In this document: piece after piece, positions 1 to 64,000 of the stretch | How positions within the stretch are numbered: the first letter of the stretch is position 1 | Layout of the letters: each line of letters opens with the position of its first letter | Origin: Streptomyces sp. HmicA12 | GTDB taxonomy: Bacteria; Actinomycetota; Actinomycetes; Streptomycetales; Streptomycetaceae | DNA length: 64,000 nucleotides | Direction of reading: 5' to 3' | Assembly: GCF_000373565.1 (NCBI RefSeq) | Contig: NZ_KB891851.1 | Coordinates: 62,001-126,000, forward strand | Notes under the pieces: model-generated | What the model was told of the DNA's origin: nothing | The model's input: the letters and a program-made list of their open reading frames with translations, nothing else | Database searches by the model: none | Position numbers and translations under genes: made by a program

Positions 1-267
1 CTTCCTGCGGAACCGGTGCTCGGCCTCGCGCGCGACCCCGACGCGCTCCTCGCGCGTCCGTTCGCGGAACTCCTGGATGCGGCCCTCGACGGCGGCGGCG
101 CGCTCGGCGTCGGAGGCGTCCTTCGCGACCCGCGGCTCGGGGACACGGCCGACGACCGTGATCTCCTCGCGGTCCACGGTGATCTCGGCGGGCCCTTCGA
201 AGAGCCCGTCGGGCAAGCGGCCGGCGAACCAGCCGCGCAACTGCTCGTGCTGTTCGGCTGTAAGCAT
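1..267 (-). CDS. Hypothetical protein, partial (C-terminus outside window)
   Basis: The reading frame stays open from an ATG at 267 down to base 1, so only the first 89 residues are visible. The product starts MLTAEQHEQLRGWFAGRLPD and goes on to a beta-rich stretch with repeated acidic and valine residues, then a charged, Arg/Glu-rich helix. No catalytic motif, signal peptide or membrane segment can be seen. Similar small uncharacterised proteins occur in streptomycetes, but I cannot name the family. It lies upstream of, and on the same strand as, the ArsR gene that ends at 307 (39 bases away), so the two may be co-transcribed. Confidence 0.55.
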   Translation of the reverse strand, partial: MLTAEQHEQLRGWFAGRLPDGLFEGPAEITVDREEITVVGRVPEPRVAKDASDAERAAAVEGRIQEFRERTREERVGVAREAEHRFRRK

Positions 268-306
268 GTAATCACCGTTGCACCGCCGGGAGTCGAGGGC
301 AAGCCC

Positions 307-615
307 TCAGCCGGCGGCCATGAGGTCGAGCAGTCCGGGGAAGCGCGCGTCCAGCTCCTTCCTGCGCAGGACCGCCGTGCGGCTGTTGCCGTGGTCGACC
401 ATGCGCAGCAGGCCCGCCTCGCGCATCACCTTGAAGTGGTGCGAGGTCGTGGACTTGGAGACCGGCAGTTGGAAGTACGCGCAGGTCCGCTCGGTGTCGT
501 CCGGCTCGCGCAGGAACTGTGCGATCACCGCGAAGCGGTGCGGGTCGGAGAGCGCGTGCAGGACCGTGCGCAGGTCCATCTCGGCCGGGGTGGGGTGGCC
601 GTCCTCGTCCGGCAT
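307..615 (-). CDS. ArsR-family winged-helix repressor
   Basis: A 102-residue DNA-binding protein made almost entirely of one ArsR/SmtB winged helix. Helix 1-2 reads LRTVLHALSDPHRFAVIAQF, and the recognition helix lies in LPVSKSTTSHHFKVMREAGL, followed by a beta wing with MVDHGNSRTAVLRR. The frame extends to 684, but the ATG at 615 is preceded by GAGGAG at good spacing and is preferred. Only one Cys is present and no CxC metal site, so the signal is probably not a metal. It is divergent from the MFS exporter at 748, and two inverted repeats lie between them (654-715), the usual layout of a local repressor controlling an efflux pump and itself. The ligand is unknown. Confidence 0.85.
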   Translation of the reverse strand: MPDEDGHPTPAEMDLRTVLHALSDPHRFAVIAQFLREPDDTERTCAYFQLPVSKSTTSHHFKVMREAGLLRMVDHGNSRTAVLRRKELDARFPGLLDLMAAG

Positions 616-653
616 GGTCGGCTCCTCGCGTCGTAGGTCTCTCTGATCCCCAT

Positions 654-715
654 AGGTTCTACTTGCATCGTACCTCCATGGCATGCGAAGGTCAGGTTCG
701 ATTCACATCGAACCT
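654..715. promoter_or_regulatory. Paired 22-bp inverted repeats, candidate ArsR operators
   Basis: At 694-715 lies a perfect inverted repeat: AGGTTCGAT, four bases, ATCGAACCT. At 654-675 lies a degenerate copy with the same arm and spacer lengths: AGGTTCTAC, four bases, ATCGTACCT. The two copies start exactly 40 bp apart, close to four helical turns. They fill the gap between the divergent ArsR and MFS genes, so a repressor bound here could block both promoters. Confidence 0.7.
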
Positions 716-747
716 CTCGCCTCTATCTCCTCGGGGGTCTCTCACGC

Positions 748-2169
748 ATGTCCATCTCCGGAACAACTGCCGTGCCCGTGCCGCCGGTTGAGGCGGGCGG
801 GCGCAAGCGGCTCACCCTCGGCGCCGTCCTCCTCGCCGTCTTCGTCGTCCCGATGTCCATCTCCGGGACCGCCGTGGAGCTGCCCGGCATCGGCGCCGAC
901 CTGCACGCCTCCGACGCCGCGCTGCAGTGGGTCGTCAACGCCTTCAACGTCGCCTTCGCCTGCTGCACCCTCGTCTGGGGTTCCGTCGCCGACATCATGG
1001 GACGGGTACGGGTCTTCGCCGCGGGCGCGTTCCTGTTCGCCCTGGCCGCCGCGGGCAGTGCCTTCGCGAGCGACCCGCTCGCGCTCGACGCGGCCCGCGC
1101 CCTCGCCGGGGTCGGCGGCGCCGCGATCTTCTCGGCCGGTGCGGCGATCCTCTCCACGGCGTACGAAGGAGCCGAACGGGCCCGCGCCTTCGCGCTCTTC
1201 GGGGCCGTCGCGGGCATCGGCGTCTCGCTCGGCCCGACCTTCGCGGGGCAGCTGGTGGCGGGCGTCGGCTGGCGGTGGGTGTTCGCGCTGCACGCCGCCG
1301 CACTGCTGGTGGCGCTGTGCGCGGTGCCGGTGATCGCCCGGACCGTGCCCGATTCCGTACGAGGATCAGCGCGCCTCGACGTACCGGGCGGCCTCGTCTT
1401 CGTCGCCGCGACGGTGCTGCTGACCACCGGGATCGTGCAGGCGTCGCAGTGGGGCTGGATGAGCGCGGGGACGGTCGCCCTGTTCGCGGCCGCGCTGGTG
1501 GCGCTGGCGGTCTTCGTCGTCGTGGAGCGGCGCAGCGCGCATCCCGTGCTGGATCTCGGGCTGCTGCGCGAGCGGCGGTTCCTCGGGCTCGCGCTCGTCC
1601 CGGTCGCGGCGTCCTTCGGCTTCGTCACGCTGCTCACGTACCTGCCGAGCTACCTGACGGCCGTCACCGGGCGCGACAGTTCGGCGGCCGGTCGGCTGAT
1701 GCTGCTCCTGACTTTGCCGGTGCCGGCGTTCCCGGTGCTCGCCGCGAGGCTCGTCGAACGGGGTGTCGGAGCCAGGAAGTTGATCCTGGTGAGCCTGGGC
1801 TGCCTGGTCGTCGGTGACCTCGGGCTGCTGCTCTTCTCGCCGCACGCCGCCGTCGCTGTCATCGCCCTGCCGATGATCGTCACCGGCGCCGGGATGGGCC
1901 TGTCGGCCGGGCTCGTCGACGGGCAGGCGCTCGCCCTGGTCGCCCCCGAGAAGGCCGGGATGGCCGCCGGGTTCGTGAACACGCTGCGGCTGGGCAGCGA
2001 GGCCGTCGCGGTCGCCGTGTACGGGTCGGTGATGGCGAGCCTGGTCGGCGCGGGCCACGCCTACGACTCGGCTTTCCACGGGCTGCTTTGGGGGCTCGCG
2101 GCCGCGTGTCTCGTGCTCGGGCTCGTGGTGGCGTGGCTGCTGCGCGGGGGTGCGGCCACTCGTTCCTGA
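748..2169 (+). CDS. MFS drug-efflux-type transporter
   Basis: A 473-residue integral membrane protein with about 12-14 hydrophobic helices, the length expected of proton-coupled MFS exporters. After a short cytoplasmic tail come TM1 (LGAVLLAVFVVPMSISGT), the loop GSVADIMGRVRV resembling MFS motif A, and GIGVSLGPTFAG matching motif C of antiporters. These point to efflux of a small hydrophobic compound across the cytoplasmic membrane. The gene is divergent from the ArsR repressor with operators between, so expression is probably induced by a compound the repressor senses. The substrate cannot be predicted. Confidence 0.85.
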   Translation: MSISGTTAVPVPPVEAGGRKRLTLGAVLLAVFVVPMSISGTAVELPGIGADLHASDAALQWVVNAFNVAFACCTLVWGSVADIMGRVRVFAAGAFLFALAAAGSAFASDPLALDAARALAGVGGAAIFSAGAAILSTAYEGAERARAFALFGAVAGIGVSLGPTFAGQLVAGVGWRWVFALHAAALLVALCAVPVIARTVPDSVRGSARLDVPGGLVFVAATVLLTTGIVQASQWGWMSAGTVALFAAALVALAVFVVVERRSAHPVLDLGLLRERRFLGLALVPVAASFGFVTLLTYLPSYLTAVTGRDSSAAGRLMLLLTLPVPAFPVLAARLVERGVGARKLILVSLGCLVVGDLGLLLFSPHAAVAVIALPMIVTGAGMGLSAGLVDGQALALVAPEKAGMAAGFVNTLRLGSEAVAVAVYGSVMASLVGAGHAYDSAFHGLLWGLAAACLVLGLVVAWLLRGGAATRS

Positions 2170-2178
2170 CGGGCGGTG

Positions 2179-2520
2179 CTACTGGCCCACCCGTCCGTCG
2201 ATGCGCTCGCGCAGCAGGTCGGCGTGGCCGCTGTGCCGGGCGTACTCGTCGATCCGGTGCACCATCAGCTCCCGGATCGCGATCCCGTCCCTGCCGACGC
2301 GCTCGCCCAGGTCCGTGAACTTCGCGGGCGCGGCGTCCGTCTCCGCCTGCTCGCGCTCCAGATCGGCGTACGCGGCGTCGACCACGGCCCGCTCGGCCAC
2401 GGCCCCGTGGAAGTCCGCGCCCTTGGGCCCCTACAGCTTCGGCAGCGGCTCGTCCAGGGTCAGCCAGGTGCGCCAGTCCCGCTCCACCTCGGCGAGGTGC
2501 CGGATCAGTCCCTGTCGCTC
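2179..2520 (-). pseudogene. DinB/DUF664-like gene remnant, N-truncated with an in-frame amber stop
   Basis: The minus strand encodes, in one frame, a segment like the N-terminal third of DUF664 (GLIRHLAEVERDWRTWL, to LPKL), then a TAG codon at about 2432, then a segment ending with the DUF664 C-terminal signature ([20 protein letters not shown]). The start of the domain is missing: homology begins where the neighbouring DUF397 gene ends at 2519. DUF664/DinB proteins are four-helix metal-binding bundles used as thiol-dependent transferases. Loss of the N-terminus plus an internal stop marks a decaying gene. A 73-residue ORF remains open from an ATG at 2400 but lacks the first metal-ligand helix. 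Confidence 0.75.
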
Positions 2521-2755
2521 ACGCGCGGCTGTCCAGAAACGCTGCCCAGGCCTCCGGCGCGACCGTGAAGTGGGGGCCTTCGGGGTTCTTGGAGTCGCGG
2601 ATGTGGATGGCGGTGGGGTGGGTGGCCACCTCGACGCAGGCGCCGCCCTCGTCGTTGCTGTAACTCGACTTCCGCCAGTCGTAGGCGACTTCGAGGCACT
2701 GGCCGCCTTCGCTGCCGCTGTGGCTCGACTTGAACCAGTTCCGTACGGTGCTCAT
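2519..2755 (-). CDS. DUF397 protein with two tandem repeats
   Basis: A 78-residue protein with two copies of the DUF397 motif: WFKSSHSGSEGGQCLEVA near residue 6 and WRKSSYSNDEGGACVEVA near residue 27. The second runs into the typical tail IHIRDSKNPEGPHFTVAPEAW. DUF397 proteins are small actinobacterial partners encoded next to Scr1-like XRE regulators and may act as their antagonists. The ATG at 2755 overlaps the stop of the XRE gene by four bases (ATGA), so the two are translationally coupled. Most family members carry one motif; a duplicated one is less usual. Confidence 0.85.
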   Translation of the reverse strand: MSTVRNWFKSSHSGSEGGQCLEVAYDWRKSSYSNDEGGACVEVATHPTAIHIRDSKNPEGPHFTVAPEAWAAFLDSRA

Positions 2756-3576
2756 GACTCTCCTAGCAGCCGGTTCAGCAGGCCCCTGGAGTGCTCCGGA
2801 GTGAGGGCCTGTGATCGCAGCATCGCATACTTGCGCGCCAGGATGGACACCTCGTCGGGGTCGGAAACCCACTGGCTGCCGCGTTGCGACTCGGTGTAGG
2901 CGAGGTGCTGGTGGGTCGGAGTTTCCAGCAGGGTGAAGGCGCCGTCGAGTCCGGCGTGTGCCGGGGCGTCGAGCGGCAGGAACTGCAGAGCCAGACCCGT
3001 TAGTTCGGCACATGCGCGTAAGTGGCGCAGTTGCTCGATGCGTGCTCGCGGTTCCAGGTACGCCAGCTGGAGCGCGGCCTCCCAGACGATGAAGCTCAGC
3101 GTCGGCGGGGTCTTGCGGTGCAGGATCTTCTGGCGCTGGACGCGGCCCGCAGTCTTGGTCTCGATCTCGTCCTCGTCGTACGCCGGGACGCGATTGCGCA
3201 GCACCGTACGGGCACACTCCTCGGTCTGAAGAATGCCGGGCACGGCCAACACGTCGTACCAGGACAGCGCGATCACCTCCCGCTCATGCGCCATGTACTG
3301 CTCGGCGTACAACGGGAACTGGTCGATCTCCGGCAGGCTGGCCACGGCCACCGACAACGCCCCCTTGGTGTCCAGGAGTTGATCCAGCGCTGCGGCCAGA
3401 TCCGGCAGCAGAGGCCGCCTGCCCTGCTCGATCGCGGCGACGGTCGACTCGGTGACGACGAGGCGGCGTGCGAGCCCCGCCTGGGTGAACCCGGCGGACT
3501 TGCGGAACAGGGCGACGAGGTCGGCGACCATCCTCATCGCCGACGGATTCTTCGGCGGACGTTTCCCGGTGCTCAT
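2752..3576 (-). CDS. XRE-type regulator with DUF5753 domain
   Basis: A 274-residue regulator. Residues about 10-75 form an XRE helix-turn-helix (LVALFRKSAGFTQAGLARRL, then VTESTVAAIEQGRRPLL). Residues about 95-270 match DUF5753, with the landmark LSWYDVLAVPGILQTEECAR. This is the architecture of the Scr1/BldB-partner type regulators that occur in many copies in streptomycetes and are encoded with DUF397 and anti-sigma-like ATPase genes. The frame reaches 3630; the ATG at 3576 is chosen because similarity begins there, although its ribosome site is weak. It is divergent from the ATPase at 3691, with 114 bases between. Confidence 0.85.
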   Translation of the reverse strand: MSTGKRPPKNPSAMRMVADLVALFRKSAGFTQAGLARRLVVTESTVAAIEQGRRPLLPDLAAALDQLLDTKGALSVAVASLPEIDQFPLYAEQYMAHEREVIALSWYDVLAVPGILQTEECARTVLRNRVPAYDEDEIETKTAGRVQRQKILHRKTPPTLSFIVWEAALQLAYLEPRARIEQLRHLRACAELTGLALQFLPLDAPAHAGLDGAFTLLETPTHQHLAYTESQRGSQWVSDPDEVSILARKYAMLRSQALTPEHSRGLLNRLLGES

Positions 3577-3690
3577 GACCGTCAATGTCCCCGCCCCCAC
3601 TCTCGCTCGATCCCGCTCGAACCCCGACAAAGAATCTGTCGGGGTCGCGGCACTGCCGACGGCCGGTCACCGTCGGCCACATTCCTGCCC

Positions 3691-4131
3691 ATGAACGAGA
3701 CCACCCAACTCCACGGATTCCGGGAGCGTTTCTACCGGCGGGAACGCCAGTCGGTCCCGGCCGCACGGGAGTTCGCCCGCGCCGCGCTGGCTGCCTGGGG
3801 CGTGGGGGAGCGGGCGCACGACATCCTGCTCTGTGTCAGCGAGCTGACCACCAACGCACTGGTGCACGGGGTGCCGCCCGGACGGGGCTTTCTGCTCCGG
3901 ATGCTGCCGTACGAGGATGGGGAGCTGATCCGCGTAGAGGTGCACGACAGCGGCGACGGCTGCCCGGCCGTACCGCGACCGGTCGACGACGCCGAGGGCG
4001 GCCGGGGGCTGCTCCTCGTGGCGGCGCTGGCGGACAAGTGGGGGGTGGGGGAGCGGGACCCGGGCAAGGTGGTGTGGTGCGAGTTCGGGGGGCCGTACGT
4101 GACGGGCCCGGCACGTACGGCGAGCGCGTAG
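3691..4131 (+). CDS. Anti-sigma-like ATP-binding protein (HATPase_c_2)
   Basis: A 146-residue single-domain GHKL ATPase of the RsbW/SpoIIAB type. The N box is ELTTNALVHG near residue 50, the G1 box is VHDSGDGCP near residue 87, and the G2 box is GGRGLLLV near residue 105. Such proteins are serine kinases or anti-sigma factors in partner-switching systems; the free-standing streptomycete versions mostly have no known target. It is followed after 40 bases by a PP2C phosphatase, the enzyme that would reverse its kinase activity, and is divergent from the XRE/DUF397 pair. Confidence 0.85.
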   Translation: MNETTQLHGFRERFYRRERQSVPAAREFARAALAAWGVGERAHDILLCVSELTTNALVHGVPPGRGFLLRMLPYEDGELIRVEVHDSGDGCPAVPRPVDDAEGGRGLLLVAALADKWGVGERDPGKVVWCEFGGPYVTGPARTASA

Positions 4132-4171
4132 TTCACATTTTGGACATTACCTTTCCTTTACCAAAGGGCAT

Positions 4172-5374
4172 ATGTACCGTTTCGGGATGCGCAAACCCGC
4201 GTTCTCCGCCTGGCCCACCTGGCCCGCCGCGCTCTGTCCCGGCATCGTCGCGGCCGTGGTCATCACCGCGTGCGACGCCCTGCTCGGCGAGTCCGTCGGG
4301 CTGCTGGCGCTGTACGCGGTCTGCCCCGCGCTCACCGCGTGCTGTGCCTCGCCACGGCGGGTGGCCGTCTGCGGGGCGTTCGCGATGGTGCTGTGCGCGG
4401 CTGTGGCTGCCTACGACGACCTGCTGTTCACGCGGCGCGGGCTCGTCGCGCTCGGCAGTGTCTTCCTGGTGAGCGTCGCCTCCGCCGTCGCCGCCCACGC
4501 GCGGGTGCAGCAGGAGCAGCGGGCCGCGCAGCAGCGCCGGATCTCCGAGTTCGTGCAGGGCGTCATCCTCGCCCCCGTGCCCGGGGACACCGGGCCCGCC
4601 GCCATCGCCGCTTCCTACCTCTCGGCGACCGAGGACGCGCGGATCGGCGGCGACTTCTACGAGGTGGTCCCGGTGCGCGGCGGCGTCCGTGTCCTCATCG
4701 GCGACGTCCAGGGCAAGGGGCTCAACGCCGTACGCACGGCCTCCGTCACCCTCAGCGCCTTTCGGCTGAGCGCCCACGACGCCGTCGACCTGGACGGCGT
4801 CGCCTTCAGCATTTCGTGCGCGCTGCACCGCAGGGGAGTGGAGGAGCAGTTCGTCACCGCGATCCTCGCCGAGCTCGACGACGCGGGCCGGCTGACGATG
4901 CTCTCCTTCGGGCATCCGCCGCCGCTGATCGTGCGGGCGGGCGGCGGCCATGAACTCGCGCACCCGCCGAGCCCCGCCATGCCCTTCGGCCTGGAGTGGC
5001 TGGACCCGGACCCGCCCGAGCCGACCCGAGTCGACCTGGCGGCCGGCGACCGCGTCCTGCTCTACACCGACGGGCTCGCCGAGGCCCGGGACGCCGAGGA
5101 CGCGTTCTACCCGCTCGTGCAGCGCGTCTCCCTGCTGCGCGGCGAGTCCCTCGACGACTGCCTGGTGGAGCTGCGCCGCGACGTCGACGACCACACCAGC
5201 GCGGGCGTCGACGACGACTCCGCGCTGATGCTCCTCGAATACCGCGAGCGCGAGGAGACGGACGACGCGGGGAACCGCCCCCTGCTGCCCCTCCAACTGG
5301 ACGGCCATCGGCACGGGCCGCGCGACCGCTCCTGCTCGGTGTGCAGCGTCCAGGACTGTCCGCTGGTGCGATGA
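4172..5374 (+). CDS. Membrane-anchored PP2C/SpoIIE-type serine phosphatase
   Basis: A 400-residue protein with three to four membrane helices in residues 8-110, a short helical linker rich in Gln/Arg (VQQEQRAAQQRRISEFV), then a complete SpoIIE-type PP2C domain. All metal-binding aspartate motifs are visible: GGDFYEVV, IGDVQGKG, LYTDGLAEA and DDSALMLL. Such phosphatases dephosphorylate anti-anti-sigma proteins; the ATPase upstream may act on the same partner. The C-terminus ends in a cysteine cluster (CSVCSVQDCPLVR, C-x2-C-x4-C) beyond the catalytic domain, which is unusual and could bind metal or sense redox. The 40 bases upstream are AT-rich for this genome, suggesting a promoter of its own. 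Confidence 0.88.
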   Translation: MYRFGMRKPAFSAWPTWPAALCPGIVAAVVITACDALLGESVGLLALYAVCPALTACCASPRRVAVCGAFAMVLCAAVAAYDDLLFTRRGLVALGSVFLVSVASAVAAHARVQQEQRAAQQRRISEFVQGVILAPVPGDTGPAAIAASYLSATEDARIGGDFYEVVPVRGGVRVLIGDVQGKGLNAVRTASVTLSAFRLSAHDAVDLDGVAFSISCALHRRGVEEQFVTAILAELDDAGRLTMLSFGHPPPLIVRAGGGHELAHPPSPAMPFGLEWLDPDPPEPTRVDLAAGDRVLLYTDGLAEARDAEDAFYPLVQRVSLLRGESLDDCLVELRRDVDDHTSAGVDDDSALMLLEYREREETDDAGNRPLLPLQLDGHRHGPRDRSCSVCSVQDCPLVR

Positions 5375-5429
5375 GTCCCCGCGTCCGGCAGAGTCACTTT
5401 GAGGACACCCGCGATCACAGGAGTGACGC

Positions 5430-6077
5430 ATGACGGACCAACTGCTGCGCGTCCAGAACTTCAACGTCTCCGGCGACGGCTTCGGCGCCGGCGAGGGGCA
5501 GAGCTTCGAGCGGCCGTTCGGGCACGCCGACCCGGGCACCATGTTCGCGTGGTGCGGTGCCACCGCGAGCTGGCCGATGCGCACCGACCCGGGCGGCAGC
5601 CGCGGCCTCGACGACTACCTGACACGGGACTACCCCCGCAACATCGGCGCGGAGATCATGGGCCGCGGCAAGTTCGGGCCGCAGAAGGGTCCCTGGGAGG
5701 ACCACGAGTGGCAGGGCTGGTGGGGCGAGGAGCCGCCGTTCCGTACGCCGGTGTTCGTGATGACGCACCACACCCGCCCGCCGATCACGCTCTCCGACAC
5801 CACGTTCCACTTCGTCGACGCCGACCCGGCCACCGTCCTCGCACAGGCCAAGGAGGCGGCCCAGGGCAAGGACGTCCGGCTCGGCGGCGGCGCGACCGTC
5901 ATCCGGCAGTTCCTCGACGCCGACCTCGTCGACACCCTGCACGTCGCCGTCTCGCCGCACGTGAAGCTCGGCTCGGGCTCGCGTCTGTGGGAGTCGCCGG
6001 ACGAGCTGCGCGACCGGTTCCAGGTGGACGTGGTGCCCAGCGCGAGCGGCGTCACGCACTATCTGTTCTGGCGGTAG
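5430..6077 (+). CDS. Dihydrofolate reductase family protein (RibD C-terminal-like)
   Basis: A 215-residue soluble protein of the RibD C-terminal / DHFR-like fold. It has the typical features of this group: an N-terminal strand and acidic loop, GAEIMGRGKFG near residue 72, PVFVMTHHTRPP near residue 105, and the nucleotide-binding glycine loop VRLGGGATVIRQFLDADLVDTL near residue 150. Members probably reduce a substrate with NADPH, but the substrate is unknown; they are not true DHFRs. The start at 5430 is preceded by AGGAG. It is a stand-alone gene between the phosphatase and a small membrane protein. Confidence 0.8.
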   Translation: MTDQLLRVQNFNVSGDGFGAGEGQSFERPFGHADPGTMFAWCGATASWPMRTDPGGSRGLDDYLTRDYPRNIGAEIMGRGKFGPQKGPWEDHEWQGWWGEEPPFRTPVFVMTHHTRPPITLSDTTFHFVDADPATVLAQAKEAAQGKDVRLGGGATVIRQFLDADLVDTLHVAVSPHVKLGSGSRLWESPDELRDRFQVDVVPSASGVTHYLFWR

Positions 6078-6114
6078 CCGGACAGCACGGCCGTGCGGCT
6101 GCTTTACTGCGCGC

Positions 6115-6531
6115 ATGTTCACGGGGGTGTGCGTCGGGCTCGGCGCGCTGACAGGGACGGCCATCGCGACGTGGCGTGCGCGCAGGGCCGCCGCCCGGGC
6201 CGAGGCCGGGCAGGCCGTCCACTTCGCCGTCGGAGCCAACCGGCCACAGGACGGGCGCAAGTACAGCCTGGGCCGGGTCCGCTCCGACCGGCCGTTCCAC
6301 TGGGAGCCCCGGTGGCGGTGGAATCGGCTGCGGCACCTTCCCGACGGTCTGCTCGTGGTTCAGACGCGGGAGATGACGCTCAAGGAAATGCTGTGGCTCC
6401 CGTCCGGGGCCGTCGTCCTCGAATGCTCCTCGGACGACGGGCCGGTCCGGCTCTGGGTGCACCGGGCACAGGCGGAGCAGGTCAGGTCCCTGGTCCGGCG
6501 CGCGTGGTCCGCGCCGGAAGGGAACAGCTGA
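6115..6531 (+). CDS. Small membrane-anchored protein of unknown function
   Basis: A 138-residue protein with one N-terminal membrane helix (residues 3-20) followed by a basic stretch and a globular part containing WEPRWRWNRLRHLP and KEMLWLPSGAVVLEC. The outline (one helix, then a small beta-rich domain) recalls DUF2550-type actinobacterial proteins, but I cannot confirm the family. It has no catalytic motif. It ends 76 bases from the convergent infA copy and starts 37 bases after the reductase gene, so it could be its operon partner. Confidence 0.65.
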   Translation: MFTGVCVGLGALTGTAIATWRARRAAARAEAGQAVHFAVGANRPQDGRKYSLGRVRSDRPFHWEPRWRWNRLRHLPDGLLVVQTREMTLKEMLWLPSGAVVLECSSDDGPVRLWVHRAQAEQVRSLVRRAWSAPEGNS

Positions 6532-6607
6532 CCGCCCCGCACCGGAGCGGGTGGGCGCGAAGAGCCCGCACCCACCCGCGACGTCAGGTCGACACCTCAG
6601 CCGGTCA

Positions 6608-6826
6608 TCAGTTGCGGTACCGGTAGAGGATCCGGCCGCGCGTCAGGTCGTAGGGGCTGAGCTCCACGAGCACCCGGTCGAACGGCAGGATCTTGATGTA
6701 GTTCTTCCGGATCTTGCCGCTGATGTGCGCGAGCACCTTGTGCCCGTTGGTCAGTTCCACCTGGAAGGTGGCATTGCGGAGACACTCCGTGACGGTGCCT
6801 TCGATCTCGATACCTGTTTTCGGCAT
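6608..6826 (-). CDS. infA: Translation initiation factor IF-1, probable second copy
   Basis: A 72-residue S1-like OB-fold protein matching IF-1 over its full length: [40 protein letters not shown] and [20 protein letters not shown]-1 binds the 30S A site during initiation. The housekeeping actinobacterial gene normally starts MAKKQGAIE and sits in the ribosomal-protein/rpmJ operon. This one starts MPKTGIE, differs at several surface positions and lies outside any ribosomal operon, so it is probably a paralogue. Its ATG shares one base with the stop of the acetyltransferase gene upstream (TAATG), so translation of the two is coupled. Confidence 0.88.
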
Positions 6827-7623
6827 TAGTGAAGTACGACCTCCAGGTTGCTGCCGGCGCGCTCGGCGCCGATGGTGTTGAACAGTGCGGCGGCGGCCGC
6901 GTTGGCGGCGCCGACCTCGCCCGTGGCAGCTCGTACCCCGGACCGGTGCAGGGAACCCAGCACGTCGGCGAGGAGCGCCCGGGCGATGCCGTGGCGCTGC
7001 CGGTCGGCGAGCACCGCGACGAGGCCGATCCGTGGCTGCCGGGGCACCGGCGCCAGACGGAGCAGGCCCACGTACCGGCCGCCCTCGGCGGCGACCGCGT
7101 ACTTCGTAGGGTCTATCACGGTGGCGTCGTCGAGGCGGGGCAGCACCTCGGCCGGCATCTCCCGCCAGCCGACGGTGGCCTCGACCTCGGCCCGGATCGC
7201 GCGGTCCAGCGCGCGCAGCGGATCCTTGTCCGCCGCGCCGAGGGGGAGCACCGTCACACCGGCCGGCGGCCGCACCGCGCCCAGGCCCGTGACCTGCGGG
7301 TCGGTGGGTACGCGGACCACCCACTCGCGGCGCCCGGCCGTGAAGCCGAGCCGCTCCCACTGGATCCTCTGGGCGGGGTCGGCCTCGTCGACCGTCGTGT
7401 ACAGCGGCCTCGGCAGGGCCGCGAGCATGGCGGCGGAAAGCCGCTCGAACGTGGCGTCGTGCCAGCAGTCGATGCTGAGGAAAAGCCGCCCGTCGGGCCG
7501 GGGCCAGGCCGCGCCGTCACCGGCCACCCGGCCGTCGTCGTCCAGCGCCTGCCACTGCCCGTCGGAAACGCGGGCGATCGTCACAGCGGGAACTGCGGGA
7601 ACTGCGGGAAATGTTGGATCCAT
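6826..7623 (-). CDS. GNAT-family N-acetyltransferase
   Basis: A 265-residue protein. The C-terminal half is a GNAT domain: [25 protein letters not shown] near residue 195 contains the acetyl-CoA loop (R-x2-G-x-A/G), followed by [23 protein letters not shown] near residue 235. The N-terminal half (residues 15-125) looks like a second, degenerate acetyltransferase-like domain. The substrate is unknown. The next gene is IF-1, coupled by a one-base overlap, which raises the possibility of a ribosome or translation-factor target (inference). The start codon sits inside a hairpin (7621-7674). The N-terminus carries a short PAV repeat. Confidence 0.83.
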
Positions 7624-7674
7624 AGGTCTCTGCCTTTCAGGAGTGCCTCGTCCAGGCGCTCCTGGCGACCTATG
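7621..7674 (-). promoter_or_regulatory. Structured leader hairpin containing the GNAT start codon
   Basis: In transcript sense the leader holds CATAGGTC (7674-7667), an inner stem AGGAGCGCCT / AGGCACTCCT (7663-7654 with 7648-7639, one G-U pair, five-base loop), the ribosome-site-like GAAAGG, then GACCTATG (7628-7621). The last element pairs perfectly with the first, and its final ATG is the GNAT start codon. The fold would hide both the start codon and the ribosome site, so it may regulate translation of the GNAT-infA pair. Confidence 0.5.
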
Positions 7675-7801
7675 TCAACCGCCCGACCGTGGGAAAGAGG
7701 GGAGCACCCACCTGCGTACTGCGGTCATGGGTCCCACCTCCTCGGGCTGCGTCACGGTTCACGGCAGACAGTAGGCGCCGTGATGGAGTTCCGTCCACTG
7801 A

Positions 7802-8590
7802 TTAAAGCCGCCGCACGCGCAGCGCCCCGGTCCGCATCGGCAGCGTGAACCCGCCGCGCGCGGTCTCCGGCCTGCTCGCCAGGAACGCCCGGATCCGGGC
7901 CGGCGCGGCCTCCCGCTCCCGCTCCTCCATGACCAGGACGCCCGCGCGCGTCGCGAGGGTCGCGACGAGGGAGTCGGCGGTGCGGGCCTGCCCGTGCGGG
8001 AACTCGGCCTGTTCTGGCGAGCCGAACCGGGCGTCCGCACCGGTCTTCGGAAGGTGCATGTCCGCCGTCTCGACACACCAGCTCGCGGGCGTGTCCCGCG
8101 GCCCGACGGCCGCGCTCCCGGCGACCCGCGCGAGCCCGGCGACCCACTCCACCCCGTCGTCCAGCACGTTCCACAGACCGGCCAGGACACCGCCGGGCGC
8201 GAGGACCCGGGCGATCTCGGGTCCCGCGACGGCCATGTCGAACCAGTGCATCGCGTTGCCCGCCAGCACGGCGTCGACGGACCCGTCCGGCAGCGGAATC
8301 GACTCGGCGCTCCCCGACAGGGCGCGCACGTCCGGCAGCGCGCGGCGCAGCTCGGCCAGCATCGCCGAGTCCGGCTCGACCGCGCTGACCTCGGCCCCCA
8401 GCGCGGCCAGGGCCGCGGTGAGCTTCCCGGTCCCGGCGCCGAGGTCGAGGACCCGCGGGCCGGGCGCGCATCCGAGCGCCCACTCCACCGCGGCCCGCGC
8501 GTAGTCCGGACGGTGCTCGGCGTAGGCGGGCGCCGCGGCGCCGAACGACGAGGCGTGCAGCCGCAGTTCACCCTGACCCATCTGATCCAT
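7802..8590 (-). CDS. Class I SAM-dependent methyltransferase
   Basis: A soluble methyltransferase of about 262 residues with the Rossmann motifs in order: motif I VLDLGAGTGKLTAAL, the acidic end of strand 2 (VSAVEPDSAML), GSAESIPLPDGSVDAVLAGNAMHWF (motifs II/III) and ARVLAPGGVLAGLWNVLDD. It belongs to the broad UbiE/Methyltransf_11 group; the substrate is not predictable. The frame runs to 8626, but that start would lie inside the terminator of the gene upstream (8609-8639), so the ATG at 8590 is preferred, although its ribosome site is poor. Confidence 0.82.
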   Translation of the reverse strand: MDQMGQGELRLHASSFGAAAPAYAEHRPDYARAAVEWALGCAPGPRVLDLGAGTGKLTAALAALGAEVSAVEPDSAMLAELRRALPDVRALSGSAESIPLPDGSVDAVLAGNAMHWFDMAVAGPEIARVLAPGGVLAGLWNVLDDGVEWVAGLARVAGSAAVGPRDTPASWCVETADMHLPKTGADARFGSPEQAEFPHGQARTADSLVATLATRAGVLVMEEREREAAPARIRAFLASRPETARGGFTLPMRTGALRVRRL

Positions 8591-8608
8591 GGGGCGACGC
8601 TGACGCCA

Positions 8609-8639
8609 CGGGCGGGCATGAACCATCCATGCCCGCCCG
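8609..8639 (-). terminator. Terminator hairpin downstream of the GH92 gene
   Basis: A perfect 12-bp stem, CGGGCGGGCATG (8609-8620) with CATGCCCGCCCG (8628-8639), and a 7-base loop. It lies 22 bases past the stop codon of the GH92 gene and before the methyltransferase start. No long T tract follows, which is usual for streptomycete terminators. Confidence 0.65.
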
Positions 8640-8661
8640 CGAGTTCAGCTGCCGGAGAAGG

Positions 8662-11600
8662 TCAGCTCAGCAGCTCCACCTCCGCCACCGTCGCCGCCCC
8701 GCCGGTGAACACCAGCCGGTACTGCTTGTGTGTCCCCGGCTGCGGTACCGAGAACGCCCGGGTCTGCTTGTCCCAGGTGAAGGACTCGCCGGAGCGTTCG
8801 TCGACGGTCTTCCACGACGTACCGTCGTCCGACGCCTCCAGCTTCCAGCCCGTCGGGGCCTTCGCCTTGTCGTCCGACGTCAGCGTGTACTGCACCGCCT
8901 TCGCGCCGTCCGCGCCGACCGGCAGCTCCACCGACTCCGAACTCGCCGACGTGGCGGAGGAGTTGTCGAACAGTGGGCCCGAGCCCGTGATCGCGTCCTT
9001 GCGGGGTGAGGGCACCCTGTCGTCCTGGGTGATCGAGGTCGGCGCCGCGTCCGAACCCGTACCCCACTTCGACGGCTTCGCGCCCATGTCGAACTCGATG
9101 ACACCGCCCTTGGCGACGACCGAGTTCGGCAGCGACGTCTTCGACCACGTACGGCCGTTGACCTTCACGCCCTGCACGTAGACGTTCTTCGCGCTGTTCT
9201 TCGGCGCCTTGACGACCAGGTCGTGACCGTTCTCCAGGTGCAGCGTCATCTTCGTGAACTGCGGTGAACCGATGGCGAATTCGCCGCTGCCCATCACGAG
9301 CGGGTAGAAGCCGAGCGAGGAGAAGAGGTACCAGGCCGACTGCTCGCCGTTGTCCTCGTCACCGTGGTAGCCCTGGCCGATCTCGCTGCCCGTGTAGAGC
9401 CGCGAAAGAACCTCGCGGACCTTCTCCTGCGTCTTCCACGGCTGGCCCGCCGCGTCGTACATGTACGTGACGTGGTGCGCGACCTGGTTCGAGTGGCCGT
9501 ACATGCCCATCCGGACGTCCCGCGCCTCGGTCATCTCGTGGATGACCCCGCCGTAGGAACCGGCCACGTCCGCCGAACCCGTCTCCGGCGTCGCGAAGTA
9601 CGTGTCCAGCTTCTTCGCCAGACCGTCCTTGCCGCCGTACAGGTTCGCCAGGCCCCTGCTGTCCTGGACCGCGGTGAACGCGTAACCCCACGCGTTCGTC
9701 TCCGTGTAGTCGTAGCCCCAGATCGCCGGGTCGAAGTCCTCGGACTTCACGCGCCAGTCGCCCTTGGCGTCCTTGCCCTGGAAGAAGCCCGTACCGGCGG
9801 CCTTGTCGTCGAACATGTTGACGTAGTCGCGGGCCCGGTTCAGGAAGTACTCGGACTCCTCCTTGTACTGCTTCTTGCCGGTCTTCTTGTAGAGCGCCTG
9901 CCCCATCTGCGAGATGCCGTAGTCGTTGAGGTAGCCCTCAAGCGCCCACGACAGGCCCTCGTGGGTGTCCGTGGAGGTGTAGCCGAGGAACGGCGACGTC
10001 TCCATGCCCTTGCGGCCCACACCCGACTGCGGCGGCACGACCGTCGCGTTCTTCACGGCCGCCTTGTACGCGGACTCCACGTCGAAGTTGTCGACACCCT
10101 TCACGTACGCGTCGGCGAACGCCACGTCCGACGACGTGCCGGTCATCAGGTCCGCATAACCGGGCGAGGACCAGCGCGAGATCCAGCCGCCGTCGCGGTA
10201 CTGCTGCACGAACCCGTCGACCAGCTCACCCGCCTTCTTCGGCGTGAGGAGGGAGTACGCGGGCCAGGTCGTCCGGTACGTGTCCCAGAAGCCGTTGTTG
10301 ACGTACGGCTTGCCCTCGACGATCTTCGCGCCGGTGTGCGTCGGGGTGTCGGGGCCCGGCATCGGCGAGAACGGCGACGCGTACTGGTACGACGCCTTCT
10401 TCCCCTCCGAACGGACCTTCTCGAAGCCCGAGTTGGGGTACAGGTACAGGCGGTACAGCGACGAGTACAGCGATGTGCGCTGGTCCTCCGTCGCGCCCTC
10501 CACCTCCACCTTGTTCATCAGCGTGTCCCACTGGGCGCGCGCCGCGTTCTTCACCGAGTCGAAGGAGCGCGACCCCGGCAGCTCCTGCGCCAGGTTGTCC
10601 TTCGCCTGGTCGATGCCGATGAGGGAGGTCGCGAGCCGCAGCGTGACGGTCCGGTCCTTGCCCGCGTCGAACGTGAAGTGCCCCTTCACGCCCGCCGATT
10701 CGGCTTCCTTGACCGGCTTGTCGAAGACGCCGTAGACGAAGAGCCGGGTGGCACCCGTCGACAGGCCCGACTTCACGTCCGAGTAGCCGGTGACGACCCC
10801 GGTGTCCTTGTCGAGGGTCAGGCCGCCCTGCTCGGAGACGTTGTCGAAGACGACGCTCGCGTCGTCGCCGGGGTAGCTGAAGCGGAGCGCCGCCGCATGG
10901 TCCGTCGGCGTCATCTCGGCCTTCACGCCGTTCTCGAACTTCACGCCGTAGTAGTACGGGCGCGCCGTCTCGTTCTCGTGCTTGAAGGGGAGCGCGCGGC
11001 CCGTGCGGGACGTGTCCACCGCGTCGCCCGACTTCGCCGACGGCATGATCTGGAACGTCTGCCGGTCACCCATCCACGGACTCGGCTCGTGGCTCGCCGC
11101 CAGCGCCTCCATGGTGGGCAGGTTGTCCGCGTTGTTGTCACGCGCGTAGTCGTACAGCCAGCTCAGCGAGCCCGCGTTGGTCACCGGCGTCCAGAAGTTG
11201 AAGCCGTGCGGGACGGCCGTCGCCGGGAACGTGTTGCCGCGGCTGAAGCCGCCGCTGGAGTTCGTGCCGCGCGTCGTGGACGCGTAGTCGCTCAAGTGGG
11301 CCTTGGGACGGGCCGGTTGCACCTGCTTGACGCTGATGTCGTCCAGCCAGCCGCGGAACTTCGCCGGGCCCTTCGCCGAGTCGTACGCGACCAGCACCCG
11401 GTCGATCGTCTTGCCGGCCGCGACCGACCCGATCGACGACTTCACGGCGTTCCACTGGTTCACGTACAGCCGCTTGGCGTCGCCCTGCCCCTGCGGGGTG
11501 AGCAGACCGCCGTTGGAGTCGACCGCCTTCAGGTCGCTCAGGTACGTGCCGTCGGTGAAGGCGAGGTCGACGGAGACGTTCGTCGCGTCGTAGTCCCGGT

Positions 11601-12510
11601 CGCCGTCCGCCATCTGCGGGAAGACCTTGTACGACAGCTCGGTGTTCCGCGCCACCGCCACGTTCACGTCGAAGACCTTGTTGTACGAGTACGCGCGGCC
11701 GTCCGCCTTGTGCGTGCCCGCGTACCGCAGGGCCCGGGTGCCGGTGAAGCCCGCCCCCGCCTTGGCCGTCGGCGACCCGCTCGGGCCCTTGTCGACGAGC
11801 GAGATCATGTCCTCGGGCGCCGGGGCCTGCTCGTCACCCGTCGACAGCTGGAAGTCGGCCAGCTGCGTCGCGTCGCTCGCGCCGTTGTTCTTCGTGAACT
11901 CGATACGGAAATGGGAGTACTCGGCCGGACTCTGAAGGTCGTACGTCTTCGCCGTCAGCCGCTTGTCGAAGCTCTCGCCGGTGCGGGAGTCGAGGGTCGT
12001 CCACTCCTTGCCGTCCGCCGAGCCCTTGAGGACCCAGTCCTTCGGGTCGCGCTCGTCGTGGTCGTTGGCCGACGTCAGCGCGTACTTGGTGATCTTGACC
12101 GCGGAGTCGAGGTCGTACTCGACCCAGGCAGTCGGCGTGAACGCCAGCCACTTCGTGGTCGCCTCACCGTCGACGAGGTTCGCCGCGACCTCGCCGCCGC
12201 CCGCGTTCTCGTCACTGGCGCGGACCTCGGTCACATGGCCGTTCACATTGCCCGGAATACCACCGGTGTAGCTGCCGTCGACCCCGGACGCCCGCTTGGT
12301 GCCGTCCGGGGCGGTGTCGACGGTGTTCAGCCAGTCCGGAGCGGGTTGTCCCGCTTCAAAGGATGAATCGAACTCCGTTGCTGCTCGCGGCTTTTGGGGC
12401 GCCGCCGCGACGGCGGCACCCTGACCGGCCGCCGTCAGCACCAGAGCGGCCGCCCCGAGGGCGGCCGTGGCGGTGAGTCTGCCTCGTGTGGGCCTTGATC
12501 TGCCTTGCAT
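8662..12510 (-). CDS. Secreted GH92-family alpha-mannosidase with discoidin-like domains
   Basis: A 1282-residue exported enzyme. Residues 1-36 are a Sec-type signal peptide (Arg-rich start, Ala/Leu core, AVAAAP). Residues about 90-215 form an F5/8 type C (discoidin)-like carbohydrate-binding module (WVEYDLDSAVKITKYALTSA). The GH92 core runs from about 420 to 1130, with the start signature GFSRGNTFPATAVPHGFNFW, FNDYGISQMG-type helices of the (alpha/alpha)6 domain and the acidic motif YHGDEDNGEQSAWY near residue 1050. A second discoidin-like segment closes the protein. GH92 enzymes are calcium-dependent exo-alpha-mannosidases acting on N-glycan-type or fungal mannans; the exact linkage cannot be read here. 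It is a single-gene unit with a LacI-type palindrome 27 bases upstream. Confidence 0.92.
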   Translation of the reverse strand: MQGRSRPTRGRLTATAALGAAALVLTAAGQGAAVAAAPQKPRAATEFDSSFEAGQPAPDWLNTVDTAPDGTKRASGVDGSYTGGIPGNVNGHVTEVRASDENAGGGEVAANLVDGEATTKWLAFTPTAWVEYDLDSAVKITKYALTSANDHDERDPKDWVLKGSADGKEWTTLDSRTGESFDKRLTAKTYDLQSPAEYSHFRIEFTKNNGASDATQLADFQLSTGDEQAPAPEDMISLVDKGPSGSPTAKAGAGFTGTRALRYAGTHKADGRAYSYNKVFDVNVAVARNTELSYKVFPQMADGDRDYDATNVSVDLAFTDGTYLSDLKAVDSNGGLLTPQGQGDAKRLYVNQWNAVKSSIGSVAAGKTIDRVLVAYDSAKGPAKFRGWLDDISVKQVQPARPKAHLSDYASTTRGTNSSGGFSRGNTFPATAVPHGFNFWTPVTNAGSLSWLYDYARDNNADNLPTMEALAASHEPSPWMGDRQTFQIMPSAKSGDAVDTSRTGRALPFKHENETARPYYYGVKFENGVKAEMTPTDHAAALRFSYPGDDASVVFDNVSEQGGLTLDKDTGVVTGYSDVKSGLSTGATRLFVYGVFDKPVKEAESAGVKGHFTFDAGKDRTVTLRLATSLIGIDQAKDNLAQELPGSRSFDSVKNAARAQWDTLMNKVEVEGATEDQRTSLYSSLYRLYLYPNSGFEKVRSEGKKASYQYASPFSPMPGPDTPTHTGAKIVEGKPYVNNGFWDTYRTTWPAYSLLTPKKAGELVDGFVQQYRDGGWISRWSSPGYADLMTGTSSDVAFADAYVKGVDNFDVESAYKAAVKNATVVPPQSGVGRKGMETSPFLGYTSTDTHEGLSWALEGYLNDYGISQMGQALYKKTGKKQYKEESEYFLNRARDYVNMFDDKAAGTGFFQGKDAKGDWRVKSEDFDPAIWGYDYTETNAWGYAFTAVQDSRGLANLYGGKDGLAKKLDTYFATPETGSADVAGSYGGVIHEMTEARDVRMGMYGHSNQVAHHVTYMYDAAGQPWKTQEKVREVLSRLYTGSEIGQGYHGDEDNGEQSAWYLFSSLGFYPLVMGSGEFAIGSPQFTKMTLHLENGHDLVVKAPKNSAKNVYVQGVKVNGRTWSKTSLPNSVVAKGGVIEFDMGAKPSKWGTGSDAAPTSITQDDRVPSPRKDAITGSGPLFDNSSATSASSESVELPVGADGAKAVQYTLTSDDKAKAPTGWKLEASDDGTSWKTVDERSGESFTWDKQTRAFSVPQPGTHKQYRLVFTGGAATVAEVELLS

Positions 12511-12536
12511 GGGGTGTGCACCCTCCCGGCGACGTC

Positions 12537-12548
12537 GACAACGTTGTC
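12537..12548. promoter_or_regulatory. Perfect palindrome, LacI-family-type operator
   Basis: GACAACGTTGTC is a perfect 12-bp palindrome with the central CG typical of LacI-family sugar regulators. It lies 27 bases upstream of the GH92 start codon. No LacI gene is in the window, so a regulator encoded elsewhere would act here. A half-site-like GACAACGT recurs near 12688. Confidence 0.6.
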
Positions 12549-13028
12549 AGTTCGCTGCGCAAGGTCCAGTAGGGCTTCAAGTGGCCAGCGGTGTCAAGGG
12601 TGTTGGTGCGGGTCGGCGTGCCGCCGAAGTGAAGGGCTGAATGTGACCCTGTGTACATCCCTTGAAAGCAAGGCAGTTGAGGGGAGCGACAACGTCCGCG
12701 GTGCGGCTTATTTCCGGGAGGTCTCAACTCGGAAAAGACCGATGTCCAAACCTGCTTTCGATCTTGCCCAGTTCACAGGGAGTGGACTATACCTGTCGGC
12801 GTCCGGCCCGCCCGAGTTCAGGCCATGACCGGACCCGGGGGACGGGGGATGCGGCTGGGACGCGGAAAGCGGCCCGGGATCCGTGTTTCTTCATCTGCCC
12901 CGGAACTCTTCGTACCACCCAGCTCCAACTGCGTTCCCCTTTCAGAAGGGGACAACACAGCACATCACCGCGGTGCCGGGGAGGATCCGGTTCACCGCCT
13001 GAGTCCTGGAGAAGGCGAGGACTTGAGC
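12549..13028. other. Intergenic regulatory region between GH92 and the ngc genes
   Basis: About 480 bases without a convincing gene. It holds the 5' side of the GH92 promoter, a DasR-box-like sequence at 12781-12796, a small hairpin (TCCCCTT/AAGGGGA, 12935-12952), and from about 13000 the ribosome binding site of a short fossil ORF. The ORFs that can be drawn here are rich in Arg, Ser and Pro and look like noncoding GC-rich sequence. Confidence 0.6.
12781..12796 (+). promoter_or_regulatory. DasR-responsive-element-like site overlapping a possible -10 box
   Basis: AGTGGACTATACCTGT matches 12 of 16 positions of the DasR consensus as I recall it (AGTGGTCTAGACCACT). TATACC inside it could be a -10 hexamer, with TTGCCC about 18 bases upstream. 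DasR is the GntR regulator that links N-acetylglucosamine uptake to development, and the downstream genes look like NgcEFG transport genes. The site is some 470 bases from the intact binding-protein start but about 230 bases from the fossil ngcE start at 13029. Confidence 0.5.
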
Positions 13029-13133
13029 ATGGGATCCACCCCCGGCGTGGGCCATCGCGATCTGATCAAGCGGAGCGCGACCGTCGCTCCGGCCACGGCC
13101 CCGGCGACCGCTCTTCCGGCATTGCTCAGCTGA
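13029..13133 (+). pseudogene. Fossil signal peptide of an NgcE-type binding protein
   Basis: A 34-codon ORF starts at an ATG behind GAGG. Its product begins MGSTPGVG and contains HRDLIKRSA, then an Ala/Thr/Pro-rich core and a stop. NgcE proteins of streptomycetes, as I recall them, start MGST and carry a twin-arginine signal reading RRDLIKRSA; here the first Arg is His and the lipobox is lost. No binding-protein domain follows in this frame. The intact NgcE-like gene begins 132 bases later with a different signal peptide. I read this as the stump of an older ngcE that was replaced. Confidence 0.55.
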
Positions 13134-13265
13134 TCACCATCGGTGCCGCCGAGCGGCTCCGAGACGACGGCAGAAAGACGTGTGGCCGGCGCATGGCCAA
13201 CCCGGCCCGGCGGCCGCACACGCAGCACACCCGTACAGATCCATTCGATCAGTGAGGATGCAGAG

Positions 13266-14672
13266 ATGACCATTCGTGCCGGCTCTCTTGACAGGCGGAC
13301 GCTCCTGCGCGGGGCGATCGCGACGGCAGCCATGGGTTCGTTCGCGGTTGCGTGTGGCTCTCCCTCCAGCAGTGACGACAATGACAGCGGCCCGAAGGGC
13401 AAGAAGGACGCCAAGAACCCGTTCGGCGTCGCCGCGAACTCCAAGGTCGACGCGGCCATCTTCGACGGCGGCTACGGCACCGACTACGTCGACTACGTCA
13501 ACCAGGTGGTCGGGAGCCAGGTCAAGGGCCTCAAGGTCCAGGTCAAGCCGGTCGTCGACATCGCCCCGGAGCTTCAGCCCCGGTTCGTCGGCGGCAACCC
13601 GCCGGACCTCATCGACAACTCCGGTGAGGACCAGATCGGCTTCCTCGGCATCCTCGACCAGCTCGAGGAGCTCGACGACGTCTTCGAGGCCAACACCTAC
13701 GAAGGCAAGAAGATCGCCGACATCGTCTACCCCGGCGTCAAGAACCCGGGGACGTTCAAGGACAAGTTCGTCGCGCTCAACTACGTGATGACGGTGTACG
13801 GCGTCTGGTACTCCAAGACGCTGTTCGCGGAGAACAGCTGGACCCCGCCGAAGACGTGGGACGAGGCGCTCGACCTCGGCCAGAAGGCGAAGAAGAAGGG
13901 CAAGTACCTCTTCGTCCACGGCAAGGAGGCGGCGACCTACTACCGCACGCTCCTGATCGACTCGGCGATCAAGGAGGGCGGCGACGAGGTCCGGCTCGCG
14001 CTGGAGAACCTGGAGAAGGGCTGCTGGTCGCACCCGGCCATCCAGGGCGTCATCAAGGTCATGGAGACCATGGTCAAGCAGAAGATGTTCGTCCCCGGTG
14101 GCTCCGGCACCCAGTTCCAGAAGGCGCAGGCGATCTGGAGCAACGACCAGAAGGCGCTGCTCTACCCGTCCGGTGGCTGGATCGAGAACGAGATGAAGAA
14201 GGCCACCAAGGCCGACTTCCAGATGACCGGCTTTCCGTCGATGACTCTCACCGACAAGCCGAAGATCCCGTACGAGGCGATTCGCGCGGCCGCGGGCGAG
14301 CCGTACATCGTGCCCAAGCAGGGCAAGAACCCGGCCGGCGGCAAGGAAGTCCTGCGGGCGATGCTGTCCGAGAAGGCGGCCGCCAACTTCTCCAAGACGA
14401 AGCTGGCCCCGACGATCGTCAAGGGCACCGTGCCCGCCGACGGCTACGGCTCGTCCGCCCTCGTCTCGCAGACGAAGATGCTGGAGGCCGCCGGCACCAA
14501 CATCTTCACCTACAACTTCGTCGAGGCCTACGGGCTGAACACCGACCAGTTGGTGCCGTGGAACTCGTTCCTGGCCGGCGACCTCGACGCCAAGGGTCTG
14601 ACCTCGGCGCTGCAGAAGATCTCCGACAAGGTCAGGGAAGACGACTCCGTCGACAAGATCAAGGTCAGCTAG
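13266..14672 (+). CDS. ngcE: NgcE-like ABC transporter substrate-binding lipoprotein
   Basis: A 468-residue family 1 extracellular solute-binding protein. Residues 10-30 are a signal with twin arginines (DRRTLLRGAIATAAMGSFAVAC) ending in a lipobox Cys, so it should be anchored outside the membrane. The mature part starts with a charged linker, then IFDGGYGTDYVDYVNQVV and PELQPRFVGGNPPDLIDNSGE, which resemble the N-acetylglucosamine/chitobiose-binding NgcE family. Two permease genes follow at 7 bases and by overlap, and no ATPase is encoded; in Streptomyces the shared ATPase MsiK serves such systems. Position just before rok7B7 and xylFGH supports the name. The frame extends to 13143, but the ATG at 13266 is where the signal begins. 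The ligand could differ from that of classical NgcE. Confidence 0.8.
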   Translation: MTIRAGSLDRRTLLRGAIATAAMGSFAVACGSPSSSDDNDSGPKGKKDAKNPFGVAANSKVDAAIFDGGYGTDYVDYVNQVVGSQVKGLKVQVKPVVDIAPELQPRFVGGNPPDLIDNSGEDQIGFLGILDQLEELDDVFEANTYEGKKIADIVYPGVKNPGTFKDKFVALNYVMTVYGVWYSKTLFAENSWTPPKTWDEALDLGQKAKKKGKYLFVHGKEAATYYRTLLIDSAIKEGGDEVRLALENLEKGCWSHPAIQGVIKVMETMVKQKMFVPGGSGTQFQKAQAIWSNDQKALLYPSGGWIENEMKKATKADFQMTGFPSMTLTDKPKIPYEAIRAAAGEPYIVPKQGKNPAGGKEVLRAMLSEKAAANFSKTKLAPTIVKGTVPADGYGSSALVSQTKMLEAAGTNIFTYNFVEAYGLNTDQLVPWNSFLAGDLDAKGLTSALQKISDKVREDDSVDKIKVS

Positions 14673-14679
14673 CACTGCG

Positions 14680-15741
14680 ATGAAAGACAAGACCACCACC
14701 TCCGACACCGCGAGCCGCCGGCCGACGCCGGCCGCTCGCGGTGGGCGGCCCCGACGCCGCAAGCTCACCTTCGACCGGGTGACGTTCTTCCTCGCGTTCC
14801 TCGGCGTTCCGCTGGCCATTTTCGTGCTCTTCGTCCTGTATCCCTTCGTGCAGGCGATCTTCTGGGCGATGACCGACTGGCGCGGCTTCAGCCCGGACTA
14901 CCACTTCGTCGGCTTCGACAACTTCACGAAGATGTTCCAGGACGACATCTTCCTGAAGGCGTTGCGCAACGTCACGGTGCTGGCGATCTGCGTGCCGTTG
15001 GTGACGTTGACGCTCGCCCTGGGGGTCGCGGTGGCCATCACCCTGGGCGGGCCCAGCAAGGGCCCCGTCCGGGGAATCCGGGGAGCGTCCTTCTACCGGA
15101 TCATCTCGTTCTTCCCCTACGTCGTGCCGGCGATCATCGTCGGCCTGATCTGGGCGCAGATGTACGACCCGAACGCCGGCCTGCTCAACGGCGTGCTCAC
15201 CGGGATCGGCCTCGACGGGTTCGACAAGTTCGCCTGGCTGGGCGAAACGGTGAGCGCGATGCCGGCCCTGATATTCGTCATCGTCTGGGGGCTCGTCGGG
15301 TTCTACGCGGTGCTCTTCATCGCCGCGATCAAGGGAGTTCCCGGCGAGCTGTACGAAGCGGCCAAGATCGACGGAGCCGGCCGGTTCCGGACGACGATCT
15401 CGATCACCCTTCCGGCGATCCGGGACAGTGTGCAGACGGCGTACATCTACCTGGGCATCGCCGCCCTCGACGCGTTCGTCTACGTACAGGCGATGTTGCC
15501 CGGCGGTGGTCCGAACAACTCGACCCTGACGATCAGTCAGCGGCTGTTCAATGTCGCCTTCGCCAAGCAGCAGTTCGGATACGCCACCGCGATGGGCGTC
15601 GTCCTCGCCGTCGTCACCCTGGTGTTCGCGGCGCTGGTGTTCCTCGTCAACCGTCTGACGGGTGGCGGCGAGGGCGAGGGCAAGAAGAAAGCGCGTGGGT
15701 TCGGGGCTCGGCGTGCAGGAGCCAAGGGAGGTGCCCAGTGA
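14680..15741 (+). CDS. ngcF: Sugar ABC transporter permease (NgcF-like)
   Basis: A 353-residue MalF-type permease with six to seven membrane helices after a basic, proline-rich cytoplasmic N-terminus. The EAA loop that docks the ATPase is clear near residue 225: EAAKIDGAGRFRTTISITLP. The C-terminus is a charged cytoplasmic tail rich in Gly/Lys. It begins seven bases after the binding protein and overlaps the next permease by four bases, so the three form one operon. It should form the channel heterodimer with the 15738 product for uptake of an amino sugar or chitooligosaccharide. Confidence 0.85.
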   Translation: MKDKTTTSDTASRRPTPAARGGRPRRRKLTFDRVTFFLAFLGVPLAIFVLFVLYPFVQAIFWAMTDWRGFSPDYHFVGFDNFTKMFQDDIFLKALRNVTVLAICVPLVTLTLALGVAVAITLGGPSKGPVRGIRGASFYRIISFFPYVVPAIIVGLIWAQMYDPNAGLLNGVLTGIGLDGFDKFAWLGETVSAMPALIFVIVWGLVGFYAVLFIAAIKGVPGELYEAAKIDGAGRFRTTISITLPAIRDSVQTAYIYLGIAALDAFVYVQAMLPGGGPNNSTLTISQRLFNVAFAKQQFGYATAMGVVLAVVTLVFAALVFLVNRLTGGGEGEGKKKARGFGARRAGAKGGAQ

Positions 15742-16646
15742 GCGCTGTTGCTGCCGACCGGAAGCCGGTGAGTGACCGGAAGCCGGCGCGGGACCGGAAA
15801 CTGACGAGAGCCGCCGCGAGCAGCGACCGCAGGTTCGCGGTGATCTCGCACACCCTGCTGATCCTGTGGTCCGTGATCGTGATCGTGCCCATGCTGTGGG
15901 TGCTGGTCTCGTCCTTCAAATCGACCAGCGAGATCCTTTCGTCACCCTTCAAGCTGCCGCATCGCTGGAGGTTCGAGAACTACGCGCACGCGTGGACCGA
16001 CGCGAGCATCGGGAAGTACTTCCTGAACTCGGTGATCGTCGTCGTCTGCGCGCTGTTCCTGGTGATGCTGCTGGGCGCGATGTGCGCCTACATCCTGGCC
16101 CGGTTCGAGTTCCCCGGCCGCCGGCTGATCTACTACGTGATGCTCGCCGGGCTGACGTTCCCCGTCTTCCTGGCGATCGTGCCGCTCTTCTTCCAGCTGC
16201 AGAACTTCGGGCTGCTGAACACGCGGCCGGGGCTGATCCTCACCTACGTCGCGTTCGCGCTGCCGTTCACGGTGTTCTTCCTCTATGCGTTCTTCCGGTC
16301 CCTGCCGCATGACGTCTACGAGGCCGCGCTGATCGACGGCGCCGGTGACTGGCGGGCGTTCTTCCAGGTGATGCTGCCGATGGCCCGTCCGGGCATGGCG
16401 GCGGTGGCGATCTTCAACTTCCTGGGGCTGTGGAACCAGTTCCTGCTGCCGGTGGCGCTCAACACCGACCAGGACAACTGGGTCCTGACCCAGGGGATGT
16501 CCGCCTACGCGTCCTCGCAGGTCTACGACATCGACTACGGTGGCCTGTTCGCGGCGATCGTGATCACGGTCGTGCCGGTACTGATCGTCTACATCATCTT
16601 CCAGCGCCGGATCGCCGGTTCGGTGTCGCAGGGCACCTTCCGCTGA
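15738..16646 (+). CDS. ngcG: Sugar ABC transporter permease (NgcG-like)
   Basis: A 302-residue MalG-type permease. It starts with GTG in a GTGA overlap with the upstream permease, behind GGGAGG. Six membrane helices follow a basic N-terminal tail; the EAA motif is EAALIDGAGDWRAFFQVMLP near residue 195. It pairs with the NgcF-like permease. A perfect 18-bp terminator 24 bases past the stop ends the operon, so the ROK regulator that follows is transcribed separately. Confidence 0.86.
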   Translation: MSAVAADRKPVSDRKPARDRKLTRAAASSDRRFAVISHTLLILWSVIVIVPMLWVLVSSFKSTSEILSSPFKLPHRWRFENYAHAWTDASIGKYFLNSVIVVVCALFLVMLLGAMCAYILARFEFPGRRLIYYVMLAGLTFPVFLAIVPLFFQLQNFGLLNTRPGLILTYVAFALPFTVFFLYAFFRSLPHDVYEAALIDGAGDWRAFFQVMLPMARPGMAAVAIFNFLGLWNQFLLPVALNTDQDNWVLTQGMSAYASSQVYDIDYGGLFAAIVITVVPVLIVYIIFQRRIAGSVSQGTFR

Positions 16647-16670
16647 CGTCCACCGTCGCTTCGCGTACTG

Positions 16671-16710
16671 GGGTCCGGCCCCGGAGAGACAGCTCTCCGG
16701 GGCCGGACCC
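16671..16710 (+). terminator. Strong terminator hairpin after the ngc operon
   Basis: A perfect 18-bp stem: GGGTCCGGCCCCGGAGAG (16671-16688), loop ACAG, CTCTCCGGGGCCGGACCC (16693-16710). It follows the last ngc permease stop by 24 bases. Confidence 0.8.
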
Positions 16711-16723
16711 TCGCACGTGTACG

Positions 16724-16830
16724 GGCTACCGCCGGTAGCCGGCGGTGGACACGGCCTGGAACCGATTTCTGTCAAGGGCTTGACGTCACTGGGCGATTCA
16801 GCGGAGCTTGGAGTTCATAACTTGTACAAG
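16724..16830. promoter_or_regulatory. rok7B7 upstream region with two palindromes
   Basis: GGCTACC-GCC-GGTAGCC (16724-16740) and the perfect 10-bp palindrome CTTGTACAAG (16821-16830) lie between the ngc terminator and the regulator start at 16876, with TTGACG at about 16780 as a candidate -35. The second palindrome is AT-rich for this genome and is a plausible autoregulatory operator for the ROK protein. Neither site is proven. Confidence 0.4.
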
Positions 16831-16875
16831 GCTCGGTCACCCACGGTGACGCGCGCCACGGATAAGGGTGGGTCA

Positions 16876-18087
16876 ATGGAGACTCCGGGGTCGCAGTCGT
16901 CGCTGCACCGGGCCAATCTTGAGCGGGTCGTGCGCGCCGTACGCCTCGCCGGGTCGCTCACGCAGGCGGAGATCGCGAGGACGACGGGCCTGTCCGCGGC
17001 GACGGTCTCCAACATCGTCCGGGAGCTCAAGGACGGGGGGACGGTCGAGGTCACGCCCACCTCGGCCGGCGGCCGCAGGGCCCGCAGCGTCTCGCTCAGC
17101 GGTGACGCGGGCATCGTGATCGGCGTCGACTTCGGCCACACGCACCTCAGGGTCGCCATCGGCAATCTGGCGCACCAGGTGCTCGCCGAGGAGTCCGAGC
17201 CGCTCGACGTGGACGCCTCCGCGGCGCAGGGCTTCGACCGCGCGGAAGAGCTGGTCGAGCGCCTGATCGCGGCCACCGGCGTGGACCGTACGAAGGTCGC
17301 GGGCGTCGGGCTCGGCGTCCCGGGCCCCATCGACGTGGAGAGCGGCACGCTCGGCTCCACGTCGATCCTGCCGGGCTGGACGGGCACCAGGCCCGCGGAG
17401 GAGCTCAGCAGGCGCCTCGGCGTCCCCGTGCACGTCGACAACGACGCCAACCTGGGCGCGCTCGGCGAGCTGGTCTGGGGGAGCGGGCGCGGGGTCAGGG
17501 ACCTCGCCTACATCAAGGTCGCGAGCGGTGTCGGCTCCGGCCTGGTCATCGAGGGCAAGATCTACCGCGGCCCCGGCGGCACGGCGGGCGAGATCGGGCA
17601 CATCACGCTCGACGAGTCGGGCCCGGTCTGCCGCTGCGGCAACCGCGGCTGCCTGGAGACCTTCACCGCCGCCCGCTACGTGCTGCCGCTGCTCCAGTCC
17701 AGCCACGGCACCGATCTGACCATGGAGGGCGTCGTCCGCCTCGCGCGCGACGGCGACCCCGGGTGCCGCCGGGTCATCGCGGACGTCGGCCGGCACATCG
17801 GCTCGGGTGTGGCCAATCTTTGCAATCTGCTGAACCCCAGCCGGGTGGTCCTCGGCGGCGACCTGGCAGAGGCCGGAGAGCTGGTCCTGGGGCCCATCAG
17901 GGAGTCCGTGAGCCGCTACGCGATCCCGAGTGCCGCCCGCCAACTCTCCGTCCTTCCTGGGGCGTTGGGCGGCCGCGCGGAGGTGCTGGGGGCGCTCGCC
18001 CTGGCACTCAGTGAAATGGGCGATTCGACCCTTTTGGACGGTATTGGTGGGAGCACTGTTCCCGCTGCTACACCTGCCTTCACTTAG
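16876..18087 (+). CDS. rok7B7: ROK-family transcriptional regulator Rok7B7
   Basis: A 403-residue regulator. Residues 10-60 form a winged helix-turn-helix (LTQAEIARTTGLSAATVSNI); the rest is a ROK sugar-kinase fold with IGVDFGHTHLRVAIG (phosphate loop), GLGVPGPID, VDNDANLGALGELVWG, GEIGHITLDESG and the zinc site CRCGNRGCLE. It matches Rok7B7 (SCO6008) of S. coelicolor by domain content and by position between ngc genes and xylFGH. That protein represses xylose transport and affects carbon catabolite repression and antibiotic production (published). The ATG at 16876 follows GGTGGG; the longer frame to 16717 is not used. The ligand is probably a sugar or sugar phosphate linked to the neighbouring transporters (inference). 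Confidence 0.88.
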   Translation: METPGSQSSLHRANLERVVRAVRLAGSLTQAEIARTTGLSAATVSNIVRELKDGGTVEVTPTSAGGRRARSVSLSGDAGIVIGVDFGHTHLRVAIGNLAHQVLAEESEPLDVDASAAQGFDRAEELVERLIAATGVDRTKVAGVGLGVPGPIDVESGTLGSTSILPGWTGTRPAEELSRRLGVPVHVDNDANLGALGELVWGSGRGVRDLAYIKVASGVGSGLVIEGKIYRGPGGTAGEIGHITLDESGPVCRCGNRGCLETFTAARYVLPLLQSSHGTDLTMEGVVRLARDGDPGCRRVIADVGRHIGSGVANLCNLLNPSRVVLGGDLAEAGELVLGPIRESVSRYAIPSAARQLSVLPGALGGRAEVLGALALALSEMGDSTLLDGIGGSTVPAATPAFT

Positions 18088-18140
18088 AGAACGCATGACA
18101 CCGTTGCCATCTCGTTAAGTATTTACTCCTTGACGCTTGT

Positions 18141-18179
18141 GTTGCGGCCGAGTTGACTCCCAGCTACCTCGGCCGCAAC
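18141..18179. promoter_or_regulatory. 12-bp inverted repeat ahead of xylF
   Basis: GTTGCGGCCGAG (18141-18152) and CTCGGCCGCAAC (18168-18179) are perfect inverted copies with a 15-base gap, between the end of rok7B7 and the xylF start at 18209. TTGACG precedes the left arm at 18130. It may be an operator, for Rok7B7 among others, or a terminator/attenuator in the leader. Confidence 0.55.
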
Positions 18180-18208
18180 GACGCGGCCTCGTCAGGGAGG
18201 TTTCTGAA

Positions 18209-19336
18209 GTGAACACGCAGATGCGTCGTGCGGCTTTTGCTTTCTGTGCCACCGCCATGGCTGTCTCTCTCGCAGCCTGTGGCTCCGCCAAGGAGTCCAA
18301 GGACGACGGCGACAAGGCCAGCAGCGGCTCCAAGAAGGGCGACGCCATCACCGTCGGCCTGCTCCTTCCGGAGAACCAGACGGCTCGTTACGAGAAGTTC
18401 GACAAGCCGATCATCGAGAAGCAGATATCCAAGCTGACCAACGGCAAGGGCAAGGTCGAGTACCTCAACGCCAAGCAGGATGCTTCCCTGCAGTCGCAGC
18501 AGATCGACACGATGATCACCAAGAAGGTCGACGTCCTGATCCTGGACGCGGTCGACTACAAGGCCGTCGCCAACGGCGTGAAGAAGGCCAAGGACGCCGA
18601 CATCCCGGTCGTCGCCTACGACCGCCTGGCCGAGGGCCCGATCGCCGCCTACACCTCGTTCGACAACACCGAGGTCGGCAAGACCCAGGGCAAGGCCCTG
18701 CTCGACGCCATGGGCTCGGACGCCAAGCCCAGCAGCAAGATCGTCATGATGAACGGCGCGATCACCGACCCGAACGCCAAGCAGTTCAAGGACGGCGCGC
18801 TCTCGGTGCTCAAGGGCAAGGTGAACATCGCCAAGTCCTACGACACCAAGGAGTGGAAGCCGGAGAACGCCAACGCCAACATGGAAGCCTCCATCTCGGC
18901 GATCGGCAAGGACAAGATCAAGGGCGTCTACTCCGCCAACGACGGCATGGCCGGCGGCATCATCACCGCGCTCAAGGGCGCGGGCCTGAGCAAGCTCCCG
19001 CCGGTCACCGGCCAGGACGCCGAGCTCGCCGGTGTGCAGCGCATCGTCACCGGTGACCAGAACATGTCGGTCTTCAAGTCGTACCCGGAGGAGGCCGAGA
19101 CCGTCGCCAAGATGGCCGTCTCGATCGCCAAGACGGGCAAGCTCGACTCCGCGGGCCTGGAGACCAGCACCGTCGACAGCGGTACCGACAAGGGCATCGC
19201 GTCGGTCATCGTCCCGGTCGTCTCGCTGACGCAGAAGAACATCAAGGAGACGGTCATCGACCAGGGTTACTACACCCTGGACGAGATCTGCACGGCCAAG
19301 TACAAGGCCGCCTGCGACAAGATCGGCCTCAAGTAA
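18209..19336 (+). CDS. xylF: D-xylose-type ABC transporter substrate-binding lipoprotein
   Basis: A 375-residue type I periplasmic-binding-fold lipoprotein. The N-terminus MRRAAFAFCATAMAVSLAACG is a lipoprotein signal with the acylated Cys near residue 24. The mature domain has features of the XylF/RbsB family: TVGLLLPENQTARYEKFDKP, LNAKQDASLQSQQIDTMI, VDVLILDAVDYKAVA and PVVAYDRLAEGPIAAYTSFDN. It should capture xylose or a similar pentose outside the cell and pass it to XylGH. The GTG at 18209 has a strong GGGAGG site. A large hairpin (19420-19474) separates it from xylG. Rok7B7 next door is the likely repressor. Confidence 0.87.
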   Translation: MNTQMRRAAFAFCATAMAVSLAACGSAKESKDDGDKASSGSKKGDAITVGLLLPENQTARYEKFDKPIIEKQISKLTNGKGKVEYLNAKQDASLQSQQIDTMITKKVDVLILDAVDYKAVANGVKKAKDADIPVVAYDRLAEGPIAAYTSFDNTEVGKTQGKALLDAMGSDAKPSSKIVMMNGAITDPNAKQFKDGALSVLKGKVNIAKSYDTKEWKPENANANMEASISAIGKDKIKGVYSANDGMAGGIITALKGAGLSKLPPVTGQDAELAGVQRIVTGDQNMSVFKSYPEEAETVAKMAVSIAKTGKLDSAGLETSTVDSGTDKGIASVIVPVVSLTQKNIKETVIDQGYYTLDEICTAKYKAACDKIGLK

Positions 19337-19419
19337 GCAAGTTGGAGTCACCGCTCCGGTAACTCCCTTGTCCTGCACGGGACTTGCGCACCTTCCCCGG
19401 TAGCGCTCCTGTGTAAGCA

Positions 19420-19474
19420 CGTCCGGCGCCCCGCCGCCGACAGCCCCGCAAGCTCAACGGCGGGGCGCCGGACG
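19420..19474 (+). promoter_or_regulatory. Intercistronic 17-bp hairpin between xylF and xylG
   Basis: CGTCCGGCGCCCCGCCG (19420-19436) pairs perfectly with CGGCGGGGCGCCGGACG (19458-19474) around a 21-base loop. It lies in the 216-base gap between the binding-protein gene and the ATPase gene. It probably stops most transcripts or protects the 3' end of xylF mRNA, so that binding protein exceeds permease. Confidence 0.7.
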
Positions 19475-19552
19475 GAAATCACCCCCCTCTGTCTTCACTT
19501 CTGTTCAACCTCCCGCCGGGTCAGGCCTTTGGCGGCGAAGGAGATGGTTCAC

Positions 19553-20335
19553 GTGTCCGCTACGCCTGTTCTGGCGTTGCGCGGGGTCTCCAAGCGATTC
19601 GGTGCCGTCCAGGCGCTCACCGACGTAGAGCTTGAGGTCCACGCTGGTGAGGTGGTCGCCCTGGTCGGCGACAACGGCGCCGGAAAGTCCACCCTTGTCA
19701 AGACGATCGCCGGTGTGCACCCGATCGATGACGGCGTCATCGAGTGGGACGGCAAGGCCGTCGCGGTCAACAAGCCGCACGACGCCCAGAACCTGGGCAT
19801 CGCGACCGTCTACCAGGACCTCGCGCTGTGCGACAACATCGACGTCGTCGGCAACCTGTTCCTCGGCCGTGAGATCAAGCGCCGCGGTGTGCTCGACGAG
19901 GTCGAGATGGAGCGCCGCGCCAGGGAGCTGCTCCAGACCCTGTCGATCCGCATCCCGAGCGTGCGCATCCCGATCGCCTCGCTCTCCGGCGGTCAGCGCC
20001 AGGTCGTGGCCATCGCCCGCTCCATGCTCGGCGAGCCCAAGCTCGTCATCCTCGACGAGCCGACGGCGGCCCTCGGTGTCGAGCAGACCGCCCAGGTCCT
20101 CGACCTCGTGGAGCGTCTTCGCGAGCGCGGGCACGCGGTCATCCTCATCAGCCACAACATGGCCGATGTGAAGGCCGTCGCCGACAAGGTCGCCGTGCTC
20201 CGGCTCGGCCGCAACAACGGTGTGTTCGAGGTCAAGACGACCTCGCAGGAAGAGATCATCTCCGCCATCACCGGCGCCACGGACAACGCCGTGACCCGTC
20301 GTGCGGCGCGCAGCAACGCGGAGGCTCAGAAGTGA
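19553..20335 (+). CDS. xylG: Sugar ABC transporter ATPase, single-domain XylG type
   Basis: A 260-residue ABC ATPase with Walker A GDNGAGKST near residue 41, Q-loop YQDLALCDN, signature LSGGQRQ, Walker B KLVILDEPTAALG and the switch ILISHN. E. coli XylG and RbsA have two fused ABC domains of about 500 residues; this one has a single domain and should act as a homodimer. The GTG at 19553 lies nine bases after AAGGAG; the upstream ATG at 19544 directly abuts that site, so GTG is preferred. Its stop overlaps the permease start by four bases. Confidence 0.88.
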   Translation: MSATPVLALRGVSKRFGAVQALTDVELEVHAGEVVALVGDNGAGKSTLVKTIAGVHPIDDGVIEWDGKAVAVNKPHDAQNLGIATVYQDLALCDNIDVVGNLFLGREIKRRGVLDEVEMERRARELLQTLSIRIPSVRIPIASLSGGQRQVVAIARSMLGEPKLVILDEPTAALGVEQTAQVLDLVERLRERGHAVILISHNMADVKAVADKVAVLRLGRNNGVFEVKTTSQEEIISAITGATDNAVTRRAARSNAEAQK

Positions 20336-21621
20336 GCATCGAAAAGACCAAGGTGAGCAAGGCCCCCGTGGACGCCGCTCCCGCCGCGGCCGGCGCCGCC
20401 GTGACCGCCGTGGACCCCCGCCTCCTCGTGCGCGAGCAGGGCTTCGCGGGCTACATCAGCGAGTTCAAGCGCAAGATCAAGGGTGGTGACCTGGGTGCGA
20501 TACCCGTCGTCATCGGCCTGATCGTCATCTGCGCGATCTTCCAGAGCCTGAACTCGGCCTTCCTGGGCGCGGAGAACCTCAACAACATCTTCGTCGCCAT
20601 GGTGGCCACCGGCATGATGTCGGTCGGCATCATCTTCGTGCTGCTGCTCGGCGAGATCGACCTGTCGGTCGGCTCCGTCTCCGGCGTCTCCTCGGCGATC
20701 ACCGCCGTACTGAGCGTCACGCACGGCATGAACGAGTGGCTCGCCGTCCTCGTCTCGCTGGCCGCCGGTGCCGTCATCGGCGCCCTGCACGGCTTCTTCT
20801 TCGCCCGGGTGGGCGCGCCCGCCTTCGCCGTGACGCTGGCCGGTCTGCTGTTCTGGAACGGCTTCATGCTCCAGATCCTCGGCTCCAACGGCACGATCAA
20901 CCTCGACAGCGACGGCGTGGTCGGCAAGCTCACCACGTACTACTTCTCGGACGTCGCCGCCGCCTACGGCCTGGCCGTCGTCGCGGTCCTCGCCTACTTC
21001 GTGCCGAGCTTCCTCGGCAACCGCCGCCGCGAGGCCGCGGGCATCCCGTCCCGCCCGCTGAGCGACCTCCTGGTGCGCACGGTGCTGCTCGCCATCGGCG
21101 TCTTCGGCGTGGCGATCATCTTCAACAACTACAAGGGCCTGCCGCTCGCGGTGCTGCTCTTCGCCATCGTGCTCGTCGGCTCGGACTTCGTGCTGCGCCG
21201 CACCTCGTACGGCCGCAAGGTCTTCGCGCTCGGCGGCAGCGTCGAGGCGTCGCGCCGTGCCGGTATCAACGTCACGGCGGTCCGGATCTCGGTCTTCGCC
21301 ATCGCGGGCCTGTTCGCGGCGGTCGGCGGTCTCTTCTGGGCCTCCAAGATCGCGGCGGCCAACCAGGGCGCCGGCTCCGGCGACCTCCTGATGAACGTCA
21401 TCGCCGCGGCCGTCATCGGTGGCACCAGCCTCTTCGGTGGCCGGGGCCGCACCTGGAACGCGCTCCTCGGTGTGCTGGTCATCACCTCGATCCAGTACGG
21501 CCTCGCCCTCCAGGGCATCGCCACCCCGATCCAGTACATGATCACCGGTGGCGTGCTGCTCGCCACGGTCGTCATCGACTCGGTCACCCGCAAGACCCAG
21601 AAGTCGGCCGGCCGCGCCTGA
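20332..21621 (+). CDS. xylH: Sugar ABC transporter permease, XylH type
   Basis: A 429-residue permease of the RbsC/XylH family with about ten to twelve hydrophobic helices after a 50-residue cytoplasmic head. Typical stretches are GEIDLSVGSVSGVSSAI near residue 105 and ALGGSVEASRRAGINV near residue 300 (the ATPase-contact loop), then AAVIGGTSLFGGRGR. It starts with GTG in a GTGA overlap with xylG. With XylF and XylG it should import xylose or a related pentose. A perfect 17-bp terminator follows 17 bases past the stop. Confidence 0.88.
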   Translation: MSIEKTKVSKAPVDAAPAAAGAAVTAVDPRLLVREQGFAGYISEFKRKIKGGDLGAIPVVIGLIVICAIFQSLNSAFLGAENLNNIFVAMVATGMMSVGIIFVLLLGEIDLSVGSVSGVSSAITAVLSVTHGMNEWLAVLVSLAAGAVIGALHGFFFARVGAPAFAVTLAGLLFWNGFMLQILGSNGTINLDSDGVVGKLTTYYFSDVAAAYGLAVVAVLAYFVPSFLGNRRREAAGIPSRPLSDLLVRTVLLAIGVFGVAIIFNNYKGLPLAVLLFAIVLVGSDFVLRRTSYGRKVFALGGSVEASRRAGINVTAVRISVFAIAGLFAAVGGLFWASKIAAANQGAGSGDLLMNVIAAAVIGGTSLFGGRGRTWNALLGVLVITSIQYGLALQGIATPIQYMITGGVLLATVVIDSVTRKTQKSAGRA

Positions 21622-21638
21622 CCGTGCCTCTCTGAGCT

Positions 21639-21676
21639 GACTGTGCCCGGCGTCAACGGTGACGCCGGGCACAGTC
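21639..21676 (+). terminator. Terminator hairpin after xylFGH
   Basis: GACTGTGCCCGGCGTCA (21639-21655), loop ACGG, TGACGCCGGGCACAGTC (21660-21676): a perfect 17-bp stem between xylH and dxs. Confidence 0.8.
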
Positions 21677-21792
21677 ATGCCCCGAACGCACGGCCCGGAC
21701 GCCGCCGACAACGGCGGAACATTAGACTCGACAGACCCGGCAAGCTCGAACAGCTCAACCAGCTACTACAGCTCTACTGCAAGGAGGCACGG

Positions 21793-23712
21793 GTGCCGCT
21801 GCTGACCCGCATCACGGGACCGCGCGATCTGGACCGGCTCAGCCAGGAGCAGCTGGACCAGCTGGCGGATGAGATCCGGACCTTCCTCGTCGACGCGGTT
21901 TCCAAGACCGGCGGCCACCTCGGCCCGAACCTCGGCGTGGTCGAGCTCACCATCGCCCTGCACCGGGTCTTCGAGTCGCCGCAGGACCGGATCCTCTTCG
22001 ACACGGGCCACCAGTCCTACGTCCACAAGCTGCTCACCGGCCGCCAGGACTTCTCCAAGCTGAAGATGAAGGGCGGCCTCTCGGGCTACCCCTCGCAGGC
22101 CGAGTCCGAGCACGACGTCATCGAGAACAGCCACGCCTCCACGGTCCTCGGCTGGGCCGACGGCCTGGCGAAGGCGAACGAGCTGCGCCGCAAGGACGAC
22201 CACGTCGTCGCGGTCATCGGTGACGGCGCGCTCACCGGCGGTATGGCCTGGGAGGCGCTGAACAACATCGCGGCCGCCAAGGACCGCCCGCTGGTCATCG
22301 TCGTCAACGACAACGAGCGCTCCTACGCCCCCACCATCGGCGGCCTCGCCAACCACCTGGCCACCCTGCGCACCACGGACGGCTACGAGCGGTTCCTGGC
22401 CCGTGGGAAGGACTTCCTGGAGCGCACCCCGGTCGTCGGCAAGCCGCTGTACGAGACGCTGCACGGCGCCAAGAAGGGCCTCAAGGACTTCATCGCCCCG
22501 CAGGGCATGTTCGAGGACCTCGGCCTGAAGTACCTCGGCCCGATCGACGGCCACGACATCGAGGCCCTGGAGTCCGCGCTGACCCGCGCCAAGCGGTTCG
22601 GCGGCCCGGTCATCGTGCACTGCCTCACCGAGAAGGGCCGCGGCTACCGCCCCGCCCTGGAGGACGAGGCGGACCGCTTCCACGGCATCGGCCCCATCCA
22701 CCCGGACACCGGCCTGCCGATCAAGGCCTCCGGAGCCGACTGGACCTCGGTCTTCGGCGAGGAGATGCTCAAGCTCGGCCAGGAGCGCGAGGACATCGTC
22801 GCGATCACCGCCGCGATGCTCCAGCCGGTCGGCCTGGACAAGTTCGCCAAGGCGTTCCCGGAGCGCGTCTACGACGTCGGCATCGCCGAGCAGCACGGCG
22901 CGGTCAGCGCGGCCGGCCTGGCCACCGGTGGCCTGCACCCGGTCTTCGCCGTCTACGCGACGTTCCTGAACCGCGCCTTCGACCAGCTCCTCATGGACGT
23001 GGCCCTGCACAAGTGCGGCGTCACCTTCGTCCTGGACCGGGCCGGTGTCACCGGCACCGACGGCGCCTCGCACAACGGCATGTGGGACATGTCGATCCTC
23101 CAGGTCGTCCCCGGCGTCCGGATCTCCGCGCCGCGCGACGCCGACCAGGTCCGCGCCCAGCTGCGCGAGGCCGTCCAGGTCGAGGACGCCCCCACCGTCG
23201 TCCGCTACTCCAAGGGCGCGGTCGGCCCGGCCGTCGAGGCGGTCGGCAAGGTCGGCGGCATGGACGTGCTGCGCGAGCCCGGTTCCGACCGGCCCGACGT
23301 GCTCCTGGTCTCCGTCGGCGCCCTCGCGCCCATGTGCCTGGAGATCGCCGACCTGCTCGACAAGCAGGGCATCACCACGACCGTCGTCGACCCGCGCTGG
23401 GTCAAGCCGGTCGACGAGGCGATGGCCCCGCTGGCCGAGCGGCACCGCGTCGTCGTCACCGTCGAGGACAACTCCCGCGTCGGCGGCGTCGGGTCGTCGA
23501 TCGCCCAGGCCCTGCGCGACGCGGGCGTCGACATGCCGCTGCGCGACTTCGGCATCCCGCCGCGCTTCCTGGACCACGCCTCCCGCAAGGAGGTCATGGC
23601 GGAGATCGGCCTGACGGCGCCGGACATCGCCCGCCAGGTCACCGGTCTGGTGTCGAAGCTGGACGGCCGCCAGGAGCACTCCGCGGCCGAGATGGAACCG
23701 GCCCGCGACTGA
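21793..23712 (+). CDS. dxs: 1-deoxy-D-xylulose-5-phosphate synthase
   Basis: A 639-residue thiamine-diphosphate enzyme that condenses pyruvate and glyceraldehyde 3-phosphate, the first step of the MEP isoprenoid pathway. Visible motifs are [13 protein letters not shown] near residue 75, the TPP/Mg motif [18 protein letters not shown] near residue 145, the catalytic Glu in [15 protein letters not shown] near residue 365 and the transketolase C-terminal domain. Length fits the family. The GTG at 21793 has an AAGGAGG site five bases upstream; the open frame to 21643 is not coding. Position next to xylFGH matches S. coelicolor. Confidence 0.95.
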
Positions 23713-23739
23713 CCCGCGGCACACGCGGGACCGAGCCTC

Positions 23740-23778
23740 TGGGCCGGTCGGGCCCCTTCGGGTGGTTCGACCGGCCCA
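23740..23778 (+). terminator. Terminator hairpin after dxs
   Basis: TGGGCCGGTC (23740-23749) pairs with GACCGGCCCA (23769-23778); the 19-base loop holds a smaller CC..GG pairing around TTCG. It starts 27 bases past the dxs stop. Confidence 0.65.
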
Positions 23779-23870
23779 TTCGCGTGAAAACCCGTGACCG
23801 GCCGGGTATTCGGTGCCTACTCGTCTCGATCATGTCGAGACCGAGGACCGAGCCGCATGGAGGTATGCCG

Positions 23871-25442
23871 GTGACCACGCAGCCAGACTCAGGCCCCAGG
23901 CCGGGTGCGCAACGCACGAACGGCCTGTTCCGCACCAAGTCCATCGAGCAGTCCATCGAGGACACCGAGGAACCCGAGCACCAGCTCAAGAAGACCCTCT
24001 CCGCGCTCGACCTCACGGTCTTCGGCGTCGGCGTCGTCATCGGCTCCGGCATCTTCGTCATCACCGGCACCGCCGCCACCGACTACGCGGGCCCGGCGGT
24101 CACCCTCTCCTTCGTCGTCGCGGCCGTCGTCTGCGCGCTCGCGGCGCTCTGTTACGCCGAGTTCGCCTCGACCGTCCCGGTCGCCGGATCCGCGTACACC
24201 TTCGCCTTCGCCTCGCTCGGCGAGTTCCCGGCCTGGATCATCGGCTGGGACCTCATCCTCGAACTGGCCCTGGGCTGCGCGACGGTCTCCGTCGGCTGGT
24301 CCGGCTACGTCCAGTCACTCCTGGACAGCTGGGGCATCCCGCTGCCGGACGTGCTCCAGGGCCCGGGTTCGGGCAGCGGCTTCAGCTTCAACCTGCCCGC
24401 GTTCCTGCTGGTCCTCGCCGTCATGGCGGTCGTGGTCATCGGCATGAAGCTGTCCGCCTGGGTGACGTCCGTGGTCGTCGCGATCAAGGTCACCGTGGTG
24501 CTGATCGTCATCGCGGTCGGCGCCTTCTTCATCACCGGGTCGAACTACAGCCCGTACATCCCGCCGAGCAAGCCCACCGAGGGCGGCTCAGGACTGAGCC
24601 AGACCCTCCTCGAAGGGATCGCCGGGTTCACCCCGTCCAGCTTCGGCATCATGGGCATCTTCACGGCCGCCGCCGTCGTCTTCTTCGCCTTCATCGGCTT
24701 CGACGTGGTGGCGACCGCCGCCGAGGAGACCCGCAAGCCGCAGAAGGACGTCCCGCTCGGCATCCTGGGGTCGCTGGCCATCTGCACGGTCCTGTACGTG
24801 GCCGTCGCCGCCGTCGTCACCGGCATGCAGAACTACAAGAAGCTCGACCCCGAGGCCCCGCTCGCCGAGGCCTTCAAGGCGGTGGGACACCCCTTCTGGG
24901 CGGGCGTCATCTCCTTCGGCGCGGTCGTCGGCCTCACCGTCGTCTGCATGATCCTGCTGCTCGGCCAGAGCCGCGTCTTCTTCGCGATGAGCCGCGACGG
25001 ACTGCTGCCGCCGGTGTTCAGCGCAGTGCACCCCAAGTTCCGCACGCCGTACCGCTCCACGATCATCCTCGGCGTGCTGACCGCCCTGGTGGCCGGCCTC
25101 ATCTCCCTGGAGGAGCTGTCGAAGCTGGTCAACATCGGCACGCTGTTCGCGTTCGTCATCGTCGCCCTCGGCGTGCTGATCCTGCGCCGCACCCGCCCCG
25201 ACCTGCCGCGCGGCTTCACGGCGCCGTGGGTGCCGGTGCTGCCGATCGCCTCCGTGGCCTGCTCGGTGTGGCTGATGCTCAACCTGTCGGTGGAGACCTG
25301 GCTGCGGTTCGCGATCTGGATGGTCATCGGCGTCGGCATCTACTTCGCGTACGGGCGCCGGCACAGCCGCGCCGCGGTGGGCGCGGGGACTTCGGGCACC
25401 TCGGGTGCTTCGGGGTCCTCGGGGTCCGGCAACTCCCGGTAA
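23871..25442 (+). CDS. Amino-acid permease, cationic amino acid transporter type (APC)
   Basis: A 523-residue APC-superfamily transporter with about 12-14 membrane helices. The first helix carries the family signature FGVGVVIGSGIFVITG near residue 50; CYAEFASTVPVAGSAYTF, FIGFDVVATAAEETRKPQKD and ILLLGQSRVFFAMSRDGLLP are typical of cationic amino acid transporters (YfnA/CAT group). The C-terminus is a flexible Gly/Ser/Thr repeat (GTSGTSGASGSSGSG). An ATG at 23865 sits one base after GGAGG, while the GTG at 23871 is seven bases after it and is preferred. The amino acid carried is not certain. Confidence 0.87.
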   Translation: MTTQPDSGPRPGAQRTNGLFRTKSIEQSIEDTEEPEHQLKKTLSALDLTVFGVGVVIGSGIFVITGTAATDYAGPAVTLSFVVAAVVCALAALCYAEFASTVPVAGSAYTFAFASLGEFPAWIIGWDLILELALGCATVSVGWSGYVQSLLDSWGIPLPDVLQGPGSGSGFSFNLPAFLLVLAVMAVVVIGMKLSAWVTSVVVAIKVTVVLIVIAVGAFFITGSNYSPYIPPSKPTEGGSGLSQTLLEGIAGFTPSSFGIMGIFTAAAVVFFAFIGFDVVATAAEETRKPQKDVPLGILGSLAICTVLYVAVAAVVTGMQNYKKLDPEAPLAEAFKAVGHPFWAGVISFGAVVGLTVVCMILLLGQSRVFFAMSRDGLLPPVFSAVHPKFRTPYRSTIILGVLTALVAGLISLEELSKLVNIGTLFAFVIVALGVLILRRTRPDLPRGFTAPWVPVLPIASVACSVWLMLNLSVETWLRFAIWMVIGVGIYFAYGRRHSRAAVGAGTSGTSGASGSSGSGNSR

Positions 25443-25458
25443 CCGTCAATCCCTTGAC

Positions 25459-25500
25459 CCGGCCCCGTATGTCCCGCTTCGGCAGGGACTGCGGGGCCGG
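25459..25500 (+). terminator. Terminator hairpin after the APC permease
   Basis: Outer stem CCGGCCCCG / CGGGGCCGG (25459-25467, 25492-25500) and inner stem GTCCC / GGGAC (25471-25475, 25485-25489), 16 bases past the stop and just before the GT39-like gene. Confidence 0.6.
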
Positions 25501-25514
25501 ATAGTTTGGCGCCC

Positions 25515-27023
25515 ATGCTCACCGAGGCGTCGCCGTCGCTACCGTACGTGTCCGAACACCGCCGCGACGCCCCGCACACCAGACCTGCCACCGCCCGCCG
25601 CGGCTACTGGAGACGACTGGTCCCGCTCCTCGCCCTGCTCGCCTGCGTCACCCGCGCCCCCTCCTTCGCGCAGCCCCTGTGGAACCCCGACGAGGGCTAT
25701 CTCGCCGTCCAGGCAAGGATGTTGGCGCACGGCGGCGCCCTGTACGAGACCGTCGTCGACCGCAAACCGCCGCTCGTGCCCTGGCTGTACGAGGCCGTGT
25801 TCGCCCTCTTCGGGTCACAGTCGCTCACACCGGTCAAGGTCTGCGCCGTGGCGGCCCAGTTGGCGACGGCCGTGCTGCTCGCCTCGATCGCCCGCCGCCG
25901 CTGGGGCAACCCGGCCGGGCGCATCGCGGGCGCGCTGTACCTCCTCGTGTCCATCGGGCTCAACCCGGAGGACGCGCAGGCCGCGACCTTCGAGGTGTTC
26001 ATGCTGCCGTGGACCGCGGCGGCCGTGTGGTGCGCCGACCGGCGCCGCTGGGCCCTGTGCGGGGCCGCGGTCGCCGGAGCGTTCCTCACCAAGCAGACCG
26101 GGGCGGCCATCCTTGTCCCGGTGGCCTGGATGATGTGGCGCTGCGCGGCGCCCCGGGCGGACGTGGTGCGGTGCGCGGTGGGTGTGACGGCGCCGATCCT
26201 CGCGGCCGCCTGCGCCACCGATCCCTCCGGTTTCCTGTTCTGGACGGTGACGGGTTCGGGCGCGTACGCCTCCTTCACCGGCTCCGAACTCCACGTACTG
26301 GTACGGGGGTTGGTGAACGCCGCGATCCTCGGCGTGGCCTGCGCCGGGATCCTGCCGCCGGTCGTCCGCGTCCTGCGCATCGCCCGCACGGGCTGCGCCG
26401 ACCTGTGGCTCTGGCTGGGCTCGTCCGTCCTCGCGGTCCTGGCCGGCTTCCACTTCTTCGGCCACTACTACCTGCAACTCGTGCCCCCGCTGGCCCTGTT
26501 GGGCACCGCCGCACTGCAGATCCTGCCGCGCGAACGGGTCGCCCGCGCCCTGCTCGTCTCCGTGTGCTGCTGCGGGCTGTTCCTGGCCTGGGGCATGCTC
26601 GCGCCGCGCCCCGACCTCGTCCACGCGCAACGGGTCGCCGACGAGGTGCGGGCCCGGTCCGCCCCGCACGACCCCGTCCTGGTGTGGGGCATGCACCCGG
26701 AGACGTACTGGCTGGCCGACCGCTCACCGGCGAGCCGCTTCCTGACGGCGGGGCTGCTGACGAACTACAGCGGGGGCCGGGACGGCCCACAGGTGGGGGA
26801 GAAGTGGGCGGTGCCGGGAACGTGGCGCGCCTTCCGCACCGAGTTCGCGACGCGGCCGCCTGCGCTGGTGGTGGACGATGCGCGGGGTGCGGCTTATGGG
26901 GTGGAGCGGGTGCGGACGTTGAGGCGGATGCTCGGCCCGTACGAGGAGGTCGCGCGGGTGGACGGAGCGGTGGTGTACGCCCCGTCCGGCGGCCCTCAGG
27001 CGTCAGCCGCCCGTCGCGGGTGA
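25515..27023 (+). CDS. GT39/ArnT-like membrane glycosyltransferase
   Basis: A 502-residue polytopic protein with about ten hydrophobic helices between residues 35 and 380 and an extracytoplasmic C-terminal domain. The acidic pair in the first outer loop (LWNPDEGYLAVQARML, near residue 55) and the RKPPLVPWLYEAVF motif that follows are features of the PMT/ArnT (GT39/GT83) superfamily. These enzymes move a sugar from a polyprenyl-phosphate donor onto a lipid, protein or polymer outside the membrane. The ATG at 25515 has no clear ribosome site and may be leaderless. The tail overlaps the convergent LCP gene by 21 bases. It sits at the edge of the glycopolymer locus and may add side-chain sugars there (inference). 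Confidence 0.78.
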   Translation: MLTEASPSLPYVSEHRRDAPHTRPATARRGYWRRLVPLLALLACVTRAPSFAQPLWNPDEGYLAVQARMLAHGGALYETVVDRKPPLVPWLYEAVFALFGSQSLTPVKVCAVAAQLATAVLLASIARRRWGNPAGRIAGALYLLVSIGLNPEDAQAATFEVFMLPWTAAAVWCADRRRWALCGAAVAGAFLTKQTGAAILVPVAWMMWRCAAPRADVVRCAVGVTAPILAAACATDPSGFLFWTVTGSGAYASFTGSELHVLVRGLVNAAILGVACAGILPPVVRVLRIARTGCADLWLWLGSSVLAVLAGFHFFGHYYLQLVPPLALLGTAALQILPRERVARALLVSVCCCGLFLAWGMLAPRPDLVHAQRVADEVRARSAPHDPVLVWGMHPETYWLADRSPASRFLTAGLLTNYSGGRDGPQVGEKWAVPGTWRAFRTEFATRPPALVVDDARGAAYGVERVRTLRRMLGPYEEVARVDGAVVYAPSGGPQASAARRG

Positions 27024-28094
27024 CTTCTTCGCCGACTCGGGGATCGTGGAGTCGGTGCGGATCGCCTTCCACAGGGTGCTCGCCTGCGGTTCGGCGGCGA
27101 CGACACGGTTGGGGTCGACCTTGTCGTAGGCGACCGGCAGCATGATCGTCTCCATGGACGCGGGGTCGACACCGTTCATGCTGCGCGCGAACTTGCCGAG
27201 CGAGGTGAGCGAAGCGAGCCCGGAGTCCGTGGTCAGCGATTCCGTGAGGCTGTCGGCGACCTTGTATGTCTTGGTGGGGCTGCCCAGCAGGTCCTGCTTC
27301 TTGATCTCGCTCAGCAGGGCGATCATGAACTGCTGCTGGAGGCCGATGCGCCCGAGGTCGGACCCGTCGCCGATGCCGTGCCGGGTGCGCACGAACGCCA
27401 ACGACTGGTCGCCGTCGAGCTCGTGTGTCCCGGCGGTGAGGTCGAGGCCGCTGGACTTGTCGTGGATCGGCTGGTCGACCTTGACGGTGACACCGCCGAT
27501 CGCGTCCACCAGCCCCTTGAATCCGGCGAAGTCGATCTCCATGAAGTGGTCCATGCGCACCCCGGACATCGCCTCGACCGTCTTGACCACACAGGCCGGA
27601 CCGGCGACCGAGTACACGGAGTTGAACATGACCCGCTTCGCCGACGGCAGCGTGCCGCCGTCCTTCTTCGTGCACTCGGGCCGGGTGACCAGGGTGTCCC
27701 GGGGAATGCTGATCGCGGTGGCCCGCTTGCGGCCCTCGGGTATGTGCATCACCAGGGCGGTGTCGGAGCGGGCGCCGGAGACATTGCCGGTCTTCAGCGC
27801 GGCGTTGGCGCCGGACCGGGAGTCGGAGCCGAGGACCAGGATGTTCTGGCCGGAGGTCGGCAACTTCTCGGGGCGGTCCTTGCCGATGGCCTTGTCGAGG
27901 TCGACGCCCGTGATGTTGCCGTCGAGGCGGGAGTAGAGCCAGTAGGCGGTGCCGCCGAGCACCAGGACGAGACCCAGCAGGGAGAAGAGCACGATCCGGC
28001 CCGTGCGACGCTTCTTCTTCGGCGCTTTGCGACTGCGCTTGCCGGGAGCGGCATGTCTGGACGGTGGCACAGGGGTGTTCGGGTCGTGGCTCAC
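27003..28094 (-). CDS. LytR-CpsA-Psr (LCP) family cell-wall glycopolymer ligase
   Basis: A 363-residue protein with a basic cytoplasmic N-terminus (KRSRKAPKKKRRTGR), one membrane helix (IVLFSLLGLVLVLGGTAYWL, near residues 35-55) and an external LCP domain. Catalytic landmarks are SDTALVMHIP, SIPRDTLV near residue 165, and FVRTRHGIGDGSDLGRIGLQQQF near residue 265. LCP enzymes transfer undecaprenyl-linked polymers (wall teichoic acid, arabinogalactan) onto peptidoglycan. The GTG at 28094 follows GAGGA at good spacing; the frame upstream to 28217 is not used. It is divergent from the propeller/Stealth genes and is the natural last step for a polymer made by them. Confidence 0.9.
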   Translation of the reverse strand: MSHDPNTPVPPSRHAAPGKRSRKAPKKKRRTGRIVLFSLLGLVLVLGGTAYWLYSRLDGNITGVDLDKAIGKDRPEKLPTSGQNILVLGSDSRSGANAALKTGNVSGARSDTALVMHIPEGRKRATAISIPRDTLVTRPECTKKDGGTLPSAKRVMFNSVYSVAGPACVVKTVEAMSGVRMDHFMEIDFAGFKGLVDAIGGVTVKVDQPIHDKSSGLDLTAGTHELDGDQSLAFVRTRHGIGDGSDLGRIGLQQQFMIALLSEIKKQDLLGSPTKTYKVADSLTESLTTDSGLASLTSLGKFARSMNGVDPASMETIMLPVAYDKVDPNRVVAAEPQASTLWKAIRTDSTIPESAKKSPATGG

Positions 28095-28420
28095 GGCGGG
28101 TCCTCGCAACTCGTGCCCAGAGGGCAAGGGCAGCAGGCCGCTCCCGTGAGGGGCCGGGTCGGTGCTGCTCGGCTGACGCTTGACTGCAGAACTATAGACA
28201 TGTACTCGAATGTTCATTTGAGCGATGTGCCCGGTTGATCACGCCCCCTAGGTGACGTTCCTTTCCGGCTTTCAGGCGTCTGGAACCGTCCGCGTGGCTG
28301 TGACCTGGGGGCGGGCGGTATCCACCGGGTGGCAGGACGTGTGTTCGTACAGGCTTATGATGTGCCGGATTCTGGAGTCTTCTGTGAACATCGGGCCCGG
28401 CGAGGGAAGGGGCGGCACAC
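28095..28420. other. Divergent promoter region between the LCP and propeller genes
   Basis: About 326 bases with no gene. The centre (28185-28225) is AT-rich for this genome. On the minus strand it holds TATAGT (28196-28191) as a possible -10 for the LCP gene; on the plus strand TTGACT lies at about 28180. The ribosome site of the plus-strand gene is AGGGG, about 10 bases before 28421. No clear operator was found. Confidence 0.5.
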
Positions 28421-29548
28421 ATGCGCGGCAGAGGTGCGCAGGCGGTGGAGCGGCGGTCCCGATCCGATGTCGACGTCGAGGTGCCGCCTCGCCGTGCGGC
28501 GGCGACCGTGGCCTCGGGGGCGTGGCTGCTGCGCGGGAACGACGACCGACTCGCGGTGTACGCGCTGGTCGAGGGCGGAGTGCACCGCTGGACGGAGACC
28601 GTTGTCGGCAGCGGACGCTGGAGCGGGCCGGACTTCTTCTCCGTCGACGGGCTGACCGACCTCACCGTCGTCCAGGGCGCCAACCGCTACGTGCACTTCA
28701 TCGGCCGTAGGGAGAAGCGTCAGAGCGGGGGCGTGCCGAAGGTCGACGTGGTCTACGCCGTGCAGTACCAGTCAGGTCGGACGCTGGGGGAATGGCGTTC
28801 GCTGGGCAACCCGTTCCGCGACCAGAGGGACGCTGTGGCGCTCGGCGTGCCGACTGCGGCCGTCGACGGACAGGGCACGGTGCACATCTTCGTCTCCGGT
28901 GGTGCCGGTGGGGTCATGCTGCGCCGTGAGTCCAAGAGTGGCGCATGGGAGGCCTGGAAGGATCTCAGGGGCGGTGAGGTGGCCGGTGGTCTTGCGGCCT
29001 CCGCCACCTCTGCCGGGTTCGTCGAACTGTTGGCGCCGGGGCGCAGGTCGGTGATGCGCTGGGTGCAGATGGAGCAGGCGGGGGAGTTGCGCAGGGCGCA
29101 GGACCTCATGCCGGCCCCTGCTCCAGGATCGGCGGCGCTCCTGGAGGCCGTGCCCGGCGTCTTCACCGCGTACTGGACCGAGCAGACCGGGACCGGCGTC
29201 TACGCGCAGCGACCCGGTGAGTGGGCATTCCCCATGGGAGGGGCCCCCGGGGCGGGTCCGCACGCCATGCTCCGGGCCATTGTCGACGGCTACGACTGCA
29301 CCGTCCTGGCTCATCAGGGGCGCACCGGCACGGCCGTGTTCGGGCTGTGCGGTGCCGGGGCCGAGGCCTCCGGAATGTGGTGGACCGACACCGGGGTGAC
29401 CTGCACGGGCGCCCCGGCGCTGGCGCTGGACGGGCGGGGGCGGGTCGTGATGGCGACGGTCGCGTCGGACCGGACCGTTCTGGTGAGCCGTCAGTGTCGT
29501 GAGCCCGGACTCGTGTTGTCCGATTGGGACCGACTGCCCGGCTGCTGA
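28421..29548 (+). CDS. Lectin-like beta-propeller protein, paralogue 1
   Basis: A 375-residue protein after a charged N-terminal 30 residues. It consists of repeated blades each carrying an aromatic-rich strand: SGAWLLRGNDDRLAVYAL, GTVHIFVSGGAGGVMLRRES, GAWEAWKDLRGGEVAGGLAA and SVMRWVQ. The pattern (GxVxxFV..GG...R....GxWxxW..L) is that of sugar-binding propellers such as PLL/fucose lectins. There is no signal peptide or membrane helix, so it appears cytoplasmic. It is a paralogue of the protein at 41280-42311; both share the W-x2-W-(K/R)-DL(R/K)-G blade and a C-terminal alpha/beta ending. Position next to polymer genes suggests a glycan-binding or scaffolding role; no function is established. 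Confidence 0.75.
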   Translation: MRGRGAQAVERRSRSDVDVEVPPRRAAATVASGAWLLRGNDDRLAVYALVEGGVHRWTETVVGSGRWSGPDFFSVDGLTDLTVVQGANRYVHFIGRREKRQSGGVPKVDVVYAVQYQSGRTLGEWRSLGNPFRDQRDAVALGVPTAAVDGQGTVHIFVSGGAGGVMLRRESKSGAWEAWKDLRGGEVAGGLAASATSAGFVELLAPGRRSVMRWVQMEQAGELRRAQDLMPAPAPGSAALLEAVPGVFTAYWTEQTGTGVYAQRPGEWAFPMGGAPGAGPHAMLRAIVDGYDCTVLAHQGRTGTAVFGLCGAGAEASGMWWTDTGVTCTGAPALALDGRGRVVMATVASDRTVLVSRQCREPGLVLSDWDRLPGC

Positions 29549-29661
29549 GCCCCTATCTACCCTCTTCGATTCCGTCAAGAGCATAAAAGGTTGTACGCCC
29601 TTTTGGTGAGCGTTGTCACACGCCCAAACGTGATCAGAATCTGTCGGTGCCTGTACTTTTA

Positions 29662-29685
29662 AGAAACCTTCATGTGAAGGTTTCT
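29662..29685. promoter_or_regulatory. AT-rich 11-bp inverted repeat ahead of the Stealth gene
   Basis: AGAAACCTTCA (29662-29672) and TGAAGGTTTCT (29675-29685) pair perfectly around two bases. It lies in a 270-base gap that is much less GC-rich than the surroundings. It could be a terminator for the propeller gene or an operator for the transferase operon; the short gap and AT-rich arms fit an operator better. Confidence 0.45.
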
Positions 29686-29818
29686 GGGATTCCCGGCGTT
29701 TCGGCAATCTCAGAGCAATGCGGGTGATGCCCGATGTATGTGGTGATGGCGAGCTTCTCTGGGCCGAGGGGGCACATCGCGAGATGTGTAACTTCCCCGG
29801 CGAACAGGGCTGCTAGGT

Positions 29819-31645
29819 GTGGATGGTGGATGCCTCGTGGTTGGGTCGGACAACCCGGAAGCCGGCGCGCTGCTCTCGGTGTACCGCTCCGCGGTACCGA
29901 CCGGCGCGCGGCAGCGGATCGTTCGCGGCATGCCCGTCCCGGTCCGAAAGGCGGTCAAGTCCTCGCTCACCGCAGCCGACTCCATGCGGTCGGCCGCAGT
30001 GGTCTGGGCGATGGGCGGGAAGCGCAACGCCCCTCGGCACAGTGCCGCGTACAACAACCGTGTCGTACGGGTCGGGCGCCGTCACATGCGCGCGCTGCTC
30101 GTCGAGGGCGCGACGGACTGGGCGGCTCGCGCCCGCAACCTGAACATCATGGTCTCCGTCCTCGAGGCGGCAGGCATAGACCACTTCTGCGTACGGGGCA
30201 CCAACAGCGGACTGCCGGCCGTGGCGATACCCGCCGATGCCCGTCCGCAGGTCGAGGAGCTGCTCCAGCTGGCCTTCGCTCAGGCGCCGGGCTATGTGGG
30301 CCCCGCCGGTGGAAACGAGTCCCGCATGGAGCCCGGTGACGAGGAACGGTCGTGGCGGCAGCTGCGCAAGCACAAGGTGTTGCGCGTCGCGTGGTACGTG
30401 TGCGACCCGACCCAGCAGCTCGTCTTCGGTGCGGCCAACGGATGCGACCTGGAGGTGTGGACCGAGCGGGACGGCGAACTGAAGGCGCCCCGTCCCAACC
30501 GTGTCATCGACGCCGTCCCGCTGGATGCTCCCCGCAAGTCGGCACCACAGAGTCTGTTCAGTGCGATTCCTCCGGCGTACGAGACGGGAACCGCCCGCAC
30601 TCTGGCGGAGTTCGCGGTCCCGCTGCCGGAGGATCACCAGTTCCCGATCGATGTGATCTACACCTGGGTCGACGATTCGGACCCGGTCTGGCGGGAGTCG
30701 CGCGACCGCGTGCGCGGCTGGTTCCGTACGGACGGACTGCACGAGCAGGCGGCCAACGATTCACGGTTCACCAGCCGCGACGAGCTCCGCTACTCCCTGC
30801 GGTCGCTCCATCAGAACGCGCCCTGGGTGCGAAACATCCACCTCGTGACCGCGGGCCAGGTTCCGTCCTGGCTCAACACGCAGCACCCGAACCTGCGCGT
30901 GGTGGATCACCGGGAGATCTTCTCCGATCCCGCCGCGCTACCCACGTTCAACTCGCACGCCATCGAAAGCCAGTTGCACCATGTGCCGGGCCTCTCGGAG
31001 TGCTTCCTGTACCTGAACGACGACGTCTTCTTCGGGCGCCCGGTCACGCCCGGACACTTCTTCCACCCGAACGGCATCACGAAGTTCTTCACCTCGCCTG
31101 CGCTGATACCCGGTGGCGGGGTGTCTCCCGACGATCTCCCGGTCAACGCGGCAGGCAAGAACAGCCGTTGGCTCATTGCGCAGAAGTTCGGCACGGCCAT
31201 CTCCCAGAAGATGAAGCACACGCCGCACGCGCTGCGCAGGAGCGTGCTCCAGGAGATCGAGGGGACCTTCCCCGACGAACACACCGCGACGCAGCACTCG
31301 CGCTTCCGTTCGCCCGGGGATGTGCCGATCGCCTCGTCGCTCCACCACTACTTCGCGTACCACTCCGCCCGCGCGACCGTGGGCGAGATCCAGTACCGGT
31401 ACATCGATCTCTCGGCGGACCTGGCCGAACGGCGTCTGAACACGCTTCTCGCCAACCGGAACATGGACACCTTCTGCCTCAACGACACCGTCGAGTGCGC
31501 AGATCCTGAGGCTCAGCGAGACATGCTCGCGTGTTTCCTCAACGCCTACTTTCCGGTGGCCAGCCCCTACGAAACCGCTGGCCACGCGAACGTTCTTGAG
31601 CAACGTGCCGAGCCGGAGAAGGTCCTCGATGCCGCTGATCACTGA
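29819..31645 (+). CDS. Stealth-family sugar-phosphate transferase
   Basis: A 608-residue protein. The N-terminal 270 residues are specific to actinobacterial members. The Stealth domain follows: CR1 IDVIYTWVDDSDPVWRE near residue 278, CR2 DSRFTSRDELRYSLRSL near residue 315 with YLNDDVFFG, CR3 around HTPHALRRSVLQEIEG and CR4 NRNMDTFCLNDT near residue 545. Stealth proteins transfer hexose-1-phosphate from nucleotide sugars to make phosphodiester-linked polysaccharides such as meningococcal capsule. It starts the run of four polymer genes on one strand. GTG at 29819 is used; GTG at 29837, behind GGTGGA, is an equally good start. The polymer is unknown. Confidence 0.87.
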   Translation: MDGGCLVVGSDNPEAGALLSVYRSAVPTGARQRIVRGMPVPVRKAVKSSLTAADSMRSAAVVWAMGGKRNAPRHSAAYNNRVVRVGRRHMRALLVEGATDWAARARNLNIMVSVLEAAGIDHFCVRGTNSGLPAVAIPADARPQVEELLQLAFAQAPGYVGPAGGNESRMEPGDEERSWRQLRKHKVLRVAWYVCDPTQQLVFGAANGCDLEVWTERDGELKAPRPNRVIDAVPLDAPRKSAPQSLFSAIPPAYETGTARTLAEFAVPLPEDHQFPIDVIYTWVDDSDPVWRESRDRVRGWFRTDGLHEQAANDSRFTSRDELRYSLRSLHQNAPWVRNIHLVTAGQVPSWLNTQHPNLRVVDHREIFSDPAALPTFNSHAIESQLHHVPGLSECFLYLNDDVFFGRPVTPGHFFHPNGITKFFTSPALIPGGGVSPDDLPVNAAGKNSRWLIAQKFGTAISQKMKHTPHALRRSVLQEIEGTFPDEHTATQHSRFRSPGDVPIASSLHHYFAYHSARATVGEIQYRYIDLSADLAERRLNTLLANRNMDTFCLNDTVECADPEAQRDMLACFLNAYFPVASPYETAGHANVLEQRAEPEKVLDAADH

Positions 31646-31690
31646 GAGTCCCGTCCTTGCCGCTCCCTTTGTGATTGAGCCTCGCCGAGC

Positions 31691-34426
31691 ATGAATTCCT
31701 ATGACGTCACGCTGGTCGTGCCGGTCTACAACGTCGAGCAGTATCTCCAGGAATGCCTGGACTCCATCGAGGCACAGACGGTCTTCGACCGGTGCGAGGT
31801 GCTGCTCGTCGACAACGGCAGTACGGACAGCTCCTACCGACTCTGCGCGGACTTCGCCCGTCGCCACGCCAACGTGACCGTGCTGGTACGCCACGGCGGC
31901 GGCGCCGGAGCGGCACGCAACCTCGGGATGGACCGGGCCACCGCCGCGCGCATCACCTTCTGCGACTCGGACGACGTCCTTCCGCGCACCGCCCTCGAAC
32001 GCATGCTGGAGGCGTCCCGCGCGACCGGCGCGCAGGTCGTGGTCGGAGCGATGGAGACCTTCCCGAAGGCCACCAACTGGGCCTGGAAGGGCCACTTCGG
32101 CAAGGGGGACCGGACGTTCGACAGCATCGCCGAGGCACCCGAACTGATCCATAGCGCGAGCGCCTGCAACAAGCTGTTCGACCTCGCCTATCTGCGCTCC
32201 CACGGCATCCGGTTCGCGGAGGGCACGCACTTCGAGGACGCGTACGTGGGCGTCTCCGCGCTGGTCCTGGCCACCCGCCTCGCGCTCGTCGACGCGTGTG
32301 TCTACAAGTACCGCAAGCGTGCGGCGGGCAATTCGACCATGGACGCGATCTGGACCCGGCGGGAGAACTACTGGGACCACCTTCGGCTCGTCGAATATCT
32401 GCACCGGCTGGGCTCGGCGCTGCCCGTCCGCGTCCGGACCGTGCTCGACCTCTTTCTCGTACGCAGCTATCAGGGGTTCGCGCTGCGGGCGCCCGATCTC
32501 TTCCAGGGGGCCGAACTGGAGGAGATCTACGCGCGCTGCCGGAGCATCTACTGGAACGTCGCACCCGAGACGATCCTCGAGGCCACCGCTGACGCGCGCC
32601 ATCGGGTGGCCTATGTCGCGTTCGTCATCGCAGACTTCGAACTCTTCTCGGACCGGGCGACCAGGCTGTGCATGCTCTCGGTCCGCGACGGACGCCCGTA
32701 TCTCGGCGATGCGCTGCCGGACCAGCTGGCCCCGCTCCTGGAGGGCACGCCCTTCACCGTGCACCTGGAGCACATCCGCAAGGTGCCGGGGACTAAGGTG
32801 CTGCGTATCTCCGGACGGTTCGAGATCTGTGGCATGCCGCTCGTTCGGCCCTTGCCCGCCCGCCTGGGCGTGCGGGTGCGGGGGAGTCGTCTCAGCGTCT
32901 CGGCCACTCAGGTCCGTCGGCGGGACATGAGGAACATCCGGTCCGACACCGAGTGGGGCGGGTTCACGGCAGACCTGCCTCTCGACTCCCTGAGGCGTGG
33001 GGTCCATGACCTTGAGTTCGTCGTCGACGCCGAGGGCGGTCAGGCGGTCAGCCCGTGCCTGGTCGCCGCCGGTTTCCTGCGCGGGGCGCGCGTCGTGCGG
33101 CACCGTGCCGTGCGCGTGGTGCCGCACTGGCGTGGGAAGAACCGAGCTGTCCTCATGGTCTCCGGTGCTTCGCGCGGCGTCGGCCCGGCGGCCGTCCGCG
33201 GCAGCCTGCTCGCCAAGGATGTCAAGCACGTGCTGCGCAGACGGCCTTTCTGGAAGCAGCGACTGCTGCGCCTGCTGACCAAGCCGCTGTTCCTCGGCCG
33301 GGACATCTGGTTGTTCGGGGAGCGCGGGGACACCGCGCAGGACAACAGCTGGCACCTGTTCCGGCACGCACGTACCGCCGAGAAGCGGCGCGGTGCCTAC
33401 TACGTCATCCGCGCGGGCAGCCCCGACCGGGCGCAGCTCGCGGGGCTCGGGCATGTCGTCGCGCACAGCTCTCTTCGGCACAAGCTGTTGATGCTGCACG
33501 CGTCCGCACTGATCAACGCCTACGACATCGACACCTACATGCTGCCCGACGGCTGGGACAGGACCCGCTTCCTCAAGCATCTGAACTGGCGGGTGGGGGC
33601 ACGCCGAGTGTTCCTGCAGCACGGGGTGACGGACAAGGACGTCAGCAAGGGCCTGCACCGCAATCGCACCGGGGTGGACCTGATCCTCGCGGTGAGTCGG
33701 CACGAGGCTTGGTTCCTGTCGGAGGAGCTCGGATACGAGGGCCAGGTGGAGATCACCGGCTTCCCTCGGTTCGACGCGCTGGTGCCCGAGCGCGGCGGGC
33801 GCCGGATTCTGTTCATGCCGACGTGGCGGTCTTACCTGACCGTCCCCTCGTACAGCCGTGACGGTGGTGGCCGCGAGGCGAAGCAGGCCATGCGCGACAA
33901 ACTGTCCGCCTCCAGCTATCGCCGTTTCATGGTCCGGTTCCTCAACGACCCGACGCTGCTGGCGGCTCTGGAACGGTACGGGTACACCCTCGAGTTCCTG
34001 CCGCACTACGAAATGCGTGCGGTTGTCGGCGACATGGTGCCGGACCACGACCGGGTTCGCGTCCTCGACCAGAACGAGATCAGCGTGCAGGACGCCATGC
34101 GCCGGTGCGATCTGTTCATCACGGACTGGTCGTCCACCGCCTTCGACGTCGCCTACCTCGGAACTCCCTTGGTCTACGCGCAGTTCGACGCGGACGAGTA
34201 CTGGGACGGGCACTACCAGAAGGGGTACTTCGATGCCCGCCGTGACGGATTCGGGCCGGTCGGCGAAACAGCCGAGGAAGTGGTGGGCGAGATCATTCGC
34301 TACATCCAGGGGGGCTGTGAACGCGAGCCCGAGTATCTGCGGCGGGTCGAGAAGTTCTTCGAGTACCGGGATCAGCAGAACAACGCGCGAGTGACCGAGG
34401 CCGTCGAGCACCTTGTGCGGGGTTGA
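31691..34426 (+). CDS. Bifunctional GT2 glycosyltransferase / CDP-glycerol-type phosphotransferase, paralogue A
   Basis: A 911-residue two-enzyme protein. Residues 1-230 are a GT-A family 2 domain: VPVYNVEQYLQECLDSI, LLVDNGSTDSSYRL, the metal motif CDSDDVLP near residue 92 and HFEDAYVGVSA. Residues about 330-480 form a beta-rich linker domain. Residues about 540-905 match TagB/TagF-like glycerophosphotransferases: FLQHGVTDKDVSKG near residue 642 (catalytic His), GFPRFDAL, FMPTWRSYL, LPHYEMR and FITDWSSTAFDVAYLGTPLV near residue 810. The enzyme could add a sugar and then a polyol phosphate to a growing polymer at the inner membrane face. No membrane helix is visible. It is followed by two paralogues. 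The donors cannot be fixed from sequence. Confidence 0.85.
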   Translation: MNSYDVTLVVPVYNVEQYLQECLDSIEAQTVFDRCEVLLVDNGSTDSSYRLCADFARRHANVTVLVRHGGGAGAARNLGMDRATAARITFCDSDDVLPRTALERMLEASRATGAQVVVGAMETFPKATNWAWKGHFGKGDRTFDSIAEAPELIHSASACNKLFDLAYLRSHGIRFAEGTHFEDAYVGVSALVLATRLALVDACVYKYRKRAAGNSTMDAIWTRRENYWDHLRLVEYLHRLGSALPVRVRTVLDLFLVRSYQGFALRAPDLFQGAELEEIYARCRSIYWNVAPETILEATADARHRVAYVAFVIADFELFSDRATRLCMLSVRDGRPYLGDALPDQLAPLLEGTPFTVHLEHIRKVPGTKVLRISGRFEICGMPLVRPLPARLGVRVRGSRLSVSATQVRRRDMRNIRSDTEWGGFTADLPLDSLRRGVHDLEFVVDAEGGQAVSPCLVAAGFLRGARVVRHRAVRVVPHWRGKNRAVLMVSGASRGVGPAAVRGSLLAKDVKHVLRRRPFWKQRLLRLLTKPLFLGRDIWLFGERGDTAQDNSWHLFRHARTAEKRRGAYYVIRAGSPDRAQLAGLGHVVAHSSLRHKLLMLHASALINAYDIDTYMLPDGWDRTRFLKHLNWRVGARRVFLQHGVTDKDVSKGLHRNRTGVDLILAVSRHEAWFLSEELGYEGQVEITGFPRFDALVPERGGRRILFMPTWRSYLTVPSYSRDGGGREAKQAMRDKLSASSYRRFMVRFLNDPTLLAALERYGYTLEFLPHYEMRAVVGDMVPDHDRVRVLDQNEISVQDAMRRCDLFITDWSSTAFDVAYLGTPLVYAQFDADEYWDGHYQKGYFDARRDGFGPVGETAEEVVGEIIRYIQGGCEREPEYLRRVEKFFEYRDQQNNARVTEAVEHLVRG

Positions 34427-34454
34427 AATCTGATGTGGTCTGCCAGGAGGAAAA

Positions 34455-35930
34455 ATGTCCCAAGCCAACCGTGACGTGACGGTCGTCGTGCCGTTCCGTG
34501 ACGTCCAGAACTACTTCTCCGAGTTTCTGGCGTCAGTGGCCGCTCAGACGGCTTTCGCGCGTGCGCACGTGATCCTCGTCGACAACGGCAGCAGCGACCA
34601 GTCCGTGGCCATCGCGAGCGAGTTCGCGCGTGCGCATCCCAACGTTGACCTGGTCGCTCAGCCGCAGGGCCGGGCCGGCGACGCCCGCAACATGGGCATG
34701 GACATGGCTTCGACGCCGTACATCGTCTTCTGGGACGCCGACGACATCGTCCCCGAGGGGTCCCTGGAAGTCCTTCGGAACACCATTGTCAAGACCAGGG
34801 CCACCGTGGTCGTGGGGCGCGAGAAGCACACGCCCAAGCCGGTCAAATCGCCCTGGCACAAGTACTTCGGCAAGAACGTCAAGACGGTGAACAGCGTCGT
34901 CGACATCCCGGACCTGATCCACTCGGCGTCCTGCTGGAACAAGATCTTCGACCTCGACCTGCTGCGCTCCCAAGGCATCCGGTTCGGTTCCGCCATGGCC
35001 TTCGAGGACGCGTACGTCTCGATCCCCGCGCTGCTCCTGTCCGAGCGGATCTCGCTGGTGGACGCTCCCGTCTACGAGTACCGCAGGCGGGGTGACGGCA
35101 CGTCCGTGATGGACACCATCTGGGACCTGCCGCAGAACTACGTTGACCAACTGGCGATGCTGGAGTACCTCGCCGGCATGCGCCAGAGCCTGACCCCCTA
35201 CCACCAGGAGACGCTGGAGCGATTCCTCATCCGCAGCCTGCAGGGTTTCCTGCTGAGGGCCCCGCGTGTGTTCGGCGAGGGCGACTGTCGGCAGCTGTTC
35301 GAGCGGTGCCGCGCACTCTACTGGGGGATCACCTCGGAGCAGTTCGCGCGCAGCACCAATGACACCCGGCACCGGCTGCCATACCTGGCGATGCACTACG
35401 GCGACTTTGACCTCTTCTACCGCCCGGCCGCCGTCCTCGGCTCGGTCTTCGGCCGCGAGGGCGACCTCTACGTCGACTACCCGGGTACGTCCTGGGCGCT
35501 ACCCCTCACCAAGGTCACGTCGGTCCCGGCCCGTATCGATGGAGTGTCTGCGGGCGAGGGAGGGGCCGTGGTCGTCCACGGCAGCTTCTCGGTCAACGGG
35601 CTTCCCGACGAACTGCTCGCCAAGATCGAACTGCAGGTCTGGTTCGAGCGGAGCGGCAAGACCCTGCCCGCGGTCAACCACGGTCAGGCCCATGACGGAA
35701 CAGGCCGACCGGGAGCCGCCTTCAGCGTCGCTCTCGACCCCAGGCAGTTCCAGGCCGGCTCCTTCCCGGTACGTCTGGTTCTGTGCACCCGAGGCCGGGA
35801 CGTCTCGCGCCCCTGCACGGTCTCGCCAGGCTTTGCCCAACAGCCCCCCGTCACCGGTTTCCACGGTCTCACGCGTCTCACGGCGGACGGCGGCAACGCC
35901 CACCTCGTCATCGAGTCGGCCCAGCACTGA
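34455..35930 (+). CDS. GT2 glycosyltransferase, paralogue B lacking the phosphotransferase half
   Basis: A 491-residue protein collinear with the first half of the enzymes on either side. The GT2 domain has VPFRDVQNYFSEFLASV, ILVDNGSSDQSVAIA, the metal motif WDADDIVP near residue 92 and AFEDAYVSIPALLL. The beta-rich linker domain is also kept (HGSFSVNGLPDELLAKIEL, RGRDVSRPCTVSPGF). It then ends where its neighbours begin their glycerophosphotransferase domain. A clean stop, proper start behind AGGAGG and intact motifs argue for a functional, specialised transferase and not a decaying copy. Gaps to its neighbours are 28 and 50 bases, so it belongs to the same operon. Confidence 0.85.
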   Translation: MSQANRDVTVVVPFRDVQNYFSEFLASVAAQTAFARAHVILVDNGSSDQSVAIASEFARAHPNVDLVAQPQGRAGDARNMGMDMASTPYIVFWDADDIVPEGSLEVLRNTIVKTRATVVVGREKHTPKPVKSPWHKYFGKNVKTVNSVVDIPDLIHSASCWNKIFDLDLLRSQGIRFGSAMAFEDAYVSIPALLLSERISLVDAPVYEYRRRGDGTSVMDTIWDLPQNYVDQLAMLEYLAGMRQSLTPYHQETLERFLIRSLQGFLLRAPRVFGEGDCRQLFERCRALYWGITSEQFARSTNDTRHRLPYLAMHYGDFDLFYRPAAVLGSVFGREGDLYVDYPGTSWALPLTKVTSVPARIDGVSAGEGGAVVVHGSFSVNGLPDELLAKIELQVWFERSGKTLPAVNHGQAHDGTGRPGAAFSVALDPRQFQAGSFPVRLVLCTRGRDVSRPCTVSPGFAQQPPVTGFHGLTRLTADGGNAHLVIESAQH

Positions 35931-35980
35931 TCACCATCCGCTCCAGAAATGGGGTACTCGGCAGAAAACAGGAGTCATAA

Positions 35981-38722
35981 GTGTTCGATCCCGTCTACGA
36001 CGTCGCCGTCGTCGTCCCCATCTTCAATGTGGAGAGATATCTCCAGGAGTGCCTGGACTCGCTGGCCCGTCAGACGATATTCGACCGCTGCCAGGTGATC
36101 CTGGTCGACAACGGGAGTGTCGACAGCTCGCCCGGTATCGCCACCGCATTCGCCGCTCAGTATCAGAACGTCTGGGCGTTCGTGCATCCCGAAGGCAAGG
36201 CCGGCGGCGCCAGGAACGCAGGTATGGACCTGGTGAGTGCCCGCTACATCACCTTCTGCGACTCCGACGACGTGCTGCCCGACGACGCCCTGGAAACCAT
36301 GTGGCGGACCGCGGTCAAGGAGCGCGTTCCGCTCACCATCGGGCGGATGGAGACCTTTCCGGAGGAGACCAACTGGCCCTGGCTGCGCTACTTCGGCTCC
36401 GGAGTCCAGGTACATCCCGGAATCGACAACATTCCGGAGATGATCCACGGCGGAAGTGCATGCCACAAGCTCTTCGACGTCGAGTTCATCCGGGCGAACA
36501 ACATTCGCTTCCGTGAGGGCGTGCACTTCGAGGACGCATTCTTCTCGGTCCCCGCGATGCTTCTCGCTGACCGTATCGCGATGGTGCCCAGCACCGTGTA
36601 CCGGTACCGCAAGCGCGCCGCCGAGGACTCCACGATGGACAAGCTGTGGGAGCGCAAGGCGAACTACTGGGATCACCTCCTCCTCGAGGAATACCTGGTG
36701 TCGCTGCGTCCCCGCCTCTCCGGTCACCGCCAGGAAGTACTCAACCGGTTCTTGGTGCGCAGCTATCAAGGCTTCGCTCTCCGCGCGCCCGAGGCCATGC
36801 ACGAATCGGAGCTGTTCCAGCTCTTCGAACGGGCCCGCGCCGTCTACACCCAGTTGACGCCCGACGCGATCGTGAGCTCCACCCACGACACCCGCCACCG
36901 GGTGCCGTTCCTGGCGATGTACCTCAACTGGTTCGAGTTGTTCGCGCGTCCGGAACAGGTGATCAGCGGTGTGTACGGGCGAGGAGGAGACCTCTACCTC
37001 GATCTCTCGGTGCCCAGCGCCCTGCTGTCCTTGACCAAGGTCTCCGCCACCAGCGTGCACGTGGAGCGGATACAGCCGGCACCGAACTCCGACGAGATAC
37101 TCGTCGCGGGCCGCTTCGTCCTCAACGGACTGCCGATGAAGCGGCCGATGCGCAACCCCATGCAGCTGTGGCCGGAGAAGAGCGGCCAATTGGTGCCCGC
37201 ACGGCAGGTGTGGCGCAGCGACCTCAAGGCGACCCGGGACGACCTGGAATGGGGCGGTTTCGAGGCGCTGCTCCCCGTGGAAGCGGTCAAGGACGGGGAG
37301 TTCCCGCTGAAGCTGGTCTTCTGCACCTCGGGCCGTGATGTCTCGCGGCCGTGCATGAGCACCACGGCGATGCTGCGCGGCGCCCGGGGCATGAAGGCCG
37401 CTGGCCACTGGGTGCTGCCGCTCTCCAAGGGCAAGGACCAGGTGTCGTTGGTCGTCAGGGAGGTGCGGGGCAAGGGAGGCAACAGGGACTGGGAGGAATT
37501 CCTCCAGGGCATGGACCAGGACCAGAAGAAGCGCAAGGCGCCGTTCTGGCGGGCCCGGTCCATCCGCCGGATGACCCTCAGATTCTTCCGTGGCAAGGAG
37601 ATCTGGCTGATCGGCGAACGCAAGGACACGGCGCAGGACAACAGCCTGCACCTGTTCACCTACCTGCGAAAGCACGAGCGGCGCCGCAAGGTCTACTACA
37701 TCATCGACAAGCAGAGCGCCGACCTGGCCAAGCTCAAGCGGCTCGGGAACGTGGTGGCGCACGGCTCCTGGAAGCACAAGCTCCTGCTGCTCCACGCGAG
37801 CCTGCTGGTCAACGCGTACGACATCGACTCATACATGCTTCCCGACGACTGGGACCGCACGAAGTACCTCAAGCATCTCAACTGGCGGGTGGGCGCCCGG
37901 CGGGTCTTTCTCCAGCACGGCGTGACCGATGAGGACGGCAGCAAGGCACTGCACCGCAACCGGACGGGCGTGGACCTGGTGTTCGCGACCAGTCAGCGGG
38001 AGGCCGACTACTTCTCCGAGCACATGCATTACGGAGCCCAGGCCCAGGCGCTCGGCTTCCCGCGCTTCGACGCGTTGCAGCCCGACCGCGGTGGGCGCCG
38101 CATCCTGCTGATGCCCACCTGGCGCAAGTATCTGACGATCCCCTCGTACCTGCAGGGCGACGACGCGGATCAGAACGCCGTCGAGGAGATCTTCCGGGAG
38201 TCCAGCTACCGGGACTTCTACGTGCGCCTTCTGCGGGATCCGAGGCTCATGAAGGCACTGGAGTACTACGACTACGTACTCGACTTCTTGCCGCACTACG
38301 AGATGCGCAACATGATCGGCGGAGTGGTACCGGACCACCCGCGCGTGCAGCGCCTGGACCAGACGAAGGTCAGTGTGCAGACCGCCCTGCGTCAGTGCGA
38401 CCTTTTCATCACCGACTGGTCCTCGGTCCACTTCGACATGGCTTACCTCGGCACGCCTTTGATCTACTCGCGGTTCGACCCGGACGAGTACTGGGCGAAG
38501 CATGCCCGGAAGGGGTACTTCGAGGCGGCGCACGATGGGTTCGGGCCGGTCTGCGAGACAGTCAGCGAGGTCGTCGACGAAGTGATCCGCTACCTGGCCA
38601 ACGGATGCAGGCGGGAACCGGAGTACGACCGCCGAGCACGAGCGTTCTTCGCGTTCGAGGATCGCGACAACTGTGCGCGCGCCACGGACGCGATCGCCCG
38701 GCTCGCGGCGTCGGACCGATGA
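35981..38722 (+). CDS. Bifunctional GT2 glycosyltransferase / CDP-glycerol-type phosphotransferase, paralogue C
   Basis: A 913-residue paralogue of the protein at 31691 with the same three-part layout. GT2 motifs are VPIFNVERYLQECLDSL, ILVDNGSVDSSPG and CDSDDVLPDDA near residue 92. The phosphotransferase half has FLQHGVTDEDGSKA near residue 644, GFPRFDAL, LMPTWRKYL, LPHYEMRNM and FITDWSSVHFDMAYLGTPLI near residue 810. The GTG start at 35981 is eight bases after AGGAG. It ends the run of polymer genes, seven bases from the convergent EEP gene. Two full-length copies flanking a short one suggest serial duplication, with each enzyme adding a different unit or acting on a different linkage (inference). 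Confidence 0.86.
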   Translation: MFDPVYDVAVVVPIFNVERYLQECLDSLARQTIFDRCQVILVDNGSVDSSPGIATAFAAQYQNVWAFVHPEGKAGGARNAGMDLVSARYITFCDSDDVLPDDALETMWRTAVKERVPLTIGRMETFPEETNWPWLRYFGSGVQVHPGIDNIPEMIHGGSACHKLFDVEFIRANNIRFREGVHFEDAFFSVPAMLLADRIAMVPSTVYRYRKRAAEDSTMDKLWERKANYWDHLLLEEYLVSLRPRLSGHRQEVLNRFLVRSYQGFALRAPEAMHESELFQLFERARAVYTQLTPDAIVSSTHDTRHRVPFLAMYLNWFELFARPEQVISGVYGRGGDLYLDLSVPSALLSLTKVSATSVHVERIQPAPNSDEILVAGRFVLNGLPMKRPMRNPMQLWPEKSGQLVPARQVWRSDLKATRDDLEWGGFEALLPVEAVKDGEFPLKLVFCTSGRDVSRPCMSTTAMLRGARGMKAAGHWVLPLSKGKDQVSLVVREVRGKGGNRDWEEFLQGMDQDQKKRKAPFWRARSIRRMTLRFFRGKEIWLIGERKDTAQDNSLHLFTYLRKHERRRKVYYIIDKQSADLAKLKRLGNVVAHGSWKHKLLLLHASLLVNAYDIDSYMLPDDWDRTKYLKHLNWRVGARRVFLQHGVTDEDGSKALHRNRTGVDLVFATSQREADYFSEHMHYGAQAQALGFPRFDALQPDRGGRRILLMPTWRKYLTIPSYLQGDDADQNAVEEIFRESSYRDFYVRLLRDPRLMKALEYYDYVLDFLPHYEMRNMIGGVVPDHPRVQRLDQTKVSVQTALRQCDLFITDWSSVHFDMAYLGTPLIYSRFDPDEYWAKHARKGYFEAAHDGFGPVCETVSEVVDEVIRYLANGCRREPEYDRRARAFFAFEDRDNCARATDAIARLAASDR

Positions 38723-38729
38723 CCTGTGC

Positions 38730-39662
38730 CTATCGCCCGCTGCGCAGGGAGACGGTACCGATCAGGGCATGGTGGTCGGAGCAGTAGCGCATGCCGCTGC
38801 AGGAGGTCGGCAGGGCCAGCGCGTCGGCCGAGTACGCGCCGCTGATCTGGGCGGCGCGTACGAGGAGGTGATCGAGCTTGACGCCAGAGCCGCACGGGCC
38901 GAGAGACGCGGCGGGCACTGTGAAGGTCCGCTCGCCGCGCCCCATGCAGTGCCTCGCGTCCGCATCGTCCAGCTCCCGGTGTGCGCCCCGATCGCCTTGG
39001 TCGGCAGGCGAGTTGGCGGACGGCGCGTACAACTGCTCCATGCGTTCCTGATGGGGCTGGGCATTGAAGTCGCCGGCCACCATGTAGGAGCGTCCCGCGT
39101 GGGCGAAGGCGTCCAGGTGGGTGCGCAGAGCGGTGATCTGCCGTTTGTTGTACGCACTCATGGGTGTCAGGTGGGTGGTGCAGAACGTCACCTTCGGACG
39201 TGCGGCGAGTGGCGCGCACAGGAGCACGCGGCGCTCGACAGCACCGTCGGACGGCAGGACGTACGTGGCCGCCGGGCCCAGCGGCCTCTTGCTGAACAGA
39301 GCGACTCCGTACGCCTCCGAGCCCCGGCACAGGCCCTCGCGTGGTCCGAGCGTCGGCGTGAACCGGGCGAAGTTGGTACGGTCGGCCGGCCAGCCGAGAT
39401 GGCGGAGTCGCTTCAGCACCGCCTCGTACTGGCCGTGGCAGACCTCGTTGAGCGACACCAGGTCCGCGTCGCGGTGCCGAACCGAGGCGGTGAGCGCGTC
39501 GATGAGCCCGTCGGAAACAGATCCGTGGTGCAGCGCGTTCCCGGCGATGTTCCAGTGCCACAGCCGGTATGTGGCGCTCCCCGCAGCCGCGTAGGGCGCG
39601 CTCCCCAGCACTACAGCCATGGTCAGCAGAAAAGAAAGCACGACGACCCGGCCGGTGCGCAT
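38730..39662 (-). CDS. Secreted endonuclease/exonuclease/phosphatase (EEP) family protein
   Basis: A 310-residue exported protein. Residues 1-27 are a signal peptide (MRTGRVVVLSFLLTMAVVLG, AAAG). The EEP fold follows with YRLWHWNIAGNA, DADLVSLNEVCHGQY (catalytic Glu), TTHLTPM, VAGDFNAQPHQ (catalytic Asp-x-Asn) and KLDHLLVR...CSDHHALIG (terminal Asp-His). These are the DNase I / sphingomyelinase-type residues. The family cleaves phosphodiesters in DNA, lipids or other molecules. The setting next to phosphodiester-polymer genes suggests either extracellular nuclease activity or polymer turnover; I cannot choose. The frame runs on to 40196 through another gene, but the ATG at 39662 has an AGGGG site and the signal peptide. 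Confidence 0.85.
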   Translation of the reverse strand: MRTGRVVVLSFLLTMAVVLGSAPYAAAGSATYRLWHWNIAGNALHHGSVSDGLIDALTASVRHRDADLVSLNEVCHGQYEAVLKRLRHLGWPADRTNFARFTPTLGPREGLCRGSEAYGVALFSKRPLGPAATYVLPSDGAVERRVLLCAPLAARPKVTFCTTHLTPMSAYNKRQITALRTHLDAFAHAGRSYMVAGDFNAQPHQERMEQLYAPSANSPADQGDRGAHRELDDADARHCMGRGERTFTVPAASLGPCGSGVKLDHLLVRAAQISGAYSADALALPTSCSGMRYCSDHHALIGTVSLRSGR

Positions 39663-39768
39663 ACGGTCCCCTTTTTCGACGCGGTGGTCGGGGGGAATGT
39701 ATCCGACAGGGCGTGCGACTGGTCCGACGGGCCAAGGCCGGAGGGTGACGGCCCGGGGACACGACGGC

Positions 39769-40122
39769 CTACCGCCCCGGCCACACCGTCCGCGGCCCCA
39801 CGCACCGGGCCCCCAACGCACCCACTCTTTGTCGTAGTTCACGGTCGGCGGTGACCACCACCACGGGGCGTGCGGCCTGTTCGACGAAGGCCACAATGTG
39901 GTCGTCGCCGCTCCCGGACGCCGACTCGACCCGCACACCGGGCACCGACTCGACGCCCCGTGCGGCGCCTTCGACGACCAGGACCACCGTGGTCCCGGTG
40001 CGCTCGGCGTACTCGACGAGATGGTCCCGCAGGCGCTCGGCGGCCCCGCGCCGGTCGCGCCACCAGCCGTCCGGTACCGAGCCGACGACATTGGCCCCGT
40101 CGACCAACAACAGTTCGTCCAT
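39769..40122 (-). CDS. NYN-domain (YacP-like) putative RNase
   Basis: A 117-residue protein of the PIN-like NYN fold. It starts with LLLVDGANVVGSVPDGWW (catalytic Asp and Asn) and has GTTVVLVVEGAARG, then ASGSGDDHIVAFV and VVVTADRELRQRVGALGA, where the acidic residues complete the metal site. YacP/Rae1-like relatives cleave mRNA on the ribosome. It is a single gene between the secreted EEP gene and galU, and there is no toxin-antitoxin partner beside it. Confidence 0.8.
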   Translation of the reverse strand: MDELLLVDGANVVGSVPDGWWRDRRGAAERLRDHLVEYAERTGTTVVLVVEGAARGVESVPGVRVESASGSGDDHIVAFVEQAARPVVVVTADRELRQRVGALGARCVGPRTVWPGR

Positions 40123-40316
40123 GGGGACAGGATCGCAAAAGGTTGCACGCGGAGCCGTTGCTCTTTGACATAGATCGAGGGCCGGTTACGAATCACTTCC
40201 GCCGGGCGTCCGCGATGTCCAAAAGGTCGCGAAGCGGTGATCGCGTGCGTGGTTAGTGTGAAGAAGTCCGACGATCTTGAGAAGGCGCCGCGTCACCGCC
40301 GCGCCAGGAGACAACC

Positions 40317-41237
40317 GTGCCAGTCAAGAACCCCCGCGCCCGCAAGGCCGTCATCCCCGCCGCCGGCCTCGGGACCCGCTTTCTCCCCGCCACCAAGGCG
40401 ACCCCCAAGGAGATGCTCCCGGTCGTGGACCGCCCGGCCATCCAGTACGTGGTGGAGGAGGCCGTGCGCAGCGGGCTCGACGACGTGCTCATGGTCACCG
40501 GCCGCAACAAGCGGGCGCTGGAGGACCACTTCGACCGTGCCTACGAGCTGGAGCACCTGCTGGAGCTGAAGGGGGACGCCGCCAGGCTCGCTCATGTCCG
40601 GGAGTCGAGCGAGCTGGCCGACGTCCACTACGTCCGGCAGGGCGATCCGCTCGGCCTCGGTCACGCCGTGCTGTCCGCGGAACCGCACGTCGGCGAGGCT
40701 CCGTTCGCGGTGCTGCTCGGGGACGACCTGATCGACGAGCGCGACCCGCTGCTCGCGCGGATGCTGGAGGTCCAGGAACAGCGCGGGGGCAGCGTCGTCG
40801 CCCTCATGGAGGTGGCGGACGACCGTACGCACCTGTACGGGTGCGCCGCGGTGGGCCCGGCGGACGGCGGCGCCGACGACGTGCTGGCCGTGACCGACCT
40901 CGTCGAGAAGCCCGAGCCGGGCACCGCGCCCAGCAACCTCGCGGTGATCGGCCGCTACGTCCTCGCCCCGCAGATCTTCGGGATTCTGCGCGGCACCCCG
41001 CCGGGCCGCGGCGGGGAGATCCAGTTGACGGACGCCCTGCGGCAGTTGGCCCTCGACCCGGGGCTGGGCGGCCCGGTCCACGCCGTGGTCTTCCGGGGGC
41101 GCCGCTACGACACGGGGGACCGCGGCGACTATCTGCGCGCCGTCGTCCGACTGGCGTGCGAGCGCGAGGATCTCGGTCCGGAGTTCCGGACCTGGCTCGG
41201 CGAGTTCGTCCAGGAGCAGGGAATTCTGTCCGCCTGA
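40317..41237 (+). CDS. galU: UTP-glucose-1-phosphate uridylyltransferase
   Basis: A 306-residue nucleotidyltransferase making UDP-glucose. The N-terminal signature VIPAAGLGTRFLPATKATPKEML is exactly that of GalU, followed by VVDRPAIQYVVEEA, FAVLLGDDLIDE near residue 140 (metal Asp), DLVEKPEPGTAPSNLAVIGRYVL near residue 200 and GGEIQLTDAL. The GTG start has CAGGAGA upstream. UDP-glucose would feed the glycosyltransferases of the neighbouring polymer locus and general wall metabolism. It is followed by the second propeller protein after 42 bases. Confidence 0.93.
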   Translation: MPVKNPRARKAVIPAAGLGTRFLPATKATPKEMLPVVDRPAIQYVVEEAVRSGLDDVLMVTGRNKRALEDHFDRAYELEHLLELKGDAARLAHVRESSELADVHYVRQGDPLGLGHAVLSAEPHVGEAPFAVLLGDDLIDERDPLLARMLEVQEQRGGSVVALMEVADDRTHLYGCAAVGPADGGADDVLAVTDLVEKPEPGTAPSNLAVIGRYVLAPQIFGILRGTPPGRGGEIQLTDALRQLALDPGLGGPVHAVVFRGRRYDTGDRGDYLRAVVRLACEREDLGPEFRTWLGEFVQEQGILSA

Positions 41238-41279
41238 GGGGGACATGGCCGCCCGCACGCGGCCGCATAAGCTGAAGGT

Positions 41280-42311
41280 GTGAATGGCACCTGGCTGATC
41301 CGCGGCCGCGACGGCAGGCTCTGCGCCTACGCGTACGCCCCCGGGGGCGACGCCGTCGTCTGCCGTGCGGAGTCCGATCCCGGCGGCCCCTGGACACCCC
41401 CGCGCACGGTCGGCGGCGACCAGCGCGTGCACCCCGCCCTGGCCCTGGCGCGCAGCGCGAACGGCTACGCGCACCTGGTCTCCTGGCGCCCCACCGTCCC
41501 CGGCGAATCGGGCCTGATCCACACCACCCACTTCCAGTCGCATCTCGCGGCGCTCGACTGGGCCCCCATCGGCCACCCCAACAAGAAGGGCGACCGCACC
41601 GGACCGCCCGCCGTCGCCGTCGACGCGCAGGGCCGCGCCCACGTCTTCGTCCGCAACAACGGCGGCGGGATCAGCATGCGCGCGCAGGCCGAGAAGGGCG
41701 GCTGGGACCCGTGGCGCGACCTCAAGGGCACCGACGTACGTGGTGAACTCGCCGCGGTGGCGAGGGAGTCGGGCCTGATCGAGCTGTACGCGGCGACCGG
41801 CGACGGCATCCTGCGCTGGCGCCAGGAGAAGCCGGGCGGCACCCCGGTGCGGGACGAGGAGATACAGACGGCGGCACCCCGGCCCGGTACCCTGCGAGCC
41901 CTTGCCACGTCAGCGGACCACACCACGCTCTTCTACGTGGACGAGGGCGGCGCCCTGTGCGCGTGGCGCGGCGACGCCGACCCGGCACGGGTCCTGGACG
42001 CGGCGGGCGACGGCCCGGTCGCGGTGATCCGCTGCCGCCTCGACGACGTCGACTGCACACTCCTCGCCCAGCGCTCCCGCACCGGCCGCATCGCCTTCGC
42101 CGCCTACCCGACCGAGCTGGAGAGCGCGGGCGCCTGGTGGGCGGAGTCGGGCGATCCGCTGCCGGCCGACGCCCGGATCGCCCTGACCGAGGACGAGGAG
42201 GGGCGGGTGGTCGCCGCCGCCTTGCTGCCCGGTGGTCCGGATCGCCTGCTGCTCACGCGCCGTAAGGCCGAAACAGGGCTTGCGCTGGAGGCGTGGCGGC
42301 ACGTGTTCTAG
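41280..42311 (+). CDS. Lectin-like beta-propeller protein, paralogue 2
   Basis: A 343-residue paralogue of the 28421-29548 product without its charged N-terminal extension. Blades are visible as GTWLIRGRDGRLCAYAYA, GRAHVFVRNNGGGISMRAQAE, GGWDPWRDLKGTDVRGELAA, GILRWRQEK and GALCAWRG. No signal peptide or membrane helix is present. The GTG start at 41280 lacks a ribosome site and has TAAGCT just upstream, so it may be leaderless. The location right after galU, at the far end of the polymer genes, mirrors paralogue 1 at the near end. A role in binding the cytoplasmic glycan intermediate is possible but unproven. Confidence 0.75.
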   Translation: MNGTWLIRGRDGRLCAYAYAPGGDAVVCRAESDPGGPWTPPRTVGGDQRVHPALALARSANGYAHLVSWRPTVPGESGLIHTTHFQSHLAALDWAPIGHPNKKGDRTGPPAVAVDAQGRAHVFVRNNGGGISMRAQAEKGGWDPWRDLKGTDVRGELAAVARESGLIELYAATGDGILRWRQEKPGGTPVRDEEIQTAAPRPGTLRALATSADHTTLFYVDEGGALCAWRGDADPARVLDAAGDGPVAVIRCRLDDVDCTLLAQRSRTGRIAFAAYPTELESAGAWWAESGDPLPADARIALTEDEEGRVVAAALLPGGPDRLLLTRRKAETGLALEAWRHVF

Positions 42312-42341
42312 GCCCCACGGCCGATCAAGGGGTGGGGAAGA

Positions 42342-43073
42342 GTGAACAGAACTGCTGCGCGGCGAAGAGTCGCCGCTGTCGCGGTGGGCGTGGCGACGGT
42401 GCTGCTGACCGGCGCGTGCGGGGGCGGGGAGGAGACGTCCGGGGCGCGGTCCCCGGAGGCGTCGCCCACCGTACGGGCCGAGGACAGGGTGGAAGGGCCG
42501 GTGCTGACCGGGCGCGAGTTGCAGAGCGCGGTCCTCTCCGGCACGAAGATCGGCGCGGGCACGGAGGGCGTGGGCGACGGCACCGCGTCGGTCGTGCCGC
42601 GTGACGCCGCCGAACCGGCGACCTGCGGACCGGTGCTCGGCGCGCTCCAGGGCGCGAGCGGCCACCAACCCCTGCATGGTGTGACCCGCATGGTGGTGCG
42701 CGACGGCGCCACCGCGTACGTGTATCTCTCGGCCTACCGTGCCGAGGACGCCGGGCAGGTCATGGCCGAACTGCGGAGCTCGCTCACGAGCTGCCGCGCG
42801 TTCCGGGTCCCGCGGAACGGCACGGCCTGGTCCGGGATCCGGCGAACGGAGCAACTCGGCGAGGGCGACCAGGAGTTGGCCTTCCGGGGCGTCGTGCGGA
42901 TGGGGCCGTCCGAGGACGACCCGAAGGTTCCCGAGGACGTGCACGTCGTCCGGGTGGGCACGACGATCGCGACGTTCACGACGCAGAACATCACCGGGAC
43001 GTCGACGCCGGCCCGCAGCCCGAAGTCCCTGGTGCACGAGCAGGTGACGGCGCTGGAGAAGGCCGCCGGCTGA
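42342..43073 (+). CDS. Putative lipoprotein of unknown function
   Basis: A 243-residue protein with a lipoprotein signal (RRRVAAVAVGVATVLLTGACG, acylated Cys near residue 26), a Ser/Glu-rich linker and a globular domain with two cysteines (PATCGPVL, SSLTSCRAFR) that may form a disulfide. The layout resembles sensor-like or PknH-type extracellular domains, but I do not recognise a family. It begins 30 bases after propeller paralogue 2 with a GTG behind GGGGAAG, so the two probably share a transcript. A terminator follows. Confidence 0.72.
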   Translation: MNRTAARRRVAAVAVGVATVLLTGACGGGEETSGARSPEASPTVRAEDRVEGPVLTGRELQSAVLSGTKIGAGTEGVGDGTASVVPRDAAEPATCGPVLGALQGASGHQPLHGVTRMVVRDGATAYVYLSAYRAEDAGQVMAELRSSLTSCRAFRVPRNGTAWSGIRRTEQLGEGDQELAFRGVVRMGPSEDDPKVPEDVHVVRVGTTIATFTTQNITGTSTPARSPKSLVHEQVTALEKAAG

Positions 43074-43093
43074 GCGGGCGGCCCCAGCACAGC

Positions 43094-43126
43094 GGTGGCC
43101 GCCCCCGAACCACGGGGACGGCCACC
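43094..43126. terminator. Bidirectional terminator between lipoprotein gene and fadB
   Basis: GGTGGCCG (43094-43101) pairs with CGGCCACC (43119-43126); after a C/A mismatch the CCCC/GGGG bases extend the stem. It lies between two convergent genes. Confidence 0.7.
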
Positions 43127-43146
43127 ACCGACGCGGTCGAGGAGCG

Positions 43147-45285
43147 TTACGCGGGCACGCTCGCCACGCCCGCCTCCAGGAACGGCTTGCCGTTCACCCG
43201 CTGCGAGACACCCTCACGGTCCAGGTACGGCGTGATGCCGCCCAGGTGGAAGGGCCAGCCCGCACCGGTGATCAGGCACAGGTCGATGTCCTGCGCCTCG
43301 GCGACGACACCCTCGTCGAGCATGAGCCCGATCTCCTGGGCCACGGCGTCGAGCACCCGGTCGCGGACCTGCTCCTCGGTGAGGACGACGTCGCCCTGCT
43401 TGAGGAGCGCGGCGACCTCGGGGTCCAGCTCCGGCTTGAAATCGTTCTCGGCGGAGTAGACGTAGAAGCCGCGCTTGCCGGCCTTGACGACGGCCGCGAG
43501 GTTCGGGGATACCGTGAAGCGCTCCGGGAAGGCGCGGTTCAGGGTCTCCGAGACGTGCAGACCGATGGCCGGGCCGACCAGCTCCAGGAGGACCAGCGGC
43601 GACATCGGCAGACCGAGCGGCTCGACGGCCTTCTCGGCGACCTCGACGGGGGTGCCCTCGTCGATGACGTTCTGGATCTCGCCCATGAAGCGGGTCAGGA
43701 TGCGGTTCACGACGAACGCCGGGGCGTCCTTCACGAGGACCGCGGTCTTCTTCAGCTTCTTGGCGACACCGAACGCCGTGGCAAGCGCCGCGTCGTCGGT
43801 CTGCTCGCCGCGCACGATCTCCAGGAGCGGGAGGATCGCGACCGGGTTGAAGAAGTGGAAGCCGACGACCCGCTCGGGGTGCTTCAGCTTCGACGCCATC
43901 TCGGACACCGACAGCGACGAGGTGTTGGTGGCGAGGATCGCGTGCGCCGGGGCGACGGCCTCGACCTCGGCGAACACCTGCTGCTTGACGCCGATCTCCT
44001 CGAAGACGGCCTCGATGATGAAGTCCGCGTCGGAGAAGCCCTCGGCCTTGTCGAGGACGCCGGAGACGAGCCCCTTCAGGCGGTTGGCCTTGTCCTGGTT
44101 GACGCGGCCCTTGCCGAGCAGCTTGTCGATCTCGGCGTGGACGTAGCCCACACCCTTGTCGACGCGCTCCTGGTCGATGTCGGTCAGCACGACCGGCACC
44201 TCGAGGCGGCGCAGGAACAGCAGCGCCAGCTGCGAGGCCATCAGGCCCGCGCCGACGACGCCGACCTTGGTGACCGGGCGCGCGAGCGACTTGTCCGGCG
44301 CGCCGGCGGGCCGCTTGGCGCGCTTCTGCACCAGGTTGAACGCGTAGATGCCGGACCGCAGTTCGCCGCCCATGATCAGGTCCGCGAGGGCCTGGTCCTC
44401 GGCGTCGTAACCGGCCTGCAGGTCACCGTTCTTGGACGCGGCGATGATGTCCAGCGCGCGGTACGCGGCCGGGGCCGCGCCGTGCACCTTGGAGTCGGCG
44501 ATGAACGTGCCGCGCGCGACGGCCTGGTCCCAGGCCTCACCGCGGTCGACGTCCGGACGCTCGACCTTGACGTCGCCCTTCAGTACCTGAGCGGTCCAGA
44601 TCAGCGACTGCTCCAGGAAGTCGGCACCCTCGAAGATCGCGTCGGCGATCCCGAGCTCGTGCACCTTCTTGCCGTTGAGCTGCCTGTTCTGGTTCAGGCT
44701 GTTCTCGATGATCACCGAGACGGCCTTGTCGGCACCGATCAGGTTCGGCAGCAGCGTGCAGCCGCCCCAGCCGGGGACCAGGCCGAGGAAGACCTCGGGG
44801 AGCGAGAAGGCGGGCAGCGCCTTCGAGACGGTGCGGTAGGTGCAGTGCAGACCGACCTCGACGCCACCGCCCATCGCCGCACCGTTGTAGTACGTGAAGG
44901 TCGGCACGGCCAGACCCGAGAGGCGCTTGAAGACCTCGTGGCCGCCCTTGCCGATGGCGAGCGCGTCCTCGTGGTTCTTCAGCAGCTCGACGCCCTTGAG
45001 GTCGGCGCCGACCGCGAAGATGAAGGGCTTGCCGGTGATACCGACACCGACGATGTCACCGTCGGCCGCCTCCTTCTCGACCTGGTCGATGGCGACGTTC
45101 AGGTTCGCGAGCGAACCCGGGCCGAACGTGGTCGGCTTCGTGTGGTCGAAGCCGTTGTCCAGCGTGATGAGGGCGAACCGGCCCGCCCCGTAAGGCAGTT
45201 CGAGGTGCCGTACGTGGGCGGAGGTGACGACCTCGCCGGGGAACAGCTCGGCCGCACCCTTCAAAAGCTCAGCGGTGGTGCTCAC
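43147..45285 (-). CDS. fadB: Fatty-acid oxidation enzyme: enoyl-CoA hydratase / 3-hydroxyacyl-CoA dehydrogenase
   Basis: A 712-residue bifunctional beta-oxidation enzyme. Residues 1-250 form the crotonase domain (GVGITGKPFIFAVGADLKGVE, NGAAMGGGVEVGLHCTYR, FLGLVPGWGGCTLLPNLIG). Residues about 325-700 form the dehydrogenase, with the NAD loop VGVVGAGLMASQLALLFLRR, ANTSSLSVSEMASKL and VVGFHFFNPVAILPLLEIV (catalytic His). It hydrates enoyl-CoA and oxidises 3-hydroxyacyl-CoA. The GTG at 45285 overlaps the fadA stop by four bases. The frame remains open upstream through fadA, but that is antisense-frame shadow and not a fusion. Confidence 0.93.
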   Translation of the reverse strand: MSTTAELLKGAAELFPGEVVTSAHVRHLELPYGAGRFALITLDNGFDHTKPTTFGPGSLANLNVAIDQVEKEAADGDIVGVGITGKPFIFAVGADLKGVELLKNHEDALAIGKGGHEVFKRLSGLAVPTFTYYNGAAMGGGVEVGLHCTYRTVSKALPAFSLPEVFLGLVPGWGGCTLLPNLIGADKAVSVIIENSLNQNRQLNGKKVHELGIADAIFEGADFLEQSLIWTAQVLKGDVKVERPDVDRGEAWDQAVARGTFIADSKVHGAAPAAYRALDIIAASKNGDLQAGYDAEDQALADLIMGGELRSGIYAFNLVQKRAKRPAGAPDKSLARPVTKVGVVGAGLMASQLALLFLRRLEVPVVLTDIDQERVDKGVGYVHAEIDKLLGKGRVNQDKANRLKGLVSGVLDKAEGFSDADFIIEAVFEEIGVKQQVFAEVEAVAPAHAILATNTSSLSVSEMASKLKHPERVVGFHFFNPVAILPLLEIVRGEQTDDAALATAFGVAKKLKKTAVLVKDAPAFVVNRILTRFMGEIQNVIDEGTPVEVAEKAVEPLGLPMSPLVLLELVGPAIGLHVSETLNRAFPERFTVSPNLAAVVKAGKRGFYVYSAENDFKPELDPEVAALLKQGDVVLTEEQVRDRVLDAVAQEIGLMLDEGVVAEAQDIDLCLITGAGWPFHLGGITPYLDREGVSQRVNGKPFLEAGVASVPA

Positions 45286-46499
45286 TTGTCCCCCTCGAAG
45301 TGCGGGTTCTCCCAGATGACCGTCGCGCCCATGCCGAAGCCGACGCACATGGTGGTGAGGCCGTAACGCACCTCGGGCTGCTCCTCGAACTGACGGGCCA
45401 GCTGCGTCATCAGACGCACGCCCGAGGAGGCCAGCGGGTGGCCGAACGCGATGGCGCCGCCGTACTGGTTGACGCGCGCGTCGTCGTCCGCGATGCCGTA
45501 GTGGTCCAGGAAGGCGAGGACCTGAACGGCGAACGCCTCGTTGACCTCGAAGAGGCCGATGTCGGAGATGGACAGGCCCGCCTTGGCGAGCGCCTTCTCC
45601 GTCGCCGGGATCGGACCGTAGCCCATGACCTCCGGCTCGACGCCCACGAAGGCGTACGAGACGAGGCGCATCTTGACCGGGAGGTTGTTCTCCCGGGCGA
45701 AGTCCTCGGAGGCGATGATCGAGGCGGTGGCACCGTCGTTGAGACCGGCGGCGTTGCCCGCGGTGACGCGGCCGTGCGTACGGAACGGCGTCTTGAGCCC
45801 CGCGAGGTTCTCCAGGGTCGTGCCCGGCCGCATCGGCTCGTCCGCGGTCACGAGACCCCAACCGGTCTCGCCCACCTCGGCGTTGGTGTTGCGCACCGAG
45901 ATCGGGACCAGGTCCTGCTGGATCTTCCCGTTCGCGTACGCCTTCGCCGCCTTCTCCTGCGAGCGCACGGCGTACTCGTCGGCGCGCTGCTTGGTGATGT
46001 GCGGGTAGCGGTCGTGCAGGTTCTCGGCGGTCATGCCCATGAACAGGGCCGACTCGTCGACGAGCTTCTCGGAGACGAAGCGCGGGTTCGGGTCGACGCC
46101 CTCGCCCATGGGGTGACGGCCCATGTGCTCGACGCCACCGGCGATGACGGCGTCGTACGCGCCGAACGCGACCGAGCCCGCGGCGGTGGTGACGGCCGTG
46201 AGCGCACCGGCGCACATACGGTCGATCGAGTAGCCCGGGACCGACTGCGGCAGCCCGGCGAGGATGCCCGCCGTGCGGCCCAGGGTCAGGCCCTGGTCGC
46301 CGATCTGCGTGGTCGCGGCGATGGCGACCTCGTCGATCTTGGCCGGGTCCAGGTTCGGGTTGCGGCGCAGCAGCTCCCGGATGGACTTCACGACGAGGTC
46401 GTCGGCGCGGGTCTCGTGGTAGATGCCCTTCGGGCCCGCCTTGCCGAACGGGGTGCGGACGCCGTCGACGAAGACGACGTCCCTGACGGTACGAGGCAC
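45282..46499 (-). CDS. fadA: Acetyl-CoA acyltransferase (3-ketoacyl-CoA thiolase)
   Basis: A 405-residue thiolase. Landmarks are DRMCAGALTAVTTAAG (nucleophilic Cys near residue 90), GGVEHMGRHPMGEG, LNDGATASIIASE, FEVNEAFAVQVL, GGAIAFGHPLASSGVRLM (catalytic His) and MCVGFGMGATVIWE (second Cys). It splits 3-ketoacyl-CoA into acetyl-CoA and a shortened acyl-CoA, completing the cycle with FadB, which is coupled by overlap. The GTG at 46499 is seven bases after GGAGGAG. Two candidate TetR-type operators lie upstream (46546-46583). Confidence 0.93.
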   Translation of the reverse strand: MPRTVRDVVFVDGVRTPFGKAGPKGIYHETRADDLVVKSIRELLRRNPNLDPAKIDEVAIAATTQIGDQGLTLGRTAGILAGLPQSVPGYSIDRMCAGALTAVTTAAGSVAFGAYDAVIAGGVEHMGRHPMGEGVDPNPRFVSEKLVDESALFMGMTAENLHDRYPHITKQRADEYAVRSQEKAAKAYANGKIQQDLVPISVRNTNAEVGETGWGLVTADEPMRPGTTLENLAGLKTPFRTHGRVTAGNAAGLNDGATASIIASEDFARENNLPVKMRLVSYAFVGVEPEVMGYGPIPATEKALAKAGLSISDIGLFEVNEAFAVQVLAFLDHYGIADDDARVNQYGGAIAFGHPLASSGVRLMTQLARQFEEQPEVRYGLTTMCVGFGMGATVIWENPHFEGDK

Positions 46500-46545
46500 G
46501 ATGGCTCTCCTCCAGATGCGGGATTGCACTGCTGCGGCGCGCGAC

Positions 46546-46583
46546 TGAGCGTGCGCTCACTCCATCATGCTACTTGCGGGTAA
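46546..46583 (-). promoter_or_regulatory. fadAB promoter region with two candidate TetR-type operators
   Basis: TGAGCG-TG-CGCTCA (46546-46559) is a perfect inverted repeat. CTAC-N6-GTAA (46570-46583) is one base from the TTAC-N6-GTAA pattern of several actinobacterial fatty-acid regulators. Both lie 47-84 bases upstream of the fadA start. Confidence 0.5.
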
Positions 46584-46644
46584 CCATGCTGCCCAGTCCC
46601 CCCGGCCGGAGCGGCGAAGGTCACACCGTTGTCGGCTGACGGCC

Positions 46645-46775
46645 GGTGGGGCTTCTCGCGCAGTTCCCCGCGCCCCTGGAGATGCGCACTGCGTGCGCCT
46701 TCTCCATCGATGAGGGCAAGCGGCGAAGCCGCAAGCCCTCAGGGGCGCGGGGAACTGCGCGACCAGCCCCCACCC
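46645..46775. repeat. Nested inverted-repeat element, about 130 bp
   Basis: The outer arms run from about 46645 to 46679 and from 46740 to 46775 and include CGCGCAGTTCCCCGCGCCCC on the left and its near-exact complement GGGGCGCGGGGAACTGCGCG on the right. Between them are two small hairpins: GCGCAC-TGC-GTGCGC, and GAGGGC-AA-GCGGC-GAA-GCCGC-AA-GCCCTC. As RNA or cruciform DNA it would form a three-way junction. I recall similar sequences at many intergenic sites in streptomycetes; it looks like a REP/MITE-type element. Confidence 0.75.
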
Positions 46776-46791
46776 ACCCGCAGACAGAGAA

Positions 46792-46822
46792 AGCGCCCCC
46801 CGACCAAAGATCGAGGGGCGCT
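46792..46822 (-). terminator. Terminator hairpin downstream of the RNase D gene
   Basis: AGCGCCCC (46792-46799) pairs with GGGGCGCT (46815-46822); a C/A mismatch and three further pairs lead to a seven-base loop. It lies 12 bases past the nuclease stop on the minus strand, followed by TTTCTCT in transcript sense. Confidence 0.72.
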
Positions 46823-46833
46823 CCAAGGACGGG

Positions 46834-48120
46834 TCAGCCCCGCGCGGCGGCCAGCGCGGCGACGAGCACCGGCGTCACCTGCTCCACCTGCCACCGCCGG
46901 GCCCCGTGCCCGGCCAGCGCCGCCGAGACGGAGTCGGCGTCCGCGGAGGCCGGCGGCTCCCAGCACACGCGCCGCACCGTGTCCGGCGTGATCAGGTTCT
47001 CCTGCGGCATGTTCAGCGTCTCGGCGAGCGCCGACACCGCGGCGCGGGCCGCGGAGAGCCGGGCCGCGGCGACCGGGTCCTTGTCGGCCCAGGCGCGCGG
47101 CGGCGGTGGTCCGGCGACCGGCTGGCCCGGCTGCGGCAGCTCCGCCTCCGGAAGCTCCTTGGCCCGGTCGACGGCGGCCTGCCACTGCTCCAGCTGACGA
47201 CGGCCCATGCGGTGCCCGAAGCCGGGCAGCCCGGAGAGCGCGTGCACGGTGGGCGGCAGCGCGAGCGCGGCCTCGACGATCGCCCCGTCCCCGAGCACCT
47301 TGCCCGGCGAGACGTCGCGCCGCTGGGCGACCTTGTCCCGTGCGGTCCACAGTTCCCGGACGACGGCCATCTGCCGGCGGCGCCGCACCTTGTGCATCCC
47401 GGACGTGCGCCGCCACGGGTCCTTGCGCGGCGGCGCGGGCGGGGCCGAGGCGATGGCGTCGAACTCCTCGCGGGCCCACTCCAGCTTGCCCTGCCGGTCG
47501 AGCTCCTTCTCGAGCGCGTCCCGCAGGTCGACCAGCAGCTCGACGTCGAGGGCGGCGTACCGCAGCCATGGATCGGGCAGCGGCCGGGTCGACCAGTCGA
47601 CCGCTGAGTGCCCCTTCTCCAATACGTAGCCGAGCACGTTCTCGACCATGGCGCCGAGGCCCACGCGCGGGAACCCGGCGAGCCGCCCGGCCAGTTCGGT
47701 GTCGAAGAGCCGCGAGGGCAGCATGCCTATTTCGCGCAGGCACGGCAGGTCCTGGGTGGCGGCGTGCAGGACCCACTCGGTGTCCGCGAGGGCGTCGCCG
47801 AGGGCGGAGAGGTCGGGGCAGGCCACGGGGTCGACGAGCGCGGTGCCCGCCCCCTCGCGGCGCAGCTGCACCAGGTAGGCGCGCTGCCCGTAGCGGTAGC
47901 CGGACGCGCGCTCGGCGTCGACGGCGACCGGTCCGGTACCCGCGGCGAACGCCGCGACCACCTCGGCCAGCGCGGCCTCGTCGGCGATCACCGGCGGGAT
48001 GCCCTCGCGCGGTTCGAGCAGCGGAATCGGCGCCCCGTCAGCAGTGACGTCGTCGTCCGGAGGGGCGCCCCCGGTGGTGCGCAGTGAGCTGTCTGCTGCG
48101 GTTTCTTGGGCGTCGGTCAC
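46834..48120 (-). CDS. rnd: RNase D-like 3'-5' exonuclease with HRDC domain
   Basis: A 428-residue nuclease. The DEDDy exonuclease domain lies at about 60-215: GPVAVDAERASGYRYGQRAYLVQL (first two acids), VLHAATQDLPCLREIGM (third) and DPWLRYAALDVELLVDL (Tyr-x3-Asp, fourth). An HRDC-like helical domain lies at about 250-330 (MAVVRELWTARDKVAQRRDVSPGKVL). RNase D trims tRNA and other stable RNA 3' ends. The N-terminal 45 residues are a disordered acidic lead. GTG at 48120 is the start. It is transcribed behind whiI on the same strand, but a 34-bp palindrome separates them. Confidence 0.88.
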   Translation of the reverse strand: MTDAQETAADSSLRTTGGAPPDDDVTADGAPIPLLEPREGIPPVIADEAALAEVVAAFAAGTGPVAVDAERASGYRYGQRAYLVQLRREGAGTALVDPVACPDLSALGDALADTEWVLHAATQDLPCLREIGMLPSRLFDTELAGRLAGFPRVGLGAMVENVLGYVLEKGHSAVDWSTRPLPDPWLRYAALDVELLVDLRDALEKELDRQGKLEWAREEFDAIASAPPAPPRKDPWRRTSGMHKVRRRRQMAVVRELWTARDKVAQRRDVSPGKVLGDGAIVEAALALPPTVHALSGLPGFGHRMGRRQLEQWQAAVDRAKELPEAELPQPGQPVAGPPPPRAWADKDPVAAARLSAARAAVSALAETLNMPQENLITPDTVRRVCWEPPASADADSVSAALAGHGARRWQVEQVTPVLVAALAAARG

Positions 48121-48146
48121 CTGTCAAGGGTATCTGTGAACGGACG

Positions 48147-48180
48147 GCGCCCGTCGACGGAACGTTCCGTCGACGGGCGC
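48147..48180 (-). terminator. 34-bp perfect palindrome after whiI
   Basis: The half GCGCCCGTCGACGGAAC is followed directly by its exact complement, giving a 17-bp stem (practical loop about four bases, centre AACGTT). It lies 49 bases past the whiI stop and just upstream of the RNase D start, so it should end whiI transcription. Confidence 0.75.
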
Positions 48181-48228
48181 TGAAGGTGCGTACACCGGAA
48201 AGATCCGGCCAGCAGGCGATCAGTGGGT

Positions 48229-48891
48229 TCAGTGAATGATTCCGGTGCGCAGGGCGACCGCCACCATCCCGGCGCGGTCACCCGTGCCGAGCTTGCGGGC
48301 GATCCGGGCGAGGTGGCTCTTGACGGTCAGCGCGGACAGGCCCATCGAGACTCCGATGGCCTTGTTCGACTGACCCTCGGCGACGAGCCGGAGCACCTCG
48401 ACCTCACGGCCGGAGAGCTCGCGGTAGCCGCCCGGGTGGCTCGGGGCACCCGGGGGGCGGCGCTGCATACGGGCGGCCGCCGAACCGATGGGGGCGGCGC
48501 CGGGGCGGGTGGGCAGACCTACGTTGGTGCGGGTGCCGGTGACGACATAGCCCTTCACACCGCCCGCCAGGGCGTTGCGTACGGCGCCGATGTCGTCGGC
48601 GGCGGAGAGGGCGAGGCCGTTGGGCCAGCCCGCGGCTCGGGTTTCGGAGAGGAGCGTCAGTCCGGATCCGTCGGGGAGGTGGACGTCGGCGACGCAGATG
48701 TCACGGGGGTTGCCGATGCGGGGACGAGCCTCCGCGACGGACGAGGCCTCGATCACGTCTCGAACACCGAGCGCCCACAGATGGCGGGTGACGGTGGAAC
48801 GGACGCGGGGGTCGGCCACGACCACCATCGCGGTCGGCTTGTTCGGGCGGTAGGCGACCAGGCTTGAGGGCTGCTCGAGGAGAACGGACAC
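48229..48891 (-). CDS. whiI: WhiI, orphan atypical response regulator for sporulation
   Basis: A 220-residue regulator. Residues 15-130 are a receiver domain: VVVADPRV has only one Asp of the usual acidic pair, D69 in CVADVHLPDGSG is the phosphoacceptor position, Ser in LALSAAD replaces Thr, and Lys is kept in GGVKGYVV. Residues about 155-215 are a LuxR/NarL helix-turn-helix (LSGREVEVLRLVAEGQSNKAIG, LSALTVKSHLARIARKLG). It matches WhiI (SCO6029) in content and in its place between the RNase D and DUF3000 genes. WhiI works with BldM as a heterodimer to switch on late sporulation genes (published). The GTG at 48891 has AGGAGG four bases upstream, and a sigma-WhiG-like promoter precedes it. Confidence 0.92.
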   Translation of the reverse strand: MSVLLEQPSSLVAYRPNKPTAMVVVADPRVRSTVTRHLWALGVRDVIEASSVAEARPRIGNPRDICVADVHLPDGSGLTLLSETRAAGWPNGLALSAADDIGAVRNALAGGVKGYVVTGTRTNVGLPTRPGAAPIGSAAARMQRRPPGAPSHPGGYRELSGREVEVLRLVAEGQSNKAIGVSMGLSALTVKSHLARIARKLGTGDRAGMVAVALRTGIIH

Positions 48892-48967
48892 CAGGCCTCC
48901 TGGGGTGCGGGACGGGGCCGGCTCGGGGATGAAGCCGGGATGAACCGTGCTTTCAAGGTCACTGACG

Positions 48968-48995
48968 TCTTCGGCAGCAAACCCGCCCGCCTTTA
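48968..48995 (-). promoter_or_regulatory. Sigma-WhiG-type promoter for whiI
   Basis: Reading the minus strand, TAAA (48995-48992), 16 bases, then GCCGAAGA (48975-48968). The sigma-WhiG consensus is TAAA-N15/16-GCCGATAA; the -35 is exact and the -10 matches six of eight bases. Transcription would start near 48960, about 70 bases before the whiI GTG. In S. coelicolor whiI is known to depend on whiG. Confidence 0.75.
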
Positions 48996-49100
48996 GAGAA
49001 AGATCACGATTTGGTGAGTAACAATTCACGCAATTCGGACACGTGATCGATCATCCGAAGATCGAACCGAATCGAATCCCCCGGGAGGAGGGCATGAAGA

Positions 49101-49137
49101 AGGGGCGGCACGACCGACGTGGCCGAAATCCGCCCCT
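49101..49137 (-). terminator. Terminator hairpin after the DUF3000 gene
   Basis: AGGGGCGG (49101-49108) pairs with CCGCCCCT (49130-49137), four bases past the DUF3000 stop codon on the minus strand. Confidence 0.6.
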
Positions 49138-49141
49138 CGAA

Positions 49142-49783
49142 TCAGTGGCTCTGAGGGCCCCTTCGCTGCGGCAGCGTCACCACGGCGCCGTCCGAGCCCT
49201 GCGGACCCGCCGGCACCGGCGGCAGTCCCGCGACCTGACAGAGCAGTTCGCACCACGCGGCGAGGTGCGCGGCCGTGTCCGGTACGCCGCCCAGGCCCTC
49301 GCGCGGAGTCCATGACGCGCGAATCTCGATCTGCGAGGCGGGCGGGCGGTCGCCGAGGCCGCCGAAGTAGTGCGAACTGGCCCGCGTGACCGTGCCGGAC
49401 GGCTCCCCGTAGGAGAGGCCTCTGGCCTGCAGGGCCCCGGTCAGCCAGGACCAGCAGACGTCCGGGAGCAGCGGATCGGCCGCCATCTCCGGTTCGAGCT
49501 CCGCGCGCACCAGCGTCACCAGGCGGAAGGTGCCGTGCCAGGCCTCGTGTCCGGCCGGGTCGTGCAGCAGGACGAGGCGGCCGTCGGCCAGCGCGTCGGC
49601 GTCGTCCATGTCGGTGCCCGGTTCGACGACCGTGGCTTCGAGCGCGTACGAATAAGGAGCCAGGCGCTGCGGCGGGCGCGTGGGGTCGATCTCGATCTCC
49701 TGGCGCAGCCGTGCGCCGCGCAGGGCGTCGACTGCTGTGCGGAAGGCGGGCGGGGTGGCGTCGTCCTCATGTGCAGCGTTCAT
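49142..49783 (-). CDS. DUF3000 family protein
   Basis: A 213-residue soluble protein found throughout actinobacteria next to hemE. Conserved-looking parts are PPAFRTAVDALRGARLR, the beta stretch PQRLAPYSYALEATVV, GRLVLLHDPAGHEAWHGTFRLV and WSWLTGALQARG. No catalytic motif or transport signal is visible and its role is unknown. The frame reaches 49894; the ATG at 49783 is taken because conserved sequence begins soon after it. It is divergent from hemE across 164 bases. Confidence 0.82.
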   Translation of the reverse strand: MNAAHEDDATPPAFRTAVDALRGARLRQEIEIDPTRPPQRLAPYSYALEATVVEPGTDMDDADALADGRLVLLHDPAGHEAWHGTFRLVTLVRAELEPEMAADPLLPDVCWSWLTGALQARGLSYGEPSGTVTRASSHYFGGLGDRPPASQIEIRASWTPREGLGGVPDTAAHLAAWCELLCQVAGLPPVPAGPQGSDGAVVTLPQRRGPQSH

Positions 49784-49947
49784 GTCCCGAGCGTTCTGCC
49801 CCTCCCGCACCGATTCACTCTTCCCGTCGGAGTCGCCAGCGTTCTCTGCGTGGGAAGGGTAAGGCGAACGGACGCCGGGCGCGGGTAAGGACACCCGTGG
49901 GCGAGGCCGTTCCCGGGGTTGCGTGCGGGCGTGCGAGACTTTCCGCT

Positions 49948-51018
49948 GTGAGTGCCAACACCGAGGCCACGGGCCAGCAGCAGCCGTCAGCGACGTACGA
50001 CTCAGCTTTTCTCAAGGCGTGCAGGCGTGAGCCCGTGCCGCACACGCCGGTGTGGTTCATGCGGCAGGCGGGGCGTTCGCTGCCCGAGTACCTGAAGGTC
50101 CGCGAAGGCATTCCGATGCTGGAGTCGTGCACGCGGCCCGAGCTGGTCGCCGAGATCACGATGCAGCCGGTGCGCCGCCACAAGGTCGACGCCGCCGTCT
50201 ACTACAGCGACATCGTCGTGCCGCTCAAGGCCATCGGCATCGACCTCGACATCAAGCCCGGCGTCGGCCCGGTCGTCGCCAACCCGATCCGCTCGCGCGC
50301 CGACCTGGCCCAGCTGCGCGACCTCACCCCGGACGACGTCTCGTACGTCACCGAGGCCGTCGGCCTGCTCACCGCCGAGCTGGGCGCCACCCCGCTCATC
50401 GGCTTCGCGGGCGCGCCGTTCACCCTCGCCAGCTACCTCGTGGAGGGCGGCCCGTCCCGCAACCACGAGAACACCAAGGCCCTCATGTACGGCGACCCGC
50501 AGCTGTGGACCGACCTGCTGGACCGGCTCGCCGAGATCACCTCCGCGTTCCTGAAGGTGCAGATCGAGGCGGGCGCGAGCGCCGTGCAGCTCTTCGACTC
50601 GTGGGTGGGCGCGCTCTCCCCGGCGGACTACCGCCGCTCGGTGATGCCCGCCTCCGAAAAGGTGTTCCAGTCGGTCGCGCACTACGGCGTGCCGCGCATC
50701 CACTTCGGTGTCGGCACCGGCGAACTGCTCGGGCTCATGGGCGAGGCCGGCGCCGACGTCGTCGGCGTCGACTGGCGCGTCCCGCTGGACGAGGCCGCGC
50801 GCCGCGTCGGTCCCGGCAAGGCGCTGCAGGGCAACATCGACCCGGCGATCCTCTTCTCCACGCCCGAGGCCGTGGAGGAGAAGGCGCGCGAGGTGCTCGA
50901 CGCCGCCGCGGGACTGGAGGGCCACGTGTTCAACCTCGGGCACGGCGTGCTGCCGACCACCGACCCCACGGCGCTGACCCGGCTCGTGGAGTACGTGCAC
51001 ACGCAGACCGCCCGCTAA
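49948..51018 (+). CDS. hemE: Uroporphyrinogen decarboxylase
   Basis: A 356-residue cytoplasmic enzyme turning uroporphyrinogen III into coproporphyrinogen III. The family signatures are clear: TPVWFMRQAGRSLPEYLKVR near residue 35, YYSDIVVPLKAIGIDLDIKPG, the second signature GFAGAPFTLASYLVEGG near residue 155, VQLFDSWVGALSP, HFGVGTGELLG, VDWRVPLDEA and FNLGHGVLPTTDP. The GTG at 49948 has no ribosome site, so the message may be leaderless. The TAA stop is part of the left arm of a 147-bp inverted-repeat element. HemY and HemQ genes follow 2.7 kb downstream. Confidence 0.94.
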   Translation: MSANTEATGQQQPSATYDSAFLKACRREPVPHTPVWFMRQAGRSLPEYLKVREGIPMLESCTRPELVAEITMQPVRRHKVDAAVYYSDIVVPLKAIGIDLDIKPGVGPVVANPIRSRADLAQLRDLTPDDVSYVTEAVGLLTAELGATPLIGFAGAPFTLASYLVEGGPSRNHENTKALMYGDPQLWTDLLDRLAEITSAFLKVQIEAGASAVQLFDSWVGALSPADYRRSVMPASEKVFQSVAHYGVPRIHFGVGTGELLGLMGEAGADVVGVDWRVPLDEAARRVGPGKALQGNIDPAILFSTPEAVEEKAREVLDAAAGLEGHVFNLGHGVLPTTDPTALTRLVEYVHTQTAR

Positions 51019-51162
51019 AGGGCGTTGCACAAGGTCGGAACGATCTCCAGCTCCCGCCCGTAGACGCCGGTCGAGACGGTGGAAAACGCCGCACAAGCGG
51101 GCAGTTGACCATGCGCCTGGTGGCTGAATCCGAGCGAGATCACCGATGTGCAACACCCTTTA
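51016..51162. repeat. MITE-like element with 16-bp terminal inverted repeats
   Basis: The ends read TAAAGGGCGTTGCACA (51016-51031) and, on the opposite strand from 51162, TAAAGGGTGTTGCACA: 15 of 16 match. The next bases keep partial symmetry (TCGG, then GATCTC). The 115-base core has no ORF of note. The outermost bases are TA at both sides, which could be a duplicated TA target. The left arm contains the hemE stop codon. It looks like a non-autonomous transposon relic; no transposase is present. Confidence 0.65.
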
Positions 51163-51174
51163 GGAACCGACGCG

Positions 51175-52560
51175 TCAGCCGGTGGCGGCCCGCACCGCCG
51201 CCACCGCCTTGCGCGCCGCCACCAGCACCGGGTCCCACACCGGGGAGAACGGCGGCGCGTACCCCAGGTCGAGCGCGGTCATCTGCTCCACCGTCATCCC
51301 CGCGGTCAGCGCGACCGCCGCGACGTCGACCCGCTTCGCGGCCCCCTCACGCCCCACGATCTGCACCCCGAGCAGCCGTCCGGTGCGCCGCTCGGCCAGC
51401 ATCTTCACCGTCATCGGCGCCGCCCCCGGGTAGTAGCCCGCCCGGCTCGTCGACTCGATGGTCACCGTCACGTACCGCAGCCCGGCCCGCCGCGCGTCCT
51501 TCTCGCGCAGCCCGGTGCGGGCGATCTCCAGGTCGCACACCTTGCTGACCGCCGTGCCGACGACGCCGGGGAACGTGGCGTAACCCCCGCCCACGTTCGA
51601 CCCGATGACCTGCCCGTGCTTGTTCGCGTGGGTACCGAGCGCGATGTGCCGGAAGGTCCCCGACACCAGATCGCGCACCTCGACGCAGTCGCCGCCCGCC
51701 CACACGTCCTCGTGCCCGCGCACCCGCATCGCCAGGTCCGTGAGCAGCCCGCCGTGTTCGCCGAGCGGCAGCCCGGCGTCCCGCGCGAGCGCGGTCTCCG
51801 GGCGCACACCGATCCCCAGCACCACGACGTCCGCGGGGTACTCGGCGTCCTCGGCCGCCACGGCCCGCACCCGCCCGTCGTCCCCGGTGAGGATCTTCGT
51901 GACCTCGGTGTCGTCGACCATGGTGATGCCCATGCCGGTCATCGCCTCGTGCACCAGGCGCCCCATGTCCGCGTCCAGCGTCGACATCGGCTCGGCCCCG
52001 CGGTTGACGACGGTGACCTCGTACCCGCGGTGGATGAGCGCCTCGGCCATCTCGACGCCGATGTACCCGGCGCCCACGACCACGGCCCGGCGCCCCCGCG
52101 TCCCCCGGAGGGAGTCGAGCAGCGCCTGCCCGTCGCCGAGCGTCTGCACCCCGTGCACTCCCGGCGCGTCGATCCCCGGCAGCGCCGGGCGGACCGGGCG
52201 GGCCCCCGTCGCGATCACGAGTTTGTCGTACGAGGTCCAGGTCTCGCCCGAGCCCTCGTCGTCGAGGTCACGGGAGCGCACCCGCCGCCCCTCGACATCG
52301 ATCTCCACGACCTCGGTCCGCATCCGCAGATCGATGCCGCGCGCCCGGTGCTCCTCGGGCGAGCGCGCGATCAGCTCGTCCCGCTCCCCGACCTGGCCCC
52401 CCACCCAGTACGGGATCCCGCACGCCGAGTACGACGTGAAGCGCCCCCGCTCGAACGCCACGATCTCCAGTTCGTCCGGGCCACGAAGACGGCGTGCCTG
52501 CGACGCGGCGGACATGCCCGCCGCGTCACCGCCGATCACCACGAGTCGCTCAGCAGTCAT
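51175..52560 (-). CDS. FAD-dependent pyridine nucleotide-disulfide oxidoreductase (CoA-disulfide reductase type)
   Basis: A 461-residue flavoprotein. FAD is bound by VIGGDAAGMSAASQARRL at the N-terminus and by VWAGGDCVEV near residue 280. NAD(P)H is bound by RAVVVGAGYIGVEMAEAL near residue 155. The single redox Cys47 in YSACGIPYWVGG is the mark of the CoA-disulfide reductase / NADH oxidase / NADH peroxidase group, followed by a dimerisation domain (PGVVGTAVSKVCDLEIARTGL). It probably keeps a small thiol or persulfide reduced; the exact substrate is uncertain. It is convergent with hemE and followed on its own strand by nothing coupled. Confidence 0.87.
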   Translation of the reverse strand: MTAERLVVIGGDAAGMSAASQARRLRGPDELEIVAFERGRFTSYSACGIPYWVGGQVGERDELIARSPEEHRARGIDLRMRTEVVEIDVEGRRVRSRDLDDEGSGETWTSYDKLVIATGARPVRPALPGIDAPGVHGVQTLGDGQALLDSLRGTRGRRAVVVGAGYIGVEMAEALIHRGYEVTVVNRGAEPMSTLDADMGRLVHEAMTGMGITMVDDTEVTKILTGDDGRVRAVAAEDAEYPADVVVLGIGVRPETALARDAGLPLGEHGGLLTDLAMRVRGHEDVWAGGDCVEVRDLVSGTFRHIALGTHANKHGQVIGSNVGGGYATFPGVVGTAVSKVCDLEIARTGLREKDARRAGLRYVTVTIESTSRAGYYPGAAPMTVKMLAERRTGRLLGVQIVGREGAAKRVDVAAVALTAGMTVEQMTALDLGYAPPFSPVWDPVLVAARKAVAAVRAATG

Positions 52561-52587
52561 GGCCCCACGCTACGTGGACCGCCCGCG

Positions 52588-53607
52588 TCAGTGCCGCTCG
52601 TCGGCGTCCCGCTCGGGGTGCGCCGGGAGCGGGCCGAAGGCCGTGCGCACCGGCTCCGGCGCGGGCCGGCGCGGCAGCCGGGGCCGCACGAGACGCGCCC
52701 ACACCACCACGAGCAGCGCCACGAGCGCCGCGAACGGCAGGACGGCCGCGAGCACGATCCCGATCCACTTCAGGAACGTCACGAAGGCGCCCCAGCCACC
52801 GGACAGCGCGTCCAGGAACCCAGGCCCGTCGTCGCCGCCCCCGTCGCCCGCCTTCGCCGGGGCCTCGGACAGCTTCAGCGTGATCGTCGCCAGCGTCGTG
52901 CGGTCCTCCAGGGACGCCTGCTGGGCGAGCAGCGCCTCCAACTCCGTCTGCCGGTTGCTCAGTTCGCCCTCCAGCGTCACGACGTCGCTCAACTTCGTCG
53001 CCCGGTCCATGAGTTCCCGCACCCGCGCCACGCTCGCCCGCTGGGACTTGATCCGGCTGTCCACGTCGACGACCTGGTCGGTGACGTCCTTGGCGGACTC
53101 GTTCCGCGACAGCAGCCGGCCCGAGCCGGCGAGCCGGTCGGCCACGTCCTCGTACGACTCCTGCGGCACCCGCAGCGTGACCCGGGTGCGCTCGTGGCCG
53201 TGGCCGTCGCGGTCGGTCGACTCGTTGCCGACGTAACCGCCCGCGTCCTCGGTGGCGGTGCGTGCTCTGTCGAGCGCGTCCGGCACGTCCTTGACGCGGA
53301 CGGACAGCGAGGCGGTGCGGATGATGTGGACGCCGCTGAGCTTCGGCGTCTTCCGCGCGCCGCTCCCGCTCTTGCCGCCGGAATCGGCCCGGCTGTCGGC
53401 GGCGCCACCCGGTACGCCCTTGCCGTCGTCCTGCGCCAGGGACTTGTCCCCGGCGTCGTCGTTCGAGCCGCCGCCGGCCGCGCCGCTGCACCCCGTCAGG
53501 GCGAGGGCCGCCGCGAGCAGCAGCAGGGCCAGGATGTGCAGCGGCCGCGGCCGCGTCGTCGTACCGGATGCGAGCATCGACGTACCCCCGAGGGATGTGC
53601 CATTCAT
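52588..53607 (-). CDS. DUF4349 lipoprotein with coiled coil and C-terminal membrane helix
   Basis: A 339-residue surface protein. The signal LHILALLLLAAALALTGCSG ends in a lipobox Cys near residue 40. A low-complexity linker precedes the DUF4349 domain (IIRTASLSVRVKDVPDALDRA, TLRVPQESYEDVADRLAGSG), which includes a coiled coil (VDSRIKSQRASVARVRELMDRATKL, EGELSNRQTELEALLAQQASLEDRTTLATI). A membrane helix (WIGIVLAAVLPFAALVALLVVVW) and basic tail end it. Members are bacterial envelope proteins of unknown function. The ATG at 53607 follows AGGGG. It precedes the flavoprotein gene on the same strand by 27 bases. Confidence 0.82.
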   Translation of the reverse strand: MNGTSLGGTSMLASGTTTRPRPLHILALLLLAAALALTGCSGAAGGGSNDDAGDKSLAQDDGKGVPGGAADSRADSGGKSGSGARKTPKLSGVHIIRTASLSVRVKDVPDALDRARTATEDAGGYVGNESTDRDGHGHERTRVTLRVPQESYEDVADRLAGSGRLLSRNESAKDVTDQVVDVDSRIKSQRASVARVRELMDRATKLSDVVTLEGELSNRQTELEALLAQQASLEDRTTLATITLKLSEAPAKAGDGGGDDGPGFLDALSGGWGAFVTFLKWIGIVLAAVLPFAALVALLVVVWARLVRPRLPRRPAPEPVRTAFGPLPAHPERDADERH

Positions 53608-53719
53608 CGGACGCCCCTTCGACGCGCGAACCACCCCTTCCGGTGATTGCCGGGCGGCCGCGAACCGGTAACGGTCGGGACTCGACGGAGTGGGCCCCGC
53701 GTTCTGACAGAGTGGGGGC

Positions 53720-55246
53720 ATGCGCGAAGCGGACACACGTACGGAAACGGAAACGGTCAGGGACGTCCTGGTCATCGGCGGTGGTATCGCGGGACTCGCG
53801 GCCGCCCACCGAGTGCTCGACCAGAGGCCCGGTGTCCGGGTCACGCTCCTGGAGAGCTCCGAAAGACTCGGCGGCAAACTGCGCGCGGGCGAGATCGCCG
53901 GCGCCCGCATCGACCTCGGCGCCGAGTCGATGCTGGCCCGCCGCCCGGAGGCCGTCGGCCTGGCCAGGGAGGTCGGTCTCGGCGACCGCCTGCAGCCGCC
54001 GTCCACGGCGACCGCCTCGATCTGGACCCGCGACGCCCTGCGCCCCATGCCCAAGGGCCACGTCATGGGCGTACCCGGCACCGCGGAGGCGCTCGCCGGG
54101 GTCCTCTCCGACGAGGGACTCGCCCGCATCGAGGAGGACGCCGACCTCCCCGTGACGCCGATCGGCGACGACATCGCGGTCGGCGAGTACGTCGCCGCCC
54201 GCCTCGGCCGCGAGGTCGTCGACCGCCTCGTCGAACCCCTCCTCGGCGGCGTCTACGCGGGCGACGCCTACCGCATCTCGCTGCGCAGCGCCGTCCCCCA
54301 GCTCTTCGAGGAGGCCCGCCGCCACACGTCCCTGACGGAGGCGGTCCGCGCGATCCAGGCCAGGACCCCGCAGTCGGCCGCCGAACCGGCCCCGGTCTTC
54401 ATGGGCATCGAGGGCGGCATCGGCACCCTGCCGCAGGCGGTGGCCGACGCCGTGCGCGACAGGGGCGGCGAGATCCTGCTCGGCGAACGGGCGGTGCAGC
54501 TGGGGGCACGGGGAACCGTGCGAGCGACCACCGACGACGGATCGTCGACGGGCACCCGCGAGCCCCTCTGGCGAGTCGTCACGGAATCGGGCCGCACCTT
54601 CCACGCGGCCCAAGTGATCGTCGCCCTCCCGGCGCCCGCCGCGGCGAGCGTGCTCCGCACCGCCTCGCCCATGGCCGCCCAGGAACTCCGCGGCATCGAG
54701 TACGCCTCCATGGCCCTGATCACCCTGGCCTACCGCAAGAGCGAGGCGAACCTCCCGCCCGGCAGCGGATTCCTGGTTCCGCCCGTCGACGGCCGCACCA
54801 TCAAGGCCGCCACCTTCGCCTCGCACAAGTGGGGCTGGATCGAGGAGGAGAACCCGGATCTCGTCCTCGTGCGGACATCGGTCGGACGCCACGGCGACGA
54901 CAAGGACCTGGCCCGCGACGACGCCGAACTCGTCGACATCGCCCGCCGCGACCTGCGCGAGGCGGTCGGCCTGACCGCCACCCCCGTCGACGCCCACGTC
55001 ACGCGCTGGCAGGACGGCCTGCCCCAGTACCCCGTCGGCCACGCCGAGCGCGTCGCCCGGATCCGCGAGCACATCGCGGGGCTGCCCGGCGTCTCCGTGT
55101 GCGGCGCCGCGTACGACGGCGTCGGCATCCCGGCGTGCATCGCGAGCGCGTACGCGGCCGTGGACGAGCTGCGCGGAGACACGGTCGCCCGCGAGGAGCT
55201 GAAGGCCAACCCGGTGCAGAGCCTGCACGGCGGCGCGGGAGAATAG
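53720..55246 (+). CDS. hemY: HemY-type coproporphyrinogen III oxidase (CgoX)
   Basis: A 508-residue FAD enzyme of the oxygen-dependent protoporphyrinogen-oxidase family. The N-terminal dinucleotide fold is [18 protein letters not shown] followed by [16 protein letters not shown], then [20 protein letters not shown]. The C-terminal FAD closure is [25 protein letters not shown]. In Gram-positive and actinobacterial cells this enzyme oxidises coproporphyrinogen III to coproporphyrin III. The hemQ gene begins five bases after its stop, with the ribosome site overlapping the stop codon, so the pair is coupled. The enzyme is often annotated hemG in streptomycetes. Confidence 0.92.
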
Positions 55247-55251
55247 GAGAC

Positions 55252-55989
55252 ATGAGCGACGAGAACACCACCCCCGACGCGGCGGCAGCCCGTATCCCGA
55301 ACAAGGGCAAGTTGGCGAAGGACCTCAACGAGGCGATCCGCTACACGCTCTGGTCGGTCTTCAAGCTGAAGGACGTCCTCCCGGAGGACCGGGCCGGATA
55401 CGCCGACGAGGTCCAGGAGCTCTTCGACCAGCTCGCCGCGAAGGACATCACGGTCCGCGGCACGTACGACGTGTCGGGCCTGCGCGCCGACGCCGACCTC
55501 ATGATCTGGTGGCACGCGGAGACCTCCGACGAGCTGCAGGAGGCGTACAACCTCTTCCGCCGCACCAAGCTGGGCCGCGCCCTGGAGCCGGTCTGGTCGA
55601 ACATGGCGCTGCACCGCCCCGCCGAGTTCAACCGCTCGCACATCCCGGCGTTCCTGGCCGACGAGACGCCCCGCAACTACGTCTCGGTGTACCCCTTCGT
55701 GCGCTCCTACGACTGGTACCTGCTGCCCGACGACGAGCGCCGCAAGATGCTCGCCGACCACGGCAAGATGGCCCGTGGGTTCGCGGACGTGCGCGCCAAC
55801 ACCGTCGCCTCGTTCTCGCTCGGCGACTACGAGTGGATCCTCGCCTTCGAGGCCGACGAGCTGTACCGCATCGTCGACCTCATGCGTCACCTGCGCGCCT
55901 CCGAGGCGCGGCGCCACGTCCGCGAGGAGGTCCCGTTCTACACGGGCCGCCGCAAGAGCGTGGCCGAGCTGGTGGCGGGACTCGCGTAA
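55252..55989 (+). CDS. hemQ: Coproheme decarboxylase (HemQ/ChdC)
   Basis: A 245-residue chlorite-dismutase-fold enzyme that converts coproheme III to heme b with peroxide, the last step of the coproporphyrin-dependent pathway. Typical parts are [70 protein letters not shown] (containing the catalytic Tyr near residue 145 and the heme-ligand His near residue 170) and [25 protein letters not shown]. It ends at a long terminator. Its presence shows that this organism uses the Gram-positive heme route. Confidence 0.94.
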
Positions 55990-55992
55990 GCA

Positions 55993-56028
55993 CCGTCGAG
56001 CCCCTCCGGCGATGGAGGGGCTCGACGG
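55993..56028. terminator. Bidirectional terminator between hemQ and the secreted hydrolase
   Basis: CCGTCGAGCCCCTCC (55993-56007) and GGAGGGGCTCGACGG (56014-56028) form a perfect 15-bp stem with a six-base loop between two convergent genes. Confidence 0.8.
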
Positions 56029-56037
56029 AGGAGCGAC

Positions 56038-57630
56038 CTACCTCAGCGGCGTCGGCTCGGCATGCGCCGCACACGTCGCCGACCGCTCCTCCGGCACCCG
56101 GCCCTCCAGGACGTACGCGTCCAGGTGGCCGTTCACGCAGGCGTTCGCGCCGCCGCCGATGCCGTGCGTACCGGCGTTCTTCTCCGTCACCAGCACCGAA
56201 CCGGCGAGCCGCCGGTTCAGTTCCCGCGCGCCGGTGTACGGCGTCGCGGCGTCGCGCTCGGCGGCCAGGATCAGCGTCGACGGCAGCCGTCCCGGACCGA
56301 CCCGCACGTCCACCGGCCGCTGCCGCGGCGCGGACCAGTAGGCGCACGGCAGGTTCATCCAGGCGTTGTCCCACGTCTCGAACGGCGCCGTCTTCGCGAG
56401 GGCCGTGTTGTCGTGGTCCCACACCCGGAAGTCCGTCGGCCAGGGCGCGTCGTTGCACTCGACGGCCGTGTACACCGCGTTGCCGTTCTCGTTCTCGGCG
56501 AGCCCCTCCGACGGCGGCGCCGCCTGCCCGATCAGCGGCTTCGGGTTCCCCTTCAGGTACTCGGAGAGCGCCAGGGCGCGCATCGGCCAGTAGTCGTCGT
56601 AGTACCCGGCCTGCAGATACGCCGACTGCAGCTGCCCCGGGCCGACCTTCTTGCCGGCCGGCTCGTGCGCCAGCTCCGCGCGCACCTTCTCGTACGAACG
56701 CAGCACTTCCTCGGGCGTCGTGCCCAGGCCGTACGTCTTGTCGTGCTTGGCGACCCACGCCCGGAAGTCGGCCCAGCGGCGCTCGAACGCGGCCGACTGC
56801 TCCAGGTTGTTCGTGTACCAGATCTGCTGCGGGTCGGGGTTGACCGCCGAGTCGAAGACCATGCGGCGCACGTGCGACGGGAAGAGCTGCGCGTACACGG
56901 CCCCGATGTACGTCCCGTACGAGGCGCCCATGTAGGTGAGCTTCCGCTCGCCGAGCGCGGCGCGCAGCACGTCCAGGTCACGGGCGTTGTTGAGGCTCGT
57001 GTAGTGGGCGATGCCCAGGTTCTTCGCGCAGCCCGCCGCGTACGACTTGGCCTGCGCGATGCGTTCCATCTTGTACGAGGCCGAGGGGTGTGTCGGCGAC
57101 TGGGTCGGCGCCTTCGCGAACTGCTTCGGGTCCTGGCAGGAGATCGGCGCGGAGCGGCCCACGCCGCGCGGGGCGTAGCCGACGAGGTCGTAGGCGGCGC
57201 CGATGCGCTTCCACTCCGGCATCATGCCGACGAGCGGGAAGTACATGCCGTTGCCGCCTGGCCCGCCCGGGTTGAAGACGAACGAACCCTGGCGCTCGCT
57301 CTTCTTCCCGCGGGCCGCGATCCGGCTGACGGTCAGCCGGATCTGCCGGCCGTCCGGGCGCGCGTAGTCGAGGGGGACGGTGACGGTGCCGCAGCGCACG
57401 GACTCCGGCAGGTCCTCCACGGCCGGGCAGGCCTTCCAGTCGATGCCCGCGGCGGCGGCCCGCCCGGCGGCGAGCGCGCTGCCGAGCGTCTCCGGGACGG
57501 TGCCGGGGGAGAGGGTGGTGGGGGAGGGGGTGGCGCTCGCGCTGCCCGCGGGGGCGGCGACGAGGGTGGACAGGACCAACGATCCCGCGGCGGCGTAGAG
57601 GGCGGATGTTGCTCTCGTCGCATGTCTCAT
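56038..57630 (-). CDS. Secreted alpha/beta hydrolase, tripeptidyl aminopeptidase type
   Basis: A 530-residue exported enzyme of peptidase family S33/S37-like tripeptidyl aminopeptidases. The signal peptide covers residues 1-33 (LYAAAGSLVLSTLVAAPAGSASA). The hydrolase domain has FVFNPGGPGGNGM (oxyanion loop), the nucleophile elbow MGASYGTYIGAVYAQ near residue 235, ILAAERDAATPYTGA (Asp) near 450 and NAGTHGIGGGANACVN (His) near 490 in a TAP-like C-terminal domain. It should cleave tripeptides from the N-termini of extracellular peptides. It is last in a same-strand run with the TIGR04222, DUF4142 and DUF692 genes, although 93 bases separate it from them. Confidence 0.87.
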   Translation of the reverse strand: MRHATRATSALYAAAGSLVLSTLVAAPAGSASATPSPTTLSPGTVPETLGSALAAGRAAAAGIDWKACPAVEDLPESVRCGTVTVPLDYARPDGRQIRLTVSRIAARGKKSERQGSFVFNPGGPGGNGMYFPLVGMMPEWKRIGAAYDLVGYAPRGVGRSAPISCQDPKQFAKAPTQSPTHPSASYKMERIAQAKSYAAGCAKNLGIAHYTSLNNARDLDVLRAALGERKLTYMGASYGTYIGAVYAQLFPSHVRRMVFDSAVNPDPQQIWYTNNLEQSAAFERRWADFRAWVAKHDKTYGLGTTPEEVLRSYEKVRAELAHEPAGKKVGPGQLQSAYLQAGYYDDYWPMRALALSEYLKGNPKPLIGQAAPPSEGLAENENGNAVYTAVECNDAPWPTDFRVWDHDNTALAKTAPFETWDNAWMNLPCAYWSAPRQRPVDVRVGPGRLPSTLILAAERDAATPYTGARELNRRLAGSVLVTEKNAGTHGIGGGANACVNGHLDAYVLEGRVPEERSATCAAHAEPTPLR

Positions 57631-57723
57631 CGCAGGGGCATCCCTTTCATCGGGCGTGACGAGTCAAAAGGGATACTTCGTTCGGTAGTTGGCGAAGTAA
57701 AGCACCGGCTCTCCGGTGTCGGA

Positions 57724-58527
57724 TCAATGACCCCGATGCGCCGTCGACGCGTCGCCGAGAGCGGCCCGCACCTGCGGATCGTCGACCGCGCGCACCCCGC
57801 GCACGGCGACCGCGAGCAGGCTGCCGGGGCTCGGGGCCTGCGTGGCGAGCAGCCGCTGTCCGACCGGTGAGGCCCAGCGCGTGTACGGATGGATCTCGAT
57901 CCGGGCGAGGGCCAGGCAGCTCAGCGTGAGCAGCAGCGGCAGCGCGAACCAGAGCGCCACCGGCGTGTCCTCCTGCTCCGCGCCCTGACCAGGCGTGAAC
58001 GTGGCGAGCGCGCCGAGCACCACCACCGCGACCGCCGAGGCCCGCACCTGCCGCACCGCGCCGGACAGCGTCGAGCGTGCGGCCTCCGGGACCGCGAGGC
58101 CCGCTGCGACGAGCCGCTCGGTCAGGGCGCGCACGGCGTCGCCCGTGGCGACGGCCGCCCGCAGCGGCCCGGTCCTGGCCTGGCCCCCGGGCCCTGTCGC
58201 GGCGAGCACCGAACGCTCCATGTCGTCCTCGCCCCGGGGGTCGACGACCGTCGCCCAGCCGGTGTGCGCGAGCAGCAGACGGCGGCCGCGGGCCATCGCC
58301 ACGAGCGTCACGTCCGCGACCCGGAGCGGGCCGCCGGACAGGAACGCCGTCTCGTACAGGGACAGTTCGTGGTTGCGCAGAAGGTGCGTGTCGGCCGCCG
58401 CTCCCGCGGCGCTCTCGGCACCCGAGGCGCGCTCGCCCTCGGCGGCGCGGACGGCCGCCAGGCACAGCCGGGCGCAGGAGACGGCCGCGGCGGCGAAGGC
58501 CAGCAGAAGGAACAGAACCCAGAACAT
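57724..58527 (-). CDS. TIGR04222-type membrane protein
   Basis: A 267-residue protein with an N-terminal helix (FWVLFLLLAFAAAAVSC), a cytoplasmic domain with the family stretch ETAFLSGGPLRVADVTLVAMARGRRLLLAHTGWATVVDP near residue 60, and two further helices near residues 160-205. TIGR04222 proteins of actinobacteria usually end in a Gly-, Cys- or His-rich low-complexity tail; here the tail is ordinary (ALGDASTAHRGH). Function is unknown. DUF692 proteins are often encoded nearby, as is the case here, two genes upstream. Confidence 0.75.
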   Translation of the reverse strand: MFWVLFLLLAFAAAAVSCARLCLAAVRAAEGERASGAESAAGAAADTHLLRNHELSLYETAFLSGGPLRVADVTLVAMARGRRLLLAHTGWATVVDPRGEDDMERSVLAATGPGGQARTGPLRAAVATGDAVRALTERLVAAGLAVPEAARSTLSGAVRQVRASAVAVVVLGALATFTPGQGAEQEDTPVALWFALPLLLTLSCLALARIEIHPYTRWASPVGQRLLATQAPSPGSLLAVAVRGVRAVDDPQVRAALGDASTAHRGH

Positions 58528-58614
58528 GTCCAGTTTCTATGCCGACCCTCCGGCAAGCCGCTACGGGGTATTCACCATGCGGACACCCGGCGCCCCGTCC
58601 TCACCTCGATGCCC

Positions 58615-59379
58615 TCATCGCGATCTCGGGCTCGACGCGGCGGGCGGCAGGGAGAAACTCGGCGACGGCGTCACCGGGGTCGCGGAGCCCGGGGACGCCG
58701 TCGGACCGGGCGGGGCGGGGGAGCGGGTCGCGGGCGGCGGGCTCGCGGTGGCCCCGTCGCGGGCCAGCGCGTCGAAGTCGACGAGCCCGGTGGCCTCCAG
58801 GACCTTGATGTGGTCGAGGACGGTGGTGTTGGCGTCGTCCGCGAGCTCCCTGACCAGGGTGTTGCGGGTCGAGGCGCGCACCTGGGCCACGAGCGAGAAC
58901 ACCTGGCCGTGCGCCCGGCGCAGGACATTGGCGAACCTCCGCTCGTAGTCCTGGCCCCTGGCCGCGGTCAACTCCCGTAACCAGTCCTGCTGTTGTTCGT
59001 TCGGCTGGTTCGGCAGCTCCAGGTCCAGCTGCGCCGCGACCTCCCGCACCCGGGCGTCCAGGAACGTGTGCCCCTCGACGAGATGCTCCCCCGCCGTCTC
59101 GACCGCCTTGCTCGGCGCCCGCTGTTCGGCCTGCTGTCCCGCGGGCATCTCCCACAGCCCGGCGAGCCGCACCTTCGTGATGAACGTGCGGTCCGTCGCC
59201 GACAGCGGACCGAATCTCGTCGACACGGTCTGGGAGTCGAGCGTGTCCAGGCCCGTGCCCGAGCGGTCCGCGTACGACCAGATCGGGAAGACGAGCGCGG
59301 CCAGCGTGGCGAGGAGCCCGGTGACGATGAGCGTGGTCCCGTTGATCCGGGTCCTGGGGGGTGCCGAGAGCAGTCGCAT
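58615..59379 (-). CDS. DUF4142 (ferritin-like fold) exported or membrane-anchored protein
   Basis: A 254-residue protein with an N-terminal membrane helix (TTLIVTGLLATLAALVFPIWSY). The DUF4142 domain at about 55-195 is helical: LSATDRTFITKVRLAGLWEMPAGQQAEQRA, GEHLVEGHTFLDARVREVAAQLDL, YERRFANVLRRAHGQVFSLVAQV and LDHIKVLEATGLVD. It ends in a Pro/Ser/Thr-rich tail of about 50 residues. DUF4142 proteins have a ferritin-like bundle, mostly without known metal chemistry. The start has AGGAGG six bases upstream. It lies between the DUF692 and TIGR04222 genes on the same strand (gaps 184 and 87 bases). Confidence 0.82.
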   Translation of the reverse strand: MRLLSAPPRTRINGTTLIVTGLLATLAALVFPIWSYADRSGTGLDTLDSQTVSTRFGPLSATDRTFITKVRLAGLWEMPAGQQAEQRAPSKAVETAGEHLVEGHTFLDARVREVAAQLDLELPNQPNEQQQDWLRELTAARGQDYERRFANVLRRAHGQVFSLVAQVRASTRNTLVRELADDANTTVLDHIKVLEATGLVDFDALARDGATASPPPATRSPAPPGPTASPGSATPVTPSPSFSLPPAASSPRSR

Positions 59380-59563
59380 GGTGCCTCCTGTTGCGGCACC
59401 GCACGCTAGTGCGCCTTCGGCACGGGGTGCCGGGCATCAGCCCGGAGTACGCCGACTTCCGTACGGGGCGCGGGGGTTGTGCGCTTCGCGCGCCCCGCAC
59501 TCGTCTGTAGGGCCGTCAGGTGCTCGGCGGAGTGCGGGCCGGTGGCGGCGCGCAGGCGCCCGC

Positions 59564-60886
59564 TCACCCCCTGCGCAGAGCGAACCGTGCCGCGCGCAGA
59601 GCTCGGGCCACCGGACGCCCCGCCAGCGGCGCGGGACCCGACCGCTCCAGCCACCAGCCCGTCAACTCCCGCCGCGCGCCCGGCTCCTGGACCCGCTGCT
59701 CGATCAGCAGATCCTCGGCGAAGTCGAGCGCGTCCCGGCGGTAGCCGGCGGTCATCGGCCGCCGGGCCGCGTACGCGAGGAACGCCGTGCGGTACGCCGG
59801 CGCGCCCAGGATCGACGGCAGCTCGGGCGCCACCTTCGCCACGACGTCCGCCCGCTTGGCCGCGAGGGCCTTGCCCTGCACGGCGAGCCGCGCCCGGTCG
59901 AAGCCCTCCGGCGCCGGCGTACCGGCGACGAGGGAGGAGAGCAGCGCGGCCTGGTCGAGAGCGACCCGTCCGCGTACGCACTCCTCGACCGGCACGTCGG
60001 GCGAGGGAGCGGCCGGGGCCGGGGCCGGGACCGGGACCGGCGGCGGGGGAGAACCGGCGGCCACGGTGGCCCGGATCTGCTCCACCTCGCGCCCCAACTC
60101 CCCTTCGTCCTCGGGGAAGTTCTCGTCCCGCTCCAGGAGTACGCCCGGCGGCGTCACCCGCGACGCCAGATCCGCCAGGACGTCGAGCACGGCCTGCGGC
60201 ACGGGGTGGGCGTGGCTGTCGTGCCACACCCCGTCCCGCTCGAAACCGCCCGCCACATGCACGTAGGCGATCGCCTCGACGGGCAGCTCGTCGAGGGCCT
60301 TGGCCGGATCCTCGCCCCGGTTGACGTGATTGGTGTGCAGGTTCGCCACGTCGATCAGCAGCCGTACGCCGGTGCGCTCCACCAACTCGTACAGGAACTG
60401 TCCCTCGGACATCTCCTCGCCGGGCCAGCCGAACAGCGCCGCGATGTTCTCCACGGCCAGCGGTACCGGCAGCGCGTCCTGCGCGATCCGGATGTTCTCG
60501 CACAGCACGTCGAGCGCGTCCCGGGTGCGCGGCACCGGCAGCAGGTGCCCCGCCTCCAGGAGCGGCGACGCGGTCCGCTCGCCGCCGGCCCTGACGAACG
60601 CGATGTGCTCGGTGACCAGCGGCGCCCCCAGCGCCTCGGCACGTGCGGCGAGCTGCGCGAGCCGTCCCTCGTCGGGCCGCTCGGCGCCGCCGAGCCCCAG
60701 CGAGACCCCGTGCGGCACGACGGTGACACCGCGCTCGCGCAGCCGCACCAGGGACTCGGGCAGATGGCCCGGGCACACGTTCTCGGCGACGGCCTCGACC
60801 CAGTCGATCCCCGGCATGGCCTCGACGATCCCGGCGATCTCGGGCCGCCAGCCGATCCCCGTCCCCAGGCGCGGAAGCTGCTGCAT
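59564..60886 (-). CDS. DUF692 (MbnB/TglH-like) iron enzyme fused to a DUF2063-like domain
   Basis: A 440-residue protein. Residues 1-290 are a DUF692 TIM barrel with the family's metal-ligand motifs: VEAVAENV (E35), [12 protein letters not shown] (H59), VTEHIAFVR (E94-H95), LAVENIA (E147), [11 protein letters not shown] (D179), YVHVAGGF (H210), [10 protein letters not shown] and [10 protein letters not shown]. Characterised DUF692 enzymes (MbnB, TglH, ChrH) use two or three irons to rearrange cysteines in peptide substrates, normally with a separate partner protein. Residues about 330-440 resemble the DUF2063/BufC-type partner, joined through a Pro/Ala linker, so enzyme and partner are fused here. 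No Cys-rich precursor is visible nearby. The ATG at 60886 follows GAGGGGG. Confidence 0.83.
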
Positions 60887-61441
60887 GTCCGTCCCCCTCT
60901 TCGTGCCCCTCGTCCCCTGCCTCTGGGTGTCATGGCCCCGGCACACCGGGGTGAACCCCGGCAGGGCGACGTTCAGAGGAACATTTGAGGTTGGGCAGTC
61001 AGGGAGCGGCCGCCGCCGGCGGCTGAAGCCGGCATCGGCGGCGGCCCGCGAACACGTGAGCCGGCGTCTCCCCCTGCGCGGCCCACGTGTTCGCCGTCCC
61101 CACCGGCTCGGAGGCGTGCGGGAGTTCGCCCCGCGGGGGCCAGGAGGACGAGGGGCCGGGGTCGCGTGTCGGCGAAAACGCCCCCGGCCGCTCGGGGAAC
61201 GGCGGACGGAAAGGACCCGGGGTCTCGGGGGCGGAGTGCGGGGCGGCCCTACCGGGCCACCTCATCTGAAGTCGCAACTGCTCGAATGATGCGATGCTAT
61301 GCCGCCGTGTGCCGGGCCGCCAGGGTGCGAACCGGTCGCTTTCGGAGGGATGCCGGGCGAAGCGCTTCCGGCCTGCTGTTACCGTGCTCGTCCGCCACCA
61401 CAGAGGCGGAAGAGACAGAACAGCAACGGGGGAGCACGACC
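60887..61441. other. Divergent intergenic region between the DUF692 and zinc-ribbon genes
   Basis: About 555 bases. A minus-strand ORF (60999-61265, 88 codons) is Pro/Ala/Arg-rich with no ribosome site and no recognisable features, so I do not call it. The ribosome site of the zinc-ribbon gene (GGGGGAG) ends the region. No clear operator or hairpin was found. Confidence 0.5.
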
Positions 61442-61666
61442 ATGGCCAAGCCGGTCCGCGCGTCACTGGGGGAGATGTGGATCTCCTGCCAGATCTGCAA
61501 GAGCGACGTCTTCCGCGAGCGGGGCGTGAAACTCAACAGCACAGGTGGCGAACTCTTCAATCTGGCCTGGGCCGACGAGACGGCCACCGGCCTGATCTGC
61601 TGGCGCTGCGGCTACGTCCAGCTCTTCGTGAACCGCGAGATCCAGCTGCACCGGGTCAAGGACTGA
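61442..61666 (+). CDS. Small zinc-ribbon-like protein
   Basis: A 74-residue protein with two CxxC knuckles, C16-x2-C19 (SCQICKSD) and C53-x2-C56 (ICWRCGYV), spaced as in a zinc ribbon, around a central beta region (VKLNSTGGELFNLAWADE). It ends VQLFVNREIQLHRVKD. Size and pattern suggest a structural metal site and nucleic-acid or protein contact. I do not recognise the family. The ATG at 61442 follows GGGGGAG at good spacing, and the long frame upstream is not coding. It is a single gene convergent with the Pth2-like gene. Confidence 0.78.
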   Translation: MAKPVRASLGEMWISCQICKSDVFRERGVKLNSTGGELFNLAWADETATGLICWRCGYVQLFVNREIQLHRVKD

Positions 61667-61697
61667 CCGCCCGGCGCCGCTGACGGGCGGGCCAGGC

Positions 61698-62444
61698 TCA
61701 CACGTGCCCGAGCTCGGGCAGCCAGCTTCCGTCCCGCGGCCCCTCGGCGACCACCGTGCACGAGCCGGGCGCGATCTCCGTGAACCCGGCGTCCCGCACC
61801 ACCGGCAGCCCGGCACGGGTCAGCGCGGCCCAGCGGTCGCGGTCGTCGGCCACCCGCACGGAGAGCGGGAAGCCCGCCTCGCGCCACTCCTTGCGACGCG
61901 TCTTGGGCAGCTCCCACCAGGCGAGTTGGGCGCCGTGCCCGGCCTGCGCCATCGCCTTGCCCGCCGTCATGTCCAGGTCCGGGTTGAGCCAGAGCGTCAC
62001 TCCCGCCGGGTCAGGGGCGGCCGGCGGCTCGGGGTCGTCGAGGTCCGTGCCGGAGACCTGGAGGCGGGCCAGGTCCTTGGGCCAGCCGTCGAGCGGCACC
62101 GGCGGACAGACGCGGACCTCGGTGCCGTCGCCGCCGGTCACCGTGATGCCGTCGAGCGCCTCGGCGCGCCGCCACTCGGCGCCCCTGGCCCGCCGCACGA
62201 CCTTGCGGATCCGCGCGTCCTGCCAGTCCCGCATGACCTGCGCCCACTCCCCGTCACCGAGCGAGCGCTCGTCGGAGAGGATCACCAGCACCGCGCGCGC
62301 CGCCGTCTCCAGGGCGTCCGTGCGCGCGGGCGGCGCGCCGCGTTCGATCCGCACGACGAGCGGCAGCACGAACTGCGGCGCCTCGTCGCGCGGAGTGGGC
62401 TCGGGCCGGAAGGGGCTGTCGGTGGCTGTGTCGTCGCTGGTCAC
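61698..62444 (-). CDS. Pth2-like peptidyl-tRNA hydrolase family protein
   Basis: A 248-residue protein. The C-terminal half carries the Pth2 signature LDMTAGKAMAQAGHGAQLAWWEL near residue 165, followed by FPLSVRVADDRDRWAAL, AGLPVVRDAGFTEIAPGSCTVVAEGP. In true Pth2 the motif is (M)SxGKxxAQ(x)HA, close to what is seen. The N-terminal half (RTDALETAARAVLVILSDERSLG, WQDARIRKVVRRARGAEWRRAEALDGI) is an extension found in actinobacterial members. It may release peptidyl-tRNA or have moved to another job. GTG at 62444 lies two bases from GGAGG, which is tight, so the start is not certain. Confidence 0.75.
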   Translation of the reverse strand: MTSDDTATDSPFRPEPTPRDEAPQFVLPLVVRIERGAPPARTDALETAARAVLVILSDERSLGDGEWAQVMRDWQDARIRKVVRRARGAEWRRAEALDGITVTGGDGTEVRVCPPVPLDGWPKDLARLQVSGTDLDDPEPPAAPDPAGVTLWLNPDLDMTAGKAMAQAGHGAQLAWWELPKTRRKEWREAGFPLSVRVADDRDRWAALTRAGLPVVRDAGFTEIAPGSCTVVAEGPRDGSWLPELGHV

Positions 62445-62521
62445 GCCCTCCAGTCTGCCAGCAGCCCGGGGATGCCCCGGCCGCGTCCCCGCGCCCGCCC
62501 CGGGTACGGGACCATGTCCCC

Positions 62522-63376
62522 ATGCGCACCACCCGCACCGTCGCCCTCGAACGCGTCGGCCGCCGATACGGACTGCGCGGCCCGTGGGTGCTGCGCGACG
62601 TCGACCTGGACGTGCCGGCCGGAGCCCTGATCCGCGTCCAGGGATCGAACGGCACCGGGAAGTCCACGCTGCTGCGGCTCGTCGCCGGGATCGACGCCCC
62701 GGGACGGGGCCGGATCGTCGGGCGCCCGCGCACCGCCTACGTGCCCGAACGCTTTCCGGCCGCACTGCCGTTCACCGCGCGCGGTTACCTCACGCATCTG
62801 GGCCGCGTCCACGGCCTCGTACAGAAGGAGGCCGCGCGGCGGGCGGGGGAGTGGCTCGAACGGTTCGGCGCCGACGCGCACGCGGACCGGCCGCTCGCCG
62901 AGCTCTCCAAGGGCAGCAGCCAGAAGGTCGCCGTCGCCCAAGCGCTGCTCGCCGCACCGGAGTTGCTCGTCCTCGACGAGGCGTGGACCGGCCTCGACGC
63001 CGCCGCCCGCGAGGAGTTGGACCGGGCGGTCGCCGAGCGCACCGCGGCCGGCGGGGCCGTCGTCTTCGTGGACCACGATCCGCGCCGCCTCGCGGGCACC
63101 GCCGACGCGACGTACCTGTTGAAGGGCGCAAGTCTTCTTCGGGCGAAAGAAGTTGATGAACCATCACCTCGGAACGCGGTCGTCATCGAAGCCGTCGGAC
63201 CCGGCGGCGACCCACCCGAACTGCCCCTTCCGCACACCCTCACCCGCCTCGACGCCCGCACCGTCCGCATCGGCGCCCCCGCCACCCACTCCGACACCGT
63301 TCTCCGTACGCTGCTGAACGCCCGGCCGCCCTGGCACATCACGGCCGTGCGGCACCCCGGGGAGGAGGGTCGATGA
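62522..63376 (+). CDS. ABC transporter ATP-binding protein
   Basis: A 284-residue ABC ATPase: Walker A GSNGTGKST near residue 42, signature LSKGSSQKVAVAQALL near residue 130, Walker B LLVLDEAWTGLD and switch His in VVFVDHDPRRLAG. The C-terminal 75 residues form an extra domain (RNAVVIEAVGPGGDPPELP and HTLTRLDARTVRIGAPATHSDTVLRTLL) such as found in export-type ATPases. The next gene starts inside its stop codon (ATGA), so it pairs with that permease. The substrate is unknown; this type often exports antibiotics, lipids or peptides. Confidence 0.88.
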   Translation: MRTTRTVALERVGRRYGLRGPWVLRDVDLDVPAGALIRVQGSNGTGKSTLLRLVAGIDAPGRGRIVGRPRTAYVPERFPAALPFTARGYLTHLGRVHGLVQKEAARRAGEWLERFGADAHADRPLAELSKGSSQKVAVAQALLAAPELLVLDEAWTGLDAAAREELDRAVAERTAAGGAVVFVDHDPRRLAGTADATYLLKGASLLRAKEVDEPSPRNAVVIEAVGPGGDPPELPLPHTLTRLDARTVRIGAPATHSDTVLRTLLNARPPWHITAVRHPGEEGR

Positions 63377-64000
63377 GTACCGCCCTCCTCGCCTATCAGG
63401 CAGGACTGCTGCTGCGCTCGCAGCGCTGGCTCGCGCCGGTCGTCCTCTACGCGGCGTCCCTCGGGATCGGGGTGCAGGGCGGTCAGCCGGTGCTCGACTC
63501 GCTGGGGTACGCCGCCGCGTGCCTGCTGCCCGTCGGGGCCTGGCTGGTACGGATCTGCGTCTCCAACGAGCCGCCCGCCGCCCGGAGTTGCACGGCAGCG
63601 GCGGCCGGGCCCCGGCGTGCGCACCTGGCGAGTCTGGTCACCGGGTTCCTCGCGACGGTCGCCGTCGGCACCGTCGCGACCGCTGTCGTCGCGCTGATCA
63701 GCGACAGCGCGAGCACCGACCACCGGGTGAAGCTGGCGATGCCGCCCGCGGCCTGGGCCGGGTTCCTCGCCATGCTCGGCTGCGCGCTCGTCGGCGCCGC
63801 CGTGGGCGCCGTCACCAGCCGGCCGGTGGTGCGCTCCACCGGCATCGGCGTGGCCTCGATGCTGCTGTGCGCACTGCTCGCCCTGGTCGCGCCGGGGTCA
63901 CCGGCCCGCGCGGCGGTGAGCGCCCTGATCACCGGGTCGCAGGACGGCGTGATCCGGGTCCCGCTGCTGCCGCTCGCCGGGGCCGCCGCGCTGGCGGCGG
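63373..64000 (+). CDS. ABC transporter permease, partial (C-terminus outside window)
   Basis: The first 209 residues of a membrane protein with about six hydrophobic segments: APVVLYAASLGIGVQ, GYAAACLLPVGAWLV, LVTGFLATVAVGTVATAVVALI, WAGFLAMLGCALVGAAVGAV, GIGVASMLLCALLALVA and VPLLPLAGAAALAA. No binding-protein or ATPase motifs are present. Its ATG overlaps the ATPase stop by four bases, so it is the membrane partner of that ATPase. Confidence 0.82.
   Translation, partial: MSTALLAYQAGLLLRSQRWLAPVVLYAASLGIGVQGGQPVLDSLGYAAACLLPVGAWLVRICVSNEPPAARSCTAAAAGPRRAHLASLVTGFLATVAVGTVATAVVALISDSASTDHRVKLAMPPAAWAGFLAMLGCALVGAAVGAVTSRPVVRSTGIGVASMLLCALLALVAPGSPARAAVSALITGSQDGVIRVPLLPLAGAAALAA

Follow-up and report, generated by a model that had tools for sequence, protein, structure and literature searches.

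Which surface polymer is specified by the genes next to the LCP gene of Streptomyces sp. HmicA12, and do these genes form a single pathway? The window analyzed here, a stretch of 64,000 nucleotides, was described in a first-pass annotation as carrying, at positions 25515-43073, an unusual enzyme set for a candidate phosphodiester glycopolymer of the cell surface, suggested to mix or alternate hexose phosphate and polyol phosphate and to be anchored to peptidoglycan by the LCP enzyme. As the full explanation we favor, with a probability of about 0.6, that the block at 28421-38722 is an interchangeable cassette, inserted in a slot between the LCP and fadB genes, for an oligoglycosyl-phosphate wall polymer ligated by LCP. 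The swap slot is the larger finding and goes beyond the earlier description.

Gene content and the conserved unit

All the genes named before are present at their positions. The left flank consists of dxs (21643-23712, + strand; DXP_synthase_N and other Pfam domains) and a commonly found amino-acid permease gene (23784-25442, +; AA_permease_2, 5.3e-52), followed by a GT39/PMT_2-type membrane glycosyltransferase gene (25515-27023, +; PMT_2 by Pfam, PF13231 at 1.9e-12) and the LCP ligase gene (27003-28217, -; LytR_cpsA_psr, PF03816 at 3.8e-47), which every slot contains by definition. The LCP protein has its LCP domain, one hydrophobic segment near residue 71 as membrane anchor and, by eye, the Arg/Asp residues that we take to be the active-site motif of LCP enzymes. 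The gene set, with its neighboring LCP ligase, fits a surface polymer of the phosphodiester type, as proposed. The LCP gene, which points away from the block, is not its exclusive partner; further LCP genes are present in this genome.

Downstream of the block are genes for an EEP-fold hydrolase (38730-39662, -; Exo_endo_phos PF03372, 2.5e-18), predicted to be secreted from a start that looks signal-peptide-like by eye, galU (40317-41237, +; TIGR01099, 328.8 bits against a cut-off of 326.8), propeller 2 (41280-42311, +; 32% identical to propeller 1) and a lipoprotein (42342-43073, +) with a lipobox-like N-terminus by eye and no Pfam family at E<=0.001. The EEP gene is present as claimed, but its coding sequence of 310 aa does not fill the whole reading frame 38730-40196 (-), and a small NYN_YacP-like gene (39769-40122, -; PF05991, 2.5e-7) had been overlooked. 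The right flank is fadB, for an enoyl-CoA hydratase/3-hydroxyacyl-CoA dehydrogenase (43147-45276, -; PF02737 at 2.8e-58, PF00378). The block carries no exporter gene, and no Wzx/Wzy-type gene was noticed there.

The conserved unit, lying beside the LCP gene, is propeller 1 (28421-29548, +), Stealth (29819-31645, +), GT2-TagF 1 (31691-34426, +), a GT2-only paralogue without TagF domain (34455-35930, +) and GT2-TagF 2 (35981-38722, +). Among 13 further Streptomyces and Kitasatospora loci, chosen by GT2-TagF similarity and hereafter called the named loci, this order was kept in 12, one of them fragmented, with protein identities of 74-89% in the 11 unbroken loci, indicating an association of the genes beyond chance. 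The proposed co-conservation of Stealth with the three GT2 paralogues was therefore borne out, together with propeller 1. In 12 of the 13, the block has an LCP gene next to it.

The remaining genes are distributed differently over the named loci and the 71 slots found by LCP orthologues (>=62% identity, counted by eye) in 199 sampled genomes of the genus. The GT39 gene is present in two named loci and five slots including this one, one match being partial; galU in no named locus and four slots including this one; the lipoprotein gene in no named locus and, among the slots, in this genome only. The EEP gene was detected in one named locus and two slots (tblastn, E<=1e-12), while a looser gene cluster (cluster 10), built from separate gene calls, covers ten slots, seven of them T1. 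Propeller 2 has a copy at 60-63% in seven named loci, and its orthologues are mostly located upstream of LCP in other genomes. The NYN_YacP-like gene is a frequent member (12/13 named loci, 44/71 slots). Where the core is intact, GT39, EEP, galU, lipoprotein and propeller 2 are thus lacking or occur only sporadically, and on this distribution we reject the whole 17-kb stretch as a single pathway.

Transferases of the cassette and their donors

The Stealth protein contains CR1, CR2, CR3 and CR4, all above the Pfam cut-offs, and its best solved relative is CpsY (8j2n, 4.5e-71), followed by GlcNAc-1-phosphotransferase alpha/beta (GNPTAB). It is predicted from these matches to transfer sugar 1-phosphate. 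CR1-CR4 and the sequence match are common to all three; unlike CpsY and GNPTAB, the protein here stands beside GT2-TagF enzymes and has 274 residues ahead of CR1.

The two GT2-TagF proteins (51% identity) carry PF00535 (Glycos_transf_2) and PF04464 (Glyphos_transf), arranged in GT2-TagF 1 as a GT-A glycosyltransferase, a beta linker and a divergent TagF-like domain; the lone GT2 was assigned by PF00535 and alignment. The PF04464 scores are 112.1 and 117.5 bits (cut-off, 22.1), while six other members in this genome score 319-440 bits. The catalytic histidines of TagF are H444 and H584 (PMC5974469). In GT2-TagF 1, the first catalytic-type histidine (QHG) aligns with the canonical WHG/QHG by MAFFT but not in the phmmer alignment, and the second aligns with SeTagF in the phmmer alignment but is left unaligned by MAFFT. 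Of the canonical active-site motifs, the TagF-like domains have lost TPLK and carry PRFD in place of PRND; because of these two differences, none of the described donor classes fits fully. A model of GT2-TagF 1 (mean pLDDT, 73.4; pTM, 0.55) has a low-confidence TagF half, and no TagF entry appeared among the best 50 rows of its fold search. The GT2 half resembles TarS, TarP and RmlT, enzymes that decorate ribitol-phosphate polymers. Fusion of GT2 to TagF, which had been taken as part of the unusual character of the locus, is not in itself unusual: TagF of S. epidermidis has a GT2-like N-terminus, and of six further TagF-family matches on contig C6, three or more lie in reading frames also matching the GT2 proteins of the window.

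The equation of TagF-type enzymes with polyol phosphate could not be upheld. According to the excerpted text of PMC5974469, capsule polymerases of the GT-A/TagF kind transfer hexose phosphate. With the group 2 enzymes of this kind, Cps1B, Cps12B and CslB, the proteins here share a GT-A domain ahead of a TagF-like one and the presence of both catalytic-type histidines. They differ in that TPLK and PRND, motifs of the canonical TagF, are changed, and in the setting of two paralogues plus Stealth plus a lone GT2 in a Gram-positive wall context. Homology searches of this genome recognized no enzyme for CDP-glycerol and no extra one for CDP-ribitol, so that, as judged by homology, the donor supply for teichoic acid synthesis was not found. 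No TagD-like candidate was detected except for a 16.6-bit match inside GT2-TagF 2; two CTP_transf_like matches are NadD and CoaD, an extra IspD match is GlmU, and the single remaining IspD match was taken as the isoprenoid enzyme. Among the genomes with a slot, TagD matches at E<=1e-5 occur in 46 of the 56 listed (of 71), none above the cut-off, and in these 56 genomes TagD presence did not sort with cassette type.

A mixed or alternating polymer, in which Stealth would add hexose phosphate and the TagF-like domains glycerol or ribitol phosphate, is therefore rather unlikely, albeit the strongest of the alternatives. PF04464 is named for CDP-glycerol transferases, a relative (G161) has a TagD-like match of 60.8 bits, below the cut-off, and the likeness of the GT2 half to TarS, TarP and RmlT leaves a polyol link some probability. 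Against this stand the lack in this genome of a TagD-like candidate and of a second IspD-type enzyme, the altered TPLK and PRND motifs, and the R-type slots described below, which carry their own IspD and SDR gene (seen in a representative; cluster in 8/8) while the cassette here does not.

Alternative cassettes between LCP and fadB

We distinguished eight cassette types in the slot, of which the block is one. As annotated through gene-cluster representatives, the 71 slots comprise S2 (13), T2 (12), T1 (9), R (8), S3 (7), K (4), S2b (2) and the type described here (2), besides 10 empty and 4 unassigned slots. Elsewhere, the slot holds two or three Stealth genes, genes of the canonical-TagF, CDP-ribitol or sialic/Kdn type, or no cassette. 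Of the flanking genes, fadB lies within reach in 67 slots, the permease gene cluster was found in 54 by gene calls, and dxs in 45, a count limited by the length of the fetched regions.

On the fadB tree, the cassette types are distributed nearly as chance would place them, but they track the adjacent propeller. The fadB tree of 63 rows requires 41 type changes against a shuffled mean of 43.5 (168 of 1000 shuffles as low), whereas the LCP tree retains a clear signal (34 changes; mean, 42.6; 0/1000). For the same 40 rows, 12 changes were counted on the propeller tree and 21 each on the fadB and LCP trees (shuffled means, 25.7-25.8), the latter two retaining part of the signal (as few changes in 3 and 6 of 1000 shuffles, respectively). 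Alternative cassettes thus lie between fixed flanks and are largely uncoupled from flank phylogeny, LCP being partly coupled. These counts, on which we rely, come from the systematic sample alone; FastTree was used without its support values, with matches longer than 650 (fadB), 290 (LCP) and 300 residues (propeller, within 2.6 kb downstream of LCP), and the unassigned slots G164, G023, G178 and G091 were excluded from label counts. With the named loci added, except for L146, which is G161 again, the fadB DNA tree gave 46 changes in 75 rows, where shuffling gave 52.3 on average and never fewer than 46, and 51 rows gave 24 (fadB), 23 (LCP) and 12 (propeller).

Of the rows compared, G059 has the fadB closest to that of the window (94.1% DNA); it is 92.9% identical over the fadB-thiolase stretch but carries another cassette type, with only 64-72% patches. 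In L142 and L150, LCP is at 61% and 66% and the block proteins are at 80-89%. The peptide-pattern scan, which tried exact patterns first, was non-exhaustive.

The propellers gave no Pfam match at E<=0.001. Propeller 1, as modeled with AF2 (pLDDT, 84.7; pTM, 0.84), has the fold of PLL lectins: Foldseek retrieved Photorhabdus PLL/PHL lectins including PLL2 (best E, 1.4e-14) with TM of 0.71-0.82 over about 360 columns, and profiles matched PLL4 and PLL3 at about 1e-15. Carbohydrate binding is predicted. Every one of the 57 typed slots with a cassette has a propeller in the fetched stretch, compared with 5 of the 10 empty slots (Fisher p, 2.6e-5). Propeller 1 has no obvious signal peptide, and a hydrophobic N-terminus is missing in 98 of 100 slot propellers by a plain hydropathy window, a crude test that misses many secreted proteins, as it flagged only 6 of 10 EEP and 5 of 9 NAGPA-lipoprotein gene calls. 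Secreted lectins are thus thought unlikely, and the PLL-type propeller is probably cytosolic.

The existence of alternative cassettes also bears on whether the block makes two polymers, one by Stealth, perhaps with the lone GT2, and the other by the two GT2-TagF proteins, co-located for shared regulation only. Stealth cassettes and GT2-TagF cassettes are indeed alternatives in the slot elsewhere, but the hybrid block is kept in 12/13 loci with Stealth and GT2-TagF 1 adjacent or barely overlapping, and three Micromonospora loci have a run of Stealth, GT2-TagF and Stealth (one locus Pfam-checked), making this division still less probable than a mixed polymer. The Micromonospora loci gave no fadB, LCP or propeller matches and hence are outside the trees. 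Protein modification or another non-wall system, which the absence of an exporter from the block and the nearby GT39-type enzyme might suggest, is highly improbable, as the LCP gene, unlike the GT39 gene, adjoins the block in nearly all named loci.

Proposed product and related systems

For the favored oligoglycosyl-phosphate polymer, whose structure, donors and export we infer, the three cytosolic GT-A domains would add sugars and the three phosphotransfer domains (Stealth, TagF-like 1 and TagF-like 2) would form sugar-phosphodiester bonds. A transporter whose gene lies outside the block would export the polymer, and an LCP enzyme would link it to peptidoglycan, while the propeller may bind the polymer of its own cassette or the assembly complex. 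Cassette replacement by recombination would alter the surface polymer, like serotype switching in capsule loci. In streptococcal capsule (cps) serotype loci, swappable central genes lie between conserved flanks with an LCP enzyme at the locus, as in the slot; the slot differs in its probable wall polymers, the cognate PLL-type propeller and the lack of a noticed Wzx/Wzy-type gene in the block.

More tentatively, and with considerable doubt, the slot may be a widespread serotype-like locus where wall-polymer cassettes of different chemistry (sugar-phosphate, teichoic, ribitol and sialic/Kdn) interchange, each with a cytosolic PLL-type lectin that reads the cassette's polymer and serves, for instance, to gauge its length or to check its assembly. 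The hybrid cassette, with three GT-A and three phosphotransfer domains, would then make a repeating unit containing as many as three phosphodiesters, and umbrella toxins and phages could have in the slot another hypervariable receptor locus.

Chemical descriptions of Streptomyces wall polymers go back a long time, while, to our knowledge, few of the polymers are tied to genes. If the interpretation is true, a single slot accounts for part of this diversity and the polymer class becomes predictable from the genome; cytosolic polymer synthases would have, in the co-traveling propeller, a partner of a new kind. No description of the slot was found among the matches listed in titles and abstract starts of open-licence literature on the genes SCO6020-SCO6023, SCO2589 and SCO2592, on Streptomyces Stealth and serotype loci, and on wall glycopolymers including teichulosonic and glycosyl 1-phosphate ones, and for phage receptors the term 'Streptomyces phage' was in none of the matches listed.

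The utr/TUA loci, receptors of umbrella toxins in Streptomyces, are likewise hypervariable surface-glycopolymer genes (PMC13274773, in excerpt). Their enzymes differ from those of the cassette (aminotransferase, epimerases, TarS/TarM-like). Beta-propeller lectins bind such polymers there, while propeller binding here is only predicted, and the UmbA propellers, unlike those of the slot, are parts of released toxin particles. The toxins act on species without recognizable TUA genes, a point left open in that excerpt; if the above is true, the slot offers candidate receptors in such species.

S. coelicolor has a poly(diglycosyl 1-phosphate) attached by the LCP enzyme PdtA/SCO2578 (PMC7831098, PMC11481543), a sugar-phosphate-sugar wall polymer with LCP attachment as predicted here; the excerpts of both reports name no synthase genes. 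Unlike the LCP gene of the window, the PdtA gene adjoins a nicotinate-nucleotide adenylyltransferase gene, and in this genome a weakly matching LCP gene lies beside nadD on another contig.

The five-gene block and its surroundings

The first-pass annotation had described one candidate surface-polymer pathway of 17 kb (25515-43073). All of the genes named therein were found in the window, including that for the secreted EEP hydrolase, for which the coding sequence is 38730-39662 instead of the whole open reading frame. A small NYN_YacP gene (39769-40122, minus strand) had been overlooked.

Using GT2-TagF1 as the query, a pattern-led scan covering one genome from each of 84,980 species (exact peptide patterns first, not exhaustive) detected 16 loci, 13 in Streptomyces/Kitasatospora (L136-L146, L150 and L151) and three in Micromonospora (L147-L149). 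The gene order propeller 1, Stealth, GT2-TagF1, GT2 and GT2-TagF2 (28421-38722 in the window), with the LCP gene adjoining, was observed in 12 of the 13 Streptomyces/Kitasatospora loci, including L151, in which several block genes are fragmented. S. tendae, S. violaceorubidus and S. flaveolus are among the carriers. The exception was L143, where no match to LCP, propeller or Stealth was detected upstream of a truncated GT2-TagF1. The fadB gene followed downstream in 12 of the 13 loci; for L146 it lies outside the fetched DNA, yet it was found in the same genome (G161). The accessory genes were sporadic or absent, GT39 being present in 2/13 loci, EEP in 1/13, and galU and the lipoprotein gene in none (0/13 each). 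Thus, the enzyme combination was conserved, but the 17-kb gene list was not, and the unit is the five-gene block. The NYN gene was present in 12/13 loci and a copy of propeller 2 (60-63% identity) in 7/13. The Micromonospora loci carry a short run of Stealth, GT2-TagF (51-52% identity) and Stealth.

The genes from Stealth to GT2-TagF2 are separated by gaps of 45, 28 and 50 bases, a spacing consistent with an operon; 270 bases lie between the end of propeller 1 and Stealth.

In L143 (8055-12664, Kitasatospora aureofaciens NRRL B-2183), the 3' part of the cassette is linked to genes without slot matches, reflecting either a rearrangement or an assembly error.

Cassette types between LCP and fadB

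An LCP orthologue (at least 62% identity) was present in 71 of the 199 genomes of the genus sample, as counted by eye from the table, and all 71 neighbourhoods were included in the survey of the slot between LCP and fadB. SCO6020, a listed LCP gene of S. coelicolor, is probably the orthologue of the window LCP gene. The fadB gene was within reach in 67 of the 71 slots, and three of the remaining four end at contig ends. Stealth matches (E<=0.001) were detected in 79/199 genomes and orthologues of at least 62% in 15/199, while GT2-TagF matches (E<=1e-60) were detected in 16/199, exceeding 50% only in the window genome and G161, both of the same genus.

With gene families assigned from one representative per gene cluster, the slots were classified into Stealth pairs (S2, 13 slots; S2b, 2), Stealth triples plus a GT4 gene (S3, 7), GT2-canonical TagF (T1, 9), GT2-GT2-divergent TagF plus a CDP-alcohol phosphatidyltransferase (T2, 12), an IspD+SDR fusion accompanied by a weak TagF-like protein (R, 8), NeuB, cytidylyltransferase and polysialyltransferase (K, 4), the present hybrid type (2), empty slots (10, three holding a propeller there) and unassigned slots (4). 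The IspD+SDR fusion of type R would supply CDP-ribitol, and K-type slots, in which the NeuB, cytidylyltransferase-HAD and polysialyltransferase genes lie between LCP and fadB (L082, L109, L128 and L129), possibly direct Kdn/teichulosonic-type polymers. A NAGPA phosphodiester-glycosidase gene (L102:13152-14423) recurs in 9/12 T2 cassettes, and its product is a possible polymer-cleaving enzyme. Between both Stealth genes of 10/13 S2 cassettes lies a gene for a 318-aa protein without Pfam match (L054:18119-19075). The NYN_YacP-like gene is found in 44/71 slots, and elsewhere often upstream of LCP.

Gene calls gave 100 slot propellers in 63/71 genomes. By tblastn, a propeller was detected in the fetched stretch of all 57 typed cassette-bearing slots, in contrast to 5 of the 10 empty slots. 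The fold of propeller 1 is that of PLL/PHL lectins. A hydrophobic N-terminus was lacking in 98/100 slot propellers by a crude hydropathy test, which also misses many secreted proteins. The slot propellers are taken to be cytosolic, at the site of polymer synthesis, as putative lectins.

Exchange of cassettes between lineages

Changes of cassette type were counted on marker trees for the systematic sample only, against 1000 shuffles. For 63 rows, the fadB tree gave 41 changes (shuffled mean 43.5; 168/1000 shuffles as low) and the LCP tree 34 (mean 42.6; 0/1000). For the 40 rows with all markers, fadB and LCP each gave 21 changes and the adjacent propeller 12 (shuffled means 25.7-25.8), with 3, 6 and 0 of 1000 shuffles as low, respectively. 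These counts indicate that cassettes pass between lineages together with the propeller, fadB and LCP retaining a weak to moderate signal.

The closest fadB among the compared rows, that of G059 (94.1% DNA identity), accompanies a T2 cassette. Between G059 and the window, GT39, LCP, propeller 2, fadB-thiolase and the following gene are 79-93% identical and the NYN stretch 76%, whereas the cassette part shows only patches of 64-72%. The LCP gene shows 61% identity in L142 and 66% in L150, while the block proteins of these loci reach 80-89%.

Enzymes and the predicted polymer

The Stealth protein contains all four conserved regions, its best solved relatives being CpsY and GlcNAc-1-phosphotransferase. 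In both TagF-like domains, the catalytic-type histidines are retained, but two of the canonical motifs have been lost. Copies of GT2-TagF1, like those of GT2-TagF2, share 79-88% identity among themselves, compared with about 51-53% across the two paralogues. No exporter or flippase was seen within the block.

No CDP-glycerol enzyme was recognized in the window genome, where NadD and CoaD account for the two CTP_transf_like proteins and GlmU for one of the two IspD matches. GT-A/TagF-like polymerases reportedly transfer hexose phosphate to form poly(oligosaccharide phosphate) (PMC5974469). A sugar-phosphate polymer is therefore favoured as the predicted product, related in kind to the poly(diglycosyl 1-phosphate) of S. 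coelicolor (PMC7831098 and PMC11481543). Since the GT2 half is similar to TarS, TarP and RmlT, there may also be a polyol link. Contig C6 of the same genome carries six higher-scoring TagF-family genes within about 43 kb (35587-78576; L004-L009 and L013-L015), and despite these, no TagD-like or second IspD-type enzyme was found in this genome.

The separate parts (Stealth, TagF-like and LCP) and the principle of swap loci are already known; among the literature matches listed, none described the slot, the range of its cassettes, the hybrid type or the propeller that travels along. According to PMC13274773, hypervariable TUA (utr) loci are read by beta-propeller toxin lectins, and further surface carbohydrates are suggested to be recognized besides TUA, which makes the LCP-fadB slot a candidate source of such a carbohydrate.
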